A program made the translations under genes and the position numbers. From assembly GCA_947179485.1 (NCBI GenBank), contig OX359245.1:23609067-23673066 (forward strand): a stretch of 64,000 nt of DNA, written 5' to 3'. Origin of the DNA: Allacma fusca (taxonomy: Eukaryota > Arthropoda > Collembola > Symphypleona > Sminthuridae). The notes under the pieces are model-generated. The model saw only the letters and a program-made list of their open reading frames with translations. It did not search any database and was not told the origin of the DNA. Positions 1 through 64,000 of this stretch are shown piece after piece. Positions within the stretch are counted from its first letter, which is position 1, and each line of letters begins with the position of its first letter.

Positions 1-590
1 ACTCAGAAATCAAAAAATACTAAACCATTTTTAAGTTTTCAAAAATGGACATCTCTAACTTTCAATGGGTACATAAAAATCTACGTACGCTTGAAAAAAT
101 ATATGTCCACGTCTTTGTAGGAGTGTGACAGGTAGGACTTTGATTTATCTGTAAAATAATTTTGGCTTAAAAAATCAATACTTTTATTAGAAAGGAAAAC
201 AATTGATTATAGCAACAATTCACCGATTTCGATGACAACGTGACGACGTTTAACATAACCCATAAAGTTTCCGGAACTTAGAACGTCCGACAAATCTTAT
301 TTCAAATTCCTAATTTTAAATCCAAGTTTGTTTCTGATCCGATTTTCACCGAAGTCGATCAATAGCAGGTAAAATCTATTTAAGCCAAATTTAAAGCATA
401 TAGGCGATAGCTTATGCAAACTCCGAATGGTTTATTTACCATAAATAATAAATTTTAAGCAATGGTCTCCCTTTAATTAGTATGACAGCAATCCCAAACT
501 TATACAAATTGAATAATTACCTCTAAAATTAATTAACGTAGATGGATGTTGTATAAATAAATGTTTGTAGTACACTCACTTCCTGTTTAA
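1..590. other. Non-coding, no recognisable feature
   Basis: AT-rich sequence with no reading frame, repeat or terminal inverted repeat that I can support. It may be the left part of the element whose right tip is at 791, because no matching left tip is visible in the window. Confidence 0.4.
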
Positions 591-629
591 GTGTTGTGAA
601 ATGTGGGGACACACAAATATTTGCTCAAA

Positions 630-791
630 AAAACCTTTTGGACTGCAGTCCACGAAAAACGATTCAATTTGGTCCAACATTGTGGATTGAATCGTTCGGT
701 TCAATCCACCAATTGAGGATTGAATCGAAAAAATCGTGAATCGGACTGAATCGAAAATTTTTGGTTCCGGACTGAAACCGTCCGATCACTA
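630..791. mobile_element. hAT-like element end with GATTCAATC-type subterminal repeats
   Basis: A run of degenerate inverted words (gattcaatttggtcc, ggattgaatcg, ggttcaatcc) finishes at a tip reading ccgatcacta, whose reverse complement is TAGTGATCGG. The same kind of tip (cgagcacta, cgagaacta) ends related repeat blocks near 49027 and 38184; the latter has an 8-bp TSD. I therefore read this as the right end of a hAT-like non-autonomous element. Its left end is not identified, so the full length is unknown. Confidence 0.5.
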
Positions 792-1840
792 TCTCCAGAT
801 TCGTAGAAACTTCAATTCCTTGGATATAATTGATAGCAAAGACGGAGTTTGGTTGACTGTGTAATACACGTGGCACGAGCACAATTTTGCGGCGTAGGTG
901 GAGAAGAAGCATACACATAAACAAGCGAATTGTATGAAACCAAGTGATTTGAGCTTAGCGAGTTACCCGTGAAACTGTCCCACAATGCCATCGCAAATAA
1001 TGCGAAAGACCGATATTCTCGTTTGGAAAACCACCATCATCGACATTATTATGGATTAACAATTGGCGATAAAATTGTCTCGATATATCGTACCAGTCAG
1101 CACAAGATAGAGCAAAATACCTCAGTTCGCTGCTACCTAGAGCCAAATCGGAATATTGAAAGGGAAATCGAAACTCAAATATGGTTCTAGTATTGGTTGA
1201 CAGCTGCATGCCTCCCTGCCGAACTTTGGACAGAAGCAGTAGGCACTACTTCGTGTACTTATAATCATCTGCTGACATACACCAATGTGTCAAGAGTAAA
1301 GAAGAATGGGTCGACCGTAAACTGGGTAAGTCATCTTATGGACTATGTATGAGAAATATACACAGACGACCTGCTGATTTGGATTCAGGGAATGAGGGGG
1401 AAAATTCCGATCACCTCGGTTGCATTAAGGGATTGAGAGAAAAATTACGATCTTTAGAATTGAGCTAATTAATTGCAGGAAAAATTTCTGATAATTTTCC
1501 TTGTATTAAGGGATTGACGAGGAAATTACAAACACTTTGATTCGGTTGAAAGTTTGGTGAATAAAAAATCGCACATCGGATTTCCAATAAAGATATTAAG
1601 GATTGATGAAGAAAATAAAAAACAATTGATTAGCACATTGACCAATTTAAATTCCAATCTACATATTTATGATCAGACATGTGTAACCTCGTGTAGGATT
1701 CTCATAGGCGACGTCCCGTGATGAACCTGTGACGTTACACAAGTGTCCCCTCAGGTTATTTCTGTTTTCTGTGAAATACTGTGTTTAAGGCAAAACCAAC
1801 GACGTTTCCATATAATACCAGGAGCTTAAATTAATTTTTA
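792..1840. other. Intergenic, no supported gene
   Basis: Only short overlapping open frames on both strands; none shows a domain, splice structure or codon bias that I can defend. Confidence 0.4.
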
Positions 1841-1844
1841 GGAC

Positions 1845-2166
1845 CCATTCGGGTAACATGATACCAGACCTAGGTTAGCATGTTTAAATGACAATTAATG
1901 CCGCTTGTGTTGGCCAATTAGGACCAAACAAAATGCAAACCCACTTATGGCTTATATTCTGTTGCTTAACTGTTAATGCAAATATTCGGCGGGATCTGAA
2001 ACCGGGTAATACAATACCCGATATTCAAAAATATAAAATAATTCGTGATTTTTACTGCAGCAATATGTTTTAACGCTTGTTAGGCGTCAGGTTAACTTCG
2101 TAAAATCAAGAATTTTTTAATATTTTTAAATAACGGGTATTGTATTACCCGGGTGAAATGCCCGGA
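1845..2166. repeat. ACCCGGGTAA-type inverted repeat block
   Basis: Contains repeated palindromic words: cgggtaacatg, ccgggtaatacaatacccg, cgggtattgtattacccggg. The same words recur at 42040-42480. The arrangement resembles the subterminal repeats of other non-autonomous elements in this window, but no TSD was found and the borders are approximate. Confidence 0.45.
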
Positions 2167-2189
2167 CGCCATTAGCACGAAGATACTTT

Positions 2190-2681
2190 GGAGAATCTAC
2201 ATCGTCAACAGATTATGAGTTATCTTGTGATGCCTCAGCGGAAAATTTATTCCGGCCTCAACCCACCCAACTCGCAGACGAATTAATTAACGAATACAAA
2301 ATCAAAGATCGAACAGAGCACATCAGAAAAGGTTAAACCAAATAGTCAGGATGTAGTAATAAACCCATCACATCAGAAAACATTTGCAGTATGTAGCAAC
2401 TCCGGTAATATTGTAATCAGGATCAGCGGAACACAAACAATCCTTGCACGGCCCCATGCTTGTATTTAAATCCCTTCGGCAAACAATTTCAACTTCGAAA
2501 CACACGAAGCATTGTATCAATAATACGGACTCTTAATACCTTATTGCATCATTGATCCTAATTCAACAAAAATGTTAGTGACGAATACAAAAAACTATGA
2601 TGTAACTCTTCAAGATGGCTTGGGTATCGGAATAATATTTGCAAAGTATAAACACAATCCAAACTAATTCAGCAAAAATAA
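2190..2681 (+). other. Probable retrotransposon remnant upstream of gypsy pol
   Basis: About 140 bases from 2190 can be read as a short coding-like stretch, followed by non-coding sequence that includes a gtatttaaatccc motif near 2462, which could be a TATA-like promoter in a long terminal repeat. No matching second repeat was found, so the LTR idea is only a suggestion. Confidence 0.25.
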
Positions 2682-2900
2682 ATGAAGAAATCAACACTAA
2701 ATATTAACCTAGTGTTTAAAGAATATGCGAAAGAGAAAGTATGGCATTTGCTAAAGGAATTTTGGCCAACTTTTGCAATTGCACCAAGTGAAAAAGCCGA
2801 ATGTACGGTACTGCACTGTAAGGTTGAAACACACGACGGACAAATAATAAGTCATATACCGTACAGAACGGCAGCATCACAAGACAAATTGATAAATTAA
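2682..2900 (+). pseudogene. Ty3/gypsy pol fragment, N-terminal edge of reverse transcriptase
   Basis: The 72-residue frame ends in a peptide resembling the linker that leads into gypsy reverse transcriptases (HDGQIISHIPYRTAASQ, compare the family pattern of a short strand followed by a PYR motif and then the first RT helix). The RT and RNase H domains that should follow are absent: the next recognisable pol sequence, at about 3156, is already the integrase. The element has thus lost the core of pol. It is on the same strand as the integrase remnant. Family assignment is from motif memory, not a search. Confidence 0.45.
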
Positions 2901-3155
2901 AAAATCAAGAAGGTCCTCAATAATATTCATTGTCTAACAAACATGAAAGACTTTCAATTTGAATTAAATAAATGGTTTATCTGCAAACGAACCTTAAATT
3001 AATTGTAATTGACTGTAATAATTAAAATATTGTTTTTCTGAATATATTATTTCATATTTTAATACCTCTTAGTAAATTAGTTTTATAATTGTCTATCACT
3101 GGAAATCAATGCCTTGCGCTGTACTGATTTGACGTAATAAAACAATTACATTACA

Positions 3156-5407
3156 TCTCGAAGTCCCTTTGAAGAATCAAAATTTGCCGAAACAGACGAG
3201 GAAGCAAACCGGGCTATAAATGCCATTCGCTATACCAGGCTCCAAGAAGAGCAAGATAAAGATCCAGAATTACAAAAAATGATTAAAAACCTACCCACTT
3301 CATCACAACTTAGGAAAACCTATTGTATGCAAAACGGAATACTATGCAAATTTATGAGATTATCAGGGGCAAGCATCATCATGGTTGTACTAAAATCATT
3401 AATAATGGATACTATAAGGAAACACCACAATGAACTAGCTCATTTTGGCTATACCAACACGCTTAATAAAAGTCAGGAATCCTTCTACTGGAGTAGTATG
3501 ACAAATGATATCCGAAATTACATCAAGACATGTGACATACGTCAGTAACGGAAATACTTAAGAATGAAAGAAGCTGTAAAATCCCAATTCATCCGTGTGC
3601 CCACACAACCTTTTCAGAGACTTCAAATTGATGCACTGACAAATCCCGAAGGGTGCCCTAGAAACATGATAATGGCAGTCTGTTATCTAACTAAATTCTT
3701 TATCACGGAAGTAGTTCTACAAAACGAAAGTCTCGCAGTGGTGGCTGAGTGGTCAGAGCGTCCCGTTCGTTGCGGCTGGGGTCGATTTTCGATTCCAGTA
3801 AAGCTCTGATACTTTAATAATTACCACTGCTCTTTTTATCTTCTACTATAGCTTTGTGTGAGGTGAGGAGAAGGGCGTAAAAGGGGCTTGCACTCTGAAG
3901 ACTGGAACCATGGCCAGGATGCACAGGGGGACTATCAGTGGACATTCCTTAGATGGAGGGAAACTAGGAGAAGCTGCCAATCTGCATGGTTCGCTAGACA
4001 TTCCAGTCTAATGAGCGTCCGATAAACCTCTTCCTAACCCAAATCTCCTCTCCCTCCCAAGTACCTCCTACTCTGCATTTCCTAGCTGGAGCAAAGACTT
4101 TATGATATACTCTCTGTGAGAGGAATGGACTGATGGGTATTTGTCCCACTCGTCTAGCTCTATGCTTATACTTAGTGCCGGTACCTTGCGTACCCAGTTC
4201 GCAAGGTTTCCACCCAACTTTCAACCGAAGAGAGCCGGTATAAGCTTCTCACTTGTAACTTCACAAGTTCTCAAAATTGTGTATGGCATGATGACTTATG
4301 GTTAAATGCAAGAATAAAATGTTCCCCTGTTTGGGCGAATATTATTATTATTATTATTAGTTCTACAAAACGATGCAAAACCCGTAGCTAGTTTCATCAT
4401 CATTAAGATTATAGCAAACTACTCTCTTCCTGAAATCATGCAATCGGTCCTGGGAACGGAATTTAAAAATCCGGTTATGAAGGAACTCAGATATATTTAT
4501 TCGAAATGGCATACTCAACCGCGTTCAGACCTCAAACGCAAGATGCTATAGAACGAGCACATCAAACACTAAGAGATGTAATATATGTATAAGCAAGAAA
4601 CAAAAGCTGATTGGACCAAAAGAGTACCCTCATTGACATATGACATAAACACCACTACTTTAACTTCACATGGATTTAAACAACTTTTTTCCATGTGCAC
4701 AACGCACGAGAGCTTATAGATAATGCTATTCCCCTCACAAATATACAAGACCGAACTTTCGAAAACATAGCCAGAAATTGGAGAAGAGCAATAGAAAATA
4801 TCGTAATGCACAGAAACAAATGCGCAGAAAGGGCAACCCAGTCAAAACGAAATGTCGAATTCAATATTGGAGATCTAGTACTAATCGAATCCCGAACCAT
4901 ACAGCCAGCAGTAAGTATGAAGCTACTAGCACGATACAAAGGACCATTTTCAATCATCCTGAAAAATTCTTCCGTTGATTATACAATAAAAGCGAGATAA
5001 GGACACCACTTGCGCACATACAAGATACATGTAAGCAGAATAGAACCTTATTATCAGAGACTTTCATGTTTCACAAAAAACTAAATTGTCAAAAACATCC
5101 TGAAATAATACAGCAGGATCAAGATATAGCAATCTTGGAACCAGAAACCAATAAACTGACAGAGAATTATGAAATGCCTTATTTAGAACTGGAAGTTCCA
5201 GAAACATTTACATCGCCATTTTCAAGGACAACGATAATTCCTAACAAGGTGAACACAACAGATAACTGTACTCCTACAATTATACCACAGCATCATGGAT
5301 TCCAAATAGAAGATCCTCAGGAACGATCATATAGAGATGCCCTAATGAAACCAACGGAAGTCATAATGCGTACAAAACGACATCGAGGAATCCAACAACA
5401 TTTATGA
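3156..5407 (+). pseudogene. Ty3/gypsy integrase remnant, interrupted by a SINE
   Basis: Decayed integrase and C-terminal tail of a gypsy-type pol polyprotein. An HHCC-like zinc module is at 3418-3548 (HHNELAHFG then TCDIRQ, where the last cysteine position holds arginine). The DDE core begins at 3564-3727 with FQRLQIDAL carrying the first aspartate, breaks off at the SINE, and resumes at 4374; near 4447 the residue before LGTEFKN, where the family has its second catalytic aspartate, is valine. Stops and frameshifts follow. At 4695-5000 the integrase C-terminal module is clear (NIGDLVLIE, LLARYKGPFSI), and a further frame at 5066-5407 is the polar tail. Known family role: insertion of element cDNA into chromosomes. 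This copy is not functional. Confidence 0.85.
3728..4357 (+). mobile_element. tRNA-derived SINE inserted in the gypsy integrase
   Basis: About 630 bp between two copies of tagttctacaaaacga (3712-3727 and 4358-4373), a perfect 16-bp TSD. The 5' end looks like a tRNA: A-box TGGCTGAGTGG at 3742-3752 and B-box tttcgattcc at 3787-3796, spaced as in an internal RNA polymerase III promoter, with an anticodon-arm-like stretch between. The 3' end is an (ATT)n tail at 4341-4357. The A-box resembles tRNA-Leu or tRNA-Ser types. The LINE at 59.9-63.5 kb also ends in ATT repeats and is a possible class of mobilising partner, which is inference. Confidence 0.88.
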
Positions 5408-6000
5408 GGATATGGATCTGATTTTCTGGATCTGATTTTCAGACGACAGTTGACACTGCTGAAGAATAAGGCAAGCGATTCAATTCTGTCAGGGAAAAGG
5501 TAACCGCTACTTCTGTTCAGAAGCTAGAAATAGAATTATTGATATGTTTAATGTAGGAAAGTGTACAACCACCAATAAATACTAATGAACGATAATGGCT
5601 ACCCTATGGTCAACCTAATTAATTATAACAAGATTAACACACGTAGGAGCTTTGATTCAGTATGATAAAAGCTTTGGTGAAGAAAGCTCATGTCACTAAG
5701 TTACGAGTTGAAATAATTCGAGTACTACCGAGTATATGACCCCATGCTAGACTTGGAGTTATACTATTTATCAGGACATAAATTTGGGGGTAACACAAAG
5801 GGCGATTTTATCACAGCTTTTCATCGGTGACATAAAAATCTTTTAAAGAGCGATATAAAATTGGGAAGGGTAAGTGTAGGGGAATTTAATTGAACGGGAA
5901 GTAGTTTGGAAGGAGAGGGGGTAGAGGAAGCGGACTTGAAAATAGTGGGATGCGAATTGGAGGGGAAGAGTAGTGTAAGGGTCACGAAAGGGGGCAAGTC
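5408..6000. other. No supported gene
   Basis: Sequence downstream of the gypsy tail. A purine-rich stretch (about 5870-6000) stands out in composition only. Confidence 0.4.
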
Positions 6001-7028
6001 GAGGGTTGATAACTTGAACTTGATAACTTAAGTTAAGTATAACAAAAAATTAAACATGGCCACAATAACTTGTCGAACTTCCTGCAGCAAAGTAATTCCT
6101 TCAGACTGAAAGCGAAAACGCGCTCATAAAACAATTTTACTGCTACTTTTTATTTAAAACCATTCGAGGACAACTTTGAGCGTATACTGAAAACAGTAAA
6201 AGTTCGATATAAGGTACTATATAATTCGGAAAAGGAATTTCCCTTATACAAAACGTATAAAGCATTGTGTAAATGAAAGTTGGTTTCAAACAAATGCATT
6301 CCTGATGTCGATACATTCCTTATAAGCTGAGCCCTTATAACGGACTTTCACTGCATATCTGACGAGTTTTACATGGTGCCAAGTTTTATTTAACGTTTAT
6401 ATATGTATATATACATATACCTATTTGAGCATTACCAGTACTCTTAATTTAAAATTTAATAAACTAGTATTTACTTATTTATTAAACGCTTTTTGTGAAG
6501 AGACATCCAAGCTCAATTTATATTGGAATTTATTTACACAAGTTGAAAATAATGATTCTAAGCAACAATATGAATTATCAAGATAATTCATTTCATGGAG
6601 AGGCCGCTGCGACAACTAACAATGAACACCGCCTGGTAAACAACGCCTTTATAAAACGGACTCTGATTTTGAATTTTGTCCTTTGATTTATGGCATGTGC
6701 AAACAATGTACCCTGGACACGATATGAAATTGGATTGTGATTTTAAAATTGCTTCCGTCTTTATGGCATATGCAATCCAAAATTACTTGAACTTGACCAT
6801 GAAATCTCAAGTTTTTTCTTTCCATTACTTGACCCTGAAGTTGACTTGAGATTCAAGTAAATTTCTCTTACTTGTACTTGAACCTGACTTGTCTTAGAAT
6901 GGCATGGTCAAGACGAGTACGTACTTAAACTTGACCAGAAAGATTCAAGTAAAAACATTGGCCTACTTGACCCGAACTTGAACTTGACTTGAAAACACAA
7001 GTATTACTTGAACTTGTCCGCAGCACTG
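6001..7028. repeat. ACTTGAACTTG-type repeat blocks, possible hAT-like element
   Basis: Short degenerate words of the type acttgaacttgac occur at 6005-6045 and densely at 6786-7015. The second block ends at gtccgcagcactg (7028); its reverse complement CAGTGCTGCGGAC looks like a hAT tip and resembles the CACTGCTGCCC tip of the element at 18072. A matching left tip or TSD was not found, so borders are tentative. Confidence 0.4.
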
Positions 7029-8366
7029 TAGGAGAACTGGATTTAGAGGACTGAGTCGTAGAATTACTATTTAAATATTCCTGAAGGGAATTCGAAATGC
7101 TCAGTCTATCTAAACTTGTTTTATGAAGATATTCATTCAGATAATTGTTCATGGGATTATCGTTGTCAAACATATCACAGTCACTAATAATATTCCCAAA
7201 TCTTGAAGAATTTGGGTTTTGAATGGCGGAGAAATAATAGACGGTGTCTTTGCAGAAGGAGAATCAGAAGAATTTGCAGTCTGAGTTTGATAACCTTTAC
7301 CAAAATATATTTCGCCTGAAATAAATGTCTTAAATGTTCGGATTTCAGCAGGTATAGGTTGAAAATTTCAGAACATATTAGTTGTAGAGTTTATAGTAAC
7401 CACATTGATAAGGTTAGCCGTACTAAACTTAGGATTATATTCAAGATGATAATGTGAGTCATTATTGGGAATTTCATTGACATTAATATTAGATTCACTT
7501 GGAGTATCAATATTTAAATTCGAATCTTGAGGAAACGTATTCTCGTTATTGAATATGTTATATTGTGTTGTCATTCATAATATTAGAGTTTGGATTTAAG
7601 TTAAAGATTACATGTATAATTGGATTCGTAATGATTAGCTCTTCTTGAACTGGCTCAGCAGGAACTTATTATTTCATGCGATGATACCGAGTCAACAGGA
7701 TTCAAAAGTCTTCTAGTTCGTTTAGTTGCGGGTAACAAATTAAGTTCTGTAATTGTCCGCTTACTACGTGTATTACAGAGCGGACCTGAATTCATTCTGG
7801 GAACCAATTCCCGTTGATGAGCAACACTTTGTGCACAAGAGTTCCTCGAAAATACTATTGTTGGATTTATATTTTGAGGAGTTACATGCTCCTCTGGAAT
7901 ATTATGTAAATTATTTTCGGGTGGAAAATGTCGTTGACGTGAACGATTATTATAAGGAGTTATATTTGACGCAATTCTTGGAGAAGGTAGATTTCTATTA
8001 TTGTTTGTATTGTACATGTGAGTAGTACTAGGGTCACCATTTGTACTCATATTCGAGGAATAGTAGGAAATAGATTTCATACTTCTAGTACGCATACTGT
8101 GTGAACATAACTGTATGGCTATGCTGTGTAGAGTTTGCAAGATGCATTGCGGAGTAGTGAAGGAACAAGTTGATCGGGCTATTTCCTCTTGCTTCATGAA
8201 TGTAAGATCCGCCACTAATGTCGGAATTCATTGGCTCACTATATGGAATATTTCTGTTTGAATTTGTGTACGTTCTTGTTTGGTACCAATTAGTCGGCAT
8301 TACTGAGCCTTGGCAATTACAATTACTGTCATTTTCATAGTTCTGATAATCCCAGAGAATTTCCAA
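6925..8366 (-). pseudogene. Unassigned Asn/Ser-rich reading region
   Basis: On the minus strand three open stretches lie in order: 8366-8085 and 8215-7655 (overlapping in different frames near 8200), then 7574-7368 and 7173-6925. All are rich in Asn, Ser, Thr and Pro, which looks like a disordered protein rather than random shadow frames, and the 186-residue stretch is long for this composition. The frame changes between them could be introns or frameshifts. No domain is recognised. The region may be an exon cluster of a host gene or a decayed element ORF; I cannot decide from sequence. Confidence 0.35.
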
Positions 8367-8790
8367 AGCAGAATTCTATGCTCGTTCAGATTATGCAATC
8401 CAATTAAGGACAGGTCGACTACTTTCAATTTGGCGGCTCACTTCGCAGATTTTTCAGTTTTTTGGAAATAATTCAAGGTCCGACAAAAAGAAGTTGGAGT
8501 ATTGTTTATCCCAGAGACGTTCCAGAGCAGTATTCAATGCTCTTTCCGATTATGCAATCCATTTTGAAATTGGTTAGCTTTCCAATCGGAGACTCACATA
8601 GTAAATCTTTCAGATTTTTTGGAAATAATTCAATGCCGGACAAGAAATAAAAAGTTTGATATTTTACGATCCCATAGAATCGCCAGAGCAGATTTAAATG
8701 TTCTTCCCGAATATGCAATCCGTTTTGAAATCCTTTTACTTTTTAATCGGCGACTCTCAGAAGTAAAACAATTCTAAGTCTTTGGCCGAT
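8340..8790. repeat. Tandem repeat, period about 160 bp, about 2.7 copies
   Basis: Three diverged copies of a unit starting with (a/t)tcccagagaa.t.ccagagcag.att.aatg.tc and containing tatgcaatcc and a ttttttggaaataattcaa segment begin near 8348, 8507 and 8669. The spacing is 157-162 bp. Copies differ at many sites, so the array is old. The minus-strand frame at 8506-8718 lies wholly inside it and is not counted as a gene. Confidence 0.7.
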
Positions 8791-9087
8791 AGGATCTCCG
8801 GCCGATGTTTCGACGTTCACGAGTTGCATCTCCTGTAACCTATGATCTGGGAGCGCACGAATGTGTATGGAATAAGGACAAGAAAACCAACTGATTGTAG
8901 CTGGAGCTTTGCTCTGTAATCTTACGGGAGGCTATCAGTTGTTAATTCTTGCTACAATTTAAAGTCTCTTGACAAGTACCACATATATCTGAACGGCCTG
9001 TAATAAACACCATACATATGGACATGATGCACTCAATTTGAAAATAAAAAATGACTACTCAACCAGAAAAAAAATCTGAAATACACA

Positions 9088-10049
9088 CAGGGCTGCACAA
9101 TTGAAAATTCCATGGCATTTTCGGCATTATGCCTGCCCAAAATGACCTGGCATTTTGGGCATATTCAGCCTAGAGCAGGCATTTTCGGCATATTCATTCC
9201 ATTTTTTTTAATGTGGCTTTAGCAACTTGCTAGTTTCGCAAAATAAGTCACAAAATAGTATGTTGCAAATAATTTTAATATTCAACTGGATTACATGATG
9301 AAATTATAGAAACAAACTGTTTCCAAAAAGGTTGAAACCTGGAGCAAGTTGATATAGACATGTTTATGAAAAACAATAATACTTATGTTGTTGTAAAAAT
9401 TCGTTTGTACACCGTGCCTGTAATTATTTAGACTTCAAGAACAAACATTTTCGGGCAAAGATGCAAAACAAAAAGAAAATAAACAATTGTTAAAGGATTA
9501 AATATATCTTTGTGAGCTTCAAAACTCGCCATCATCTAAATGTATTTATTGTTACATTTTGGACTCCTAGAATTATTACACTGCTTTACTAGGGCTGATT
9601 AAACGCAATTTTCAAAGTCGACACATTTGCTATGGAGTTCTGACGTATTTTATAACCTATAATCTTATGTATCTAATGGAAGTGTAAATTTTCTATACTT
9701 TACAAGCCATTACCAAAATTCGGAATTTATGCTGCAACTGTGCAAGTTGCTCTTTCCAAATCCCGAAGTTTTTTATAATGTACAGCGTTGAACTTCGCTG
9801 GGGCTCAAATTTTTTTAAGGATTATTGAAATAACTACCGGCCATAAGCAACGAATTAGACGAATTAAATTTGTTTCAAATAAATTATAACAGTTTCTAAA
9901 ACTGGATGGGTTTGATTATGCTTTGAATAATTCTCTTATATTCACTAAAGGAGAAATAATGGTCATCATATATACGTTTCTGTAAAAATGCCGGGCATTT
10001 TCAGGAGGGCAGGCATAAAACCTAGGGCATTTTCATTTGTGCCACCCTG
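9088..10049. mobile_element. Non-autonomous hAT element with GGGCATTTTCGGCAT repeats
   Basis: 962 bp flanked by a perfect 8-bp TSD AATACACA (9080-9087 and 10050-10057). The tips read CAGGGCTGCACAATTGAAAA on the left and, reverse-complemented, CAGGGTGGCACAAATGAAAA on the right. Inside each tip are degenerate repeats of gggcattttcggcat and its complement. The 8-bp TSD and CAGGG start are typical of the hAT superfamily. The interior is AT-rich and holds no transposase. The element at 56886-58049 has the same repeat word and a related tip. Confidence 0.93.
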
Positions 10050-10100
10050 AATACACAGTATTTATTCAAAATGAGAAGGCACAAAATGAAACACTTTACT

Positions 10101-10967
10101 GGGCCTCAATAAAATGCGGGATGGTGGGATGGCGGGATGGCGGGATGACTCAATAAAATGCGGGATGGTGGGATGGCGGGACGACTCAATAAAATGCGGG
10201 ATGGCCTCAATAAAATGCGGGATGGTGGGATGGCGGGATGGCGGGATGACTCAATAAAATGCGGGATGGTGGGATGGCGGGACGACTCAATAAAATGCGG
10301 GATGGCGGGATGGGATGCAGGATTACTCAATGTAATACTGCGGGATGGGATGCGGGATCACTCAATAAAATGAAAAAACAGTCATTCAACTTACTTGTGT
10401 TTGTGGGAATATAGCCCAATGAATCCTGTGAATACAAGAAGATCGTAGTTTATACTCTAGCTTATAAGGTAAATGAATAATTTCAAAATTCGAAATTTTT
10501 TTGGGGCATATTTACAAAACGCTCCAGCTTGTTGCTAACCGTGGCTAGACCTATCACGATATTTCAGATTTTCGAGTATATATAATTACACTAATATTTA
10601 AATGAACACTAATACTGCAGTTTTGTAAACATGACCCAAAAAAATTTCGAATTTTGAAATTATTCAATTGCCTTATAATCTAGAGTATAAGCTACGCTTC
10701 TTCTTGTATTCACGGGATTCATTAGGCTATATTCTCACAATCACAAGTAAGTTGAATGATTGTTTTTTCATTTTATTGAGTGATCCCGCATCCCATCCCG
10801 CCATCCCGCAGTATTACGTTGAATAATCCTGCATCCCATCCCGCCATCCCGCAGTGTTTCATTGATCCCATCCCGCATCCCATCCCGCATTTTATTGAGT
10901 CGTCCCGCCATCCCACCATCCCGCATTTTATTGAGTCATCCCGCCATCCCGCATTTTATTGAAGCCC
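10101..10967. mobile_element. Foldback-type element with GGGATGGC arms
   Basis: 867 bp between two copies of CACTTTACT (10092-10100 and 10968-10976), a 9-bp TSD (or 8 bp with one extra C). The tips are GGGCCTCAATAAAATGCGGG and, on the other strand, GGGCTTCAATAAAATGCGGG. The terminal repeats are not short: the left arm (10101-10530) and the reverse complement of the right arm (about 10625-10967) match along almost their whole length, leaving a loop of roughly 95 bp. The outer arms are tandem cgggatgg/gactcaataaaatg units. A 9-bp TSD would suit a Mutator-like or Merlin-like origin; no transposase is present. Confidence 0.88.
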
Positions 10968-11022
10968 CACTTTACTAATGCAGTGCACGTCTCTCCCTCT
11001 CTCATGCTTATATATATAAATA

Positions 11023-11137
11023 GGATATCGTTGGCTAAATTCTAAGAAGTAGCATTTTGATTTTATAACCTATGCTTTTTAAATGGGTTGTCAAATAAAA
11101 ATGGTACTTTTTAGAATTTAACCAACGATGTCATCGC
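11023..11137. repeat. Short hairpin repeat (miniature inverted-repeat element)
   Basis: Two arms of about 50 bp (11023-11072 and 11086-11137) pair with few mismatches: left atcgttggctaaattctaag, right (reverse complement) atcgttggttaaattctaaa. The loop is about 13 bp. It looks like a solo MITE; no clear TSD was seen. Confidence 0.7.
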
Positions 11138-11139
11138 AA

Positions 11140-12806
11140 GACCCATTACTAGTAAAAAATTGTTTTTCTGAATCATGTAAATAATTCCTGCTCTACAGTA
11201 CTCCAATTTATTTGAGCCAATGGTCCTTCTCTCCCCTTCTGTAAGATTTACGGCGATTAGATCCTGCTTACAGTTACAACCTCGTTCTGTTACTTCACAT
11301 AGTGGTGATTCAACCCTTACAATTAGTAAGGTATTGTTATCAAGTACATAGTGCTGATTACAGAGGCTTCTTATGTACTGGTATACCTTCTTCGTAGTAT
11401 ACCTAACGAAGTTCCTATTATCTCATCCCTAGATGATATTTGAGTTGGTACACTTTACATTCTTAGCACCTAATGAACTTTGGACTTCAGTGCCAATCAC
11501 AGATGATTTTTCAGTGTTGTTTAGTCGGAGGTCGGAGTGGAAGGAAATACGAATACCTGCAACATGCGCAGTCATTCTCTGGTGGCGCCGCAATCCGTAC
11601 TGACACATTTGTGAGCTCGGCGACAGTTGTAGGAGTTAAATACATGGTGTATACTTATCAATCCGAATTTTCCATCCATCGCCAGCATCCTCAGCAGCTA
11701 CATTTTTTTCTAGCATTTTGTAGGAAGAAATGGCGAGTTGTTTTGTAAGAAGCTTTTCACGTGTCTTCGTAGCGCGGGCCGTATCTCAGCCTTCAAAAAG
11801 TAGTAGAGTTTTAACTTTGTTTCCATTAAAATTTTGGTAAAATTTTGTCTACATTCTCCATTTGGTTTGAAAATGACTGGTAGTGATTAATTATCACTTC
11901 TCCGTGGTTGAAACGAGTTTGGATACATCCCAAATTTGACTCAGTTGTTTGAAACAAATCTCATGGAAGTTGTTAGTACATTTAGTTACATAGTTACGTA
12001 GGGAGTGTAAGCAAGCAATGTACATAGTTCTGTTCATGCTCGGTTCGGTATTTGACAAAAGGCAGTTATTGGAAAAATATCAGTGTTGTCAATAATATTT
12101 GAACTACTGACATTACAGCGTGATTAGTGTTTGTGTCATGTAGATGTGGTAATTAATTATAAGTATGTATTTAAAATATTGATACAATGATACAGTAGTG
12201 ACACTTGGAGGAACTCGGTATTGCGAGGGTCGGGAAACGGGAATAGTGTAATTAACCAAGAGGACTGAAGACGTGAGGAAGCTATAAGACGACAGGTATA
12301 GAATTTACGTGACCATTCACAATTTGGAAGACCTAGTGTTGTGTATGGTGCTTTCAAAGGTAAATAAAGACTTTGAAGACAATTCCATCTAATAGTTATT
12401 GACGAGATGCTGGAAGAATGAAAATCTTCGGAGGGGAGGCTAACTTGAATCTAATGTTAAACAACAGTATTGGTGAGTGGGTTTTGATTAAAATCAGTAT
12501 AAAATCACTTTTTTATCCGGATTATTTTAGTTATTATTATTATTATTAGTGTGTAATTATTATCAGCTACGATATGACTGCTGAATTATTGTAAGGGAAC
12601 ATCAAAATAACGGTATGTTCCTTATTTTATGCTGTGGGTTTCGGGTTTAGTAATCAGTAATAGTAATAACACGTTTATAAGTCATGAATTTGGTTGATTT
12701 TAGTTTCTAAAAAATTAAAATATTGATAAATAGTAATCCACACTTACAATAATGATGTACACGTGCTGCTCCATAAGACCTATGAATTGGATTCATTGAA
12801 TTGCAG
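11140..12806 (+). other. Upstream region of the MSL1 gene
   Basis: No convincing coding sequence. It should contain the promoter and 5' untranslated exon(s) of the gene that starts at 12824. A plausible splice donor, tttcaaag/gtaaat, lies at 12359-12360 and could end a leader exon that joins the acceptor at 12806. A locally more CG-containing stretch is at 11575-11650. Neither was confirmed by transcript data. Confidence 0.35.
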
Positions 12807-12823
12807 AGTTCTTAAAGGAACGT

Positions 12824-15800
12824 ATGACGAGCAAAATGGAACCAATTCCCTCCAAAGTGCCCACTGTTTCGAGCCCCAACAAACAAGATTGTATGGCAGA
12901 ACTTGAGAACATGATTCGTCTTATTCGAAGAGGTCATGCAAAGGACAAGAAGAACTCTTCCAAAGCCAATGATTCAAAAACTTCATTAAAAACATTGGAG
13001 AATGCATCGAAACATAACAACTATCCCGTTGATCCACTGGCTATTCCAGCAGCGCCTATGAATCTCGGCAAGGATAAACCATCCGATGGTAGTAACTCAG
13101 ATATGGTAGAAGTTCTTAGACAAATGCTAGATAAAGCACTGCAAGCTTTGAAAATTTGCCAGAGTAGAATTACGGAGGCCAACAAGCGACATGAAGCATC
13201 TCAGCTGGAGATACAAAAGGCAAGAATATATATTGTATTCCGTTTTTCTTCCTATGAGTCAGGATATTCCTAAGTATGCAGACATCCATTATTTTTGTAT
13301 TTTTTATTTTATTTATTATCCACATTTTATTTCTGTGTTCTGAAACAAAATTCCTTCAGATACATCAGCAAACGTAAAAGTTTTCCTCATTTTTCAGTAC
13401 TGTTTTTAAAATATATAGATTTTTCGGTACGCTAGTTTAATTTTTTAAACTAGCGTTAAATTATGTTAAAGGATCATCTGTAAGTAAAAAATTCGGGGTT
13501 TGATTTTTAAAATCAAATTATCGATTGGGATAACGCCAGATCAATCATAAAAGAACCAAATCAGTTATTGAGACAAATCAAGGATGGGTATAATCCAACA
13601 ATCGGATAAAAATTTGATGAACGTCAACGATGGTTTTTTATTAGACGTTGCATGTAAGCCTTAAGCAAGTCTGTTAGATGTTGAAAGCTTGCATATAATT
13701 TAGCTTATTTAATCAAGTTAACCACGTAAGCCAAAGATATGGATTCTATCAAATTATTAAATCTGTTACTATTTGACTCACTTCCCTATTCCGAGCATCC
13801 CTACTTTCCTGACGCAATTCTCTGGCTTTAGGATATTCCAGGGTTCTAAACAAATATTAATTATTATGGGATTTAAATAGCTTCAAGATGAAGTACGAAA
13901 CCTGAGAGCTCAAATTAATCCACCGCAGTTGCAACTGATGAAAGGACTTTCTTCATTATCAATGGGGAACAAGCGAAGACGACTACGTAGTCCGTCTTCT
14001 TCTGGGTCTACCTCTAGGTCAACATCCTCATCTCGCAATCACAGCTCACGGCGGTCTGAATCACCTCCGCAGTTATCTCCCGCTTTTATTCCGCGGCCTA
14101 CTTCTGCTTCTGTGCACGTTGCAAATTCTAACAAGCGTTCACGTTACAATAGTCCTCATAGTTTTGTATCCGAGTCCAACGAATCTAATTCAGATGCCTC
14201 TAATATATTCAACCATGACATTCAGTTAGAGGATGCCCAGTTTCCGGATTCAGGAAAAACGATGAACTGCAATGACTCGGGTACAGCCAGCAAAGACCCA
14301 GCTTTGTCTGACGGATTAAAGCTGCGATTTAGAAATTTGAAATCCAATATGAAAAATACTTCCCACCTTAGTGTTATGAGCACCAAGCATCCGAATTCCG
14401 TGAAAGGTAGAAGCTCAAGCCTGTATTCGTTCAAGAAAGTGTCACAAGACACCACAGGAGGAGCTCCACAATCATTATTGAGCACAACCCCATGTACGAA
14501 CTCATCTGGTGTCATGAAGTTCAATAAAAACAAAACACCTGTCAGAACTTACGGTAATACACGGAGCAGCAGTGCAAGTAGAGTCCATCAAGGAGCTAAT
14601 ACCAGTTCTAATTCTGTAAGCCCCCAAACCCCGTCATTAAAATCTAACTCAGTATTTACTGGAAAAATAGCTAGAAATGTTAATAAGTTGTCTGATCCTG
14701 AACCACCGGTGTTGGAAAATCACGCTGAATCCGAATCAGAAGAGGAATTCGACGCTTTTACTTTTGCTAAGAATGATGATGATGATGAATCCGAGGAACT
14801 AATCGACATTGATGAGCTACCTGAAATCCCACCACCAGCTTTACCTCCTCCCAAGTCAGCGCATAGAAGGACCACAGGATTGCTTAGCAACTTTCAAAGT
14901 GCTTCTCCATCCAATTCTTCCTTCAAGTTTTCACTTACACAAGAAGGACATTCTAGAAGCTCGGAATCTTTGAAAATGCCCGACATAAGATCATCAGCAT
15001 CAATGCCTTCCTCTCCGATTTCATCTATTGACAGTATTGCATCTTCCAAAAGTTGCCGCATTCTGTCGAAATCATCTGCTGGTCTAAGAAAATTTCGATC
15101 TTCAACACTAAGCTCCCGCGCTGCATCATCTATTCATGGTATGACCAGCAAATTACTTAAAAGTAGACCTAAGCTTCGTGAAAACCGGCACTCCTACCCA
15201 ATGGTAAGGAAATTTAGGAACAGTCAGGAACAAAAGCCATCTCAAGCCACTCTTAGTCCTTTCCCTCCTCGTCAGTTTGATAAGAGAATAGACTACAGTA
15301 GCTACCTCAATGGAAATTCACCTTTGGATTCGAATTCTGTTGTCGTTCCTGAAGAAGATGATGCAGATGTTATTAAGGATGAAGCTGACGCTCCGTCTAC
15401 TTCAAAGAGCATAACTACTAGAAAAGGAATTCGAGAAATATTGGAGCGTTTCTCTATGAGACTTGATGGAAGTGAAAATTGCATGATGGCTCAAATACCT
15501 TATCAATTCTATGAATCCGAGACTACGTACGATCCTGTTGATGGTGAAGATGAAAGTTTTAAGCCGGAAAAGAAAGACGCAAGCTTGGTGGAGGTATATT
15601 TTTATGATTATCTATCCCATATTTGTATTTGTATTGCCGTATTTTACTACATGTTGGAATGTTTATTAAAAACTCTTAAATTACATAAATAAATCAGCTC
15701 AAACTTTATATTGACACCCAGATTCCACGTTGGCGCGAGCGAATTTTTGAACCTTTTGACACAAATGTCGGCCAAGCAACAGATGAAAGTCTTGACGATC

Positions 15801-16468
15801 AAGTATTTTTGAAACGACATACTAAAAGTGAAATCAATGAAAGGCGCAGAAAGCGATGGGATTCTCAAAGAATGCGGGAGGAATCATATTTGGAGAAATT
15901 GAAGCGAAAGCGAGAAGAACGGGAAAATCAGAAAAAACACAAGAAAAAACGAGGGCGGGGCCAACAGTAAGAATTATTACAATTCATTGTGTATATTTAC
16001 ATGTAAATTGATGCCAAATGGACAGTGTAATGCAACTTTCGTTTTACAAAATGCTTTAGAAACGATAAAAATAGCAAAGATGATGACATTTTCACATTCC
16101 AACCACTCATTCACGATGCTGTTTACATACGAAATGATCCGGAACTTCCCATCACAGTTTTTGGCTACCCTTTGCCAATTATTGAGTCCGAGTAAGTCCT
16201 GTAGATATGGATCATTGGACTTTAGAAATATTATGTCGCGTTAATTACAATGACAACGCTAAAGTAAAAGTAAAGAATTGCTTTGTGAATTCCTGGTTTT
16301 GAATAAAGCATTTTTAATAATCAATTTTATAGAGAATTTGAACTTCCGTGGACTGTTCCTACTAAACCAGCGAAATCACCTAAGAAAACAACTGAAGCAA
16401 ATAAAATTACAACTCCAAGTAGCAAAATTTCAGGATTAAAGACAGCTCTTCGTCAGTCGAAACGGTGA
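12824..16468 (+). CDS. msl-1: Male-specific lethal 1 (MSL1) homologue, PEHE-domain protein
   Basis: Scaffold of the nuclear MSL complex, which acetylates histone H4 lysine 16; in flies it serves dosage compensation. Exons as read: 12824-13219, 13881-15593, 15722-15966, 16075-16191, 16333-16468, joining in frame to 868 residues. Residues about 94-148 form a predicted coiled coil that crosses the first junction (VEVLRQMLDKALQ to LQDEVRNLRAQI), the expected place for MSL2 contact and dimerisation. Residues 150-700 are Ser-rich and disordered with an acidic patch. The PEHE domain starts at the end of exon 2 (LVE/IPRWRERIFEPFD), contains the basic RRRKRWDSQRMRE segment, and ends in exons 4-5 with VFGYPLPIIESEEFELPW; in the family it binds MOF and MSL3. 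Intron 1 appears to be GC-AG. The start codon is the first ATG after the acceptor at 12806; coding in an earlier exon is not excluded. Confidence 0.9.
15722..15966 (+). other. msl-1: MSL1 exon 3, core of the PEHE domain
   Basis: Acceptor acacccag/ATTCCACG and donor CAACA/gtaaga. The exon enters in phase 0 and leaves in phase 2. If the donor is skipped, the next codon after CAG is TAA at 15968-15970, so retention of intron 3 would end the protein within four bases of the splice site, just after the basic tail and without the FELPW part of PEHE. Confidence 0.85.
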
Positions 16469-16612
16469 TATGACATCCAATTTAGTTTCTTATCGTTACT
16501 CGTAAATGGTTGAACGTAGAAACATGTGTAATAAGAATTGCCATTATACTTAATTATAGTGTATGGTAACAAATGATATGTTATGAAGCACACATTGGTT
16601 TTTGTGCTACAA

Positions 16613-16618
16613 AATAAA
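16613..16618 (+). terminator. msl-1: Poly(A) signal of MSL1
   Basis: AATAAA 145 bp after the TGA stop at 16466-16468, in tacaaaataaagtatg. Position and context fit a cleavage signal; no transcript data. Confidence 0.65.
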
Positions 16619-16639
16619 GTATGAGGTCAATCAAATAAT

Positions 16640-17725
16640 TGCATCACCATGAGCTTAATACTTTATTATAATAGAAAATTATAAATGCTTCTACATTAAT
16701 CTTGATTAGAATTTTCCCTCCTTACGGTTGATTAGTATTTGTAATTTTAATTACCGTATATAATTTAATTTTTTGTCATAAATTCGGTAACTTTGTATTA
16801 CGTTGTTTATCTACTGAAATTCTTCAGAAAATGGGTATTATTATAATTTATTGATCTAAATGCATTACATCGATATCATTCATCCAGTTTTTATGCATAT
16901 TTTACCTTTTTGTTTTATAACACAAAAATAATGGTCACCCTACTCGCACTGTATTATATACTTTTACATATGTGTACATTTTCAAAACTTGGAAAAATTT
17001 GTTCCTATTAAACATGTCATACCCTATTGCTTTTCTTGTAATTATTTAAGTTTTTCAATTATCAATTTCTTTACATTTCATTCAGCGGGCTCAAATAATA
17101 CATTATTAATCATTAAATTAATAATCTTTTGAAGATTGAAGACTCTAGCAAAGCAGGGGTATTACATTTATAGACAATGTAATACACCATTTAATTTTGT
17201 ACTGCTGCTATATTCTGTGGTCAGTTAATTTATTTATCACGCCAACTGTTTATATATACATTGTGCCCAATAATCTAAAAAGTCTAGGACGGCAATGTTG
17301 CAATTATACATGAAAATACATACGCGTATATTCTTGATTTATGTTTACGTGTACATGCTTATTCCATAATATATCCAATTTTCACTAAGGAATTTGTACC
17401 GTGCGGTCAAAAATCATTTTTCATCATCATCTATAGCTAAAAAAAGTTCATATTCACGTATCTATCCGTGCTAATTGCGCTTTTTGTTACTAAGACATAA
17501 TAAAGCTAGTAACAACAGTGCTAAGAAGTTTTTTACTAATGTTGCAACCTTAAAAGTAATCGGTGGTTGCAATTTTCAAATGGAGGGGGTTTAATTTATT
17601 TTTATAATAAAAATTTAGAAAGACGTGTATGAACATGAAAGTTTTGTACACACGTTCAGACGTAAACAAACCATCGCCATTGAAAGCTAAGCTGAAGACT
17701 CGAATTTGGTCCAGTTGGTATGGTG
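16640..17725. other. Intergenic, AT-rich
   Basis: No gene, tandem repeat or terminal inverted repeat that I can support. Confidence 0.4.
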
Positions 17726-17744
17726 GAACCAGAGCTTCTGCCGG

Positions 17745-17975
17745 TGACTGGGACGTCCCGGTCCCGTCGGGACACTGGACGGACCGGGACGGGACGTCCC
17801 CGGGGACAAAATAATTGTCCCCATGTCGTATTCGGGACGGGGATAAAAATAATTGTCCCCATGTCGTATTCGGGACGGGGATAAAAATAATTGTCCCCAT
17901 GTGTATTCGGGACGAGTCAGGGACAAAAAAAATTGACCCCATTATATTCGAGACGGGGCGGGGACAAAAATAATT
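17745..17975. repeat. GGGACGGGGACAAAAATAATTGTCCCC repeat block
   Basis: About four diverged tandem units of roughly 50 bp, each with cgggacggggata(c)aaaa followed by attgtcccc and atgtcgtatt, preceded by a palindromic gggacgtcccgg stretch. The open frames on both strands here arise from the repeat and are not genes. A similar word (gggacaatatttttgttccc) occurs at 32417 and 32791. It resembles the subterminal repeats of the hAT-like elements, but no tip or TSD was found. Confidence 0.65.
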
Positions 17976-18071
17976 ACCAATCGTATTCTACCTTGCATGC
18001 AACAATACAAACAATATTCAAAGCTAAAAGCGCGAAACCACTGTATCCAGCAGTAACCGGTCATCCTAATA

Positions 18072-19894
18072 CACTGCTGCCCTAGTCTAGTCAGACTAGA
18101 CTTGAATAGACTAGGAAGCAAAATGGATGTAAAAGAATAGACTTGACTTGACTACGAATGGTGTTACATTTATGGGACTTGACTAGAATAGACTAGGGCA
18201 ACTGACGAAAACACAGGACTTGACTAGACTTGACTTGCATGACTCCGTGGTAAAGCTAGTCAAGTCATAATTACTTGAGGCTCTCTCATGTAGCTGAAAA
18301 TCATAGCAAGAAAGCCAGAAAGCAATTCCAGTACGGTTTACTTTGCTTAAGTAAATATATGGTTTTCGTTTCTACAGATTAAAACATGAAATTGTCCACT
18401 AAGCCACGTAGAAATGTTTAGGAAAATCTAGTTTTTAGTTACAATTTCTTCGTTAACAAGGAAATTGATCATAATGAAAGCTACGATACATTTCCCACAT
18501 TTCATTTTTGCGGAAAAAAATGTCTATTAATACTCTTCAAATTGCCACTGAAATTAAAAATAAGATTAATTAGGATACACTTTCCTTCCTGGTGGAGGTC
18601 CTCGAACATATACCTGATGTGATTATGGTAGTTCACACTACACAAACTCCATTTTCTTATACCTGGAAAAATACCTGATACATTATATTGTACCAGGCAC
18701 TTGTTGAATCTCGAATACAGTTCTAATGTAGGAAAATGTATAACACTACCACGTATATAATCGTAAGAGAAATAACGTAAGTTCCACCAATAGTATTTTC
18801 ACCCCATCGAGAACGCATTGGGTATAATTGGGAGAAAAATTAGTTCTGCCAAAGAGGAATCTGATACCACCTCGCTTACGTATTCAAGTATTAAATTTAA
18901 CCACAGATCGATTCCACAAATTCTGATTCATCCCCAACATTTTAGTGTCTGTTTACTAATTAAAAACATCATGTCAGCTGGTATTAATACTATTTAAATT
19001 AATGACTTCTTTAAAACACTCGGTGTAGCTTACGGGATTGCTCATTGGCAGAACAAATTTTTCTTCAATTAATACCAAGTTTGTGGAATCAAAACATGTG
19101 ATTTCTTGTCATCAGCACCAGTTTTAGAAAAATTAATGCCACTAATGTTGGTGGTACATCCGAAATACACTCGATACAATTTACATATGTGTTTTGTCAT
19201 TGTTATCTCTAGTTTGTTTTCCACTAATACCAACTACATACCTGATATTTCTTCCTTTTGCCCAAACCCCGCCACCAACCAAAGAATCGATCTTTCTAAC
19301 GTGCCCTTTCTTTAGCAATGTCATTTTGAGGTTCAGTAACTGCCTGGTGCAATGTTTTTATACCCTCATACAAACTACAACAAATTCTACTAAGTGTACC
19401 GGGTACTTCCCGTAGTACGTCCCAGTGGAAATATCATATACCCGACAATATCCCCATCTTCAATCCCTATATACCAGATAGGAAAGTTTAACCACTACTT
19501 TATAAACTGACAACATTATTCTTGTATTGATGTTGTAAAATACACGAGTTAATTCTCATTTGTACGTCGTTTTATGCAAACTAACATGTGCTAGTTTTTT
19601 ATGGATGTATTCGCTACAAATCTGAAAATTTCCGACTCAGCGAAACTCAAGTTTTTGAAAATAACATTTTTCATATGTTGCTGATCAAGAGGAAGGGATT
19701 TTTGCAAAAAAATATAATGTGACTAGGGGAATAGACTAGACTTGACTAGGGAACCAGCTGTAGAATCAAGACTAGGACTAGACTTGACTATTGCTACTTA
19801 AACATTCAGCTGACTTGACTAGACTTGACTAGTTGCGGTTCTAAACATAAAAGAGTAGACTAGACTTGACTAGGTAGCCTGGCGGGCAGCAGTG
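18072..19894. mobile_element. hAT-like element with CTAGACTTGACTAG repeats
   Basis: 1823 bp with a perfect 8-bp TSD TCCTAATA (18064-18071 and 19895-19902). Both tips read CACTGCTGCCC (the right one reverse-complemented). Inside are degenerate repeats of gactagacttgactag at 18082-18260 and 19725-19880. The interior holds a second repeat family (18585-19495, see below) and no transposase. TSD length supports the hAT superfamily. Confidence 0.92.
18585..19493. mobile_element. Probable nested element with ACTTTCC...TGGT tips
   Basis: Left edge acactttccttcctggt (18578-18594) and right edge accagataggaaagttta (19474-19495), which reverse-complements to taaactttcctatctggt, are inverted repeats. 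Between them lie dispersed tacctgatg, taccaggcac and ttaataccaagt words like those at 21090-21440. No TSD was found, so this is inferred from the inverted ends alone. Confidence 0.5.
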
Positions 19895-19912
19895 TCCTAA
19901 TAACTTCATTAC

Positions 19913-20205
19913 TTTCTTGCAGGGGTCGGATTTTTGTAAATCTCCCTGGAAGATTTTTTTCATTTTCCCTGCTGGTCATGATGTCCCTGTTCGAAGCAAA
20001 TTTAAATTTCCCCGCTGACAAAAAATCATTTTCGTAAATCACCACTACAATTTCGAAAATCCCTGTTGATAAGTCATTTTCAGTAAAACACCTCAACAAT
20101 ATCGAAAATCCCTGTTTGCAATCCCGTTTGAAAATTTCCCTGCTGAAATGTTTTTTTCCCTGGAAAGATTCTTCCCACATAAATCCTTGTGTGCCGTCGA
20201 CTACA
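19913..20205. repeat. Block of CCCTG/AAAATC repeats, CAGGGTCGGATTTTTG family
   Basis: Starts with caggggtcggatttttgt and contains repeated aaaatccctgttt and tttccctgctga words, ending near gggaagaatctttcc on the other strand. A second member with the same opening (gggtcggatttttgtggg) is at 48418. Probably another non-autonomous transposon family; no TSD found. The minus-strand frames here are repeat-derived. Confidence 0.5.
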
Positions 20206-20459
20206 GTCACTCTCCTCTAATGCTGTGGTTTTCTGTTTTACACTGAAATTTACTAGGAAAATTAATTGAGGCAATTGCAACAGGCACATCATCAAGAGTA
20301 TTAACGGTGTTTTTATTTGTTCTTTTTATTTTACCAAACTTCTGGTCCTGCGTCCTGCTCCTTTCCAATCGAACTAACCTAACCTGAACGTCCGAAACGA
20401 CCACCAACACGAAACAGACCCTCGGAGGGTGATATCTTAATGTAATGGAATAATAGGGT

Positions 20460-20713
20460 AGATGATAGAGTATGTTCTCGACGAGGAATTTAATCTGTGG
20501 AAGAAATAGGTTATATAGGCAGAATTTATGGAAGAAGCAGGGGGCACACGTGGTAGCTCTTTGCAAGAATTAACAAGTTGTGGGTTAGATGATAGAGTAT
20601 GTTCTCGACGAGGAATTTAATCTGTGGAAGAAATAGGTTATATAGGAAGAATTTATGGAAGAAGCAGGGGGCACACGTGGTAGCTCTTTGCAAGAATTAA
20701 CAAGTTGTGGGTT
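20460..20713. repeat. Near-identical 127-bp tandem duplication
   Basis: The unit beginning agatgatagagtatgttctc (20460) is repeated from 20587, and both copies end in aacaagttgtgggtt. I see one difference (ggcagaattt versus ggaagaattt). Such identity in a background of decayed repeats means the duplication is recent. Confidence 0.9.
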
Positions 20714-21089
20714 CACACGACAAATTATCTATTAACTTGGCACTACGTGCCAAGTACGCCGAATTACTTTTTTGGGGAAGGATACCCCAGAATGTGTTTT
20801 GGGCTTTGGGACGGCCACTGCAGAATAAATTTTTCGGCTATGTCATCTACGGTTATGTTGATTCCCTGGATTAGTGTTTGTGTAAATTTAATTGTTACAC
20901 GTTGAAATTACCCTGCCATTTTGCTTGGGTACTTTTCCATTAATCTTATTGGTTGAAATGTACTTTGCGTTATTTTTGGCCTACATAGCTACCCTCGGAA
21001 GCCATGTTTTGTTGTCAATCCTCACAGTTACTAGCAGTTTTATACTTGGTGGAAGTATCGTGATTCCTTATTGTCAGTACCAGATTTTC
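20714..21089. other. No supported gene
   Basis: Contains a perfect small palindrome, cttggcactacgtgccaag (20739-20757). Otherwise no feature recognised. Confidence 0.35.
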
Positions 21090-21099
21090 TTCAAGTAGT

Positions 21100-21440
21100 A
21101 CCAAGTATATTCCCGGAGGAGTGAAAAGATACCTGGTTTCCCTTACGGGAATGATCACAGTCAACACCAGTTTCAAAAAAATTAATACCAAGTATATTCT
21201 CGGTGGAGTAAAAATATACCTGGTTTCTTTTACGGGGTTCCTCATATTCAACACCAGTTTCAAAAAAATTAATACCAACTATATTCCTGGTTCAGTAAGT
21301 GTCTGGTATAAATGTAATGTACCAGGTATTTTTCCTGGTAGTAGAAACGGATCTTGATGTAGCGTGAACCAGCATAATCATACCAGGTATGTAATTGGTG
21401 ACCAGATAGTGGTTCTACCAGATAGGAAAGTATATCCCGT
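21100..21440. repeat. 87-bp tandem repeat with ACCAGTTT...ACCAAGTATAT unit
   Basis: The word accaa(g/c)tatattc(c/t) starts at 21100, 21187 and 21274, exactly 87 bp apart. The block ends near 21440 with accagataggaaagtatat, matching the right edge of the element at 18585-19493. It is therefore likely the right part of a second member of that family. Confidence 0.65.
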
Positions 21441-21555
21441 GGTCTCATTTAATTTACTGCAATACGTTGTAATGACTTGGCTAGGAATTAGGTTTTTTCT
21501 TGTCTTCTTCACTGAGGAAAATCTGGGTTTTTGATTTTCTCGTTTGCATATAGCA

Positions 21556-23100
21556 ATGGAAGATGGTATCGAGAAACTACCTTCTCCACGAGCCTCCAGA
21601 AGTCGAAGCCGCTCCAATATCAGGAGATCTCCGAAGTTCGAGCTCGGAAGATCGCCGGTCATCACGTCATGGACGCTATCGACACTATAGATCTTCTTCC
21701 AGGTGTGGCTCGAAGGTAAGTTCCCGAAACGAATACAGATTCCTAAAGGATAAAATGGACCGCCTTGAACGTCTTTTGTCAACTCGTTCGGCTCATAACT
21801 CGCGTAGTTCACGATCCCGCTCGCCTCTTTCTCCATCCTTTTGAAGATACTTCTCCCGTTCCCTTGACAACAGGGACGGTGACTCGGAAAATAAACAATT
21901 AGCTTCAGGAAAAGACAACTTGAAAGAAGACAGTGATCTAGAATGCTTGGGGCTGGTTGGCGCTGCCGAAGACACGTCCGGCGAGTGTGCAGAATCTATT
22001 AACTTTGACTTAGCCGCTAGTTGGAATCTCATCGCAACAGCTGGCTTGTGAGAAAAGAAAAGAACTGACATTGAGAAAATGCGGGCGCCTCCGTCGAACT
22101 GCATATTGGTGGGTGCACCCAAGTTGAACCCTGAACTCCGAGCTGGAATTAATATTTCAGACCAGCGATGGAAAACCGGAAAATATGGTTTCAGTTAATA
22201 CCTTAACGTTTCTGTCAGAATTATTTACGTTAACGTCATAGTTTACGTTATCTGAACAAAGGGTTATTGGTACAAACGGTTACGGCTTCCTTGTTATTCT
22301 GTTAAACGGTTAAAAACGGTTTTCCAAAATTACGGTTAGTTTCCATGACATACAGTTAAACGGTTGCAAACGGTTATAAAAATAATGTTTTCTAATTTTA
22401 ATCGCAGAAATATAAATGTATAGCTTATTTATTGAAAAAACAATAGAAACTGCCTGCAAATACATAAATGCCTCTCAGATCCATTTACTCGAAGAAATAT
22501 AATGGTGTTCAGAAGTTCATCTGTCAATCTTATTCTTCGGTCAGACAAAATGTACTTGCTTATAGACAAAATCATTTGCTTATGTGTCAATAATTACCTA
22601 TAATGTAAGTTGCTACGGAATGACTTTCTGTAGCTTCTATGCGTTTCTATATACGACATAAAGATAGCACATGTTGAAAGAATTAGTTCAAATAAAACGA
22701 AATAGAAACGTTTTCGTGTCTCTTTTGAGATCAGCCTTAAGGAGCTTACAGGATGGTAATATGTGGGATTTGTAAAAACGGAAAATAACGTTTATATTTT
22801 TGGTTATGGTTTACGTTTTTGGTTTTAAAAATCAAACCTTTGTGTTAGTTTTAGTTTAACGTTATTACATATTTTCCGTTTTTTTCGTTACTGCAAACCG
22901 TTTTCTTTTTTTCCGATAAGGTTATGAATAACGTTATTTATCCTTGTTTCCGACTACGTTTTTAATCGAGACCAGCAGTTTTCTTCATGGCAATCCATCA
23001 TTTCTGGTTCCCTAGCTGAAATAGGAATCCCAATGTCCGCGGCAATTCAGCTCAAAAGATCAAAACAGATATCTTCCATTGACTTGACTGGCTTAATAGT
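21556..23100 (+). pseudogene. DIRS-like retrotransposon ORF1 (gag-like), decayed
   Basis: Arg/Ser-rich N-terminus (SRSRSNIRRSPK at about 21590; RSSSSEDRRSSRHGRYRHYRSSSR in another frame, given here only as a composition note across 21640-21715), then a frame from 21841 to 22140 ending LVGAPKLNPELRAG, which resembles the PxLNPEL motif in arthropod DIRS gag proteins. The gene shifts frame and has stops. A hAT-like element (22167-22968) interrupts it, and the reading continues after the insertion with a SSWQSIISGSLAEIGIPMS segment. The tyrosine-recombinase retrotransposon pol part follows on the same strand at 25.28 kb. Function in the family: RNA binding and particle formation. Confidence 0.6.
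22167..22968. mobile_element. hAT-like element with AACGGTTA repeats
   Basis: 802 bp flanked by AGACCAGC (22159-22166 and 22969-22976), a perfect 8-bp TSD. Terminal sequence is (c)gatggaaaaccgg on the left and (c)gattaaaaacg, reverse-complemented, on the right. Each end is packed with ttaaacggtt, gttaacgt and aaacggaaaa words. Removing it with one TSD copy leaves the DIRS gag frame continuous across the site. No transposase inside. Confidence 0.85.
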
Positions 23101-23149
23101 TCAGTGTAGTAATTCCAGCCAACTAATTTTAAACCAAAATTAATTGTAA

Positions 23150-25275
23150 ACTAATGTGAACCAAATTATTAAAGACCGGAAAGACCATGGATGTACAATC
23201 AAACTTGATCAACTAAATGATGAATTCTCTACAAGATGGGAGACAGCCGATGACAAATGTAGACCAGCTACAAATACAAGGTGAGCAAAACCAACTTGAT
23301 GAAGAATTCGATATTATTGTAGGTGAAAAAGAAGTTGCATTCCAAATATACTGGCTTAATTCAAGAACTGCAGCAGGTAATGATGGAATACTTTCACGAT
23401 GGCTTAAAGCAACAACGACAGAATCTTCAAAGATCCTTGCAGCCGTAATTACATACATGCTCAATTTTAATTTTGTACCGGAATTTATGAGAAGCAAAAA
23501 CCGTACTGATACATAAAGTTGGAGATGAGAAAAATCCAAAGAACTTTCGTCCCATCACAATTTGCTCTGTAATTAGAAGAGTAGTGGAAAAATTTCTAGA
23601 TGCCAAAATCAGATTCTATGTATCTTTCTCGGATTATCAGAGAGGATTCACCAACCAACATGGAACTCTTATAAATACATCGATTATGCAAGCATGCCTA
23701 CATAAAGCCAAAGAAGAAAAATTAGATTATACAAACACGTTGTTTGATATAACAAGCATTTGACAAAATTGGTCACAAACATGCCATACAGCAGATACAA
23801 GCCAGAAGGGCTCCCACAAAGCTTAAAGATATAACAATAAACTTTATGGCTGGCAATTACACCAGAATCAACAATATACAAGGTAAAACAGAAAATATAT
23901 TTTAAATGCGGAGTTATGCAGGGTGCACCAAGCTTCTTCTTGGATATTTAACAATGCCATTGATGACGAAGTTGAAGAGATTAATGAACCGGAAGTAAAA
24001 TCAATGTATGGATTCGAATTACACTCCTCTTTCCCAAAGGAAACATTACAGAATATCGCTGATGACTCTCAAATATCGTCATGTTTAAGACACATCTGCC
24101 ATAGTTTTAGGCCAAACATTCCTATCACTATACGATGAATTGGGACTTAAAGTCAATGCATCAAAATAACAATGCATTAGCATTGTAAAAAGAGAATTAT
24201 GTACAGATGATTTGGTTTTGAATTCTGAAACAGAAATAAATTCAATTCAACCAGGCAAATCCGTCAAATACTTAGGGTGCACCTATAACGAAGAGATTTT
24301 CTTGGATGAGGCCAAAATTATTACTAAATTCAAAAATCAAATAGAAAGATTGGTTTCAAAAACGTTTCTCTACCCAGATCAAAAACTAAACATAATCAAC
24401 ACGTATGTATGGAATATATTGATTTTTCCTTTGCAGTATACAATCTAAAGTAAATTAAATTCGGGTTTTCTGCAAACTATTGACAAAATACTAAAAGTGC
24501 AGTTAAAGAAATTTTACAAATCCCAATATCAACCCCGGATTCCATGATCTATGCTAATACTAAAGTGAAAGGTGTAGGAATTATAAACGCATCTTGGGAT
24601 GCATTTATACAATCATATAATGCAAGTGAACATTTACAAAATTGTGGTCTACAAGTTCTTTCACATGCTCGAAATCTGGAATTAGAGAAACAACTTTGTC
24701 TGTCGAAGCTTAATCTTTCAAATATCTTAAAGACTACCCTGGAACATTTAAAACCCAGCCAATTTTACATGGCAACTAGATTGGATGGTTCATCGCTCCC
24801 ATTGCCATCTACAGAATCTCAAACGACTGTCACTAAACAAATTAAGACATGTAAACTAATACGAAATGAACTCCAACATTTAGAATACGAAAAATGGTGT
24901 AAACTTCCTACTAAAGGACAAGGCGTCATTCAATACTCCGAACACACAGGTGCCAATAAATGGATAAAAAGCAAAGCCGGCCTTTCAACATCGGAATGGA
25001 CGAATGCAATTAAAATGGCTGCAAATGTTTTGCCAGTAAAAACCAACCCCGGATACAGCCAAGGAAATAGCCGTTGCAGAAACTGCAATGAGTTTGAAAC
25101 CTTAGGACACATTCTTGGTAAATGCCCGAGGGGGGAACTACTTCAAAACAATAGACACCACAGCATTCGCTCACTTATAGCTTCTAAACTAAACGAAACA
25201 GATTTAAGAGTTGAGAAAGAAATATACTGTATTTCGAACCGCTCGACAGCTATTAACGAAAGATTGTATTGTTTT
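23150..25275 (+). pseudogene. Non-LTR retrotransposon (LINE) reverse transcriptase, R2-like, decayed
   Basis: RT domain pieces in order on the plus strand: thumb-side linker with TAAGNDGILSRWLK (about 23370), RPITICSVIRRVVEKF (23550), DYQRGFTNQHGT (23632), an IADDSQISS catalytic-site motif (24057, aspartates kept), VKYLGCTYNEEI (24265), a long intact stretch 24544-25275 and a CCHC-like knuckle CRNCNEFETLGHILGKCPRG (25075). The order and the final zinc knuckle fit R2/NeSL-type LINEs with a C-terminal endonuclease. The endonuclease itself is missing: the frame runs straight into DIRS pol at about 25276. Several stops and frameshifts. Clade is from memory of motifs. Confidence 0.75.
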
Positions 25276-25846
25276 GTAAGGACGCATGTTTGCTTATTCC
25301 CATTCATAATTTATTATAGAAATACCGCAGATTTGAATGGGATGGAACGCTATACGAATTCACATGTTTGTGTTTTGGTTTGCATGTAGCACCCAGAATA
25401 CTTACCAAGGTTCTTCGAGTAGTAATGACATATGTACGTACCCGTGGTTATGCGACCTGCATTCATTTAGATGACTCATTGTTACTCGGTCGCAGTTACG
25501 AGTCTTGCTTGGACAACATCGGATTTACTGTCCGGACTTTCGAATCGCTGGGGTTGGTTATCTACTACAAAAAAATGCCTTTGTTATACACAGAATACCA
25601 TTTATCCCGGCCTTATCTTTGATTCAAGCAGAGATGAATATCAGATGCTTCTCAAATACAAACTACAAAATACTAAATACATACTTGAGAAGTAGAAAAT
25701 ACAAGCTACAAAATACTAAACACATTCATGAAAAGTAGAAAATACAAACTACAAAATACATTAGAAACGCAGAAAATACAAACCACAAAATACATATTTG
25801 AAGCGTTGAAAATACGGAATAAAAAATAAGCATTGTCATATATCAT

Positions 25847-28486
25847 TTATAGGTCGTTCGCTTTGAGAAGCGATAACTCGTCCAATAACTCAGTTATCCA
25901 TTTATTTACTTTTTTATTCAGAATCGTTGCAGAAGAATTAAATATGCGTTCATCTGGAGCTGAAGATGGTATGCATGTGCTGTATTTTATAAATATTTTT
26001 CGAACGGTAGGGTACCCTGCCAGTATACCAACGTCTTCAGCTTTATCCTTAAAAACCTTAGACACTCATTTCGTGTCTTTTCAGTTGATTCTTGTACGGA
26101 TGGCTCGCTAAAGTCTCCAAATTCAAACAAAATCAAATTTAAATCATCAGGCACTTGAGCTACAGTTTGAAAATTCCTTACAGGTGTGTGAAATAAATTT
26201 GTCACACAAGTTTATGTTTTCCATATCCGTAAGCTAAGTTACCCAGCGCAACTTAAAATAAGGATGAGACAGCAGCTATTAGTGCCTCGTTTTTCTCCAC
26301 GTCCAGCAGCATATCTGAAGTAAATCTTGATCGCAGTCCCTCTAATAACGTTGTTGGAATGCTTTTGCACTACTGAAAATTTTCTTCTAAAAGAGCCTGT
26401 AGTTTGCGCTCATTCGCAAATAAAGTTGGCACCAGTTAACCAACTTTAACCACGGGTTCAACACATTTAGCAAATTCGTTCAGAAATACAAAATCTCCTT
26501 GGTAAAATGCGGTAAGTCCCAGTGCAGACTTCATTTATTGTAGGCTGAACCTTACGTAGACACTTTACACTATCATATAAACGGGTCCATCTTGTTCGGT
26601 ATGGTGTTTTAAACCTTCTTTTGAATACATCTTTGGCAATTTCTGCCATTTTTGATGATCGTCCTATTTTATTCCACAATCCACTGCATTTAGAGATAAC
26701 CGGCTTGAATTATTTCGGAGATTTTGTCAAATTTGCTGTACACAGTAACGACAATGTGTGACTTGAACAACGATGTTGATCTGGCAATATTGCATATTTA
26801 TTTGATTGGTCCCGAGGGTTTTCACCCATAACCAAAATAATCTAGCAATATAACTTCCTCTTCATCTACATGTTTCTTAGATTCAAAAATCAAATCGTCA
26901 TTACACACAGCTTCATAAGAATTTAGTCCATCCCCACAATTTTCAGATATATTCGATGCAAACTCTTCGAAGGCTTTAACCAAATTACTACCATTATAAG
27001 TAAGGGTTCCCAGACAATCCGGAATGACCGTCGTTGTCCAGTGTCCCAGAGGGGTGTATTCCGGGACACGTAATTGTCCCGGAAACGTCGAGCGCCATAA
27101 AATGTGATTCCAAGCGTAACAAAATCGCTTAGGCATCAGGTGATAATTAAAAAGGTCTAGGTTTTACAATTCTATATGAGAAGAGGTTGTCAATTCAAAA
27201 AATTGGTTACGTCGAAATGGCAAAGATGACAAGACCCCTGCTGGGATTTTAGTGTGTAAACCGACTTTCTTCGTGAAGTATAAAGAATTTAGGTGTGTTA
27301 AATCTCCAATGTAAAGTTCCTAAAAACCTAGAGAAAGCAGGTGCTGAAATCTGGAGACGATTTAAAATTCAACATTTTTGCTGTTACAGTGCGAGCAATG
27401 CGACCGTAAATCACTGTCACCAAAATTATGTGTTTTAGAAATTCCAGGAAGAAAATCCATCAATTGTTGCTGCTAATTGCAAATATCACATTATACAGAA
27501 CGCTGTAAAAATGCATGCAATAAGGTATCAATGGATGCTGAAGGTTTAGCTTTAAAGGTTTTTAGCGAAAATATAGCTGGTCTGCGCAGAGACTAGACAC
27601 TTTAAAACAGTTATGTGAATTTATGGAATTGGCTTTCTTTACTTCCAGCACTGGACAGATTCATGTCCATTTTAATGTTGGAGTGTAATGATTGCACTCC
27701 TGGAGAAGTTTTAGCCATAATGAAATCTCTTCTGGAAAGCTCTGTAAACCGATTCGATAAATTTAACGGAAGTACCGTTAATGAAATTCTGAAAAATTTA
27801 CCCCCGGCAACAAAACAAAAGCGCTTTGAAAAGGATTTGGACGCTTTGGATTTTTTTGAAACAGACATTTTGATTTCAGTGATACTAGTTGTTATATGTG
27901 ATTTTCGATGACTAGTCCAAGCGTCAGCTGTAATACATATATGCTCTGCACTCTTTAGTTTCAAAATATTTTCTAGTTTGATTTCTTTGAATCATGGTGG
28001 AACGGCTGATTAACGCAACGTCGGGATTTAATTGACCGATATTAAAAAGGTTTCAAAATATATTATGGATATTTTTTAATTTAATGTAATATGTTATTAG
28101 TACTATAATTTTGTATGTCGCATAGGCAAGTAAACTATATTTTGATACTCCCATGTTGAAAATAAATTAGGGCTAGTTAGAAAAATAAATAAATTACCCT
28201 GAATTATTTCAATAAACTGGTTCTTCGGCAGTTGATAAGGGACGCGTGCCTTTCTAGGTTGACAATTAGTTTCTCCGTTTTGGTCATAGATTTCTCTGTG
28301 TCCTTCTTTACATATGGAGTTATTATATATTATAGTTGCCTGCAATGATCCATTAATTAAAGCAGTTGTTGAACTATACACGCACTTTGCCGTTATTTTT
28401 TGTCCGTCCTGTTTTTGGATTTTCAAATATTCCACTTGTAGTATAAAAGACACCTGATACTCCAAATCTTCAAGATTTTTGCTCAT
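25847..28486 (-). pseudogene. hAT transposase remnant
   Basis: Reading leftward from 28486: a BED-finger-like start (AKCVYSSTTALINGSLQAT, second zinc cysteine lost), then ICITADAWTSHRKSH at 27955-27905 (first part of the RNase H-like catalytic core), then after the nested insertion YNGSNLVKAFEEFASN (27005-26950), an IARST...DKISEIIQAGY stretch (26770-26700), RTRWTRLYDSVKCL (26600-26560), and finally the C-terminal dimerisation domain IPSSAPDERIFNSSATILNKK with LLDELSLLKAND (25990-25850). The order matches hAT transposases. Numerous stops and frameshifts make it a pseudogene. Confidence 0.85.
27003..27890 (+). mobile_element. Truncated hAT copy, TAGGGTTCCCAG family (copy A)
   Basis: Begins aagggttcccagacaatccgg and carries the CCCGGGAC-type words (tgtcccggaaacgtcgagcg), then matches the element at 34906-38017 through two blocks including LMLECNDC and SLLESSVNR at 27675-27780. 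It ends after cagtgatact (about 27890), where the host transposase sequence resumes. The right tip present in the other copy is missing, so this copy is truncated. Confidence 0.8.
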
Positions 28487-29047
28487 TTTTTTAAATAGTT
28501 ACGAATTTTATTTTTGTTACAATATAATTACTTTCAAGTTATTGCAGACACAGGAACTGCTTTCGCATTCAGGAAACGAAAAATCCAAAATCTTGAGTTC
28601 AGTTTTATGGAATGCTTAAAACGATTGCATTTCGGGTTACTTCATTGTTGTGATTGGGTTTTGTCATAAACGGAATTTTCTTACTCTATGAAAGTGCGAC
28701 AACCAAAAACAGGCACGCAGCTTATATGGAGTCCAAAGTGCAAAACACGCACGTGCAGAAACGAAAAACTGGAAAATACATTGTGACGTAAGACAAAATA
28801 CAAACTACATTGTGTCATAAGGCAAACTACAAAATACATTGCTTACTTCACATTAGACCAAACATAAACTACAAAATACATTGCTTACATCACATTCGAC
28901 CAAATACAAACTACAAAATACATTGCTTACTTCAAATTAGACCAAATACAAAATACGTACCAAGTGACAAAAATACAAAATGCAAAAATGTATTTTAAAT
29001 ACGTATTATCAAACTTTTACAACATTTCCAGACCGGCAGTAGACAAG

Positions 29048-29690
29048 TAAGGTTTCCATCCGATCGGATGATCCGCGGATATCCGAAATTTCGGATCGGA
29101 TTCACTACTTATCCGATCCGAACACAATCCGATCGGATCGGATACGTACCCCTTATCCGGTCATCGGATTCGGATCGGATCGGATTTGGAAACGACTTTA
29201 TCCGATCGGTTCGGATCACAAATAATAAATATCGGATAATCCGACGGATATCCGGAAATCTTTTTAAAATTTTTTTTAGAGCTTTCGAGTGACCAATAAG
29301 AACAAAGTGTGCAACAACAATTTGTCCAAGGAGTAACTGTGCCGCTGTTTACGTATTTTCTTATTAATTCTGTGCTTCAAATTTACAGCGGTGTTTGTAA
29401 AGATTTCCTTCAGTTTGTACGTAATGTATGCAAAAATATTTAATATTGTGATGTAGTAAAAAGCTAATGCATTTTTGCAGCAAAAATTTCTAATAATTAC
29501 TTTTATCATCATCGAATGGTATCAATTCGGATAATTTCGGATATCCTAGGGTCGGATCGGATACGGATGAATAAAATTTTTATCCGATCCGTAACGGTCG
29601 GATCGGATAATAAGAAAATTTATCCGAAAATTTCGGTTCGGATCGGATTCGGATCGGATATTCGATTTATCCTGTCGGATGGAAGCCTTA
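29048..29690. mobile_element. hAT-like element with CGGATCGGAT repeats
   Basis: 643 bp with an 8-bp TSD, TAGACAAG/TAGACAAC (29040-29047 and 29691-29698, one mismatch). Tips TAAGGTTTCCATCCGA and, reverse-complemented, TAAGGCTTCCATCCGA. Both ends are filled with cggatcggatccgat words. It lies in the DIRS pol, just right of the larger hAT, and the DIRS frame reads across the empty site. No transposase. Confidence 0.92.
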
Positions 29691-31330
29691 TAGACAACCA
29701 ATAAGATCACTAGCTCAAATTATTGGAAACATTATTTCATGTTTCCCCGCAGTCCATTAGGGCATGCTATATACGAAGGGTCTTGAGAATTTAAAAGTAC
29801 TTTCTCTTTCAAGCTGCAATGACAATTTTGACTCAATAATCTCTTTAAGTGATCCTTGTAGGCTGGATATCGCTTGTCGGATCAAATCTTTGAAATCTAA
29901 TACTGGTTTTCCTATAGTCCCAAAATTTCTTCGATTTAGAGATTTTCACGGACGCCTCAAAAACATGTTATGGAGCCTTCTCAAATGGTCAATTTCTGGA
30001 GTAAATCGCAGACTCCGATGAGTATTAATGTTCTTGAACTGAAGGTGGCGTTAATTGGCTTTCGTGTTTTTGGAAGGGGTAATCAGGATATTAGAATTTT
30101 AATGCGCATTGACATTCCAACGGCCATTTCCTATATTAACAAGTATGGGGTTGTGCAAATTCCCGTTCTTAACGACATTGCCCGAGAGCTTTGCCAATTT
30201 TGTGAAGCGCGCTCTTTTTTCATTTTTGCTTATATTACATCCGCTCTTAATACGGAAGCAGACTCTGAATTGCGTTGTACTGAATATGAAACGGAGTGGG
30301 AGTTGTGCGAAAACGAGTTTCAGTTTATACTGTCTCATTTCAACTCTGTGGATGTTGATATTGATTTACTTACCTCATTCGTTAACAAACAAAATCCCGA
30401 AATGTCTCTTGGAAGCCCGATCCTTTCTGTTGGAGGGTTAATTCCCAGAGTCCTACAAAAAATCATTTATGATCAGGCCACTGGGATTTTAGTGGTGTCA
30501 CATTGGCCTAGCCAAGCTTGGTTTCCACTCTTCCAACAATTATTGATGCGTAATGCTTTTTACATTAATCCGCATTCGGGACTTTTCTTTTTTTCGACCC
30601 CCTTCCCAACCGCGGTATGAATTTACATGGGACCCATCGACTGTTCTTAGTTACTTGAGATCGTTGGAGCCTTTGCATGATCTTACGTTGGAAAAGCTGA
30701 CTTATAAAGTCATTGTTCTTATCAGTTTGTCAACTGTACATAGAGTGCAAACTTTCTCCTAGATTCATCTGGATGAGATTCATGTTAACGCCGAAGGTAT
30801 AAAGATTTTCATCCGATCTCCATTGAAGACATCCAGACCAAACTTCTCACAACCTGTGTTGTTTCTTACTTTCTTTTCCAACCAACCTTCCCATTGTGCT
30901 GCACGTGCTACTTCGATGTACATGCAGAAAGCCCAACCTTTTGGGAATGACACCAAACAAAAACTCGAACAAAACGTTTTATGACTCCCCGCAATCCCGT
31001 TTCTGCACAAACTATTAGTCGTTGGTTTACGCGGATTGGTACATGCGGAATGATCTTCAAATTCATTAGTCTTTGCTGATTTCTATAATCGACTTTTAAC
31101 CGATAATCCCGAAAACTTCAGCAGATTAGTGTCACTGAAAAGCAGTGTAAGAATTGTCGAATTTGTAGCATCTTTTCATCCCACTAAAAATACGAATACG
31201 AATGCGAATCATCATAATAATAACATCTGTGAGTGTTTTTATTCCATCGGCATTAAAGTCACCTCCACGAAGCCCAGTTGTCGAGATCGAGACTAATTCT
31301 TATGTCCTGTTTCCAAACTTTGAATAATTA

Positions 31331-31676
31331 AAAGTCCCGACGTATTGTTTTATAAGGATGTTCTTGTTCCATTATAAAAATGAAGTGAATGTTTGTTGTG
31401 GTACTTTTGTTATGGTAATGTTTACATATTAGATTTTTGTTTTCACTGTATTATATCGCTATTAAAACCAAATGATCTAGATGCGTTTACGAGTTTACCA
31501 CTACAGCGCTTTTTTAAAGAAAATGATTAACTATCAATATGCATTTAATCAGCAAAATTGGAATGATTTTCTTATCACAAAAACTTGATCATTTGGATAC
31601 TAAGTGAAAATTCATTTATGTAATTTTTCGTCCTGATCGACAATATAATGTTGTATTTGCTTAAAAATTTAGACAC
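31331..31676. other. No supported gene
   Basis: Interval between the last DIRS recombinase trace and the DUF4806-type exon cluster; nothing recognisable. Confidence 0.35.
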
Positions 31677-33786
31677 TTACCGCCGAAATCTTTCTAAATC
31701 TACGTATACGTCCGATTTGATAGAATGCGACACCCCAAAACGAATTTCCAAACGCAGTGCGCGTTTTTCGCCCCAACCGGATTTGCAGCAAAAAAGAAAA
31801 AAATTCGTCCAGTGACAGAAATGATAATTTGGGTCTATCACCTGCTGTACCGCTTCCAACTGTACCAACATTTTTGATACATGATATATCAACGAATGTG
31901 GAAGTCTCAGCAAGTCCCATGCCCAGTATACTTGAAGATGAGAACACTGCATTCACATTTCACCAGGTGTCTGCTGAAAATAACGTTGCCCAGCACGAAT
32001 ATTTTGGAACTCCTCATTCTCAATCGATGGCTGATCATTTGTCAGTTAAGCCCTCAAGTGCTGAAGCATTAGCAACAACATCACAATGTGAGTAAATACA
32101 AGTTTGTTGCATCGTTTTGATTATTTGTATCTAGGGACCGGCTTTATGTAGACACTGGGACGATTCTCCTCAGGAAAAAATATTCCCAAAGGGAAATCAT
32201 TTTTCAATTGATTATATTTTAAAATTTAGAATCGAATATCAATTATTCGGGTGAAATGAATCGAGTCGTTTTTCAGAACTAGAGAGCTTTTTTCACCATA
32301 AATTTTAGACATTGGTGACGATGAATTGAGCGGCTATTATCGTTAGTTATTAGGGCTTCCGTTCGGGGTATTCATGACGTCTTCGGGTTGAAATAGGGCC
32401 AGTTTCGGGACAATATTTTTGTTCCCAGATTATTTCAGGACGGAATCGAGTTATTTTATCCCGAAAATTTAGAGCGGGTCGGAAAATGGATCAGGACAGA
32501 AACAATATCTGTACAGTATACAATTGCCGCAAAAATGAATATATGGGATTTGTTCCGGTTAAAATTTGGTATTCTGCATGCGAATACTTTTTAAAGCAAG
32601 CTTTCACTATTACTGGAAGTTCAGTTATAGAAATGTGGAATTTGGAGCATTTCTATTTCGACTTGAATTATGATCGGGCCGGGACGTCCCGAGGTTTTCG
32701 GGACGAGATCGGGATAGTTACGAGTCAATATGTTTTCCGCATCATTTCAGGACCAAACTGGAACCCTCATTTTTTGCCCCGATGTTTTTGGCACGGTTGG
32801 AACAAAAATACTGTCCCCAGTTGACAACGTAGCTATTGTAAAACGCGATTATGACTTCACTTTGGGATTTTCAAATTCAGTGAAACTGCATATACTATGT
32901 GTCAATTATTAAATGACTATCCTGGATAACAAATTATGTTCCAGGGAGAAAAACAAACCTTCAACACCTGATTCTAATATTTTTTGCAGTTTCTTTCGAA
33001 TGCTTTAAGGTTGAAGAAATTGTGTCTATTAAAGCTTCCCTTGCAGAATTAAGTAACAAAATGGACACCATTGCAGCTTGAGAACTTGTAGATGTAGATT
33101 CGTTTGAGTTTGAGGACGGAAATTTTAAAACTGTTGATTCCATTGACGATTTGGAAAAAATAAGTCGGCAAAGCATCGAGGACTCATGATATCGTAAAAA
33201 GTTGGTATGTATGCTAATAATTACTAAGTGCGTTATTTGCTATTTTCTAATTAGTAAATGAATTTCAATAGGAGTTGTGATTCTAAAACATATTCGTCAT
33301 TTAAGTTCTGTTGGAGGAACTAAATGTACCAAAATTCTCAATCGTATGTTGGCTGAACTAATGACTGACAATGTAGCAATCAACTACAGCTTCAAATGAC
33401 AGCGAAGTAAGCTGAAGTTTGAGAGTTTGGAATTTTCGTCTATATTTTCTGGTAATTATTTGGCTTTTTACCTCTTGATTCACATTTCATTCCATTATGT
33501 ATGAAAACGTTTCTGAATTATATAAACCAAAAACCATGTTAAATTATTTGCAGCCTGTTTGAAGCATAATCTGTTCACTCAAAAGGAGAGAGTACATTTT
33601 AATGTTGAAGCAGGTATTATGTTATGGCTGAAAAGGGCAAGTTCCCAGCTTAGCAAAGGTAAGTACATTCAAAAATAATTTATACGTTTGTGTTATCTAA
33701 ATTTTTTATCGTATTAACACATGTAACTTTAAATTGCAGGAAAATGTGGTGATTCATCCTCTATGGATAATGAATCATGGGAATGA
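31677..33786 (+). pseudogene. DUF4806-domain gene, splice sites kept, reading frame broken
   Basis: Five putative exons: 31677-32087, 32990-33204, 33272-33451, 33554-33658, 33740-33786, with GT-AG borders. Exon 1 opens with TYTSDLIECDTPKRISKR and changes frame in an A-run near 31795 into a Ser-rich segment. Exon 2 has the helix IVSIKASLAELSNKMDTIAA and LEKISRQSIEDS. Exon 3 has HIRHLSSVGGTKCTKILNRM, the centre of DUF4806, a domain of unknown function in insect proteins often linked to mobile elements. Three internal stops, at 33079-33081, 33187-33189 and 33397-33399, are all TGA. Function unknown; the breaks argue for a pseudogene, though intact splice sites suggest recent loss. Confidence 0.7.
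32350..32830. repeat. GGGAC-rich repeats inside the DUF4806 intron
   Basis: Contains ttcgggacaatatttttgttccc, gggccgggacgtcccgagg, ttcgggacgagatcggga and ttggaacaaaaatactgtcccc. The two gggaca.tatttttgttcc words are inverted relative to each other and bound the block, as in the subterminal regions of the hAT-like elements. A left tip tagggcttccg (32348) is possible; no TSD found. Confidence 0.45.
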
Positions 33787-34290
33787 ATTGATGGAATTTA
33801 TACGTGTCTTGAAAATGAGATCAAAGTATCGCTCATATATTATTGTTACTTTCACCATTTTTTGTAGTTTCTCAATTTAACAAAATCGAAATTATATAAA
33901 TTTATTATTTTTTTTATAATTTATTTATTGTAAATGATAAAAATAACATGGTTGAAATCAAAATCTTGTAGTTTGTGTTAATGAATAATAAATACTATGA
34001 ATGAAATTAATTAATTGTTACCATTGAAATAACTATTCTTTTAAGTTAGCTGATTTTTCCAGCTTATTTATGTTCAATAGCACAACTCCGTGGTTGTTTA
34101 TTTATTAAATTTAAAATATCTGCAGGTAAATGGCTACCTTATGTATAAGCATACTACTGAAGGACCAGGAAAGGCCCAGAAAAACGATTTGACATATACG
34201 AGTTTTAAACGTGATTTTACCACATAAAGTAGTAAATCACACGTTGGTTGCCGGGTTAAACACGTTCTTAAGCCATTTGCGGACTGACTT
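33787..34290. other. No supported gene
   Basis: AT-rich. A short open stretch after tctgcag at about 34120-34210 lacks any recognisable domain. Confidence 0.35.
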
Positions 34291-35129
34291 GGCACTGATA
34301 CTAATAACGTGTAAAAGACGTCGTGTGCTTACTGGGGACCTGATGAGCTTGAATTTAGTCCTGATTTAAAAGTATAGCTAGCAAAAATATCACTTCGTAG
34401 AACTTTGGGGTGAAGTGACTAAAATTTGTGATTACTTATCATAAAGCTCATTGTAACACTAACATAAAGTATAAGTATACACATGAACCTAAAAGCTGCC
34501 CTGTGTGTAAAATGGTTTTAATAATTTAATTTTGAGCAGCTTAATTTAGGAATGATCGACACTGCAGTTGTACTGAGCACGGAGCAGTTCTAGGTGCATG
34601 TAGCGGTGGGAACGGTTCGATTCAGTTCAGGTTGTTTCAATTCAGTTCAGTACACGTTTAACTGAATTGAAACTAGGTTTTCTATTCAGTTCAGTAAAAA
34701 CCAATTTAGTTGGTCAAATTTTGAATTGAATTGAATCTAAACCCAAAGTTTCCACAGATATACTTAAAAATAAGTTTTCTAGAAGCGACGCCAGTGTTTT
34801 CCAAGAACACAAAATAAGGAATCCGAAGTAACTGTATAAATTGCTAAATTGAAGGATCTGGAAAGCTTGCAAACGGTGGATTTTTATTAAATTTTGGAGC
34901 ACAATTAGGGTTCCCAGACGTCCCGGAATGCCCGGGACAGTCCCGGAATGACAGTCGTTGTCCCGTGTCCCGGAAGGGTGTATTCCGGGACACGTAAATG
35001 TCCCGGAAACGCCGAGCTTAAAAAGTTATGAAAATTATTAGAGTTTTCAAGATAAAAATAAAATATTTCGTTCTAGAGGAGCTCGATTCAAACGAGAGCA
35101 TGTACCATCTACATAAAACTAATAAAATC

Positions 35130-37932
35130 ATTAAAATGTGATTACAATCGTAACAAACTCGCTTAACCATCAGGTAATAATTAAAAAGGTCTAGGTTTTA
35201 CAATTCTATATGGGAAGACGTTGTCAATTTAAAAAATTGGTTACGTCGAAATGGCAAAGATAACCAGACCCCTGCTAGGATTTTAGTGTGTAAAGCGACT
35301 TTCTCTCTGAAGTATGAAGAATTTGGGTTTGTTAAATCTCACATGTAAAGTTCCTAAAAACCTAGAGAAAGCAGGTGCTGAAACTAAAAAAGTTTAGATT
35401 TTTTTAAACCGAAAAATCTAGAAACGATTAAAAATTCAGCATATTTGCTGTTACAATGCGACCATAAATTACGGTCGCCAAAATTGTGTTTTAGAAATTC
35501 CAGGAAGAAAATCCATCAATTTTTGATGCTAATTGAAAATATCACATTACAGTATGCACAACGCCGTGAAAAATGCAAGCAATAAATTATCAATGGATGT
35601 TGAAATCTTAGTTTCAAAGGTTTTTAGCGAATCTAGCTCGTCTGCGCAGAGAATAGACTCTTTAAAACAGTAATGTGAATTTGTGGATGTGGCTTTCCTT
35701 ACTTCCAGCACTGGACAGATTCCTTTCTAATTGGTCAGCTTTGAAGTCATATTTTCTTTTGAAGGAACAAAGTGACTGCCCTGCTGTTAATCGCAAGGTT
35801 GTATGTCATAACAGCAATGAAGTTGCTGCGAAAGTAGAATGCCTAACCGAATGTTACCTATATATTGTGCACATTATTTTACAATAAATGAATTTGCCCA
35901 TTTTAATGTTGGAGTGTAATGATTGTACTTCTACGGAAGTTTACGCCATAATAAAATCTCTTCTGGAAAGTTCTGTAAATCGATGCGATAAATTTTACGG
36001 AAGTAGCGCTAATGCAATTCTGAAAAATTTACCCCCGCTGCAAAACAAAAGCGCTTTAAGCAGAAAGCTTTGGATTTTTTTGAAATCACTACAGATCTAT
36101 TTAAGCAGACATTTTGATTTCAGTGATACTAAATTTGTTTTGAAAATGGAACTACTAGATTTGAAATCAGAGGGATTCTTAGTAACCATGGCTTATTTAC
36201 TAAATATTGTCGTTGCACTCGGTATTAAATTAAACGAGGACCAACTGTACAATTAAATTTCCTTAGGGAGTGTGCACATATTACGTTTCATTTTTGGGGG
36301 AGGGAGGGGGTCTTGAAGCTGATGATTTTGAGTATACCAAGGGGGGGTGGGGGTAATCTTGCTGATGACGTTTCACCGATTCTCAAAAAAATTTAACGAA
36401 TAAACCCGGATAATCGTTAGACTAGTGTTTTTAGTAACAAACGTTTATTGGTGAAAGACCACTGATACATTTTATAAACATACGCAAGCCGTACATTAGT
36501 CCAAATGTCAGACAACCATGAGCATTCCAAAAACTCATGGCTTACTCAAGAATGGCTACAAAATCACGTCCATCAATTTCAGTTTTGCAAATAGTTTGTT
36601 CTCATGATCTCAGTTGCTGTCGCCCTTGGCGATGCAACTTGGACAAATATTTAATATCGAAGTTTCTCCAGATTCCGGTGCTCTTTAAGCAGGATTTTTC
36701 TGGAGTTCGTATTTGAAAACCCGGACGATTCATCTGCCTGCTTTGGCGGTTTGTTGCCAAATGTCGTGCTAAATGTCTGGAAATTATCCCCTGTCTACTA
36801 TTGCCCCAGCATTCAAGGCAACCTTGAAATTCAAACCCACCATGCGTGGGTTTGGATTACTATTTTGTTATCAACATTGCATATGAATCCCACAAAAGAG
36901 CTGCTCATAGAAATTCGTTAGAAAGAATCTCGAAAAGCATTGAATCAGGTGTTCAAAGTAATCAAATGCAATTTTCCACAGCATGTGAAGCGGAGTATTT
37001 GTAGGAAACACCGACGGAAGTTATTGTAAATGTGGCTGACTCGATATATATATAGCGAATTTGCAAATATTACTTACTATTAATTTTATAATAATAGGCT
37101 CTTTTCAAAAACAGTAATAATTGCAACTTCGCTTTTGTCCGAGAAGGAAAAACCAAAATAAAATGGCCGCGATCTAAAGTTTCCCAACCGGTATTCATTC
37201 GTTTACCTTAATTATTATTTTTCCTTCCATTAAAATTTAGTTTATTTTGTTTAAGTACGAACACGTGGACCGATTTCAACCAATAACAAGCTCATCAATT
37301 TTGAACAAAATAGGTCGAGCATTTTCGGAGGAAAGTACAGATTTTATTTTTTTACGCAAGAACACGCTGACCTGTTTCAATCGCCAGACATCACGGATAA
37401 TACTATCTTATAAGTGGGCTGACGCCGCCCTAAAAATGCTACGGATTAAACTTGTTTTTTGTCTTTGTTTTTGCTTTGATGACGTTTACAGGGGAGGGGG
37501 GGTCAAGGAACAATGACGTTAGGATGACGATAGGGAGGGTAGGGTCCAAAAAGGGCGAAAAAATGAAACGTAATATGTGCACAATCCCTTACTTCGTCAA
37601 ACTTGAATTTTTTATTGTGTTCAGTGATCGTGAGATCGGTCGGTGCAAAGTGGGCTGAGTTTTTTCAAGAAATATCAATGTCCTGAACTATTCAAGCTTG
37701 TATCGTTCGTGATATTAATTCCTGTTAGCAACGATTTTGCAGAAAGTTATTTCAGCCTAATGAAGAAAGTTTCGACAGCCGGGAGAAGCTTAATGTAAAC
37801 AAAACTTGTAACAGCAGAGCTTCAAGTCAGGCTTAATGTGCCCTTTTCATGTTGTGAATCGACTTCTTTTTTGAACAAACCGGAAAACAAGAAAATGTTA
37901 TTAGATGCCAAAAAGGCTGAAAAATACAATTA
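35130..37932 (+). pseudogene. hAT transposase remnant of copy B
   Basis: Frames at 35675-35887, 35888-36256 and 37690-37932 carry a zinc-free linker, the LMLECNDC/SLLESSVNR block shared with copy A, and the C-terminal dimerisation part (FAESYFSLMKKVSTAGRS, then LVTAELQVRLNV). The N-terminal part (35180-35330) includes TPARILVCKATFSLKYEEFG in one frame. Stops and frameshifts are frequent. The family is distinct from the transposase at 25.8-28.5 kb. Confidence 0.75.
36266..37588. mobile_element. PIF/Harbinger-type non-autonomous element
   Basis: 1323 bp flanked by TTA (36263-36265 and 37589-37591). Terminal inverted repeats start GGGAGTGTGCACATATTACG and, reverse-complemented, GGGATTGTGCACATATTACG, extending about 30 bp. 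A TTA target and a GGG(A/T)..TGTGCA tip are typical of PIF/Harbinger. G-runs (gggggagggaggggg, ggggagggggggg) lie just inside both ends. No transposase recognised. Confidence 0.85.
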
Positions 37933-39696
37933 GGAATCGTGTATATATGTAAACAAAATTTAAAATTAATTATTTTGTCCCGGAATGACGTTTCGAAAAA
38001 GTGGGAACCCTACCCTAAGCACAATGATATTTTTGAACTTCAATTTCAAGGAAAATGATTCAGTTATATTCAAAATTACGAACTAAAACAATCGGTTCAA
38101 TTTCATTTTGAATTGAATCAAAAAGTAGTGAATTGAACTAGACGAAAAATTTCTAATTTCCGAATTGAATTGGTTCGAGAACTAGGTACATGCGACCATA
38201 TTAAATGTTTAATTGGAAGATTTCCATTCTGGTTGCTAAAATTGTTAAACATTGCCTTAATTAAATTTTCGTCAGGCCTAAGAATAGTTGTTTTAACCAT
38301 GTGTAGTGGCAAAGGGAATAATGTTTTATTAAGTGTAGCAGCAAAGGAGACCCTTAGAAGTATTTTTGGTGTAACAACTAGATTTTATGCAGGTTGTGCT
38401 AATGGTGGGATCACAAATTTTAAAAAGCAACAAAAAATGATGAAGCAACTAAGTCCATGACTCTTGCAAATACGTCTGTTTCAAGCATTTAAGAAACTGA
38501 TGATAAAACTACAGCTGCCAAATTAACCCTTACAGAAATATATTTGGGACTAGTTGTGCTACGGCACGGTTCCAAAGAATGGAGCGTGATAGGGCCTTCT
38601 GTTTACCTCGAAGGCGCTGCGCGTGTATTACGTTACAGGAGCCTCCTCTCGTCGTCTACTTTAGCATGCAAGCAATGCTTGGATGCTTGCTGTATGTACA
38701 CGCATGCAATCCACCCGTCCCTTACGTCTTGAATGAACCCTTATGTATGTATGTATACAAAATGCCCGTGTGGGTTTTTTCCTGTTTTCACGGTGAGTAC
38801 AATGTAATACGCGATTTTTTAAAATTTTGATTCGTCGTTCATATGAAGCTTTACATTTTGCAGTAAAACATTTATGCAGATTACGTTGTGCTCACCGTGA
38901 AACTATATCCGTAATGAGCAAAAAATTTGATGTAATTTTTTTTAAAAACCCGTTATTTTTATCCCACGTTGTCCGAAAAAATCATGAAGCAACCTTAGGG
39001 TGCTATAACAATTAAACAGTATGCCAAATAAAAATGCTTGAGTTATTAATAAGGGTGCTAAAAATTATTGAAAATTTCGGGCTTTTACCTTCCCAGTACG
39101 ATTTTGCGACCGCATTTCCTCCCGAAAATTGCTAAGAAGTACATGCACATTCACTGGTATACATACAAATAATTAACGACTTGGTGACTTTAGCTGTCAG
39201 TTTCCAAAAAAAAAACAAACTCCCTAACGTATAATGGAGTAAAGCATTGTCAATCTTTCAGAAGCTCGGAATGTATTTCTAGTTTAATGAGACACAATTA
39301 CAGATTCTAAAATCGGTTTCATAATGGGAAAACCCAAAGTTGCAGCTTTATTTTAAAATGTTCTAGCTCCATTTTTGTTTTATGCTTTAATAAATGAAGT
39401 AATACCTCAGGAATGTTAATTTTCTGTAGAATCAGATGCAAGAAATGAAAAAATTATTTTCCACCGCTTTAAGATACGTTGTTAGATTAATATGAAGAAT
39501 CGGAAGAATGAGGTTAACTGTATTTGTATTTTCTGTCACGGAGGAGCTTATTCAAAATTCTGAAACTAGAATCAACATGTTTTGGCATATGCAAGCCAAA
39601 TACAAAAGTTAAATTGCTTGAAACGTATTTGGTTTTTGATTTTTTAAAATTCAGTTAGAAGTCCTGATTTAGAAATCAAATAACCTGGGCACCCTG

Positions 39697-39916
39697 GTAC
39701 TGATACCTATGCTACTGGTTGTATTCTGTGTCAGAGTAGAACCTTTTGCTGGGAATTAAAATATGTAAACATGCGCTTAGATGCATAAATGCGCAAAAAT
39801 ACTACGACATAAATAAGGACTTTTCAGGGAACATAAAAAAGGAGTAGGTAACGTGTAACGCTTGCGCTTCTCGAAAGCGATTCGGCTTGACTGGAAGTGA
39901 ACCCCGAATGTTTTAA
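39697..39916. other. Spacer between outer hAT and piggyBac-like element
   Basis: No feature; the piggyBac TTAA is at 39913-39916. Confidence 0.4.
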
Positions 39917-40189
39917 CCCTTATATACCCAAGCTTTTTCGTGTCGCGTAAATACCCAGGCTATGGCAGGGACTGCCATATGATTTTGCATTGTACGAGGG
40001 CCCATAATAAACTACTTTAAGAATAATAATTCAAAGGGCCTTAAATCCACTTGGATTTAATTAATAGCTCTCCTAACATCATTGGACACAAAGTGGTGAC
40101 CGTTTCAAGCCAATTGGATGAAGTAGCAATCAGGTGACCATGCCCCAGAGGTCAAGTTTTTAATGCGGGGCCCATGCCAAAAATTCTAA

Positions 40190-41015
40190 TATTTGACAAA
40201 CCAATCCCGCCAATAAATTCCTTCTGGGGGACAATATTAGGTTTAATTGGGAACCTTTGTCGCATGACCGTTCGTGTGACCTCCAGGGGTCACTAGTTAC
40301 CCCGGGGTCAAATTCAAAAGTTCAAATATTTGATAAACCAATTACTGGAATGTATTCCTCAAGGAGAACGATAATAGGTTTAATTGGGAACTTTTGTCGC
40401 ATGACTGTTCATGTGACCTCCAGGGGTCACTAGTTACCCCGGGGTCAAATTCAAAAGTTCAAATATTTGGCAAACCACTCACTGGAAAGTATTCCCCATG
40501 GAGAACCATAATAGATTTAATTGGGAACTTTTGTCGCATGACCGTTCGTGTGACCTCCAGGGGTCACTAGTTACCCCGGGGTCAAATTTAAAAGTTCAAA
40601 TATTTGATAAACCAATTACTGGAATGTATTCCTCAAGGAGAACGATAATAGGTTTAATTGGAAACTTTTGTTGCATGACTGTTCATGTGACCTCCAGGGG
40701 TCACTAGTTACCCCGGGGTCAAATTCAAAAGTTCAAATATTTGACAAACCAATCACTGGAAAGTATTCCCCATGGAGAACGATAATAGGTTTAATTGGGA
40801 ACTTTTGTCACATGACTGTTCATGTGACCTCCAGGGGTCACTAGTTACCCCGGGGTCAAATTCAAAAGTTCAAATATTTGATAAACCAATTACTGGAATG
40901 TATTCCTCAAGGAGAACGATAATAGGTTTAATTGGGAACTTTTGTCGCATGACCGTTCGTGTGACCCCCAGAGGTCACTAAATTTGACATGGGACCATTG
41001 TCAAACGTTAGTAAA
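40190..41015 (+). repeat. 137-bp minisatellite with two-unit alternation
   Basis: The word (gat/gac/ggc)aaacca..(a/c)ctggaa.gtattcc starts at 40332, 40469, 40606, 40743 and 40880, exactly 137 bp apart, with more diverged edge units near 40196 and 41013. Each unit holds gtgacctccaggggtcac, a near-perfect palindrome, and ttaccccggggtca. Units alternate: tactggaatgtattcctcaagg (type A) and cactggaaagtattccccatgg (type B), giving a 274-bp higher-order period. Open frames at 40498 and 40772 are this repeat, not genes. Confidence 0.93.
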
Positions 41016-41454
41016 TTTACCAAACCAACCACTGTAACTTAGTTCTCGCGGTGAGCTAGAATTGCTAGTTCTGCGTATGACCGTCGGTGTGACCATGAGG
41101 TCTGTTTTTGACATGGGGTCTCTTATTACAATTTTGTGGAGCATGTACCGGTATCCTTGTTTTATCACTTCTATAACGCACCAAAATTCTTTCAGATTTG
41201 TTACCTACACTATCGACGCCCTGAAATTACCCTGACCATCCAGTTTCATGAACATCGGAGAAGGGATAGTACACTGCACTTATACCCATTTTTAATAAAT
41301 TATGTGCGATATATATAAGTAAATAAGTATAAAGTTGGGGTGACTTTGATACGTTCCGGTGGTTTTACAATGAAAATTAATCTACCACCTAATTTATAAT
41401 TGCTGGCCGTATATCCACCACAAAAATGCGTATATACCTCCGAAAATTTTCCAT

Positions 41455-41745
41455 GGAAATAACGGCAATATACGTAAAGTATATATATATGTATATATAC
41501 ACTTTATATTATATATACACTATGTATAATATATATATACTATACATAATATTTATTCTATGGTTATATATATATACTATCCATAGAATAAGTATTATGT
41601 ATAGTATATATATATATATATATTATCCATAGAATAAATATTATAGTGTATATATATATAATAAATATTATGTATAATACTATACATAATATTTATTCTA
41701 TGGATAATATGTATATAGTACATCTATATCCATATATATAGATTT
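41455..41745. repeat. AT-rich palindromic array
   Basis: Repeated inverted copies of actatacataatatttattctatgg and its complement ccatagaataaatatt between (TA)n runs. Can fold into several hairpins. The frame at 41426-41632 is compositional. Confidence 0.75.
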
Positions 41746-42039
41746 CCAGAATAAGGCTTTTTCTGGGAATTTTTAGGTGGACAGGCATATAACCAAGGGC
41801 ATTTTCATTTGGACAAGCGTAATAATTCATTGTAGCAACAAGATTAGTTAGAACATTCTTTTCTTATTTCTTCTTTTTCTTAATTCTGGAACAAAATTAA
41901 TGTTCGTGTTCTACATCTAGAACAAAAACAAGAGAATAACTAAGCACTCGTAACAACTGTAAACAAACAACGGTAAAGTAAAATGAAAATAACTTGGGCG
42001 TGATCAAATATTTTCAGTTACCCATTGAAATTTTTCAGA

Positions 42040-42485
42040 AATATCGTTATCGGGTATTATGGTACCCGCGTGTTCGATTGGCGAAATTTAACAGTCTCGC
42101 ATTAGGATGCACAAACGGTATTGCATTTTATGTAACATTAAATTTTTCATAATCCAAGATTTTTGTTACCAATCCCGGGTATTATAGTCCCCGGGTATTA
42201 CAGTTGTATTGCCCGAATCGTAACTGCAGAATTTTTAAGTGTCTATTTTGGCTTGAACTGTGTTCATTACGTCCAACATATAATTTCATATAATGGCATT
42301 GGCGCGAATTTGAAATTCCGGATGCTACCCGGGTAACATGCTGCCAGGATAAAAGCCCAACCAGTTATTTAACTGTGAATGGTATGCTGTAGCAGGAAGA
42401 AATATTGCCTAGGGCGACTATTTTCATTTTATCATACGGGGGTCATTATTGAAATTCCCGGGTAGCCGTTACCCGGGTAAAATCA
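42040..42485. repeat. ACCCGGGTAA-type repeats
   Basis: Words cgggtattatggtacccg, cccgggtattatag, ctacccgggtaacatgctgcc, cccgggtagccgttacccggg. Same word family as 1845-2166; cgggtaacatg.t.cca occurs in both. No TSD found. Confidence 0.5.
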
Positions 42486-42860
42486 CTTCGGACGAATAGA
42501 CATGACCTAAATCTAATTATTCATGCTAATAATGGGTCACATTTCCGTGTAGAACGCGAATCAAACCATTTTTAAAAATATGAAAATGTCTGAATGAGCC
42601 CTACTTAATACGCATTACCGTTTACTTAACATTGAAAATGGCCGCGGGAAGCCAACTTTGCCTCCTTCTGATTTTTTTCCCTCATAAACCGAAATTCCCC
42701 CGACCTTGTGACTTGGTCAAGTTGCAGTGAAAATAATGGAGAACGATTAGAAAAAAAATCAGCCATGTTGCTCAACTTTGACCTGTCACTTTTAGGCTTG
42801 AACCGCAAATTACGCAGTTAACTGGCAGGCACTGCCATAGCTTGGGCATTACAGGGTTAA

Positions 42861-44442
42861 GCAGTGTATTGGTGGTTCTTACTGTCTGTGTTGTATACTC
42901 ATAAGTTCGTTCAACTGTACGCTTAGGGAGCACTTAAAAATCAAGTGAGGGTGAACGGATTTGAGCGAGGTCGGGTGGGAGTGTGAGGGCCTGTGATTCT
43001 GACTACTATAAGGATCAGTTCTGGGTTTTTAGGGACTTGTGGTAAGGACATGGTGTGCGGATGAGTCCGTAGTGAGGAACATATGGGTGGTAAAGTGCCG
43101 TTGTGTAAGGTTGAGGGAAGTGAGTGTTTGCATTCTCTCGCTTTTTGCTCCTTCAGGTGGAGTCTCGTCTGTGGAGTGGGTGAAGTTTCGGGGAGTTGTG
43201 GCAATCGCAGGCAATCATATGGAGGTCAGAGGGGGTCAATTTTAAACTGTAACAGCTCTGGGCTAACAATAACAAAAAATCACATCCCATGATCCCATCT
43301 CAGCGTAGCTCAATTCACATGTTCTTCGCAATGATGGACAACAAAGCGGATTGTAGAGAGTTAAAGGGAACGGCAACTTCCGTGTGCAATTAGTTGGAAA
43401 CTGTAAACTGTTGTTGAATGTTGGTTCCAAGTTGGAAGACTACTGTGCTCTGCCCAAAGTTTGCATGGTTGGACACAGGAATCCACTGGGAGAACTCCCT
43501 TCTCATTCTTCCACCATCCCTTTGTTGACACATCAAAAAAACAGCAAGGACAAGAGAAAAGTATAGTAATACTTGTAACTTTTATATTATATTCTTTAAT
43601 TTTATCTGTACATTTCCACTCTGAGGGACTAGTTTTACAGAATATTCAGTGTATTCAATCCCTAATTATTACATAAGTAAGTAGTGCATGTTATGTGATT
43701 AATTGGGAAACTTTAATTTGGCTAGCTTTTTTTACTTTGAGAACTCCTCTGATTCCGACCAATTAGTGACCATTTGCAATACTTGTATTATTTATGTTTT
43801 CCCTTTTTAGTAGCGCTTGTTTTCGGTGGGATGTCGGCTTTGGATTTACTTCTGTGCTGCACTTATTTAGTTATTGGTACTTGTAACCCTATGGACTCAT
43901 ACAAATGGCTATTTTTTTTAGTATACATACTTTTGGCTCATAATGTTAATTAAAATACTTAATGAATTATTTGTGACTTGTGACTTCTTTACAGACGACA
44001 AGGAATCTGATTTGTACGCCACTGTAATCTCGTTGAGCAAGAAGCACCTATAGTGTTCAAAAGATAGTGCATCTGAAGAAGTTGTCAAGATCTTGTGATA
44101 TTTATTTTTTACGCATTCATTTTAAGCACTCGTAGATGAAATCAACTTTTATATTATACATCCTAAGTTATTAGGATTTTGTTTAACCTTTTTTATCCCC
44201 AAAAGGGAATTCAGGTTGTGAAAGGTGAAGAATAATCGTTTTCTGATGGGTGGTAATTCTGTTAGAGCGATAGTTTCCTAGCGAAAAACTGAATGGAAGG
44301 GATACTTTTGTTTATTTTCTTAAAAAGGAGAACTAGTATGTAAATGCAGTTGCATTATAAGAAAAAAATTACTTCATTCAAAGTTACGTTCAAAGTTGTG
44401 TCTGCGTACTTTACTGCATTCAGTTCGGGATTTGTGATTGCA
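42861..44442 (+). other. Upstream region of the tetraspanin gene
   Basis: Should include the promoter and leader of the gene starting at 44443. A 60-codon open frame at 43384-43566 (rich in Leu, Lys, Ser) has no recognisable domain; a GT-rich stretch at 42950-43250 gives frames on both strands. I cannot place exons here. Confidence 0.35.
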
Positions 44443-47400
44443 ATGCCTCCTCCTCGCAAGAAGTATCGTCGTGATGAGAGTGAAGTTAGTTGCTGTTTGA
44501 AGTATTTAATTTTTGGCTTCAATGTCATATTTTGGGTAAGTCTTATAGTTTATTTTAAACCATTTATTCTAAGTTTCTTGCAAAATAGTTACAAGAAAAA
44601 TAGTAACTACAAAGTAGATTTTTTAAGTAGTACCGGGGCGGGTTAGTACTCCTGTCCTACTGTTCAGTTAAAGTTAACCCACGAGAATCCTTAAAAATGA
44701 AATCTGCAAGTGTAACAAAATCTATAAATTATTGTGTTCATTACTAATTTAGTGTTGTGTTCTTGTAAAATGGTTTACAAGAGATTAAACCCCACATAAA
44801 TTCAGAAATACTGGGGTTTGGACGTCTGGAGTATCGAAACTACGAGTTTCGTGTTAATCCAAAACCCAAAAATGGAAAATTGAGTAGTTGGCTTGGTATA
44901 CATAATTTGAATACAGGGCACTCAATTTTAACAAATTCTGTGTCAGGTTAATATGCATTTTCATGTGGATGTTTTTTAAAATGTCAATGTTTGCTAACAT
45001 TTCTACATGTTTCCGCTATTTTTCAAATTTGGGTAAACCAAAAAACTCTACATAGGTACCAAGAACATTTGTTTTAAACTTTTTCGGTATTAAGAAAGCA
45101 GAAATGTAAATCAGATTTCCTTTTCTGTTAATAATAATCCTGTATTTTGTGAAAAACACCCGAATCACTGACAATAGTAAACTGTTTTGCTGAATATTCA
45201 ACTTAACTGGGCCAAACTAACAATAAATGACCTGACATTAGAATATTATATTATAAGAATATTTGGTCATCTTTTATGGGCACAACTACATGCTATCCGT
45301 GAATTATGATTTATTGTGACATCATGTTGAAATAGCCGGAAATAATTAAGCTGCTGACAGTTTGGGGTACATTTATGTTTTTATTGGTTCTTCCCCAGTT
45401 TAACTTTTATTATCGTTGCGTCCATGCACAGGTAAAAATTGGCATGACATTTCAACTCAATTTTTTTGTTTTCGTGAAATTATCAAACGTTCTGTATGTA
45501 CATAGGTGGTTTATGATTTCTTACCGGGTAAGTAGAACTCAATCAGCCCGGATTTCCGTGTCTTAACTCATAATTCATTTTATGCAAGGTGGATTTGTTT
45601 GTTTTAAAATTCCAGTTACTTGGCCTATTCATATTAGGCGTGGGTGTTTGGGCGTGGAGTGAAAAGGAAACTTTGTCTAATTTATCGCGCTTGACACGTG
45701 TAGCCCTGGATCCTGCCTTCCTTCTGGTAGTAGTTGGAACATTGACATTCATAATCGGATTTACGGGTTGTGTTGGCGCTCTCAGAGAGAATACGTGTCT
45801 ATTAGCAGTCTATGCAATTTGGCTAGCTGCTATCCTCCTCGTGGAAATCGCCGCTGGAATCTTAGGGTGTTTACGCAATTTTGATTTCTATTGATATTCA
45901 CAATTTACTGCAATATTAGTGTACCTACTCGTTTCTATAACGTCACCATTGTGCTCTCTTTCAGTTTTATATTTAAAGATTGGATCAAGGGTGAAGCAAC
46001 TAGCGGGTTCCAGTCTTTCATTGTGTCATACCGGGAAGACCCCGATCAACAAAATTTAATCGATTGGATTCAGGAACGTTGGCTCCAGTGTTGTGGTATT
46101 GAAGGTCCAAGGGATTGGGATAAAAATGTGTACTTTAACTGCAATTCAACTGCCAGAGAAGCCTGTGGTGTTCCTTTTTCGTGCTGTAAACAATCTGTCG
46201 GACTTGTAAGTTTTTCCTAATTCCCATAAAATGTTTACCTTGATTTGTCTGCTTGGCATTTCAGTTCTTATAATATTTCATGAGGGTGTAATATTACTAA
46301 CCGTGTTTTTCATTTAATTTAAACTTATTTTCAGCTTTATTTTCGTAACACACAATGTGGGTACGACGTCCGCAAGCCAGAATTCGTAAGTTGCCTCACT
46401 TCAAGTTATGAAATATTTTTAATGTTTTTTTGTTTTCTCCATTTACGGTTTTGTGTGTCATGTCATTCCGCTGTTATATAGTGTTTTGTATCAATCATGC
46501 GCCTACTGTATATTCTTACATGTACATTTAGTCACCTGGATTACAAACTAAATACAGTTTAATGGTAGCGCCAGCAGTGGGTTGTCGGTTCAATAGAATT
46601 TTTTCTTGAAATAATATAATTTTATTATTACATATCTGCATGTCTTGTTAGTTTTCACCCTATCTTTATAATAAGTTCATTCTTCTTCTCGTGCCCCGAT
46701 ATCATATCTACTTAATTAGAAAATAATTCATTTGTTGTGGACCGTCATGAACCAAGTTTTGAAAGCGCTTCCATTCAGTTTCTATTTTCTCTTTTGCTTT
46801 TAGTGGTATAGACTTATGCTTTAAATTGTGGAGTGTATTTTATGGTAAGTGTTGATGCAATAAAAATGATTAGTTCAAAAATGGTTGTGTTGTCGCCTTT
46901 AAAATTATCTGTATGTAACTGTGGATTGTGGTGCTGTCAATTGGACGAACTAATGATACTACCAGGATAGTAATTATTACACTTTTGCTGTAATGAATGT
47001 ACTCATTGTTATGAAAATACAGCCCCAGGATCGAGGTTTGGTGATTTATGAGAAAGGCTGCCTAAGGTCTGGTGAAGAGTGGGTGGAAGCCAATTTAATC
47101 CCTGTTGCTGCTGTAGGAGTAGCGGTTGCTATACTTCAGGTCTCTACTTACACACCTAACATAGCTGTAGTAATTAATTGTATGCGTATAATTACTCACA
47201 CCTACTCTTACGTATTAATTGCGGGATAATGGGCTCGGATTAAATTTTCTAATTTGGAAGCGTTGGTACCTAAAAACTTGGTGTCTGGTAGGCATGAGCG
47301 TATCGTTCAATTTTAAAATATCGTTAATCTTCCTTTATCAAAACCAAGCCTGTCTGTACACATTTGAAACTACCCGCTCGAATCACCATAGAGTGCAAGA

Positions 47401-50400
47401 CACTCAATTCTGTCGAAGCCTTCGGGTTTATGTCTGAAGTCGGCGTCTCAAGGCTAAACGAGATAGCGACATGCCCTATGCCTTGCTAAACTGTACCATA
47501 ATACAAGCCAATAATCACACCAGTTAATAAGAGATAGCATAGAGTTAATGGCTCTCAGTGGCGCAATCCTAACCGTACGTTTACGGGTGTAGTTGCTACA
47601 GTACTGCTCATTGTTAGTGTAGTTGTCAATCTCTCAAAACCTCTCTCTAAAAATTAACTGTAGTTTTCTATTGTAATATAATCTCTGAAGATAAAAAACT
47701 TTCCTCCAGCAGGGTTCTACAGTCTTTGGTTTGATCAGTCCGAGTCCTCTATCAGTCCCAGTCAGTTTTGTATCCCAGATCTATCAGTCCCTATCAGGCT
47801 CAGTCAGTCCACAAATGTATATTAATGTATTTAAGACTGCAAGAGCTCCCATAACGTTGAAACCACATTGAAAACGTTCAATTTCTGCAACTATGTATGT
47901 TCCTATTTACTCAGACAGAAAATCCCCACTAATTGAAATTATTTTATTTCATAATTTTCCAACCTATCCATTGCAGTTGAACAGATGTTGGTTCAGTAAT
48001 TTGGAAAAATAACCACGGAATAACTATCGAATTCTCCAGACTTCAAATTTTGTTCGGTACAAGAATTCAATATAGAGGTCATGAAAGGGGTAAGTGATGG
48101 TGGTTACTTGGAAAAATGAAATGATAGAATTACTTTTAATATAATAAACTTTCAAACAAATAATTTGGCTCTCTTTGTAGCAAATTCAAACAGATTAACA
48201 GTAAACATTTACAATATACAACAACTTTGTAAGGTGAATACTTGGAAGGAAGAGACCAATGATAAAAATTAACTTAATGAAACGTATCTGAAATACCCTG
48301 CTACTTTTCTTGGTCCATGCGATTTTGAAAGCTCAGTTCAGTACTTGCATATGTTTGCCCTCATTAGCAGTATTCATATCAGTCCCAGTCAGTCTCAGTC
48401 TTAAAAATAGGACTGTAAGGGTCGGATTTTTGTGGGAAGACGGGAAGATTCTTACCAGAGAAAAAATATGTCTGGCAGGGAAAATCTCAAAGGGCTTCGC
48501 GAACAGGGATTTTTAAAATCGTTGACCTTTTTTTAACAGGGATTTTCAAATTTTTTGACGTGCTTCAGGGAAATCTAATAAACAAACAGGGATTTTTGGA
48601 TTGGCCTAATTTGGTAGGGATTTCACGTCTTGTATCGGTATCGTTAAGAAAAATCACGATACCGATATCCATGAGCGATATATCGGTATTTGATTAAATT
48701 TAAAGCAATATACTAATTTTGATGAAACACTATCAGATTTAACGTATCTTTGCAGAATATTCAATATTTGTAATGTATTCTTCTTAAAACAGCCTGTAAA
48801 ATCAAATTCCTTGAAAGATTGAACTTTAAGACCTGTAATACTTCACTGATGACATGCCCTGGATTTTTTCATATTAGGAACTGGAGAGCTGGTAAACGGT
48901 GGATCGTTTGAACTTCAATAATTTAAGTAAAATGATTCCGTTCAATTCAAACTGAACCAATTGGTTCAGTTTCGTCTTGAATTGAATCGAAATTTTCCGA
49001 CTCAGGATTGAATTGGTCCGAGCACTATCGGCATCGGCCAGCTCAAACAAACTAAGTTTGAAAATGCTTGTTTACTACAAATAAGCATTTTGTTTTTTTG
49101 TATTACTACAGTTCTAACTTCGAATTCAGACAAGTATTTTTACAATGCCCGAGTTTTATCCGTTTTGCCCAGACTTTTTCAGTGACATTTATAACGTTTC
49201 ACATTCCTTAATAGCTTTACTTAAAAAACAAGTAGTAAGAGGGACACAGGGTGGCATTTTTGAAAATTAAACTTCCTATGTACGATATTAAAATTAACCG
49301 ATATATCGCTTTAAAATTGCGAGAAATATCGTGACATATCGTTGCTTAAAAATGTACGATATGGACCGATATATCGTATCGTTATATCGTTCCGCTCATG
49401 CCTAGTGTCTGGTGGCACACAAATTTTAAATTTTAGATTCCACTGGTAGCCAGTAATTTCGGGTTCTAGGATATTAGACCCTATGGAAGCTTCAACTTAA
49501 GGTTCACACTTGAAAATTATCTAAGCCAAAAACTTTTAATTTTAATGTCTAGCTAACAGCTAAAAAAAATTTGGAATTTCGCAAAACTCCCAAATTTTTT
49601 CCAGCCAAAGTTAGACAATTACATTGTTTCAACCGAAAAAGTCTAGAAACCTATTGCTATTCATGGCTTTCATACATAGCTTAATTTCACGCAATAAATA
49701 TACATAGTGTTAACAGCTGTACATCATGAACTAGTATAAAAAATGGTTAATAGTCACTTAAATGTATGTTTTATTGTTTATGGTGGGTTTGAATCCTGAC
49801 TGACAACAATTAAATATTTGCATGAAGCAGTCAGTGACAAAGTAACCCTTGGGTACTGTGGGGAGCATGCCAGGTTCATATGTATTTATGTATACTGTCG
49901 TAAAATTCGCTTAATTAGGGTATTCTGTATTTGGTGAAATTATATCTCCTCTAAAGCTGAAGACTTTGGTAGGAGTAGGAGGAAACCATCCACAAGTGTC
50001 CTCTGTTGTGATTTTTTGTGTTTTAGCTAATTTGCCATTTGTATATTTTGATTTTTATCTGAATATTTGAATATTAATATCCAAATATTTGTCGTGCCTT
50101 CATTCTTGAGTTTTAAATTTTAGAAACTTTCTTTATTAAGTAGTTTGGAAAAGTGAGCTCCTGGAATATCAATTGTAGTTAAGTTGAAAGTTTTTTTTTC
50201 ATGTCTTTGAAGCCTGTAATGAACATTCGGAAACCAAAAAGTGCTTTTAGCCGATTCGGGTAACTTTCAAAAATATTAGTATAGTAGAGGAATGGAGGCC
50301 CAGTGTAAATCAGAAAAAACTGTTTCTGGCCAATATCTTAAAATTTTATGGACATTCATTGTTTGTCTCAATTTTTGGTAGATTGTTCTTTCTTTCCGGC

Positions 50401-50979
50401 TATTTATAATCTAATATTTTCTTGTTCAAATAAGTATTTGGGTAATTCACAAGTAGTTCGTATGATCATCGTATGATCGTATGATCGTAAACGTCGGTTA
50501 AGAAAATCGGAGCTGGTTGAATCATTTAATATTTAAGTTCAAGCGGACTAGTTGGAATTAGGGCTTTTGTGTTTTGTTTTTCCACCAGAATTTAGATGCT
50601 TCCCGTGTGATTTATGAGAGTGGTTGTTTAAATGCTGCTGAGGAATGGCTCGAAAGAAATTTAGTGGTTGTAGCTTCGGCTGTAATGGCCACTGCATTCC
50701 TCCAGGTATAATCATTTGAATTATCTTCTTTGATTGTGGCGTTTAATTATGCCAGTGTTTAATGAGGTATAATCATCAAATGTATCTCCAATGTGAAATT
50801 ATTATGCCCAAGTGTTATCCTACAAATAATGTACATAAGAGTTGGTGCTAAAGTTTGTAAAAATGTTTGAGGTGTGGTACTTATATTACGTACCTTCTCT
50901 TTCCATGTAGATTTTGGGGATTTGTTTTGCACAAAATTTAAGAGCAGACGTTTTTGCTCAACGATCCAAGTGGCGCTGA
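44443..50979 (+). CDS. TspanC8-type tetraspanin with two alternative penultimate exons
   Basis: Four-pass membrane protein; TspanC8 members escort ADAM10/Kuzbanian and so affect Notch signalling. Exons: 44443-44535, 45616-45866, 45965-46205, 46335-46385, then 47023-47139 (5a) or 50589-50705 (5b), and 50911-50979. Either choice gives 273 residues. TM1 about residues 21-45, TM2 64-87, TM3 91-116, large loop 117-235, TM4 about 237-258. The loop starts CCGIEGPRDW (157) and has eight cysteines, the mark of the C8 subgroup; the eighth comes from the alternative exon (KGC or SGC). C-terminus ends NLRADVFAQRSKWR. N-terminus PPPRKKYRRDESEVSCC resembles Drosophila Tsp86D and relatives. All introns have GT-AG ends. 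Intron DNA between 5a and 5b holds a 2.1-kb hAT. Confidence 0.92.
47023..47139 (+). other. Tetraspanin alternative exon 5a
   Basis: 117 nt, phase 0 on both sides; acceptor aaaatacag, donor CTTCAG/gtctct. Encodes PQDRGLVIYEKGC through VAVAILQ: the end of the large loop with its eighth cysteine, and most of TM4. The donor is weaker than consensus. Confidence 0.85.
47716..48417. repeat. CAGTCCCAGTCAGT repeat-bounded segment
   Basis: Left edge ctacagtctttgg (47718) and blocks of atcagtcccagtcagt (47750-47815); right blocks catatcagtcccagtcagtctcagtct (48357-48405) and edge ggactgtaa, which reverse-complements to ttacagtcc. Looks like a separate non-autonomous element nested in the hAT at 47289-49404; TSD unclear. 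Confidence 0.55.
48418..48625. repeat. CAGGGATTTTT repeat block, CAGGGTCGGATTTTTG family
   Basis: Opens gggtcggatttttgtgggaag and repeats acagggattttt five times with variation. Same opening as the block at 19913. Confidence 0.55.
48890..49027. mobile_element. hAT-like end with GATTCAATT repeats
   Basis: Words gattccgttcaattcaaactgaaccaattgg, ttgaattgaatcg and a tip ggtccgagcacta, complementary to TAGTGCTCGGACC. Related to 630-791 and to the element at 34601-38184. Left end not identified. Confidence 0.5.
49413..50588 (+). other. Rest of tetraspanin intron before exon 5b
   Basis: Non-coding. Contains a short tandem of gtatgatc (50459-50488). No other feature recognised. Confidence 0.5.
50589..50705 (+). 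other. Tetraspanin alternative exon 5b
   Basis: 117 nt, phase 0 on both sides; acceptor tttccaccag, donor CTCCAG/gtataa. Encodes NLDASRVIYESGC through MATAFLQ. It aligns with exon 5a without gaps over 39 codons, sharing VIYE.GCL, EEW.E.NL and the final LQ, but differs in most TM4 residues. The next exon (50911) follows 205 bp later. Confidence 0.9.
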
Positions 50980-50984
50980 CAATT

Positions 50985-52667
50985 AGTGGCCCCCACGCCC
51001 ATCTGATTTGGGGGCCATGATCATTGTCGATAAAGGTCCGGGCACCGGGTCAAAATCCTCTAGATTCTTGTAATGTTCAAGAGCGGCGGTGTAACATTCA
51101 CAATTGAACTGTTTGGCAACAAATGAAACAAGAACAATCTCACAAGTACGGATGTCCTGAAAGAAGGACCAATATACTACTCGAAAAGTAATCATTCTTG
51201 TAATAATGTATGATTCCCAATTAATTGTAATAATCGCACGTTTATAAAATCCTACCGTTGGTTTTACTAATATTCGCTGTTTTCTAGTTTATTTTCCTTT
51301 TCTTTGTTTTATGAGAAAGTTTAATTAATGTAAGTCCGCGTATTCCCCCTAATAAGAATCTTCTCATACCTGCAACACAATCTCGTTTGAATTTTAGTTT
51401 TGTACCTCATGCAACTAGAAAAACGTTTTCTTGGGGTTCACAGACAGCGCTCCCAACTTATTTATGCATGATGAATGCCTGTTTTAGTCGAATAATTATT
51501 GCTTAGTATTTTTGTTATATCTGTTTAAGTATTACTCTTTGCATGTTAAAGTGAGATGAATAATTATTGCGGATTGTGAACTTATACTTACAAAAATAAA
51601 TATTACTAAAGATTATTCAGAATTTAGTATGAGAAACTTACGAATTAAATCTATGAAATGTTGTAGTATGAAAGCGAATTATTATGTTATTTAAAAAAAA
51701 TCTGGACATTGGTTGTTTAAATATTTTGAATAAGTTGCCCACACGTCAACATCTGTTTCTTAAATGGTTGCAGTGTAATATTTATCCACGAATGTACGCG
51801 GTTCTTTCAACTCTAGGGTTATTAATTTTAACCGATTATGTTATGACAGATAGTATTTTAGTATGAAAGTTACGAATTGAAGAGTCAAACGCTCATTTTT
51901 GTAAGCATTTCCGTTAACAGATTGTTAAGCAAGAAAATGATGAAATCCTGTTGTAACCGACTTCAATTTCGCGTAAGAATCGACTGAGCGCAACTTTGAA
52001 ACAAACCATTTTTGTTTTAATTTTCAACATTCAAATAAAGTACGATGATCGTAGGAGATAATACTTTTTACAAATTATTATCAGGCGTCCTGCAATCTTG
52101 TCTTCTTTGAATCTCGGCAATTCAGCAGATGAATCTTATTTTTCGTATTTCCTGTTTTCATTGTGACATTAATAATTTGATTCTACTAGGTTTGCACAAC
52201 AAAGAAAGCTTACGTGATGGATACTTAAAGATTGTACTTTCCAAAAGCATGTGAAGCTAAAAACTGGGAAATTAAATAATGTAACTGTTAGGAACAATTT
52301 GTGCAATTGGACGTGGTATGTAGTTTTGTTTCATTTAACAGATTATTATCGATAATTGCATAGATTATTGTTACATTTCTATTATAGGCTCCACTTTAAT
52401 ATAGTCATATCTCAGCAATTGTTGACCCCTCCCAGACTGGTCAAAAATCATTCATGACTTTGCTATTCCCCCTCGTGGCTGCGGTTTGAGGATCATTTTT
52501 TGTGTTTTCAGTTGCATTACAGTGATTGCAGTTACTCACTCTCGTTGTTACGATGCAATACGATGCTTTATTCCTTAGTGCATTTAGCATAGCAGCCTAA
52601 ATGCTAATCACTTGATTTTATTTTTAAACATTTCTTGATCTAATAATGAGAACAAATTAGTCCGTTC
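50985..52667 (+). other. Tetraspanin 3' region and intergenic DNA
   Basis: Five bases after the stop a hairpin ggcccccacgcccatctgat...tgggggcc (50987-51015) can form. An AATAAA at 51595-51600 is a possible poly(A) signal but is over 600 bp downstream, so it is uncertain. No further gene seen; open frames are short and unsupported. Confidence 0.4.
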
Positions 52668-53164
52668 GTTGGATATAGGGTACCCAGAAGTCCTGATTTG
52701 ATCCAGACTGACCTGCTTTGACCCAGGGTCACCTGATGACCTGATGAGCTTGAATTTAGTCCTGATTTCACAGTTGGTGACAAAAATATCCTTTTGTTGC
52801 ATTTCGGGACAAAATGAATAAAATTTGACATATCATCATTAAGTCACTTTGCCCCAATAATACTATAGTAACAACTAGTAACTACGCACACGCACATGAA
52901 CCTAAATGTACCCTTGCATGTAAAAAGTTTATAATAATTTGGAACGTTTTTATTTCGTTATAATCTAAATTGCAATTATACGTAACCGTTCTGTAGTGTT
53001 CACTTACAGTTACCAATAAAAGTTTATGATATCTAAGATCATGACATGTACCCATATAAAAAGTTTAGTTGAAAGATTTCGTTTTTCGTTTTAAAGATCA
53101 GTAAATGTTGTATTAAATAATGATTCGTAATGCCAAAGAATAGTTGTCTTTACAATGTACAGTG

Positions 53165-53455
53165 GGAAAAGTTGTATTAAGTGCAAAAGAGGCAAGCATT
53201 TTTGGTGCAGCATCTGTACATTTGATACAAGTTGTACTAATGGTGGGATTTCGGATTTCAAAGATCATATATCGACATAAAATCATAATAAAACGTTAAG
53301 TGCGTGAGTCAAGCTAATTTGTGTTACAACGTTACAAGCATTTAAAAATCAAAGTGGTGACAAAACCACGGCTGCCTAATTAGCTCTGGCTTATCATGGA
53401 GTAAAGCATTACCAATCTTTTTAGAAGTGAGACAAATATTTCCAGATTCTAAAAT
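53165..53455 (+). pseudogene. hAT transposase N-terminal remnant (BED finger)
   Basis: Plus-strand reading KCKRGKHFWCSICTFDTSC, then NGGISDFKDHIS, an internal stop, and LALAYHGVKHYQSF with another stop. The paired cysteines followed by a GGISDFK.H helix is the BED-type zinc finger layout of one hAT group; AYHGVKHHQS is the conserved block after it. The copy is dead; the LINE enters right after it at 53460. Confidence 0.65.
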
Positions 53456-53459
53456 AGTT

Positions 53460-56454
53460 GGCTTGTTTCAAACACATGTATATTTTCTGTCCTCCCAATT
53501 TTAATTTTTAAGAAAGTAAAAAATAAGGAGTCTGAAGTGAATAAAACTCGAAAAAATACTCCTAGTCGAATCCTAAGCCTTTATGTCTCCAGGGGAACTA
53601 GTTTGACAGTTTTTAATCCACAAGTAAAGACAATTCAGTTAAGACAAAATCATAAGAAGAAAAAACAAATCAACCATGCCTGGAAGCAAAGAAGAGAGCA
53701 ACTCGAGTCAATCGTAGAGCCGCAGCGGGAGAGCCGAGAACCGAGACATAAAGGAGTTCATGGCAAATACTGAAATCCGTTTACAGCAACTGGAACAAGA
53801 AAATGAATCCCTTAAAAAAAAGAAATTGAAAACCTCAAAAAGCAACTCATAAATTCCAAAAACGATTCGACTTTCAACCAGCCAAATAACAAAGAATAAC
53901 CTCATTGTATCCGGCCTGGACAAAATCACAGATCACTCAAACACGAGCACACCAAGCAAAAGCTGTAGTTAATTCGTTCCTCGAGGAAAAATGAAGATAA
54001 CCGAAAACCTTTCCTTCAGCTGCGAAATTATCCTTCCGAAAACTAAGTCAGATGCGCCATCAAGAAAGCCCCTAATCAAGTGCAAATTCAAGAACATCTC
54101 AGAAGCCAACAAGGTCAGGAGCAAACGAAAAACACTGACGGAACGAACAGTCTGGATTAACGACGACCTCAATCCTCAGCAACTATGTAAAAATAATAAG
54201 CAAGCTGGTGGAACGAAAGACAGAATACAATTCAAAAGATCCTGAGAACATCAATACATTACATCGTACATCAATTACAAAAAATTCACTCAAATTTATT
54301 AAAGCAAAAGAAAAGGGAGAGTTGGGAAGAAACTAAACGTAAACTACGCGAGCACAAAAATACATCCCAATTTCGGAAGACAATCGACGTATTCCGTAAT
54401 GGCAGACAACCCCCGAAATTATTAAAAGAGGAAAAGTGGGTACATGTCTATAAAGAACATATGCCTCCTAAAAGCCTTGGCGCGTCACAAGACTCACAAG
54501 ACAACTAAACGCAGCTCTAACTACATTGAAAAGAAACAAAGCTCCTGGGTCTGATAAAGTTACAAATGAATTCCTAAGGAACTGCCACCCTAACCTACAA
54601 AATCAAATCCTACTTCTGTTCAACGAAATTTGGAAGTCGGAGCAAACTCCGATGAAATGGTCAGAAATAGAATTAATGACTCTTCACAAGAAGGGAGATG
54701 CAGAAGACCCAATCAACTACAGAGGGATTGCTCTGATCAATACGAATGAGAAACAAGTCACTACGATAGTGTACAAGAGGGTCTACAGCTGGTGTGAAGA
54801 GAACTGAGTTATCGCAGAATCTCAAGCCGGCTTTAGGCAAAACCGTGGGTGTACGGATAAGATATTTTGCTTAAATTCTATAGTACAATCAAGACTATCA
54901 AGAAACTTAAAACGTTTTCCCCTCTTCGTAGATTTTAAGCGGGCATTTGATTCCGTCAAGCATCATCTCCTTTGGGAAAAATGGACACGCTGGGAATTAG
55001 TGGGAAAATCATTAAAATCATTAAGTCTGTATGATAACTCGAGCTTCATTATAAGATGCGTAGGTCATTCCAGCCCTATTCAAGTAACAATGGGAGTACC
55101 CCAGGGAGAAATCCTTAGCCCTTTTTTTCTATTTACATTAGTGACCTGGATAAATATATGGATGACCACGGAACAACCCCAGTTAACATGGGATACGAAA
55201 GAAGAATAAACCAACTGTTATTCGCAGATGACACGTGCATCCTTGGGGATAGCAAAATCAGTTTACAAAAAAATTGCATTCTACAAAAATACTGCACTGA
55301 AATGGGACCTACTTAAGACGAAAATTACGGCTTTGCCCTAAGGGAATCTTACCAAAGAAAACTAAGTGGTATTGGGAAGGAACGGAGATCAGGACGGTAA
55401 AAGAGTACAAATACCTAGGCATAGTTTTTCAATCCTCAGCAACGTTTAAGAAACACCTCGTCCATGTGAAAACTAAAACTTGATGCGGCCTCAAATAAAT
55501 ATTAATAAATGCAATTAACTCCTCCCCTATGGACTCCTGGGACAGCACAGCTAAACTATTAATCGCAACAATGCTACCAATACGCCTCACCAATATGGGG
55601 TCTAAACCTCCTCGAGGAGATTGAAATTATCTAACAATTTTTTCTTAAAAAACTTTTGTGGTTACCCAGATCAACACCGAGATACTGGATACGAGCCGAG
55701 ACAAGGAAAGTAAACTCATTGGTTCAAATAGTCAAATTGACAATCCTTCTATGAACAAGAATTCTCTCCATGGACAAAAGTAGGTACATATGTGAGACAG
55801 TGCTATGATAGGCTGAAGGAATTATCCGAATTAAAAGATACTAATCCTAAATTTAATTGGGTCCTCCAAACAAAGAACCTGCCCTGCAACTTCGGCTTCA
55901 TCTCGGTCTGGAAGAAACAATCTCCGGAAGGTATTACGGACAACCTTAATGATATTCTTGAATATGTCAGAATGCAGATTGAACAAAGAAACATCCAAAT
56001 AATTCTAAGCTCATCATATTCAATTGATTTCAAGCACTACAAAACCAATGCACAATTACCAAATTACCTAAGAGCCTGTATTCCCCTCAGTACTAAAAGA
56101 ACTATTGCTCAACTAAGAGCAGGAAGTAACAAAATTTATTTTAGGAAGTTTAAGATTATATTTACCACGAATCCTGCGTTTACTGTTTCCTGAATGCAGA
56201 AAATGACTTTTCACCTTTTTATAACCTGTATACATTTCGAAGCCCTGAGTAAAAAAATCCTGGGAAAATATATAGCAAATATAAGAAGAGAGAATTTTAT
56301 ACTCTCTTTAAATTTCAGGATACTGACCATCTATTCGGCATTACAAATTTTATTAAGGAATGTGCTGTACTGCGAAATGATACATTGTAATACAAGTATG
56401 TTATGGGCGAGACCCGATTGACATGAATAAATATATGTATCTATCTATCTAAAT
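53460..56454 (+). mobile_element. Jockey-superfamily LINE with (ATCT)n tail
   Basis: 2995 bp flanked by agattctaaaatagtt / agaatctaaaatagtt (53444-53459 and 56455-56470), a 16-bp TSD with one mismatch. ORF1 remnant near 53690-53850 has a coiled-coil-like stretch IRLQQLEQENESLKKK. RT follows at 54526-55350: KRNKAPGSDKVTNEFLRN, PINYRGIALINT, SQAGFRQNRGCTDKIF, MGVPQGEILSPFF and LLFADDTCILG. The endonuclease normally found before RT is reduced or absent, so the copy has an internal deletion. The 3' end is aataaatatatgtatctatctatct. Confidence 0.87.
54526..56193 (+). pseudogene. LINE reverse transcriptase, decayed
   Basis: Frames 54526-54807, 54808-55209 and 55792-56193 hold in order the APGSD start of the RT domain, NYRGIALINT, the VFVDF-like FPLFVDFKRAFDSVKHHLLW motif (first catalytic aspartate region, 54925), GVPQGEILSP (55089), FADD (55223) and a C-terminal region of unknown fold. 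Stops and frameshifts separate them. The catalytic aspartates are still readable, but the gene is not intact. Confidence 0.8.
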
Positions 56455-56885
56455 AGAATCTAAAATAGTTACTTCATTTCAATTACAACCGGTTGTAATA
56501 GTATTTTCAGTCATGGAGGAGCTCATTCAAAAATTTTAAACTAATCAAAGAAAGTTTCAGCGGTGCTAATTTGACAAGTTGTCTTCACAAAACAGGGTCG
56601 GATAAAATCAAAGAAAAGCTTAATATGTTTTTACAATTCATTTGCTAATTTTTTGAAAAAGTGGTATAATTTTTCAGACTAACTTTCACAACTATTTAAT
56701 GTTCCTGTGTTTAGATATTGTTTTTATATTATATGTTTATATATATTTTTCATTTCTAGAATTGGAAGCAGCACTTAAATCCGTGAAAATTGAACTATAT
56801 AAATATAAGCTGTTTGACGAATATGCAATTCTAGCGAAGTCCGTTAATTCACAAAGTTACGAAAACAGTTCTTAACGGTTGTGTC

Positions 56886-58049
56886 CAGGGTTGGCCAAAT
56901 GAAAATGCCCTCGGTTTTATGCCTGCCCGCTTGAAAATGCCCTGAAAATGCCAAAAATGCCCTGAAAATGCCGAAAATGCCCTACTTTCAAAATGCACGG
57001 CATTTTGGGCATTTTCGGCAGGCATTTTGGGCATTTTCGATTTTTTTTGTAAATAATCATTATTTACCGCTCTTTTTTATAGACCAGATTGTTTTAAATG
57101 TCAAACTTCATTTTAAAATATACATTTTACAGAATGAATTAATCTAAAGCTTCGCAATTTGAAAACTATTAGTATTCCTACATCGTTTCTTCCCCTGTGC
57201 ATTGTTAATCTAATTCAACAATATCCTCAACATCAACTCAGCTTCGAACTCCTGAAAAGTAAAACTATAATTTTCGTCATCTAAAATATTTTTTTCCAAT
57301 TCAGGGAATGCAGTGATATTTTATACACATGATAATCATGTCTAATTTGTTTTGATGAACTCGGTTCTGGCTTTGTTGAGAATTATTTCACCAACGCTGA
57401 TTCTTGTGAGCTTAAATCGATTTCTGTAATCACATCGATGTCCAGAGCAATACCCGTTTTGGTAATAAATTTGGATAATTCCCGTTTTACCTCCACTTGG
57501 GCTTTTAAACTTGCATGCGAGCACGCCACTTCATGGTATAATCCAACTGCTTGTTATGAAAGTAATTACACAACGTTTTATTTTCACCGATGTCTGACCA
57601 ATGAAGCTGAATATTGTCATTGATTCGAGGTATCCTGATTAAATCTCAAGTGAAAATTAAGAAAATGGAATGAGATTTAAAATAATGATACTACAAATGT
57701 TAGTATAGTGAATCAAGACACGCTACAATAATGCAATTTCAGGTATGCATTTATAAAGATATTTGAATTAATTCAAACAAAAAATGTATCGAAATTTACC
57801 TCGCTGAAAAAATAATAGAAAGAGTCCATGCAGAAGTATCCGAAGAAATGATTGAATATGCCCAAAATGCCTGCCCTACGCGGATTATGCCAAAAATGCC
57901 GAAAATGCCATAGATGCCGAAAATGCCATAGATGCCGAAAATGCCATAGATGCCGAAAATGCCATGAATTGAAAATGCCCAAAATGCCCGGGCATTTTCG
58001 GCAGGCAAAATGCCCAAAATGCCATGGCATTTTCAATTGGCCAACCATG
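56886..58049. mobile_element. Non-autonomous hAT element with AAAATGCCGAAAATGCC repeats
   Basis: 1164 bp with a perfect 8-bp TSD GTTGTGTC (56878-56885 and 58050-58057). Tips CAGGGTTGGCCAAATGAAAA and, reverse-complemented, CATGGTTGGCCAATTGAAAA. Subterminal repeats gggcattttcggca and ccatagatgccgaaaatg (four near-identical 18-bp tandem units at 57895-57965). Same repeat word as 9088-10049. Interior frames are short with no domain recognised. Confidence 0.94.
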
Positions 58050-58274
58050 GTTGTGTCAAAATATATGAAGTATTTTACAACTATTGAGGACAACTTCTTA
58101 AACTGATCTCATTTCTATGCAATATGAACTGTAGCAAAGCTGAGTCTGAAAGAATCATTTCTTTAATCCAGCAAATTTGGACCCCACAAACAGCTTGTTA
58201 AACAGGAATAGCGCGAAAGCTGAACTGCTGAACGTTGTGAACTATCAAATACAAAGTTGTACTCAAATGTTTAA

Positions 58275-58347
58275 TCGTGTAAAAGCCCAAAAAGGTTGTA
58301 AGCGCCAAGGCCAGAAATCGACCTGAATAAATATCTATCTATCTATC
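58275..58347 (+). mobile_element. Very short 5'-truncated LINE 3' end
   Basis: 73 bp flanked by tactcaaatgtttaa (58260-58274 and 58348-58362), a perfect 15-bp TSD. The insert ends aataaatatctatctatctatc, like the LINE at 53460-56454, and its body (ggttgtaagcgcc...atcgacctgaataaat) resembles the 3' end of the LINE at 63478-63515. Confidence 0.88.
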
Positions 58348-58426
58348 TACTCAAATGTTTAAAGATGCATTGCGAGCAAACGATTACTGACAGCTGTTAA
58401 ATCATCTAAAAAGTAGGGAAGCTATA

Positions 58427-58625
58427 AGTTGGCATACAGCCGACGACTGGCGAACCAAGTTGGCATACAATTGTCGGCCCAAGCTACAAGTTGGCATACA
58501 GTCGACGGCCGACGATCCGTCCAAGTCAGCATACAGCCAACAATTGTCAATACAATGTAGCCTACGATCCAGATTTCACCAGCAAGTTAGCATACAGTCG
58601 ACGAATACAATGTAGCCGACGGGGC
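58427..58625. repeat. Dispersed AAGTTGGCATACAGTCGACG words
   Basis: At least five variants of agttggcatacag(t/c)cgacg, interleaved with caattgtcggc and tacaatgtagcc(g/t)acg, within about 200 bp. Located in the right part of the hAT at 52676-58845. Could be its own subterminal repeats or a separate block. Confidence 0.6.
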
Positions 58626-59887
58626 TTCATTGGCTGCCTGTAATAAATAACCAGCTAGGCCTTTCATTACAACGGTGAAAGTTCATAAAAGATGAATTCT
58701 TCAGGTAAGCACTTACTATGCCCGGGATATACAAACCAATTATAAATAGTTAAATTGCAATGACTCCTTATTATGCTTGATTGTTGAATTATATATTTTT
58801 TCACTTAGGAGTCCTGATTTGGGATGGTATTATCTGGGCACCCTAGTTGAATACCGTATAATCTAGCTCAAAATTGTTTATCGTGTGGACTATAACATTC
58901 AATCAACAGCAGATCACGATGTTAATAAGGTTATACAGGCTTAGAAAAAAGTTTTATACATACAGGGTGGACCATAACTAAGAATCATAAAATTTATATA
59001 AATCCACAGTATAAAGAGTAGTTCACATGTAGGTGCGAATTCAGGTCTCTGCGTCATGCGCTTCGATACAGCGATGACAAAATATTTTGATTGATGCTAT
59101 TGGCAGTTTAACGCATGAAGCGTCGCATAATCGGACAGTTCACATGTAAGATGCGATTACTATATGCACTATGAGGAACTTAAAAATCACTCCATTAATT
59201 TAACAACAATGGCACCTACAAGATTTAGATCCAAGAAGTTTTTAAAGCTTTTGCTATTTACGATAGCTGCTTTGCATTCCAGTGAAACATTTTCTGGGCG
59301 AGTTAAAAAGAAGCGGCGCTTTTGGGTTCGACCTTATATCAAGATGAGAAAGGAGCGAGGAGACTTTTATATTACAGTAAGAAAAAATATTTGGACTTCA
59401 GACCTCTTAACTGCAAGATTTTTCACACCGAAATATTTTAGAATCCAGATATGCTGTCCGACCGAGAATTTTATTTTGAGACATTTCGAATGACCCCGGA
59501 AACGTTTGAAGATCTGCTTAATCTTTTTGGACCACGATTTGTAAAATTGGATTCTGTTGGGGATTTAAATTATTGATGGCAAGTTCTTTCGGATTCCTGC
59601 TCCACCTAATTCGAGAAGTCGTTATTAAAACTATAAGGGATATGTTTCTTGTAATACTAGCAATTTATGATGCTAATGACAATTTTACAATGTTTAACTC
59701 TGGTGCTTCTGGCTCGGAAATCGACGGCGGTGTTTTCCGTGGGAGTGAAATGGGAAAACGAATTTTGCAAAACAGAATTCCAGTACCACGACCGCAGGCA
59801 ATCAATGGAATAGATGAAGATATTCCTTATTGCGTTGTTGGGGATGAAGCATTGCCTCTCTCACTTAATCTAATGAGACCATTTCCT

Positions 59888-62800
59888 CCAACCTGCTGAT
59901 GGCCGGAATACCAGAACGATCAGATGAAACTAATGATGAATTCCTATCAAAAGTGAACCAGGTAATAAAGACAGATATGGAGCTTAAGGGTGTAGAAATA
60001 GATGTAGTGCAAAGAACGGGACACAAAAGGGGAAGAGACCAAGAAACATCCAAGTAAGATTCACAACCCAATCATCCAGGAACAAAGTCTGGGAAGCCAG
60101 GAGAAAGGCAAAAACATTTACATCAATCCGGATGACCCACCAAGAGTGGCCGAAAGGAAATACAACATGCGTATGGAGCGGCGAGCAAGACAGCAACACC
60201 CAGGAGATCAAAACAACATTAAATGAGGAGATGGTCAGCCCTTGCAACGGTCGGATGTACATAATATAATATATTGGAATGGGAGAGGACAAATTCTTAC
60301 AGTAAGATGCAATTTTTAATTGATAAGGACCCGGACATTTTTTGTCTCAGAGACATGGATAAAGGAATCCAGTAATTTTAAGATTGGCTACATTTGTATA
60401 AACTATAACACTGTAAATATATTTGGGACTGAATCGACAGGGCGAAGTAGCAGTGGGATAATGTTAGGCTTTAAGAAAGGAAAAGCTTGTGAAATATTAG
60501 AGAGAAATGAAATTTTTTGTATTATTAAGGCTAATAACAATAAACCGATTCACATTATTTTTGTATAACTGCCACCTAAAAGAGAATTGGACGTAAAGTG
60601 TGAGCTATTTATAGACAACAGAGGCAAACATACAATTCAGATATGATAGTAATGGGTGACTTAAATGCTCGCGTTGGACAGGCCCAGTCACAATTACACG
60701 TAGCGACCCATAACATAAAACCAAATAGAGAGAATAAGGACCATAAGTTAAACACGAGAGGAAAGTATGTTACAAACTTACTTGATGACAACAATTTTAT
60801 TATACTCAATGGCAGAACTAATTCTGACTCAAAAGGAATCTGATCACATGACCGTGCACATAACAATTGACTAACATGTAAAAATTCAACATAATAAGGT
60901 TGCATGCAATAAGATACATTGGTACAAGGGAGACGCCAACAAATTCAGAAAAACACTGTTAGAATCTGAAAATACACTAGAACCAAACGAACGTAGCTTT
61001 GCGAGTGTTAATGCTATTATAGGAGTAGCAGCTCAGAAAGCAGGAATGTTATTTAACGGTTTTCATTATACAAACAATGTAGTCCAGGCGCAGTGGTTTG
61101 ACACCGAATGCAAAACCAAGAAATCAGTTGTTAAAAAGGCAATCAGATCGGTACGAAAGTCAACAGGAATCCACAATGATATTAATTTTAGTCAGAAGCT
61201 TGCACACCTGAATAAAGCTAAAAGGGAATACAGTCTAATATGTAGAGAAAAGCGAAATGGCTACTACTGTAAATTAAGAGTAAATATAAATAATTCCAAA
61301 GGGTCTGCTGATTTCTGGAAATCTCTAAATAAATTCAGGAATAGCAAATACATAAATATTTCAAACAACATTACTGAGAATGAATGGCAACAGCACTACA
61401 AGTGCATATACGAAAGACCAAATGAAGTTGTAAATGAACTATGTACTGATGCAGAGGACAATGCTAGCGAAGCCTATAACGACATAGAAAGAAATGTAAA
61501 TGCGTATATACTAGACAGTGCTTTCACTGTAGCTGAGGTAAAAGAAGCGATTAAGTCTTTGGCTAATAACAAGGCAGTAGGTGCGGATGGAATCCCCAAA
61601 GTTTATAAACACTTATCAGATTACTTATTAGACTCTTACGGAATATTTAAAAAGCGTAACTACTATTAGAATTCCATAGTACTGGGGAAATAATAACCTA
61701 TCTACAAAAAAGGTGGCATAAATGAGGTCAAAAACTATCGTCCAATTAGCCTACTCAACACAATAACTAAATTATTCACGTGTATTCTCTCAAGTAGATT
61801 AAGTGTCTTCTGTCGTGTAGCAAATGTGTTATCTGACAATCAAGCTGCGTATAGGAAAGGCCGAGGATGCATGGAGCATGTATTCGCACTATACTCAATG
61901 ATAGCAAACAGACTGCAGCTAAGGAAAGGAAAGTTATATGTACTGTTCGTGGATCTCTCATAAGCATTTGACTCCATCACACACAGTAAGCTCTGGAGTT
62001 AACTAAAAATGGCAGGAATAAGCGCAAAATGTATACATAGAATAATGGAGTTATATAAATGTGCAAAAACTAAAATCCGAACCGAAAATGGGTACACAGA
62101 TTATATAACCATTCTTTCGGTAGTTTTGCAAGGGGCAACACTTTCTCCACTACTTTTTAATATATACATAGACGAAATTTTTAAACTGTTAAAAAATAGT
62201 AAGATTACAGGCAGCAAAATGTGGCTCATTGAAATATTAATCTTAATGTATGCAGATGATATGGTGATACTTGCAACTACCAAAGGAGAGCTGCAAAAGC
62301 AAATTAATGTTCTAAGACACTACCTTGAAAAAAATAACTTGCACGTGAACCTGACAAAGACTAAGATAATGATAATCCGGGGAGATCACAAATTAAGTCG
62401 ACGAGAAAATTTTGTATGGGGGGACACTGACATTGAGATAGTAGACAACTATGTATACTTGTGGGTGCCTTTTCACTGTACAGGATGCGTCAAACTTGCT
62501 AAGGAGCACGTTATCAAAAACAGCACTAAGCCAACTGATAACGATTCTGTGTAAAACTCATACACATAATATAGAGGTTCATATAAAAATGTTTCATGCT
62601 TTAGTTAGCTCCGTGCTACTGTATTTTGCACCGATATGGTCTCTTAAATATATTGACTAACTTGAATCTCTCCAAACAAAGTTTTTAAGAACAATCTTCC
62701 ACGCTCCCAATATAATTCCAGACTACGAAACGGGAATGAATAGCATTTAGGCTCTTGTGTTCAAAGCAACTCTTAAACTACTAAAGAGAACACTGAATAA

Positions 62801-63530
62801 ACCAAAAGAAGCTATTAGTTTCAACTGTTACAATGAAATGCAAAGAAACACAATAAATACAACTGGCTTGATAGTGTAAAGAATATGTTTCTAGAAGCTA
62901 AAATGACGACCGAATTCCATGAAATAAGCAAGGACTTCCTGAATAGGAATATTAATGTACTCATAGCCAAAATACAACCAGTGGCTGGTAAATAATGATG
63001 TACAACGCATGCTAGAAAAGAACTCTCAATTTAGCAAAATGAAGAATAACATTAATTTGAGTAACTATTTTAACATAGGACTAAGCTGGAATATAATTCG
63101 ACTTATACTAGGCGTAAGAATTGGATCACCATATTTAAGTGTTTAAGGTAAAATAATTAAACTAAACGCAATTAGAAAAATATGGAAAATAGACAAAACT
63201 AGTAAATGTGAATTATGCAACAAAAACGAAGACGAAGACAGCTTTCATGTGATGTTTGTATGCCCACACTATAAAGGGGGCAGACATTTAATAAGTGAAC
63301 ACAAACGGGAAAGCAATCGGGGAAATTACATTGTGAACATGTTTAAAAGTGAAATGTCTGCAAGTGAGTACTTAAAACTATACTCTTTCTGGTGCCACGT
63401 AGCTAAAGTACGAGAACTGTATTTTAATTTAATTGACTAATTTAGATAAGGGAAAAATTAATGAATGTAAACGTTTACGGTTGTAAGGCTTTGACCAAGT
63501 ATCGAGTTGAATAAATTATTATTATTATAT
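59888..63530 (+). mobile_element. Jockey-superfamily LINE with (ATT)n tail, in the Harbinger gene
   Basis: Starts within the Harbinger coding region after ATTTCCT (about 59887) and ends gttgaataaattattattattat (63530). ORF1 end: SDETNDEFLSKVNQVIKTD (59920). Endonuclease traces: SETWIKESSNFKIG (60350) and MGDLNARVGQAQS (60652), the GDLNA motif of APE endonucleases. RT: ANNKAVGADGIPKVYKHL (61562), RPISLLNTITKLFT (61738), SDNQAAYRKGRGCMEHVF (61837), VLFVDLS (61940), VLQGATLSPLLFNIYIDEIF (62127) and MYADDMVILATT (62247). C-terminal knuckle CELCNKNEDEDSFHVMFVCPH (63208-63270, quoted in two parts: CELCN and HVMFVCPH). No clear TSD. Confidence 0.85.
61046..63440 (+). pseudogene. LINE reverse transcriptase and zinc-knuckle tail, several frame breaks
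   Basis: Longest intact parts are 61046-61669 (endonuclease-RT linker and RT start) and 62009-62554 (RT palm, with the YADD catalytic pair intact and the QGATLSPLLFN strand). A stop replaces the residue after VLFVDLS in the first catalytic motif region. The tail at 63249-63440 follows a CCHC-like knuckle. Intact palm with few changes suggests this is one of the younger LINE copies in the window. Confidence 0.8.
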
Positions 63531-63912
63531 ATAATTCACATGTTGCCCGAAAACGCTTTGATGGTTATAATGTCTGCTTAGTGTTACACGACTTTGAACT
63601 TTCCAAAGCATAGACTAAACGGTAATTTATATGACAGTACAGGTATCGCGTAATTAAAGGTTACCTAAACATGAATACTTATTAAATCCTAGCCTATACT
63701 GTCCACCTGGGTTTGTGTATATTGAGTATATCTCGTCTGAAGAAGTTACTGAAGGAGCTTGGATAAATAGTGCATCAAACATGCTTAATTTGTGTAGGCA
63801 AGGATCGAATAACTACATGAAGGAGTCTGCTAAAATTAGGGAAGCTCTAATTATTTTGATTCAACTGGTAGCGTTCCTTGGCAGAATGAAAAAATTGTTG
63901 ATTATTAGGTTA

Positions 63913-64000
63913 GAAAATACTATTTATACTTATCTGTATTTAACATCTATCCACGAACAAGTAAACCTATTAATACTCATTACTCATTTGTCATTTACTC
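63913..64000. other. Window edge, AT-rich
   Basis: Sequence after the Harbinger transposase stop; may include the right tip, not recognised before the window ends. Confidence 0.3.

Follow-up and report, generated by a model that had tools for sequence, protein, structure and literature searches.

Subterminal word arrays as putative BED-finger binding sites in several hAT families of the springtail Allacma fusca

Why does a single stretch of 64,000 nucleotides from the genome of the springtail Allacma fusca hold so many transposon ends lined with short repeated words, and why does the word change from one element to the next? The original prediction, made from the letters of this stretch (the window, located at 23.61-23.67 Mb), took nine elements with 8-bp target site duplications (TSDs) as hAT-like, and explained the variety of words either by rapid co-divergence of transposase and binding site or by an unrecognised way of growing such arrays. 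Here, these elements are named after their predicted start positions, and loci of the searched assembly (392,743,791 bases, 91 contigs) are named L039, L040, etc. The window elements are members of hAT DNA-transposon families, non-autonomous or decayed, and partly nested (Table 1). We consider it very probable that the word arrays represent putative BED-finger binding sites in several springtail hAT families, and that the many words stem from many old lineages.

Table 1. Elements and word blocks of the window, followed by transposase-bearing elements of the genome; coordinates refer to the window.
Feature	Coordinates	Strand	Length	Word and unit	Tip	TSD and remarks
9088, non-autonomous hAT	9088..10049		962 bp	GGCATTTT(C/G)	CAGGGCTGCACA/CAGGGTGGCACA	AATACACA twice
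18072, non-autonomous hAT	18072..19894		1823 bp	ACTTGACTAG, 5-bp unit	CACTGCTGCCC	TCCTAATA twice
22167, non-autonomous hAT	22163..22967, right end approximate			AACGGTTA/AACGTTA	CAGCGATGGAAAACC	start taken from copy starts
29048, non-autonomous hAT (MITE)	29048..29690		643 bp	CGGATCGGAT, 5-bp unit	TAAGG(T/C)TTCCAT	TAGACAAG/TAGACAAC
34601, non-autonomous hAT	34601 (or ~34592)..38184			TTCAGTTCAG/GAATTGAA, 5-bp unit		GGTGCATG/GGTACATG, one mismatch; split by 34906
34906, decayed hAT with transposase remains	34906..38017	+		CCCGGGAC		AGCACAAT twice; nested in 34601
47289, hAT	47289..49404			CGATATATCG, dense right array	14/16	GTGTCTGG twice; holds nested word blocks
52676, hAT family end	52676..58845				TAGGGTACCC/TAGGGTGCCC	GTTGGATA/GTTGAATA, one mismatch; holds 56886
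56886, non-autonomous hAT	56886..58049			GGCATTTT, 9-bp unit	CAGGGTTGGCCA/CATGGTTGGCCA	GTTGTGTC twice; nested in 52676
Decayed hAT transposase	25500..29000	-		ACAAAATACA, 7-bp unit		between two arrays (25654-25815, 28773-28990); absent from the original prediction
ACTTGAACTTG block (block 6012)	6005..7028			ACTTGAACTTG	CAGTGCTGCGG (right)	L052 has this word (similarity 0.92) and almost this tip
MITE-like block	19920..20191			CAGGGA(TTTT)	CAGGGGTCGGATTTTTGT	look-alike with both tips in L062
Remaining predicted word blocks				CAGTCCCAGT; ACCCGGGTAA; GGGACAAAAATAATTGTCCCC		no TSD
L066, transposase-bearing			3339 bp	CGGATAGG	TAAGGTTCTCAACG	perfect TSD; relative of 29048
L049, transposase-bearing			3791 bp	GAAGGA	CAGAGGTGTCCAT	perfect TSD
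L068, transposase-bearing			4452 bp	GAACTGAAC	CATGCTTGCAGT/CATACTTGCAGT	perfect TSD
L089, transposase-bearing			2914 bp	TAACG	CAG(G/A)CCTGGATAAC	perfect TSD; relative of 22167

The predicted TSD strings are present in the sequence for all nine elements, six as perfect duplications (9088, 18072, 22167, 34906, 47289, and 56886) and three with one mismatch (29048, 34601, and 52676); those of 22167 and 34601 are doubtful. Outside the window, perfect TSDs flank L039, L040, L041, L066, L049, L068, and L089. In hAT elements, the short terminal inverted repeats have A as their second and G as their fifth base. A strict scan for TSDs combined with hAT-like tips, demanding A2, G5, and a 12-base tip match, gave six matches in the window, including four of the nine elements (three with a perfect TSD). 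The other two matches have one-mismatch TSDs and are taken as chance; six simulated sequences yielded 0-3 matches each, none with a perfect TSD. Elements 34906 and 52676 show TAGGG at both ends and were missed on other criteria. G5 is absent from 47289 (TAGGC) and, at the right end, from 34601 (TAGTT) and L057 (TAGTA). The TSD of L057, identified by eye, has one mismatch.

Boundaries were compared with genome copies of eight families, for each of which 40 out of 208-801 candidates were scored, including the window copy (56886 was not searched separately); copy starts were tallied over 39 copies per family, excluding the window copy. Most of the predicted boundaries were confirmed: copy ends agree for 29048, 34906, and 52676, and for the right end of 47289. 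Copies start at most one base from the window element in 30/39 cases for 29048, in 25/39 for 34906, and in 21/39 for 52676, where a further 10/39 start 36 bases further in. The right-end copies of 47289 (40/612 candidates scored) end 0-6 bases beyond 49404 in 39/39 cases. Two boundaries did not stand as predicted. In the 22167 family, not one of the 39 copies starts at the predicted position; 18 start at 22163 and 21 start 1-16 bases further out. The left end was corrected to 22163, and the predicted TSD spans the junction of flank and tip. The tip of 34601 is ambiguous: the family has two tip versions, with 14/39 copies starting at 34601 and 13/39 starting 9-10 bases earlier, and these two start modes are the reason for doubting its TSD. 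Element 9088 has 73 genome matches (40/801 candidates scored). Copies of 18072 show 87-100% identity (40/392 candidates scored), L039 and L040 reaching 99% over 1838 bp, and three of the four stretches examined (L039, L040, and L041) have perfect TSDs of their own.

Coding remains in the window are decayed. Those of 34906 gave weak phmmer matches (E 0.005-0.04) to hAT C-terminal ORFs, and the transposase at 25500..29000 matched hAT ORFs weakly (E 0.001-0.04), the matches following each other from N- to C-terminus. It lies between the two ACAAAATACA arrays, whose period-7 signal has z-scores of 5.4 and 6.0; element ends around it were looked for and not found. ORFs at 54472-55209 inside 52676 resemble reverse transcriptase by eye. 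Among the further word blocks of the original prediction, elements matching ACTTGAACTTG and CAGGGATTTT occur at other places in the genome, and CTGGTAT has 11 scattered matches. A left end of the ACTTGAACTTG block and a TSD of the MITE-like block were not found.

On the protein level, a genome search with the hAT dimerisation profile (PF05699) put all 150 scored matches over the cut-off (860 candidates), and a zf-BED profile gave 35 matches (150/327 candidates scored). Pfam detected a BED or dimerisation domain in 8/8 ORFs, all of which had been chosen for earlier matches. The dimerisation domain was found in five of these eight ORFs, which come from relatives; the window itself shows no more than decayed traces. 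Pfam recognised the BED finger in L085, L076, and L088 and in none of seven window ORFs; other BED fingers were read by eye. For the RNase-H-like DDE catalytic core, there is one hAT-like_RNase-H match below the cut-off, in L090.

The strength of an array was measured as the best 8-mer count in two 220-bp tips, with one mismatch allowed and both strands considered. As a null, known repeat blocks of the window were masked and 300 random segment pairs drawn from the rest; 299 of them gave at most 7, and one gave 9. The counts are 25 for 56886, 19 for 29048, 17 for 18072, 12 for 47289, 11 for both 9088 and 34601, 9 for 22167 (measured from the old start), and 8 for 34906. Of the arrays predicted in eight elements, seven reach or exceed the null maximum, 22167 by a tie, and that of 34906 is beaten by 1/300 pairs. 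With counts of 8 and 9 against a null maximum of 9, 34906 and 22167 are therefore borderline by count alone. Element 52676, predicted to be the exception, indeed is one: its left 440 bases give a best count of 5, which is not above the null, and a CCTGAT/TGACC motif occurs within its first 100 bases.

Unit lengths were determined by autocorrelation over 26 array sets, some of which are relatives, with array limits drawn by eye. A 5-bp peak was found in eight sets (18072, 29048, 34601, block 17750, L068, L057, L045, and L052) and a 6-bp peak in five (22167, blocks 6012 and 47710, L047, and L054). Further peaks lie at 9 bp (9088 and 56886), 7 bp (both ACAAAATACA blocks), 10 bp (L066 and L061), and 4 bp (L049). 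Some of these peaks are weak, namely those of 22167, 9088, L047, and blocks 17750 and 47710 (z 2.2-2.6; z 2.2 for the 9-bp unit of 9088). In 34906, 47289, blocks 42150 and 19921, L085, and L089, the top lag is at least 13, with z 1.8-3.3.

How arrays change in length can be read from close copies. L090, which is 97% identical to L066, has an extra tandem 36-bp copy in its left array; this difference may be a gain in L090 or a loss in L066. The window copy of 18072 differs from L040 by a sole indel in 1.84 kb, a 15-bp stretch in the left array. This stretch is present in 5/5 other 18072 copies examined (one of which coincides with the L040 locus), so that its absence from the window copy is probably a loss. 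Short tandem duplication or deletion, as directly seen here, thus suffices for changes in array length, and the unrecognised growth process proposed earlier is not needed to explain them.

The arrays extend to transposase-bearing elements. A word cluster of at least 8 was found in the 3' flank of 16/30 hAT loci versus 0/90 shuffled flanks (the step of the scan was coarser for the latter); among the 16, L052 resembles a nested element and L065 a plain tandem repeat. The other 14/30 loci have no 3' array at a cluster threshold of 8, and the BED-bearing loci L083, L084, and L086-L088 show no word cluster of at least 7. A TSD scan of transposase loci revealed credible ends in 3/8 of one set and 0/5 of another. 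In the 22167 family, 4/39 copies lie at most 6 kb from a dimerisation match, three at 332-334 bp and one at 2.8 kb; in each of the other seven families searched, 0/39 scored copies lie within 6 kb of the 150 scored matches. Triple-word places of GGCATTTT occur 30 times in the genome (0 in the reversed-pattern control), and 0/30 lie within 6 kb of these matches. The position comparison covered scored copies versus scored matches, and partners may have been missed. In the 22167 family, a transposase-bearing hAT was directly found; 29048 and 34601 have transposase-bearing relatives that agree in word and tip, and those of 18072 do so in the tip alone. For the remaining families, no transposase-bearing member or relative was found, save the decayed coding in 34906. 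As originally predicted, each family has a word of its own; transposase-bearing copies elsewhere in the genome have words of this kind close to their termini.

A strict one-to-one pairing, which would have supported the original idea, did not hold. The tip CACTGCTGCCC of 18072 (word ACTTGACTAG) recurs at 14/14 positions in the transposase-bearing L085, whose word is GAATAG (word similarity 0.07). The L085 left end is matched at 100% at exactly the four loci with BED and dimerisation domains and at 87-88% at 36 other scored places; a right end was looked for and not found. L085 shares its word with L045 despite a different tip. L045 and L047 have the same tip CAGTGATG, transposases 34-44% identical, and a word similarity of 0.09; with a measure tolerating one mismatch, the value is 0.31, versus 0.61 for L045/L085. 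Conversely, a GAACTGAA-type word stands behind two unrelated tips, that of 34601 and that of L068/L061. The best word pairs are block 6012-L052, 9088-56886, 29048-L066, L068-L061, 22167-L089, and L085-L045, and the word of 34601 pairs best with L068, L061, and L057.

Mantel tests summarise these relations. Tip and word are not significantly correlated among 19 elements (rho 0.13, p 0.07), a set in which the 22167 tip was guessed from one end, the L057 left tip is one base off, and 52676 was left out. A second set comprises nine transposase-bearing elements, none from the window, with the L057 tip in its correct form and a word measure tolerating one mismatch. Here, the C-terminal transposase correlates with the word (rho 0.48, uncorrected p 0.04) and not with the tip (rho -0.02, p 0.52), and tip versus word gives rho 0.09 (p 0.29). 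In the eight elements whose finger could be read, BED similarity is not significantly correlated with the word (rho 0.30, p 0.085), nor with the tip (rho 0.22, p 0.13) or the C-terminus (rho 0.07, p 0.36). These are six uncorrected tests on few and partly related elements, one of them below 0.05, with array limits chosen by eye. That word similarity weakly tracks transposase similarity, and tip similarity does not, is a hint rather than proof.

By analogy with Ac, Hermes, and Herves, the words most likely serve BED fingers as binding sites. Each array would form a binding-site cluster for the N-terminal BED zinc finger of its own family's transposase. The finger would read the word, its binding would gather several transposase subunits at each end, and the catalytic core would then cut at the terminal inverted repeat. 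Tip and word would be read by separate parts of the protein and could thus drift apart. The variety of words would come from the coexistence of many anciently diverged hAT lineages, each with its own finger. With more reserve, we propose as a tentative possibility that tip and word are two separable specificity modules: the tip may be kept while the array is replaced (18072/L085), or near-identical pentamer words may come to stand behind unrelated tips. A preferred unit length near 5 bp, or half a turn of the helix, would persist, and an array would be replaced as variant units duplicate in tandem and then spread to both ends.

Other readings of the same data have to be weighed. It is rather unlikely that a rapid arms race between transposase and word in young lineages made the many words. 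In its favour, pairs with a constant tip and different words (18072/L085 and L045/L047) show that a word can be exchanged behind an unchanged tip. However, the compared transposases are distant and hence give no rate, the close copies L066 and L090 (97%) retain their word, and L061 and L068 (~54-69% over matched stretches) retain both word and tip. Where words differ, the transposases mostly share 20-50% identity in the stretches that could be matched; old coexisting lineages therefore suffice, and the rapid co-divergence put forward at the outset is not needed. We regard it as improbable that the words are passive simple-sequence expansions, produced by replication slippage or tandem duplication and tolerated by hAT tips without being binding sites. 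Unit periods of 4, 5, 6, 7, or 9 bp would fit with such an origin, as would the tandem blocks in 56886 and L049 and the 36-bp duplication and 15-bp gap inside arrays. Yet words match at both ends, often in both orientations, and begin beside the terminal repeats; they vary from family to family and are found again in elements with a transposase, and slippage alone would not yield the same word at ends kilobases apart.

The assignment to hAT itself leaves very little room for doubt. The P and Merlin superfamilies likewise have 8-bp TSDs, and the atypical tips CATGCTTGCA, TACTGGTCGG, and TAGGC of 47289 might point to such a superfamily or to chance matches. This is extremely unlikely, given that relatives encode Dimer_Tnp_hAT and BED domains and that independent copies have perfect TSDs; the hAT-like identity is borne out on the same grounds. 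Within one genome, hAT transposases whose predicted binding sites can be read form a natural panel, including pairs that share the tip and not the word, and pairs that share the word and not the tip. It makes testable how a transposase and dozens of sites at two ends can change together without killing the element, and might yield hAT vectors that do not cross-react. The A. fusca genome looks suited to watching subterminal words change. In a literature search by title and abstract opening, with most subscription journals outside its scope, no paper on hAT elements of A. fusca was found.

Among known systems, Ac/Ds of maize has subterminal repeats of the AAACGG type. The 22167 array has AAACGG as one of its most frequent 6-mers, a resemblance on the level of short words. 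For Hermes of Musca domestica, AAGT is reported as the subterminal repeat that the BED fingers bind, with cooperative binding at the left end (PMC10368747). The likeness lies in short subterminal repeats near the ends; in contrast, the Hermes sites described there are scattered 4-mers, and binding to right-end sites was not seen in the experiments reported (PMC10368747), whereas the A. fusca arrays often have 5-bp units, denser runs, and different words. For Herves of Anopheles gambiae, a subterminal motif CG/AATTCAT was described as bound at both ends, and the authors remarked that motifs differ between hATs (PMC3143072); the motif is another one, and a single element was studied in that report (PMC3143072). 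A further known case is that of BED proteins of the CGGBP/hAT-19 type, whose related fingers are reported to bind many distinct motifs, those of all four hAT-encoded CGGBP-type proteins matching the subterminal region of their own element, with the difference that most motifs given there contain CGG (PMC8097297). Subterminal-repeat architecture and motif diversity among hATs are hence already known, here seen in many families of one genome, and the aspect that deserves further attention is that tip and word are decoupled.

Among the 40 scored of 612 candidates in the genome copy search, 15 matches to the family of 47289, a hAT element of the window, lie in the same orientation on the contig that also holds the window (OX359245.1:14558626-14589149). 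Their spacing is approximately 2035 bp in 13 of the 14 intervals between scored matches, and the repeated unit includes the right end of the family. Apparently, this region is a long tandem array built from an amplified hAT copy.

Within the window, the inverted array pair near 10 kb contains a perfect 101-bp tandem duplication; a window scan for TSDs and hAT-like tips found no hAT ends for it.

Further features in the window
Feature	Position	Description
Array pair	10102-10350 and 10775-10960	GCGGGATG/CATCCCGC arrays, inverted
Additional element	36260-37590	inside 34906, a decayed hAT; inverted ends GGGA(G/T)TGTGCACATATTACGTTTCATTTTT
Tandem repeat	40178-40980	137-bp unit, 5.9 copies, 90% matches

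Elsewhere in the assembly, locus L054 carries a further array of GGGTAC/GTACCC-like words (oriented positions 500-900), with a hAT domain downstream. Repetitive translations (VPVPIP, YPYPYP) occur in L041, an 18072-family copy, and in locus L042, which suggests that this word is present there, too.

Loci L084 and L086, both with long ORFs and BED, reveal no detectable word array in a cluster scan (none of 7 or more). They are 98% identical across about 3.87 kb, a segment that was copied not long ago and may be a hAT element devoid of word arrays.
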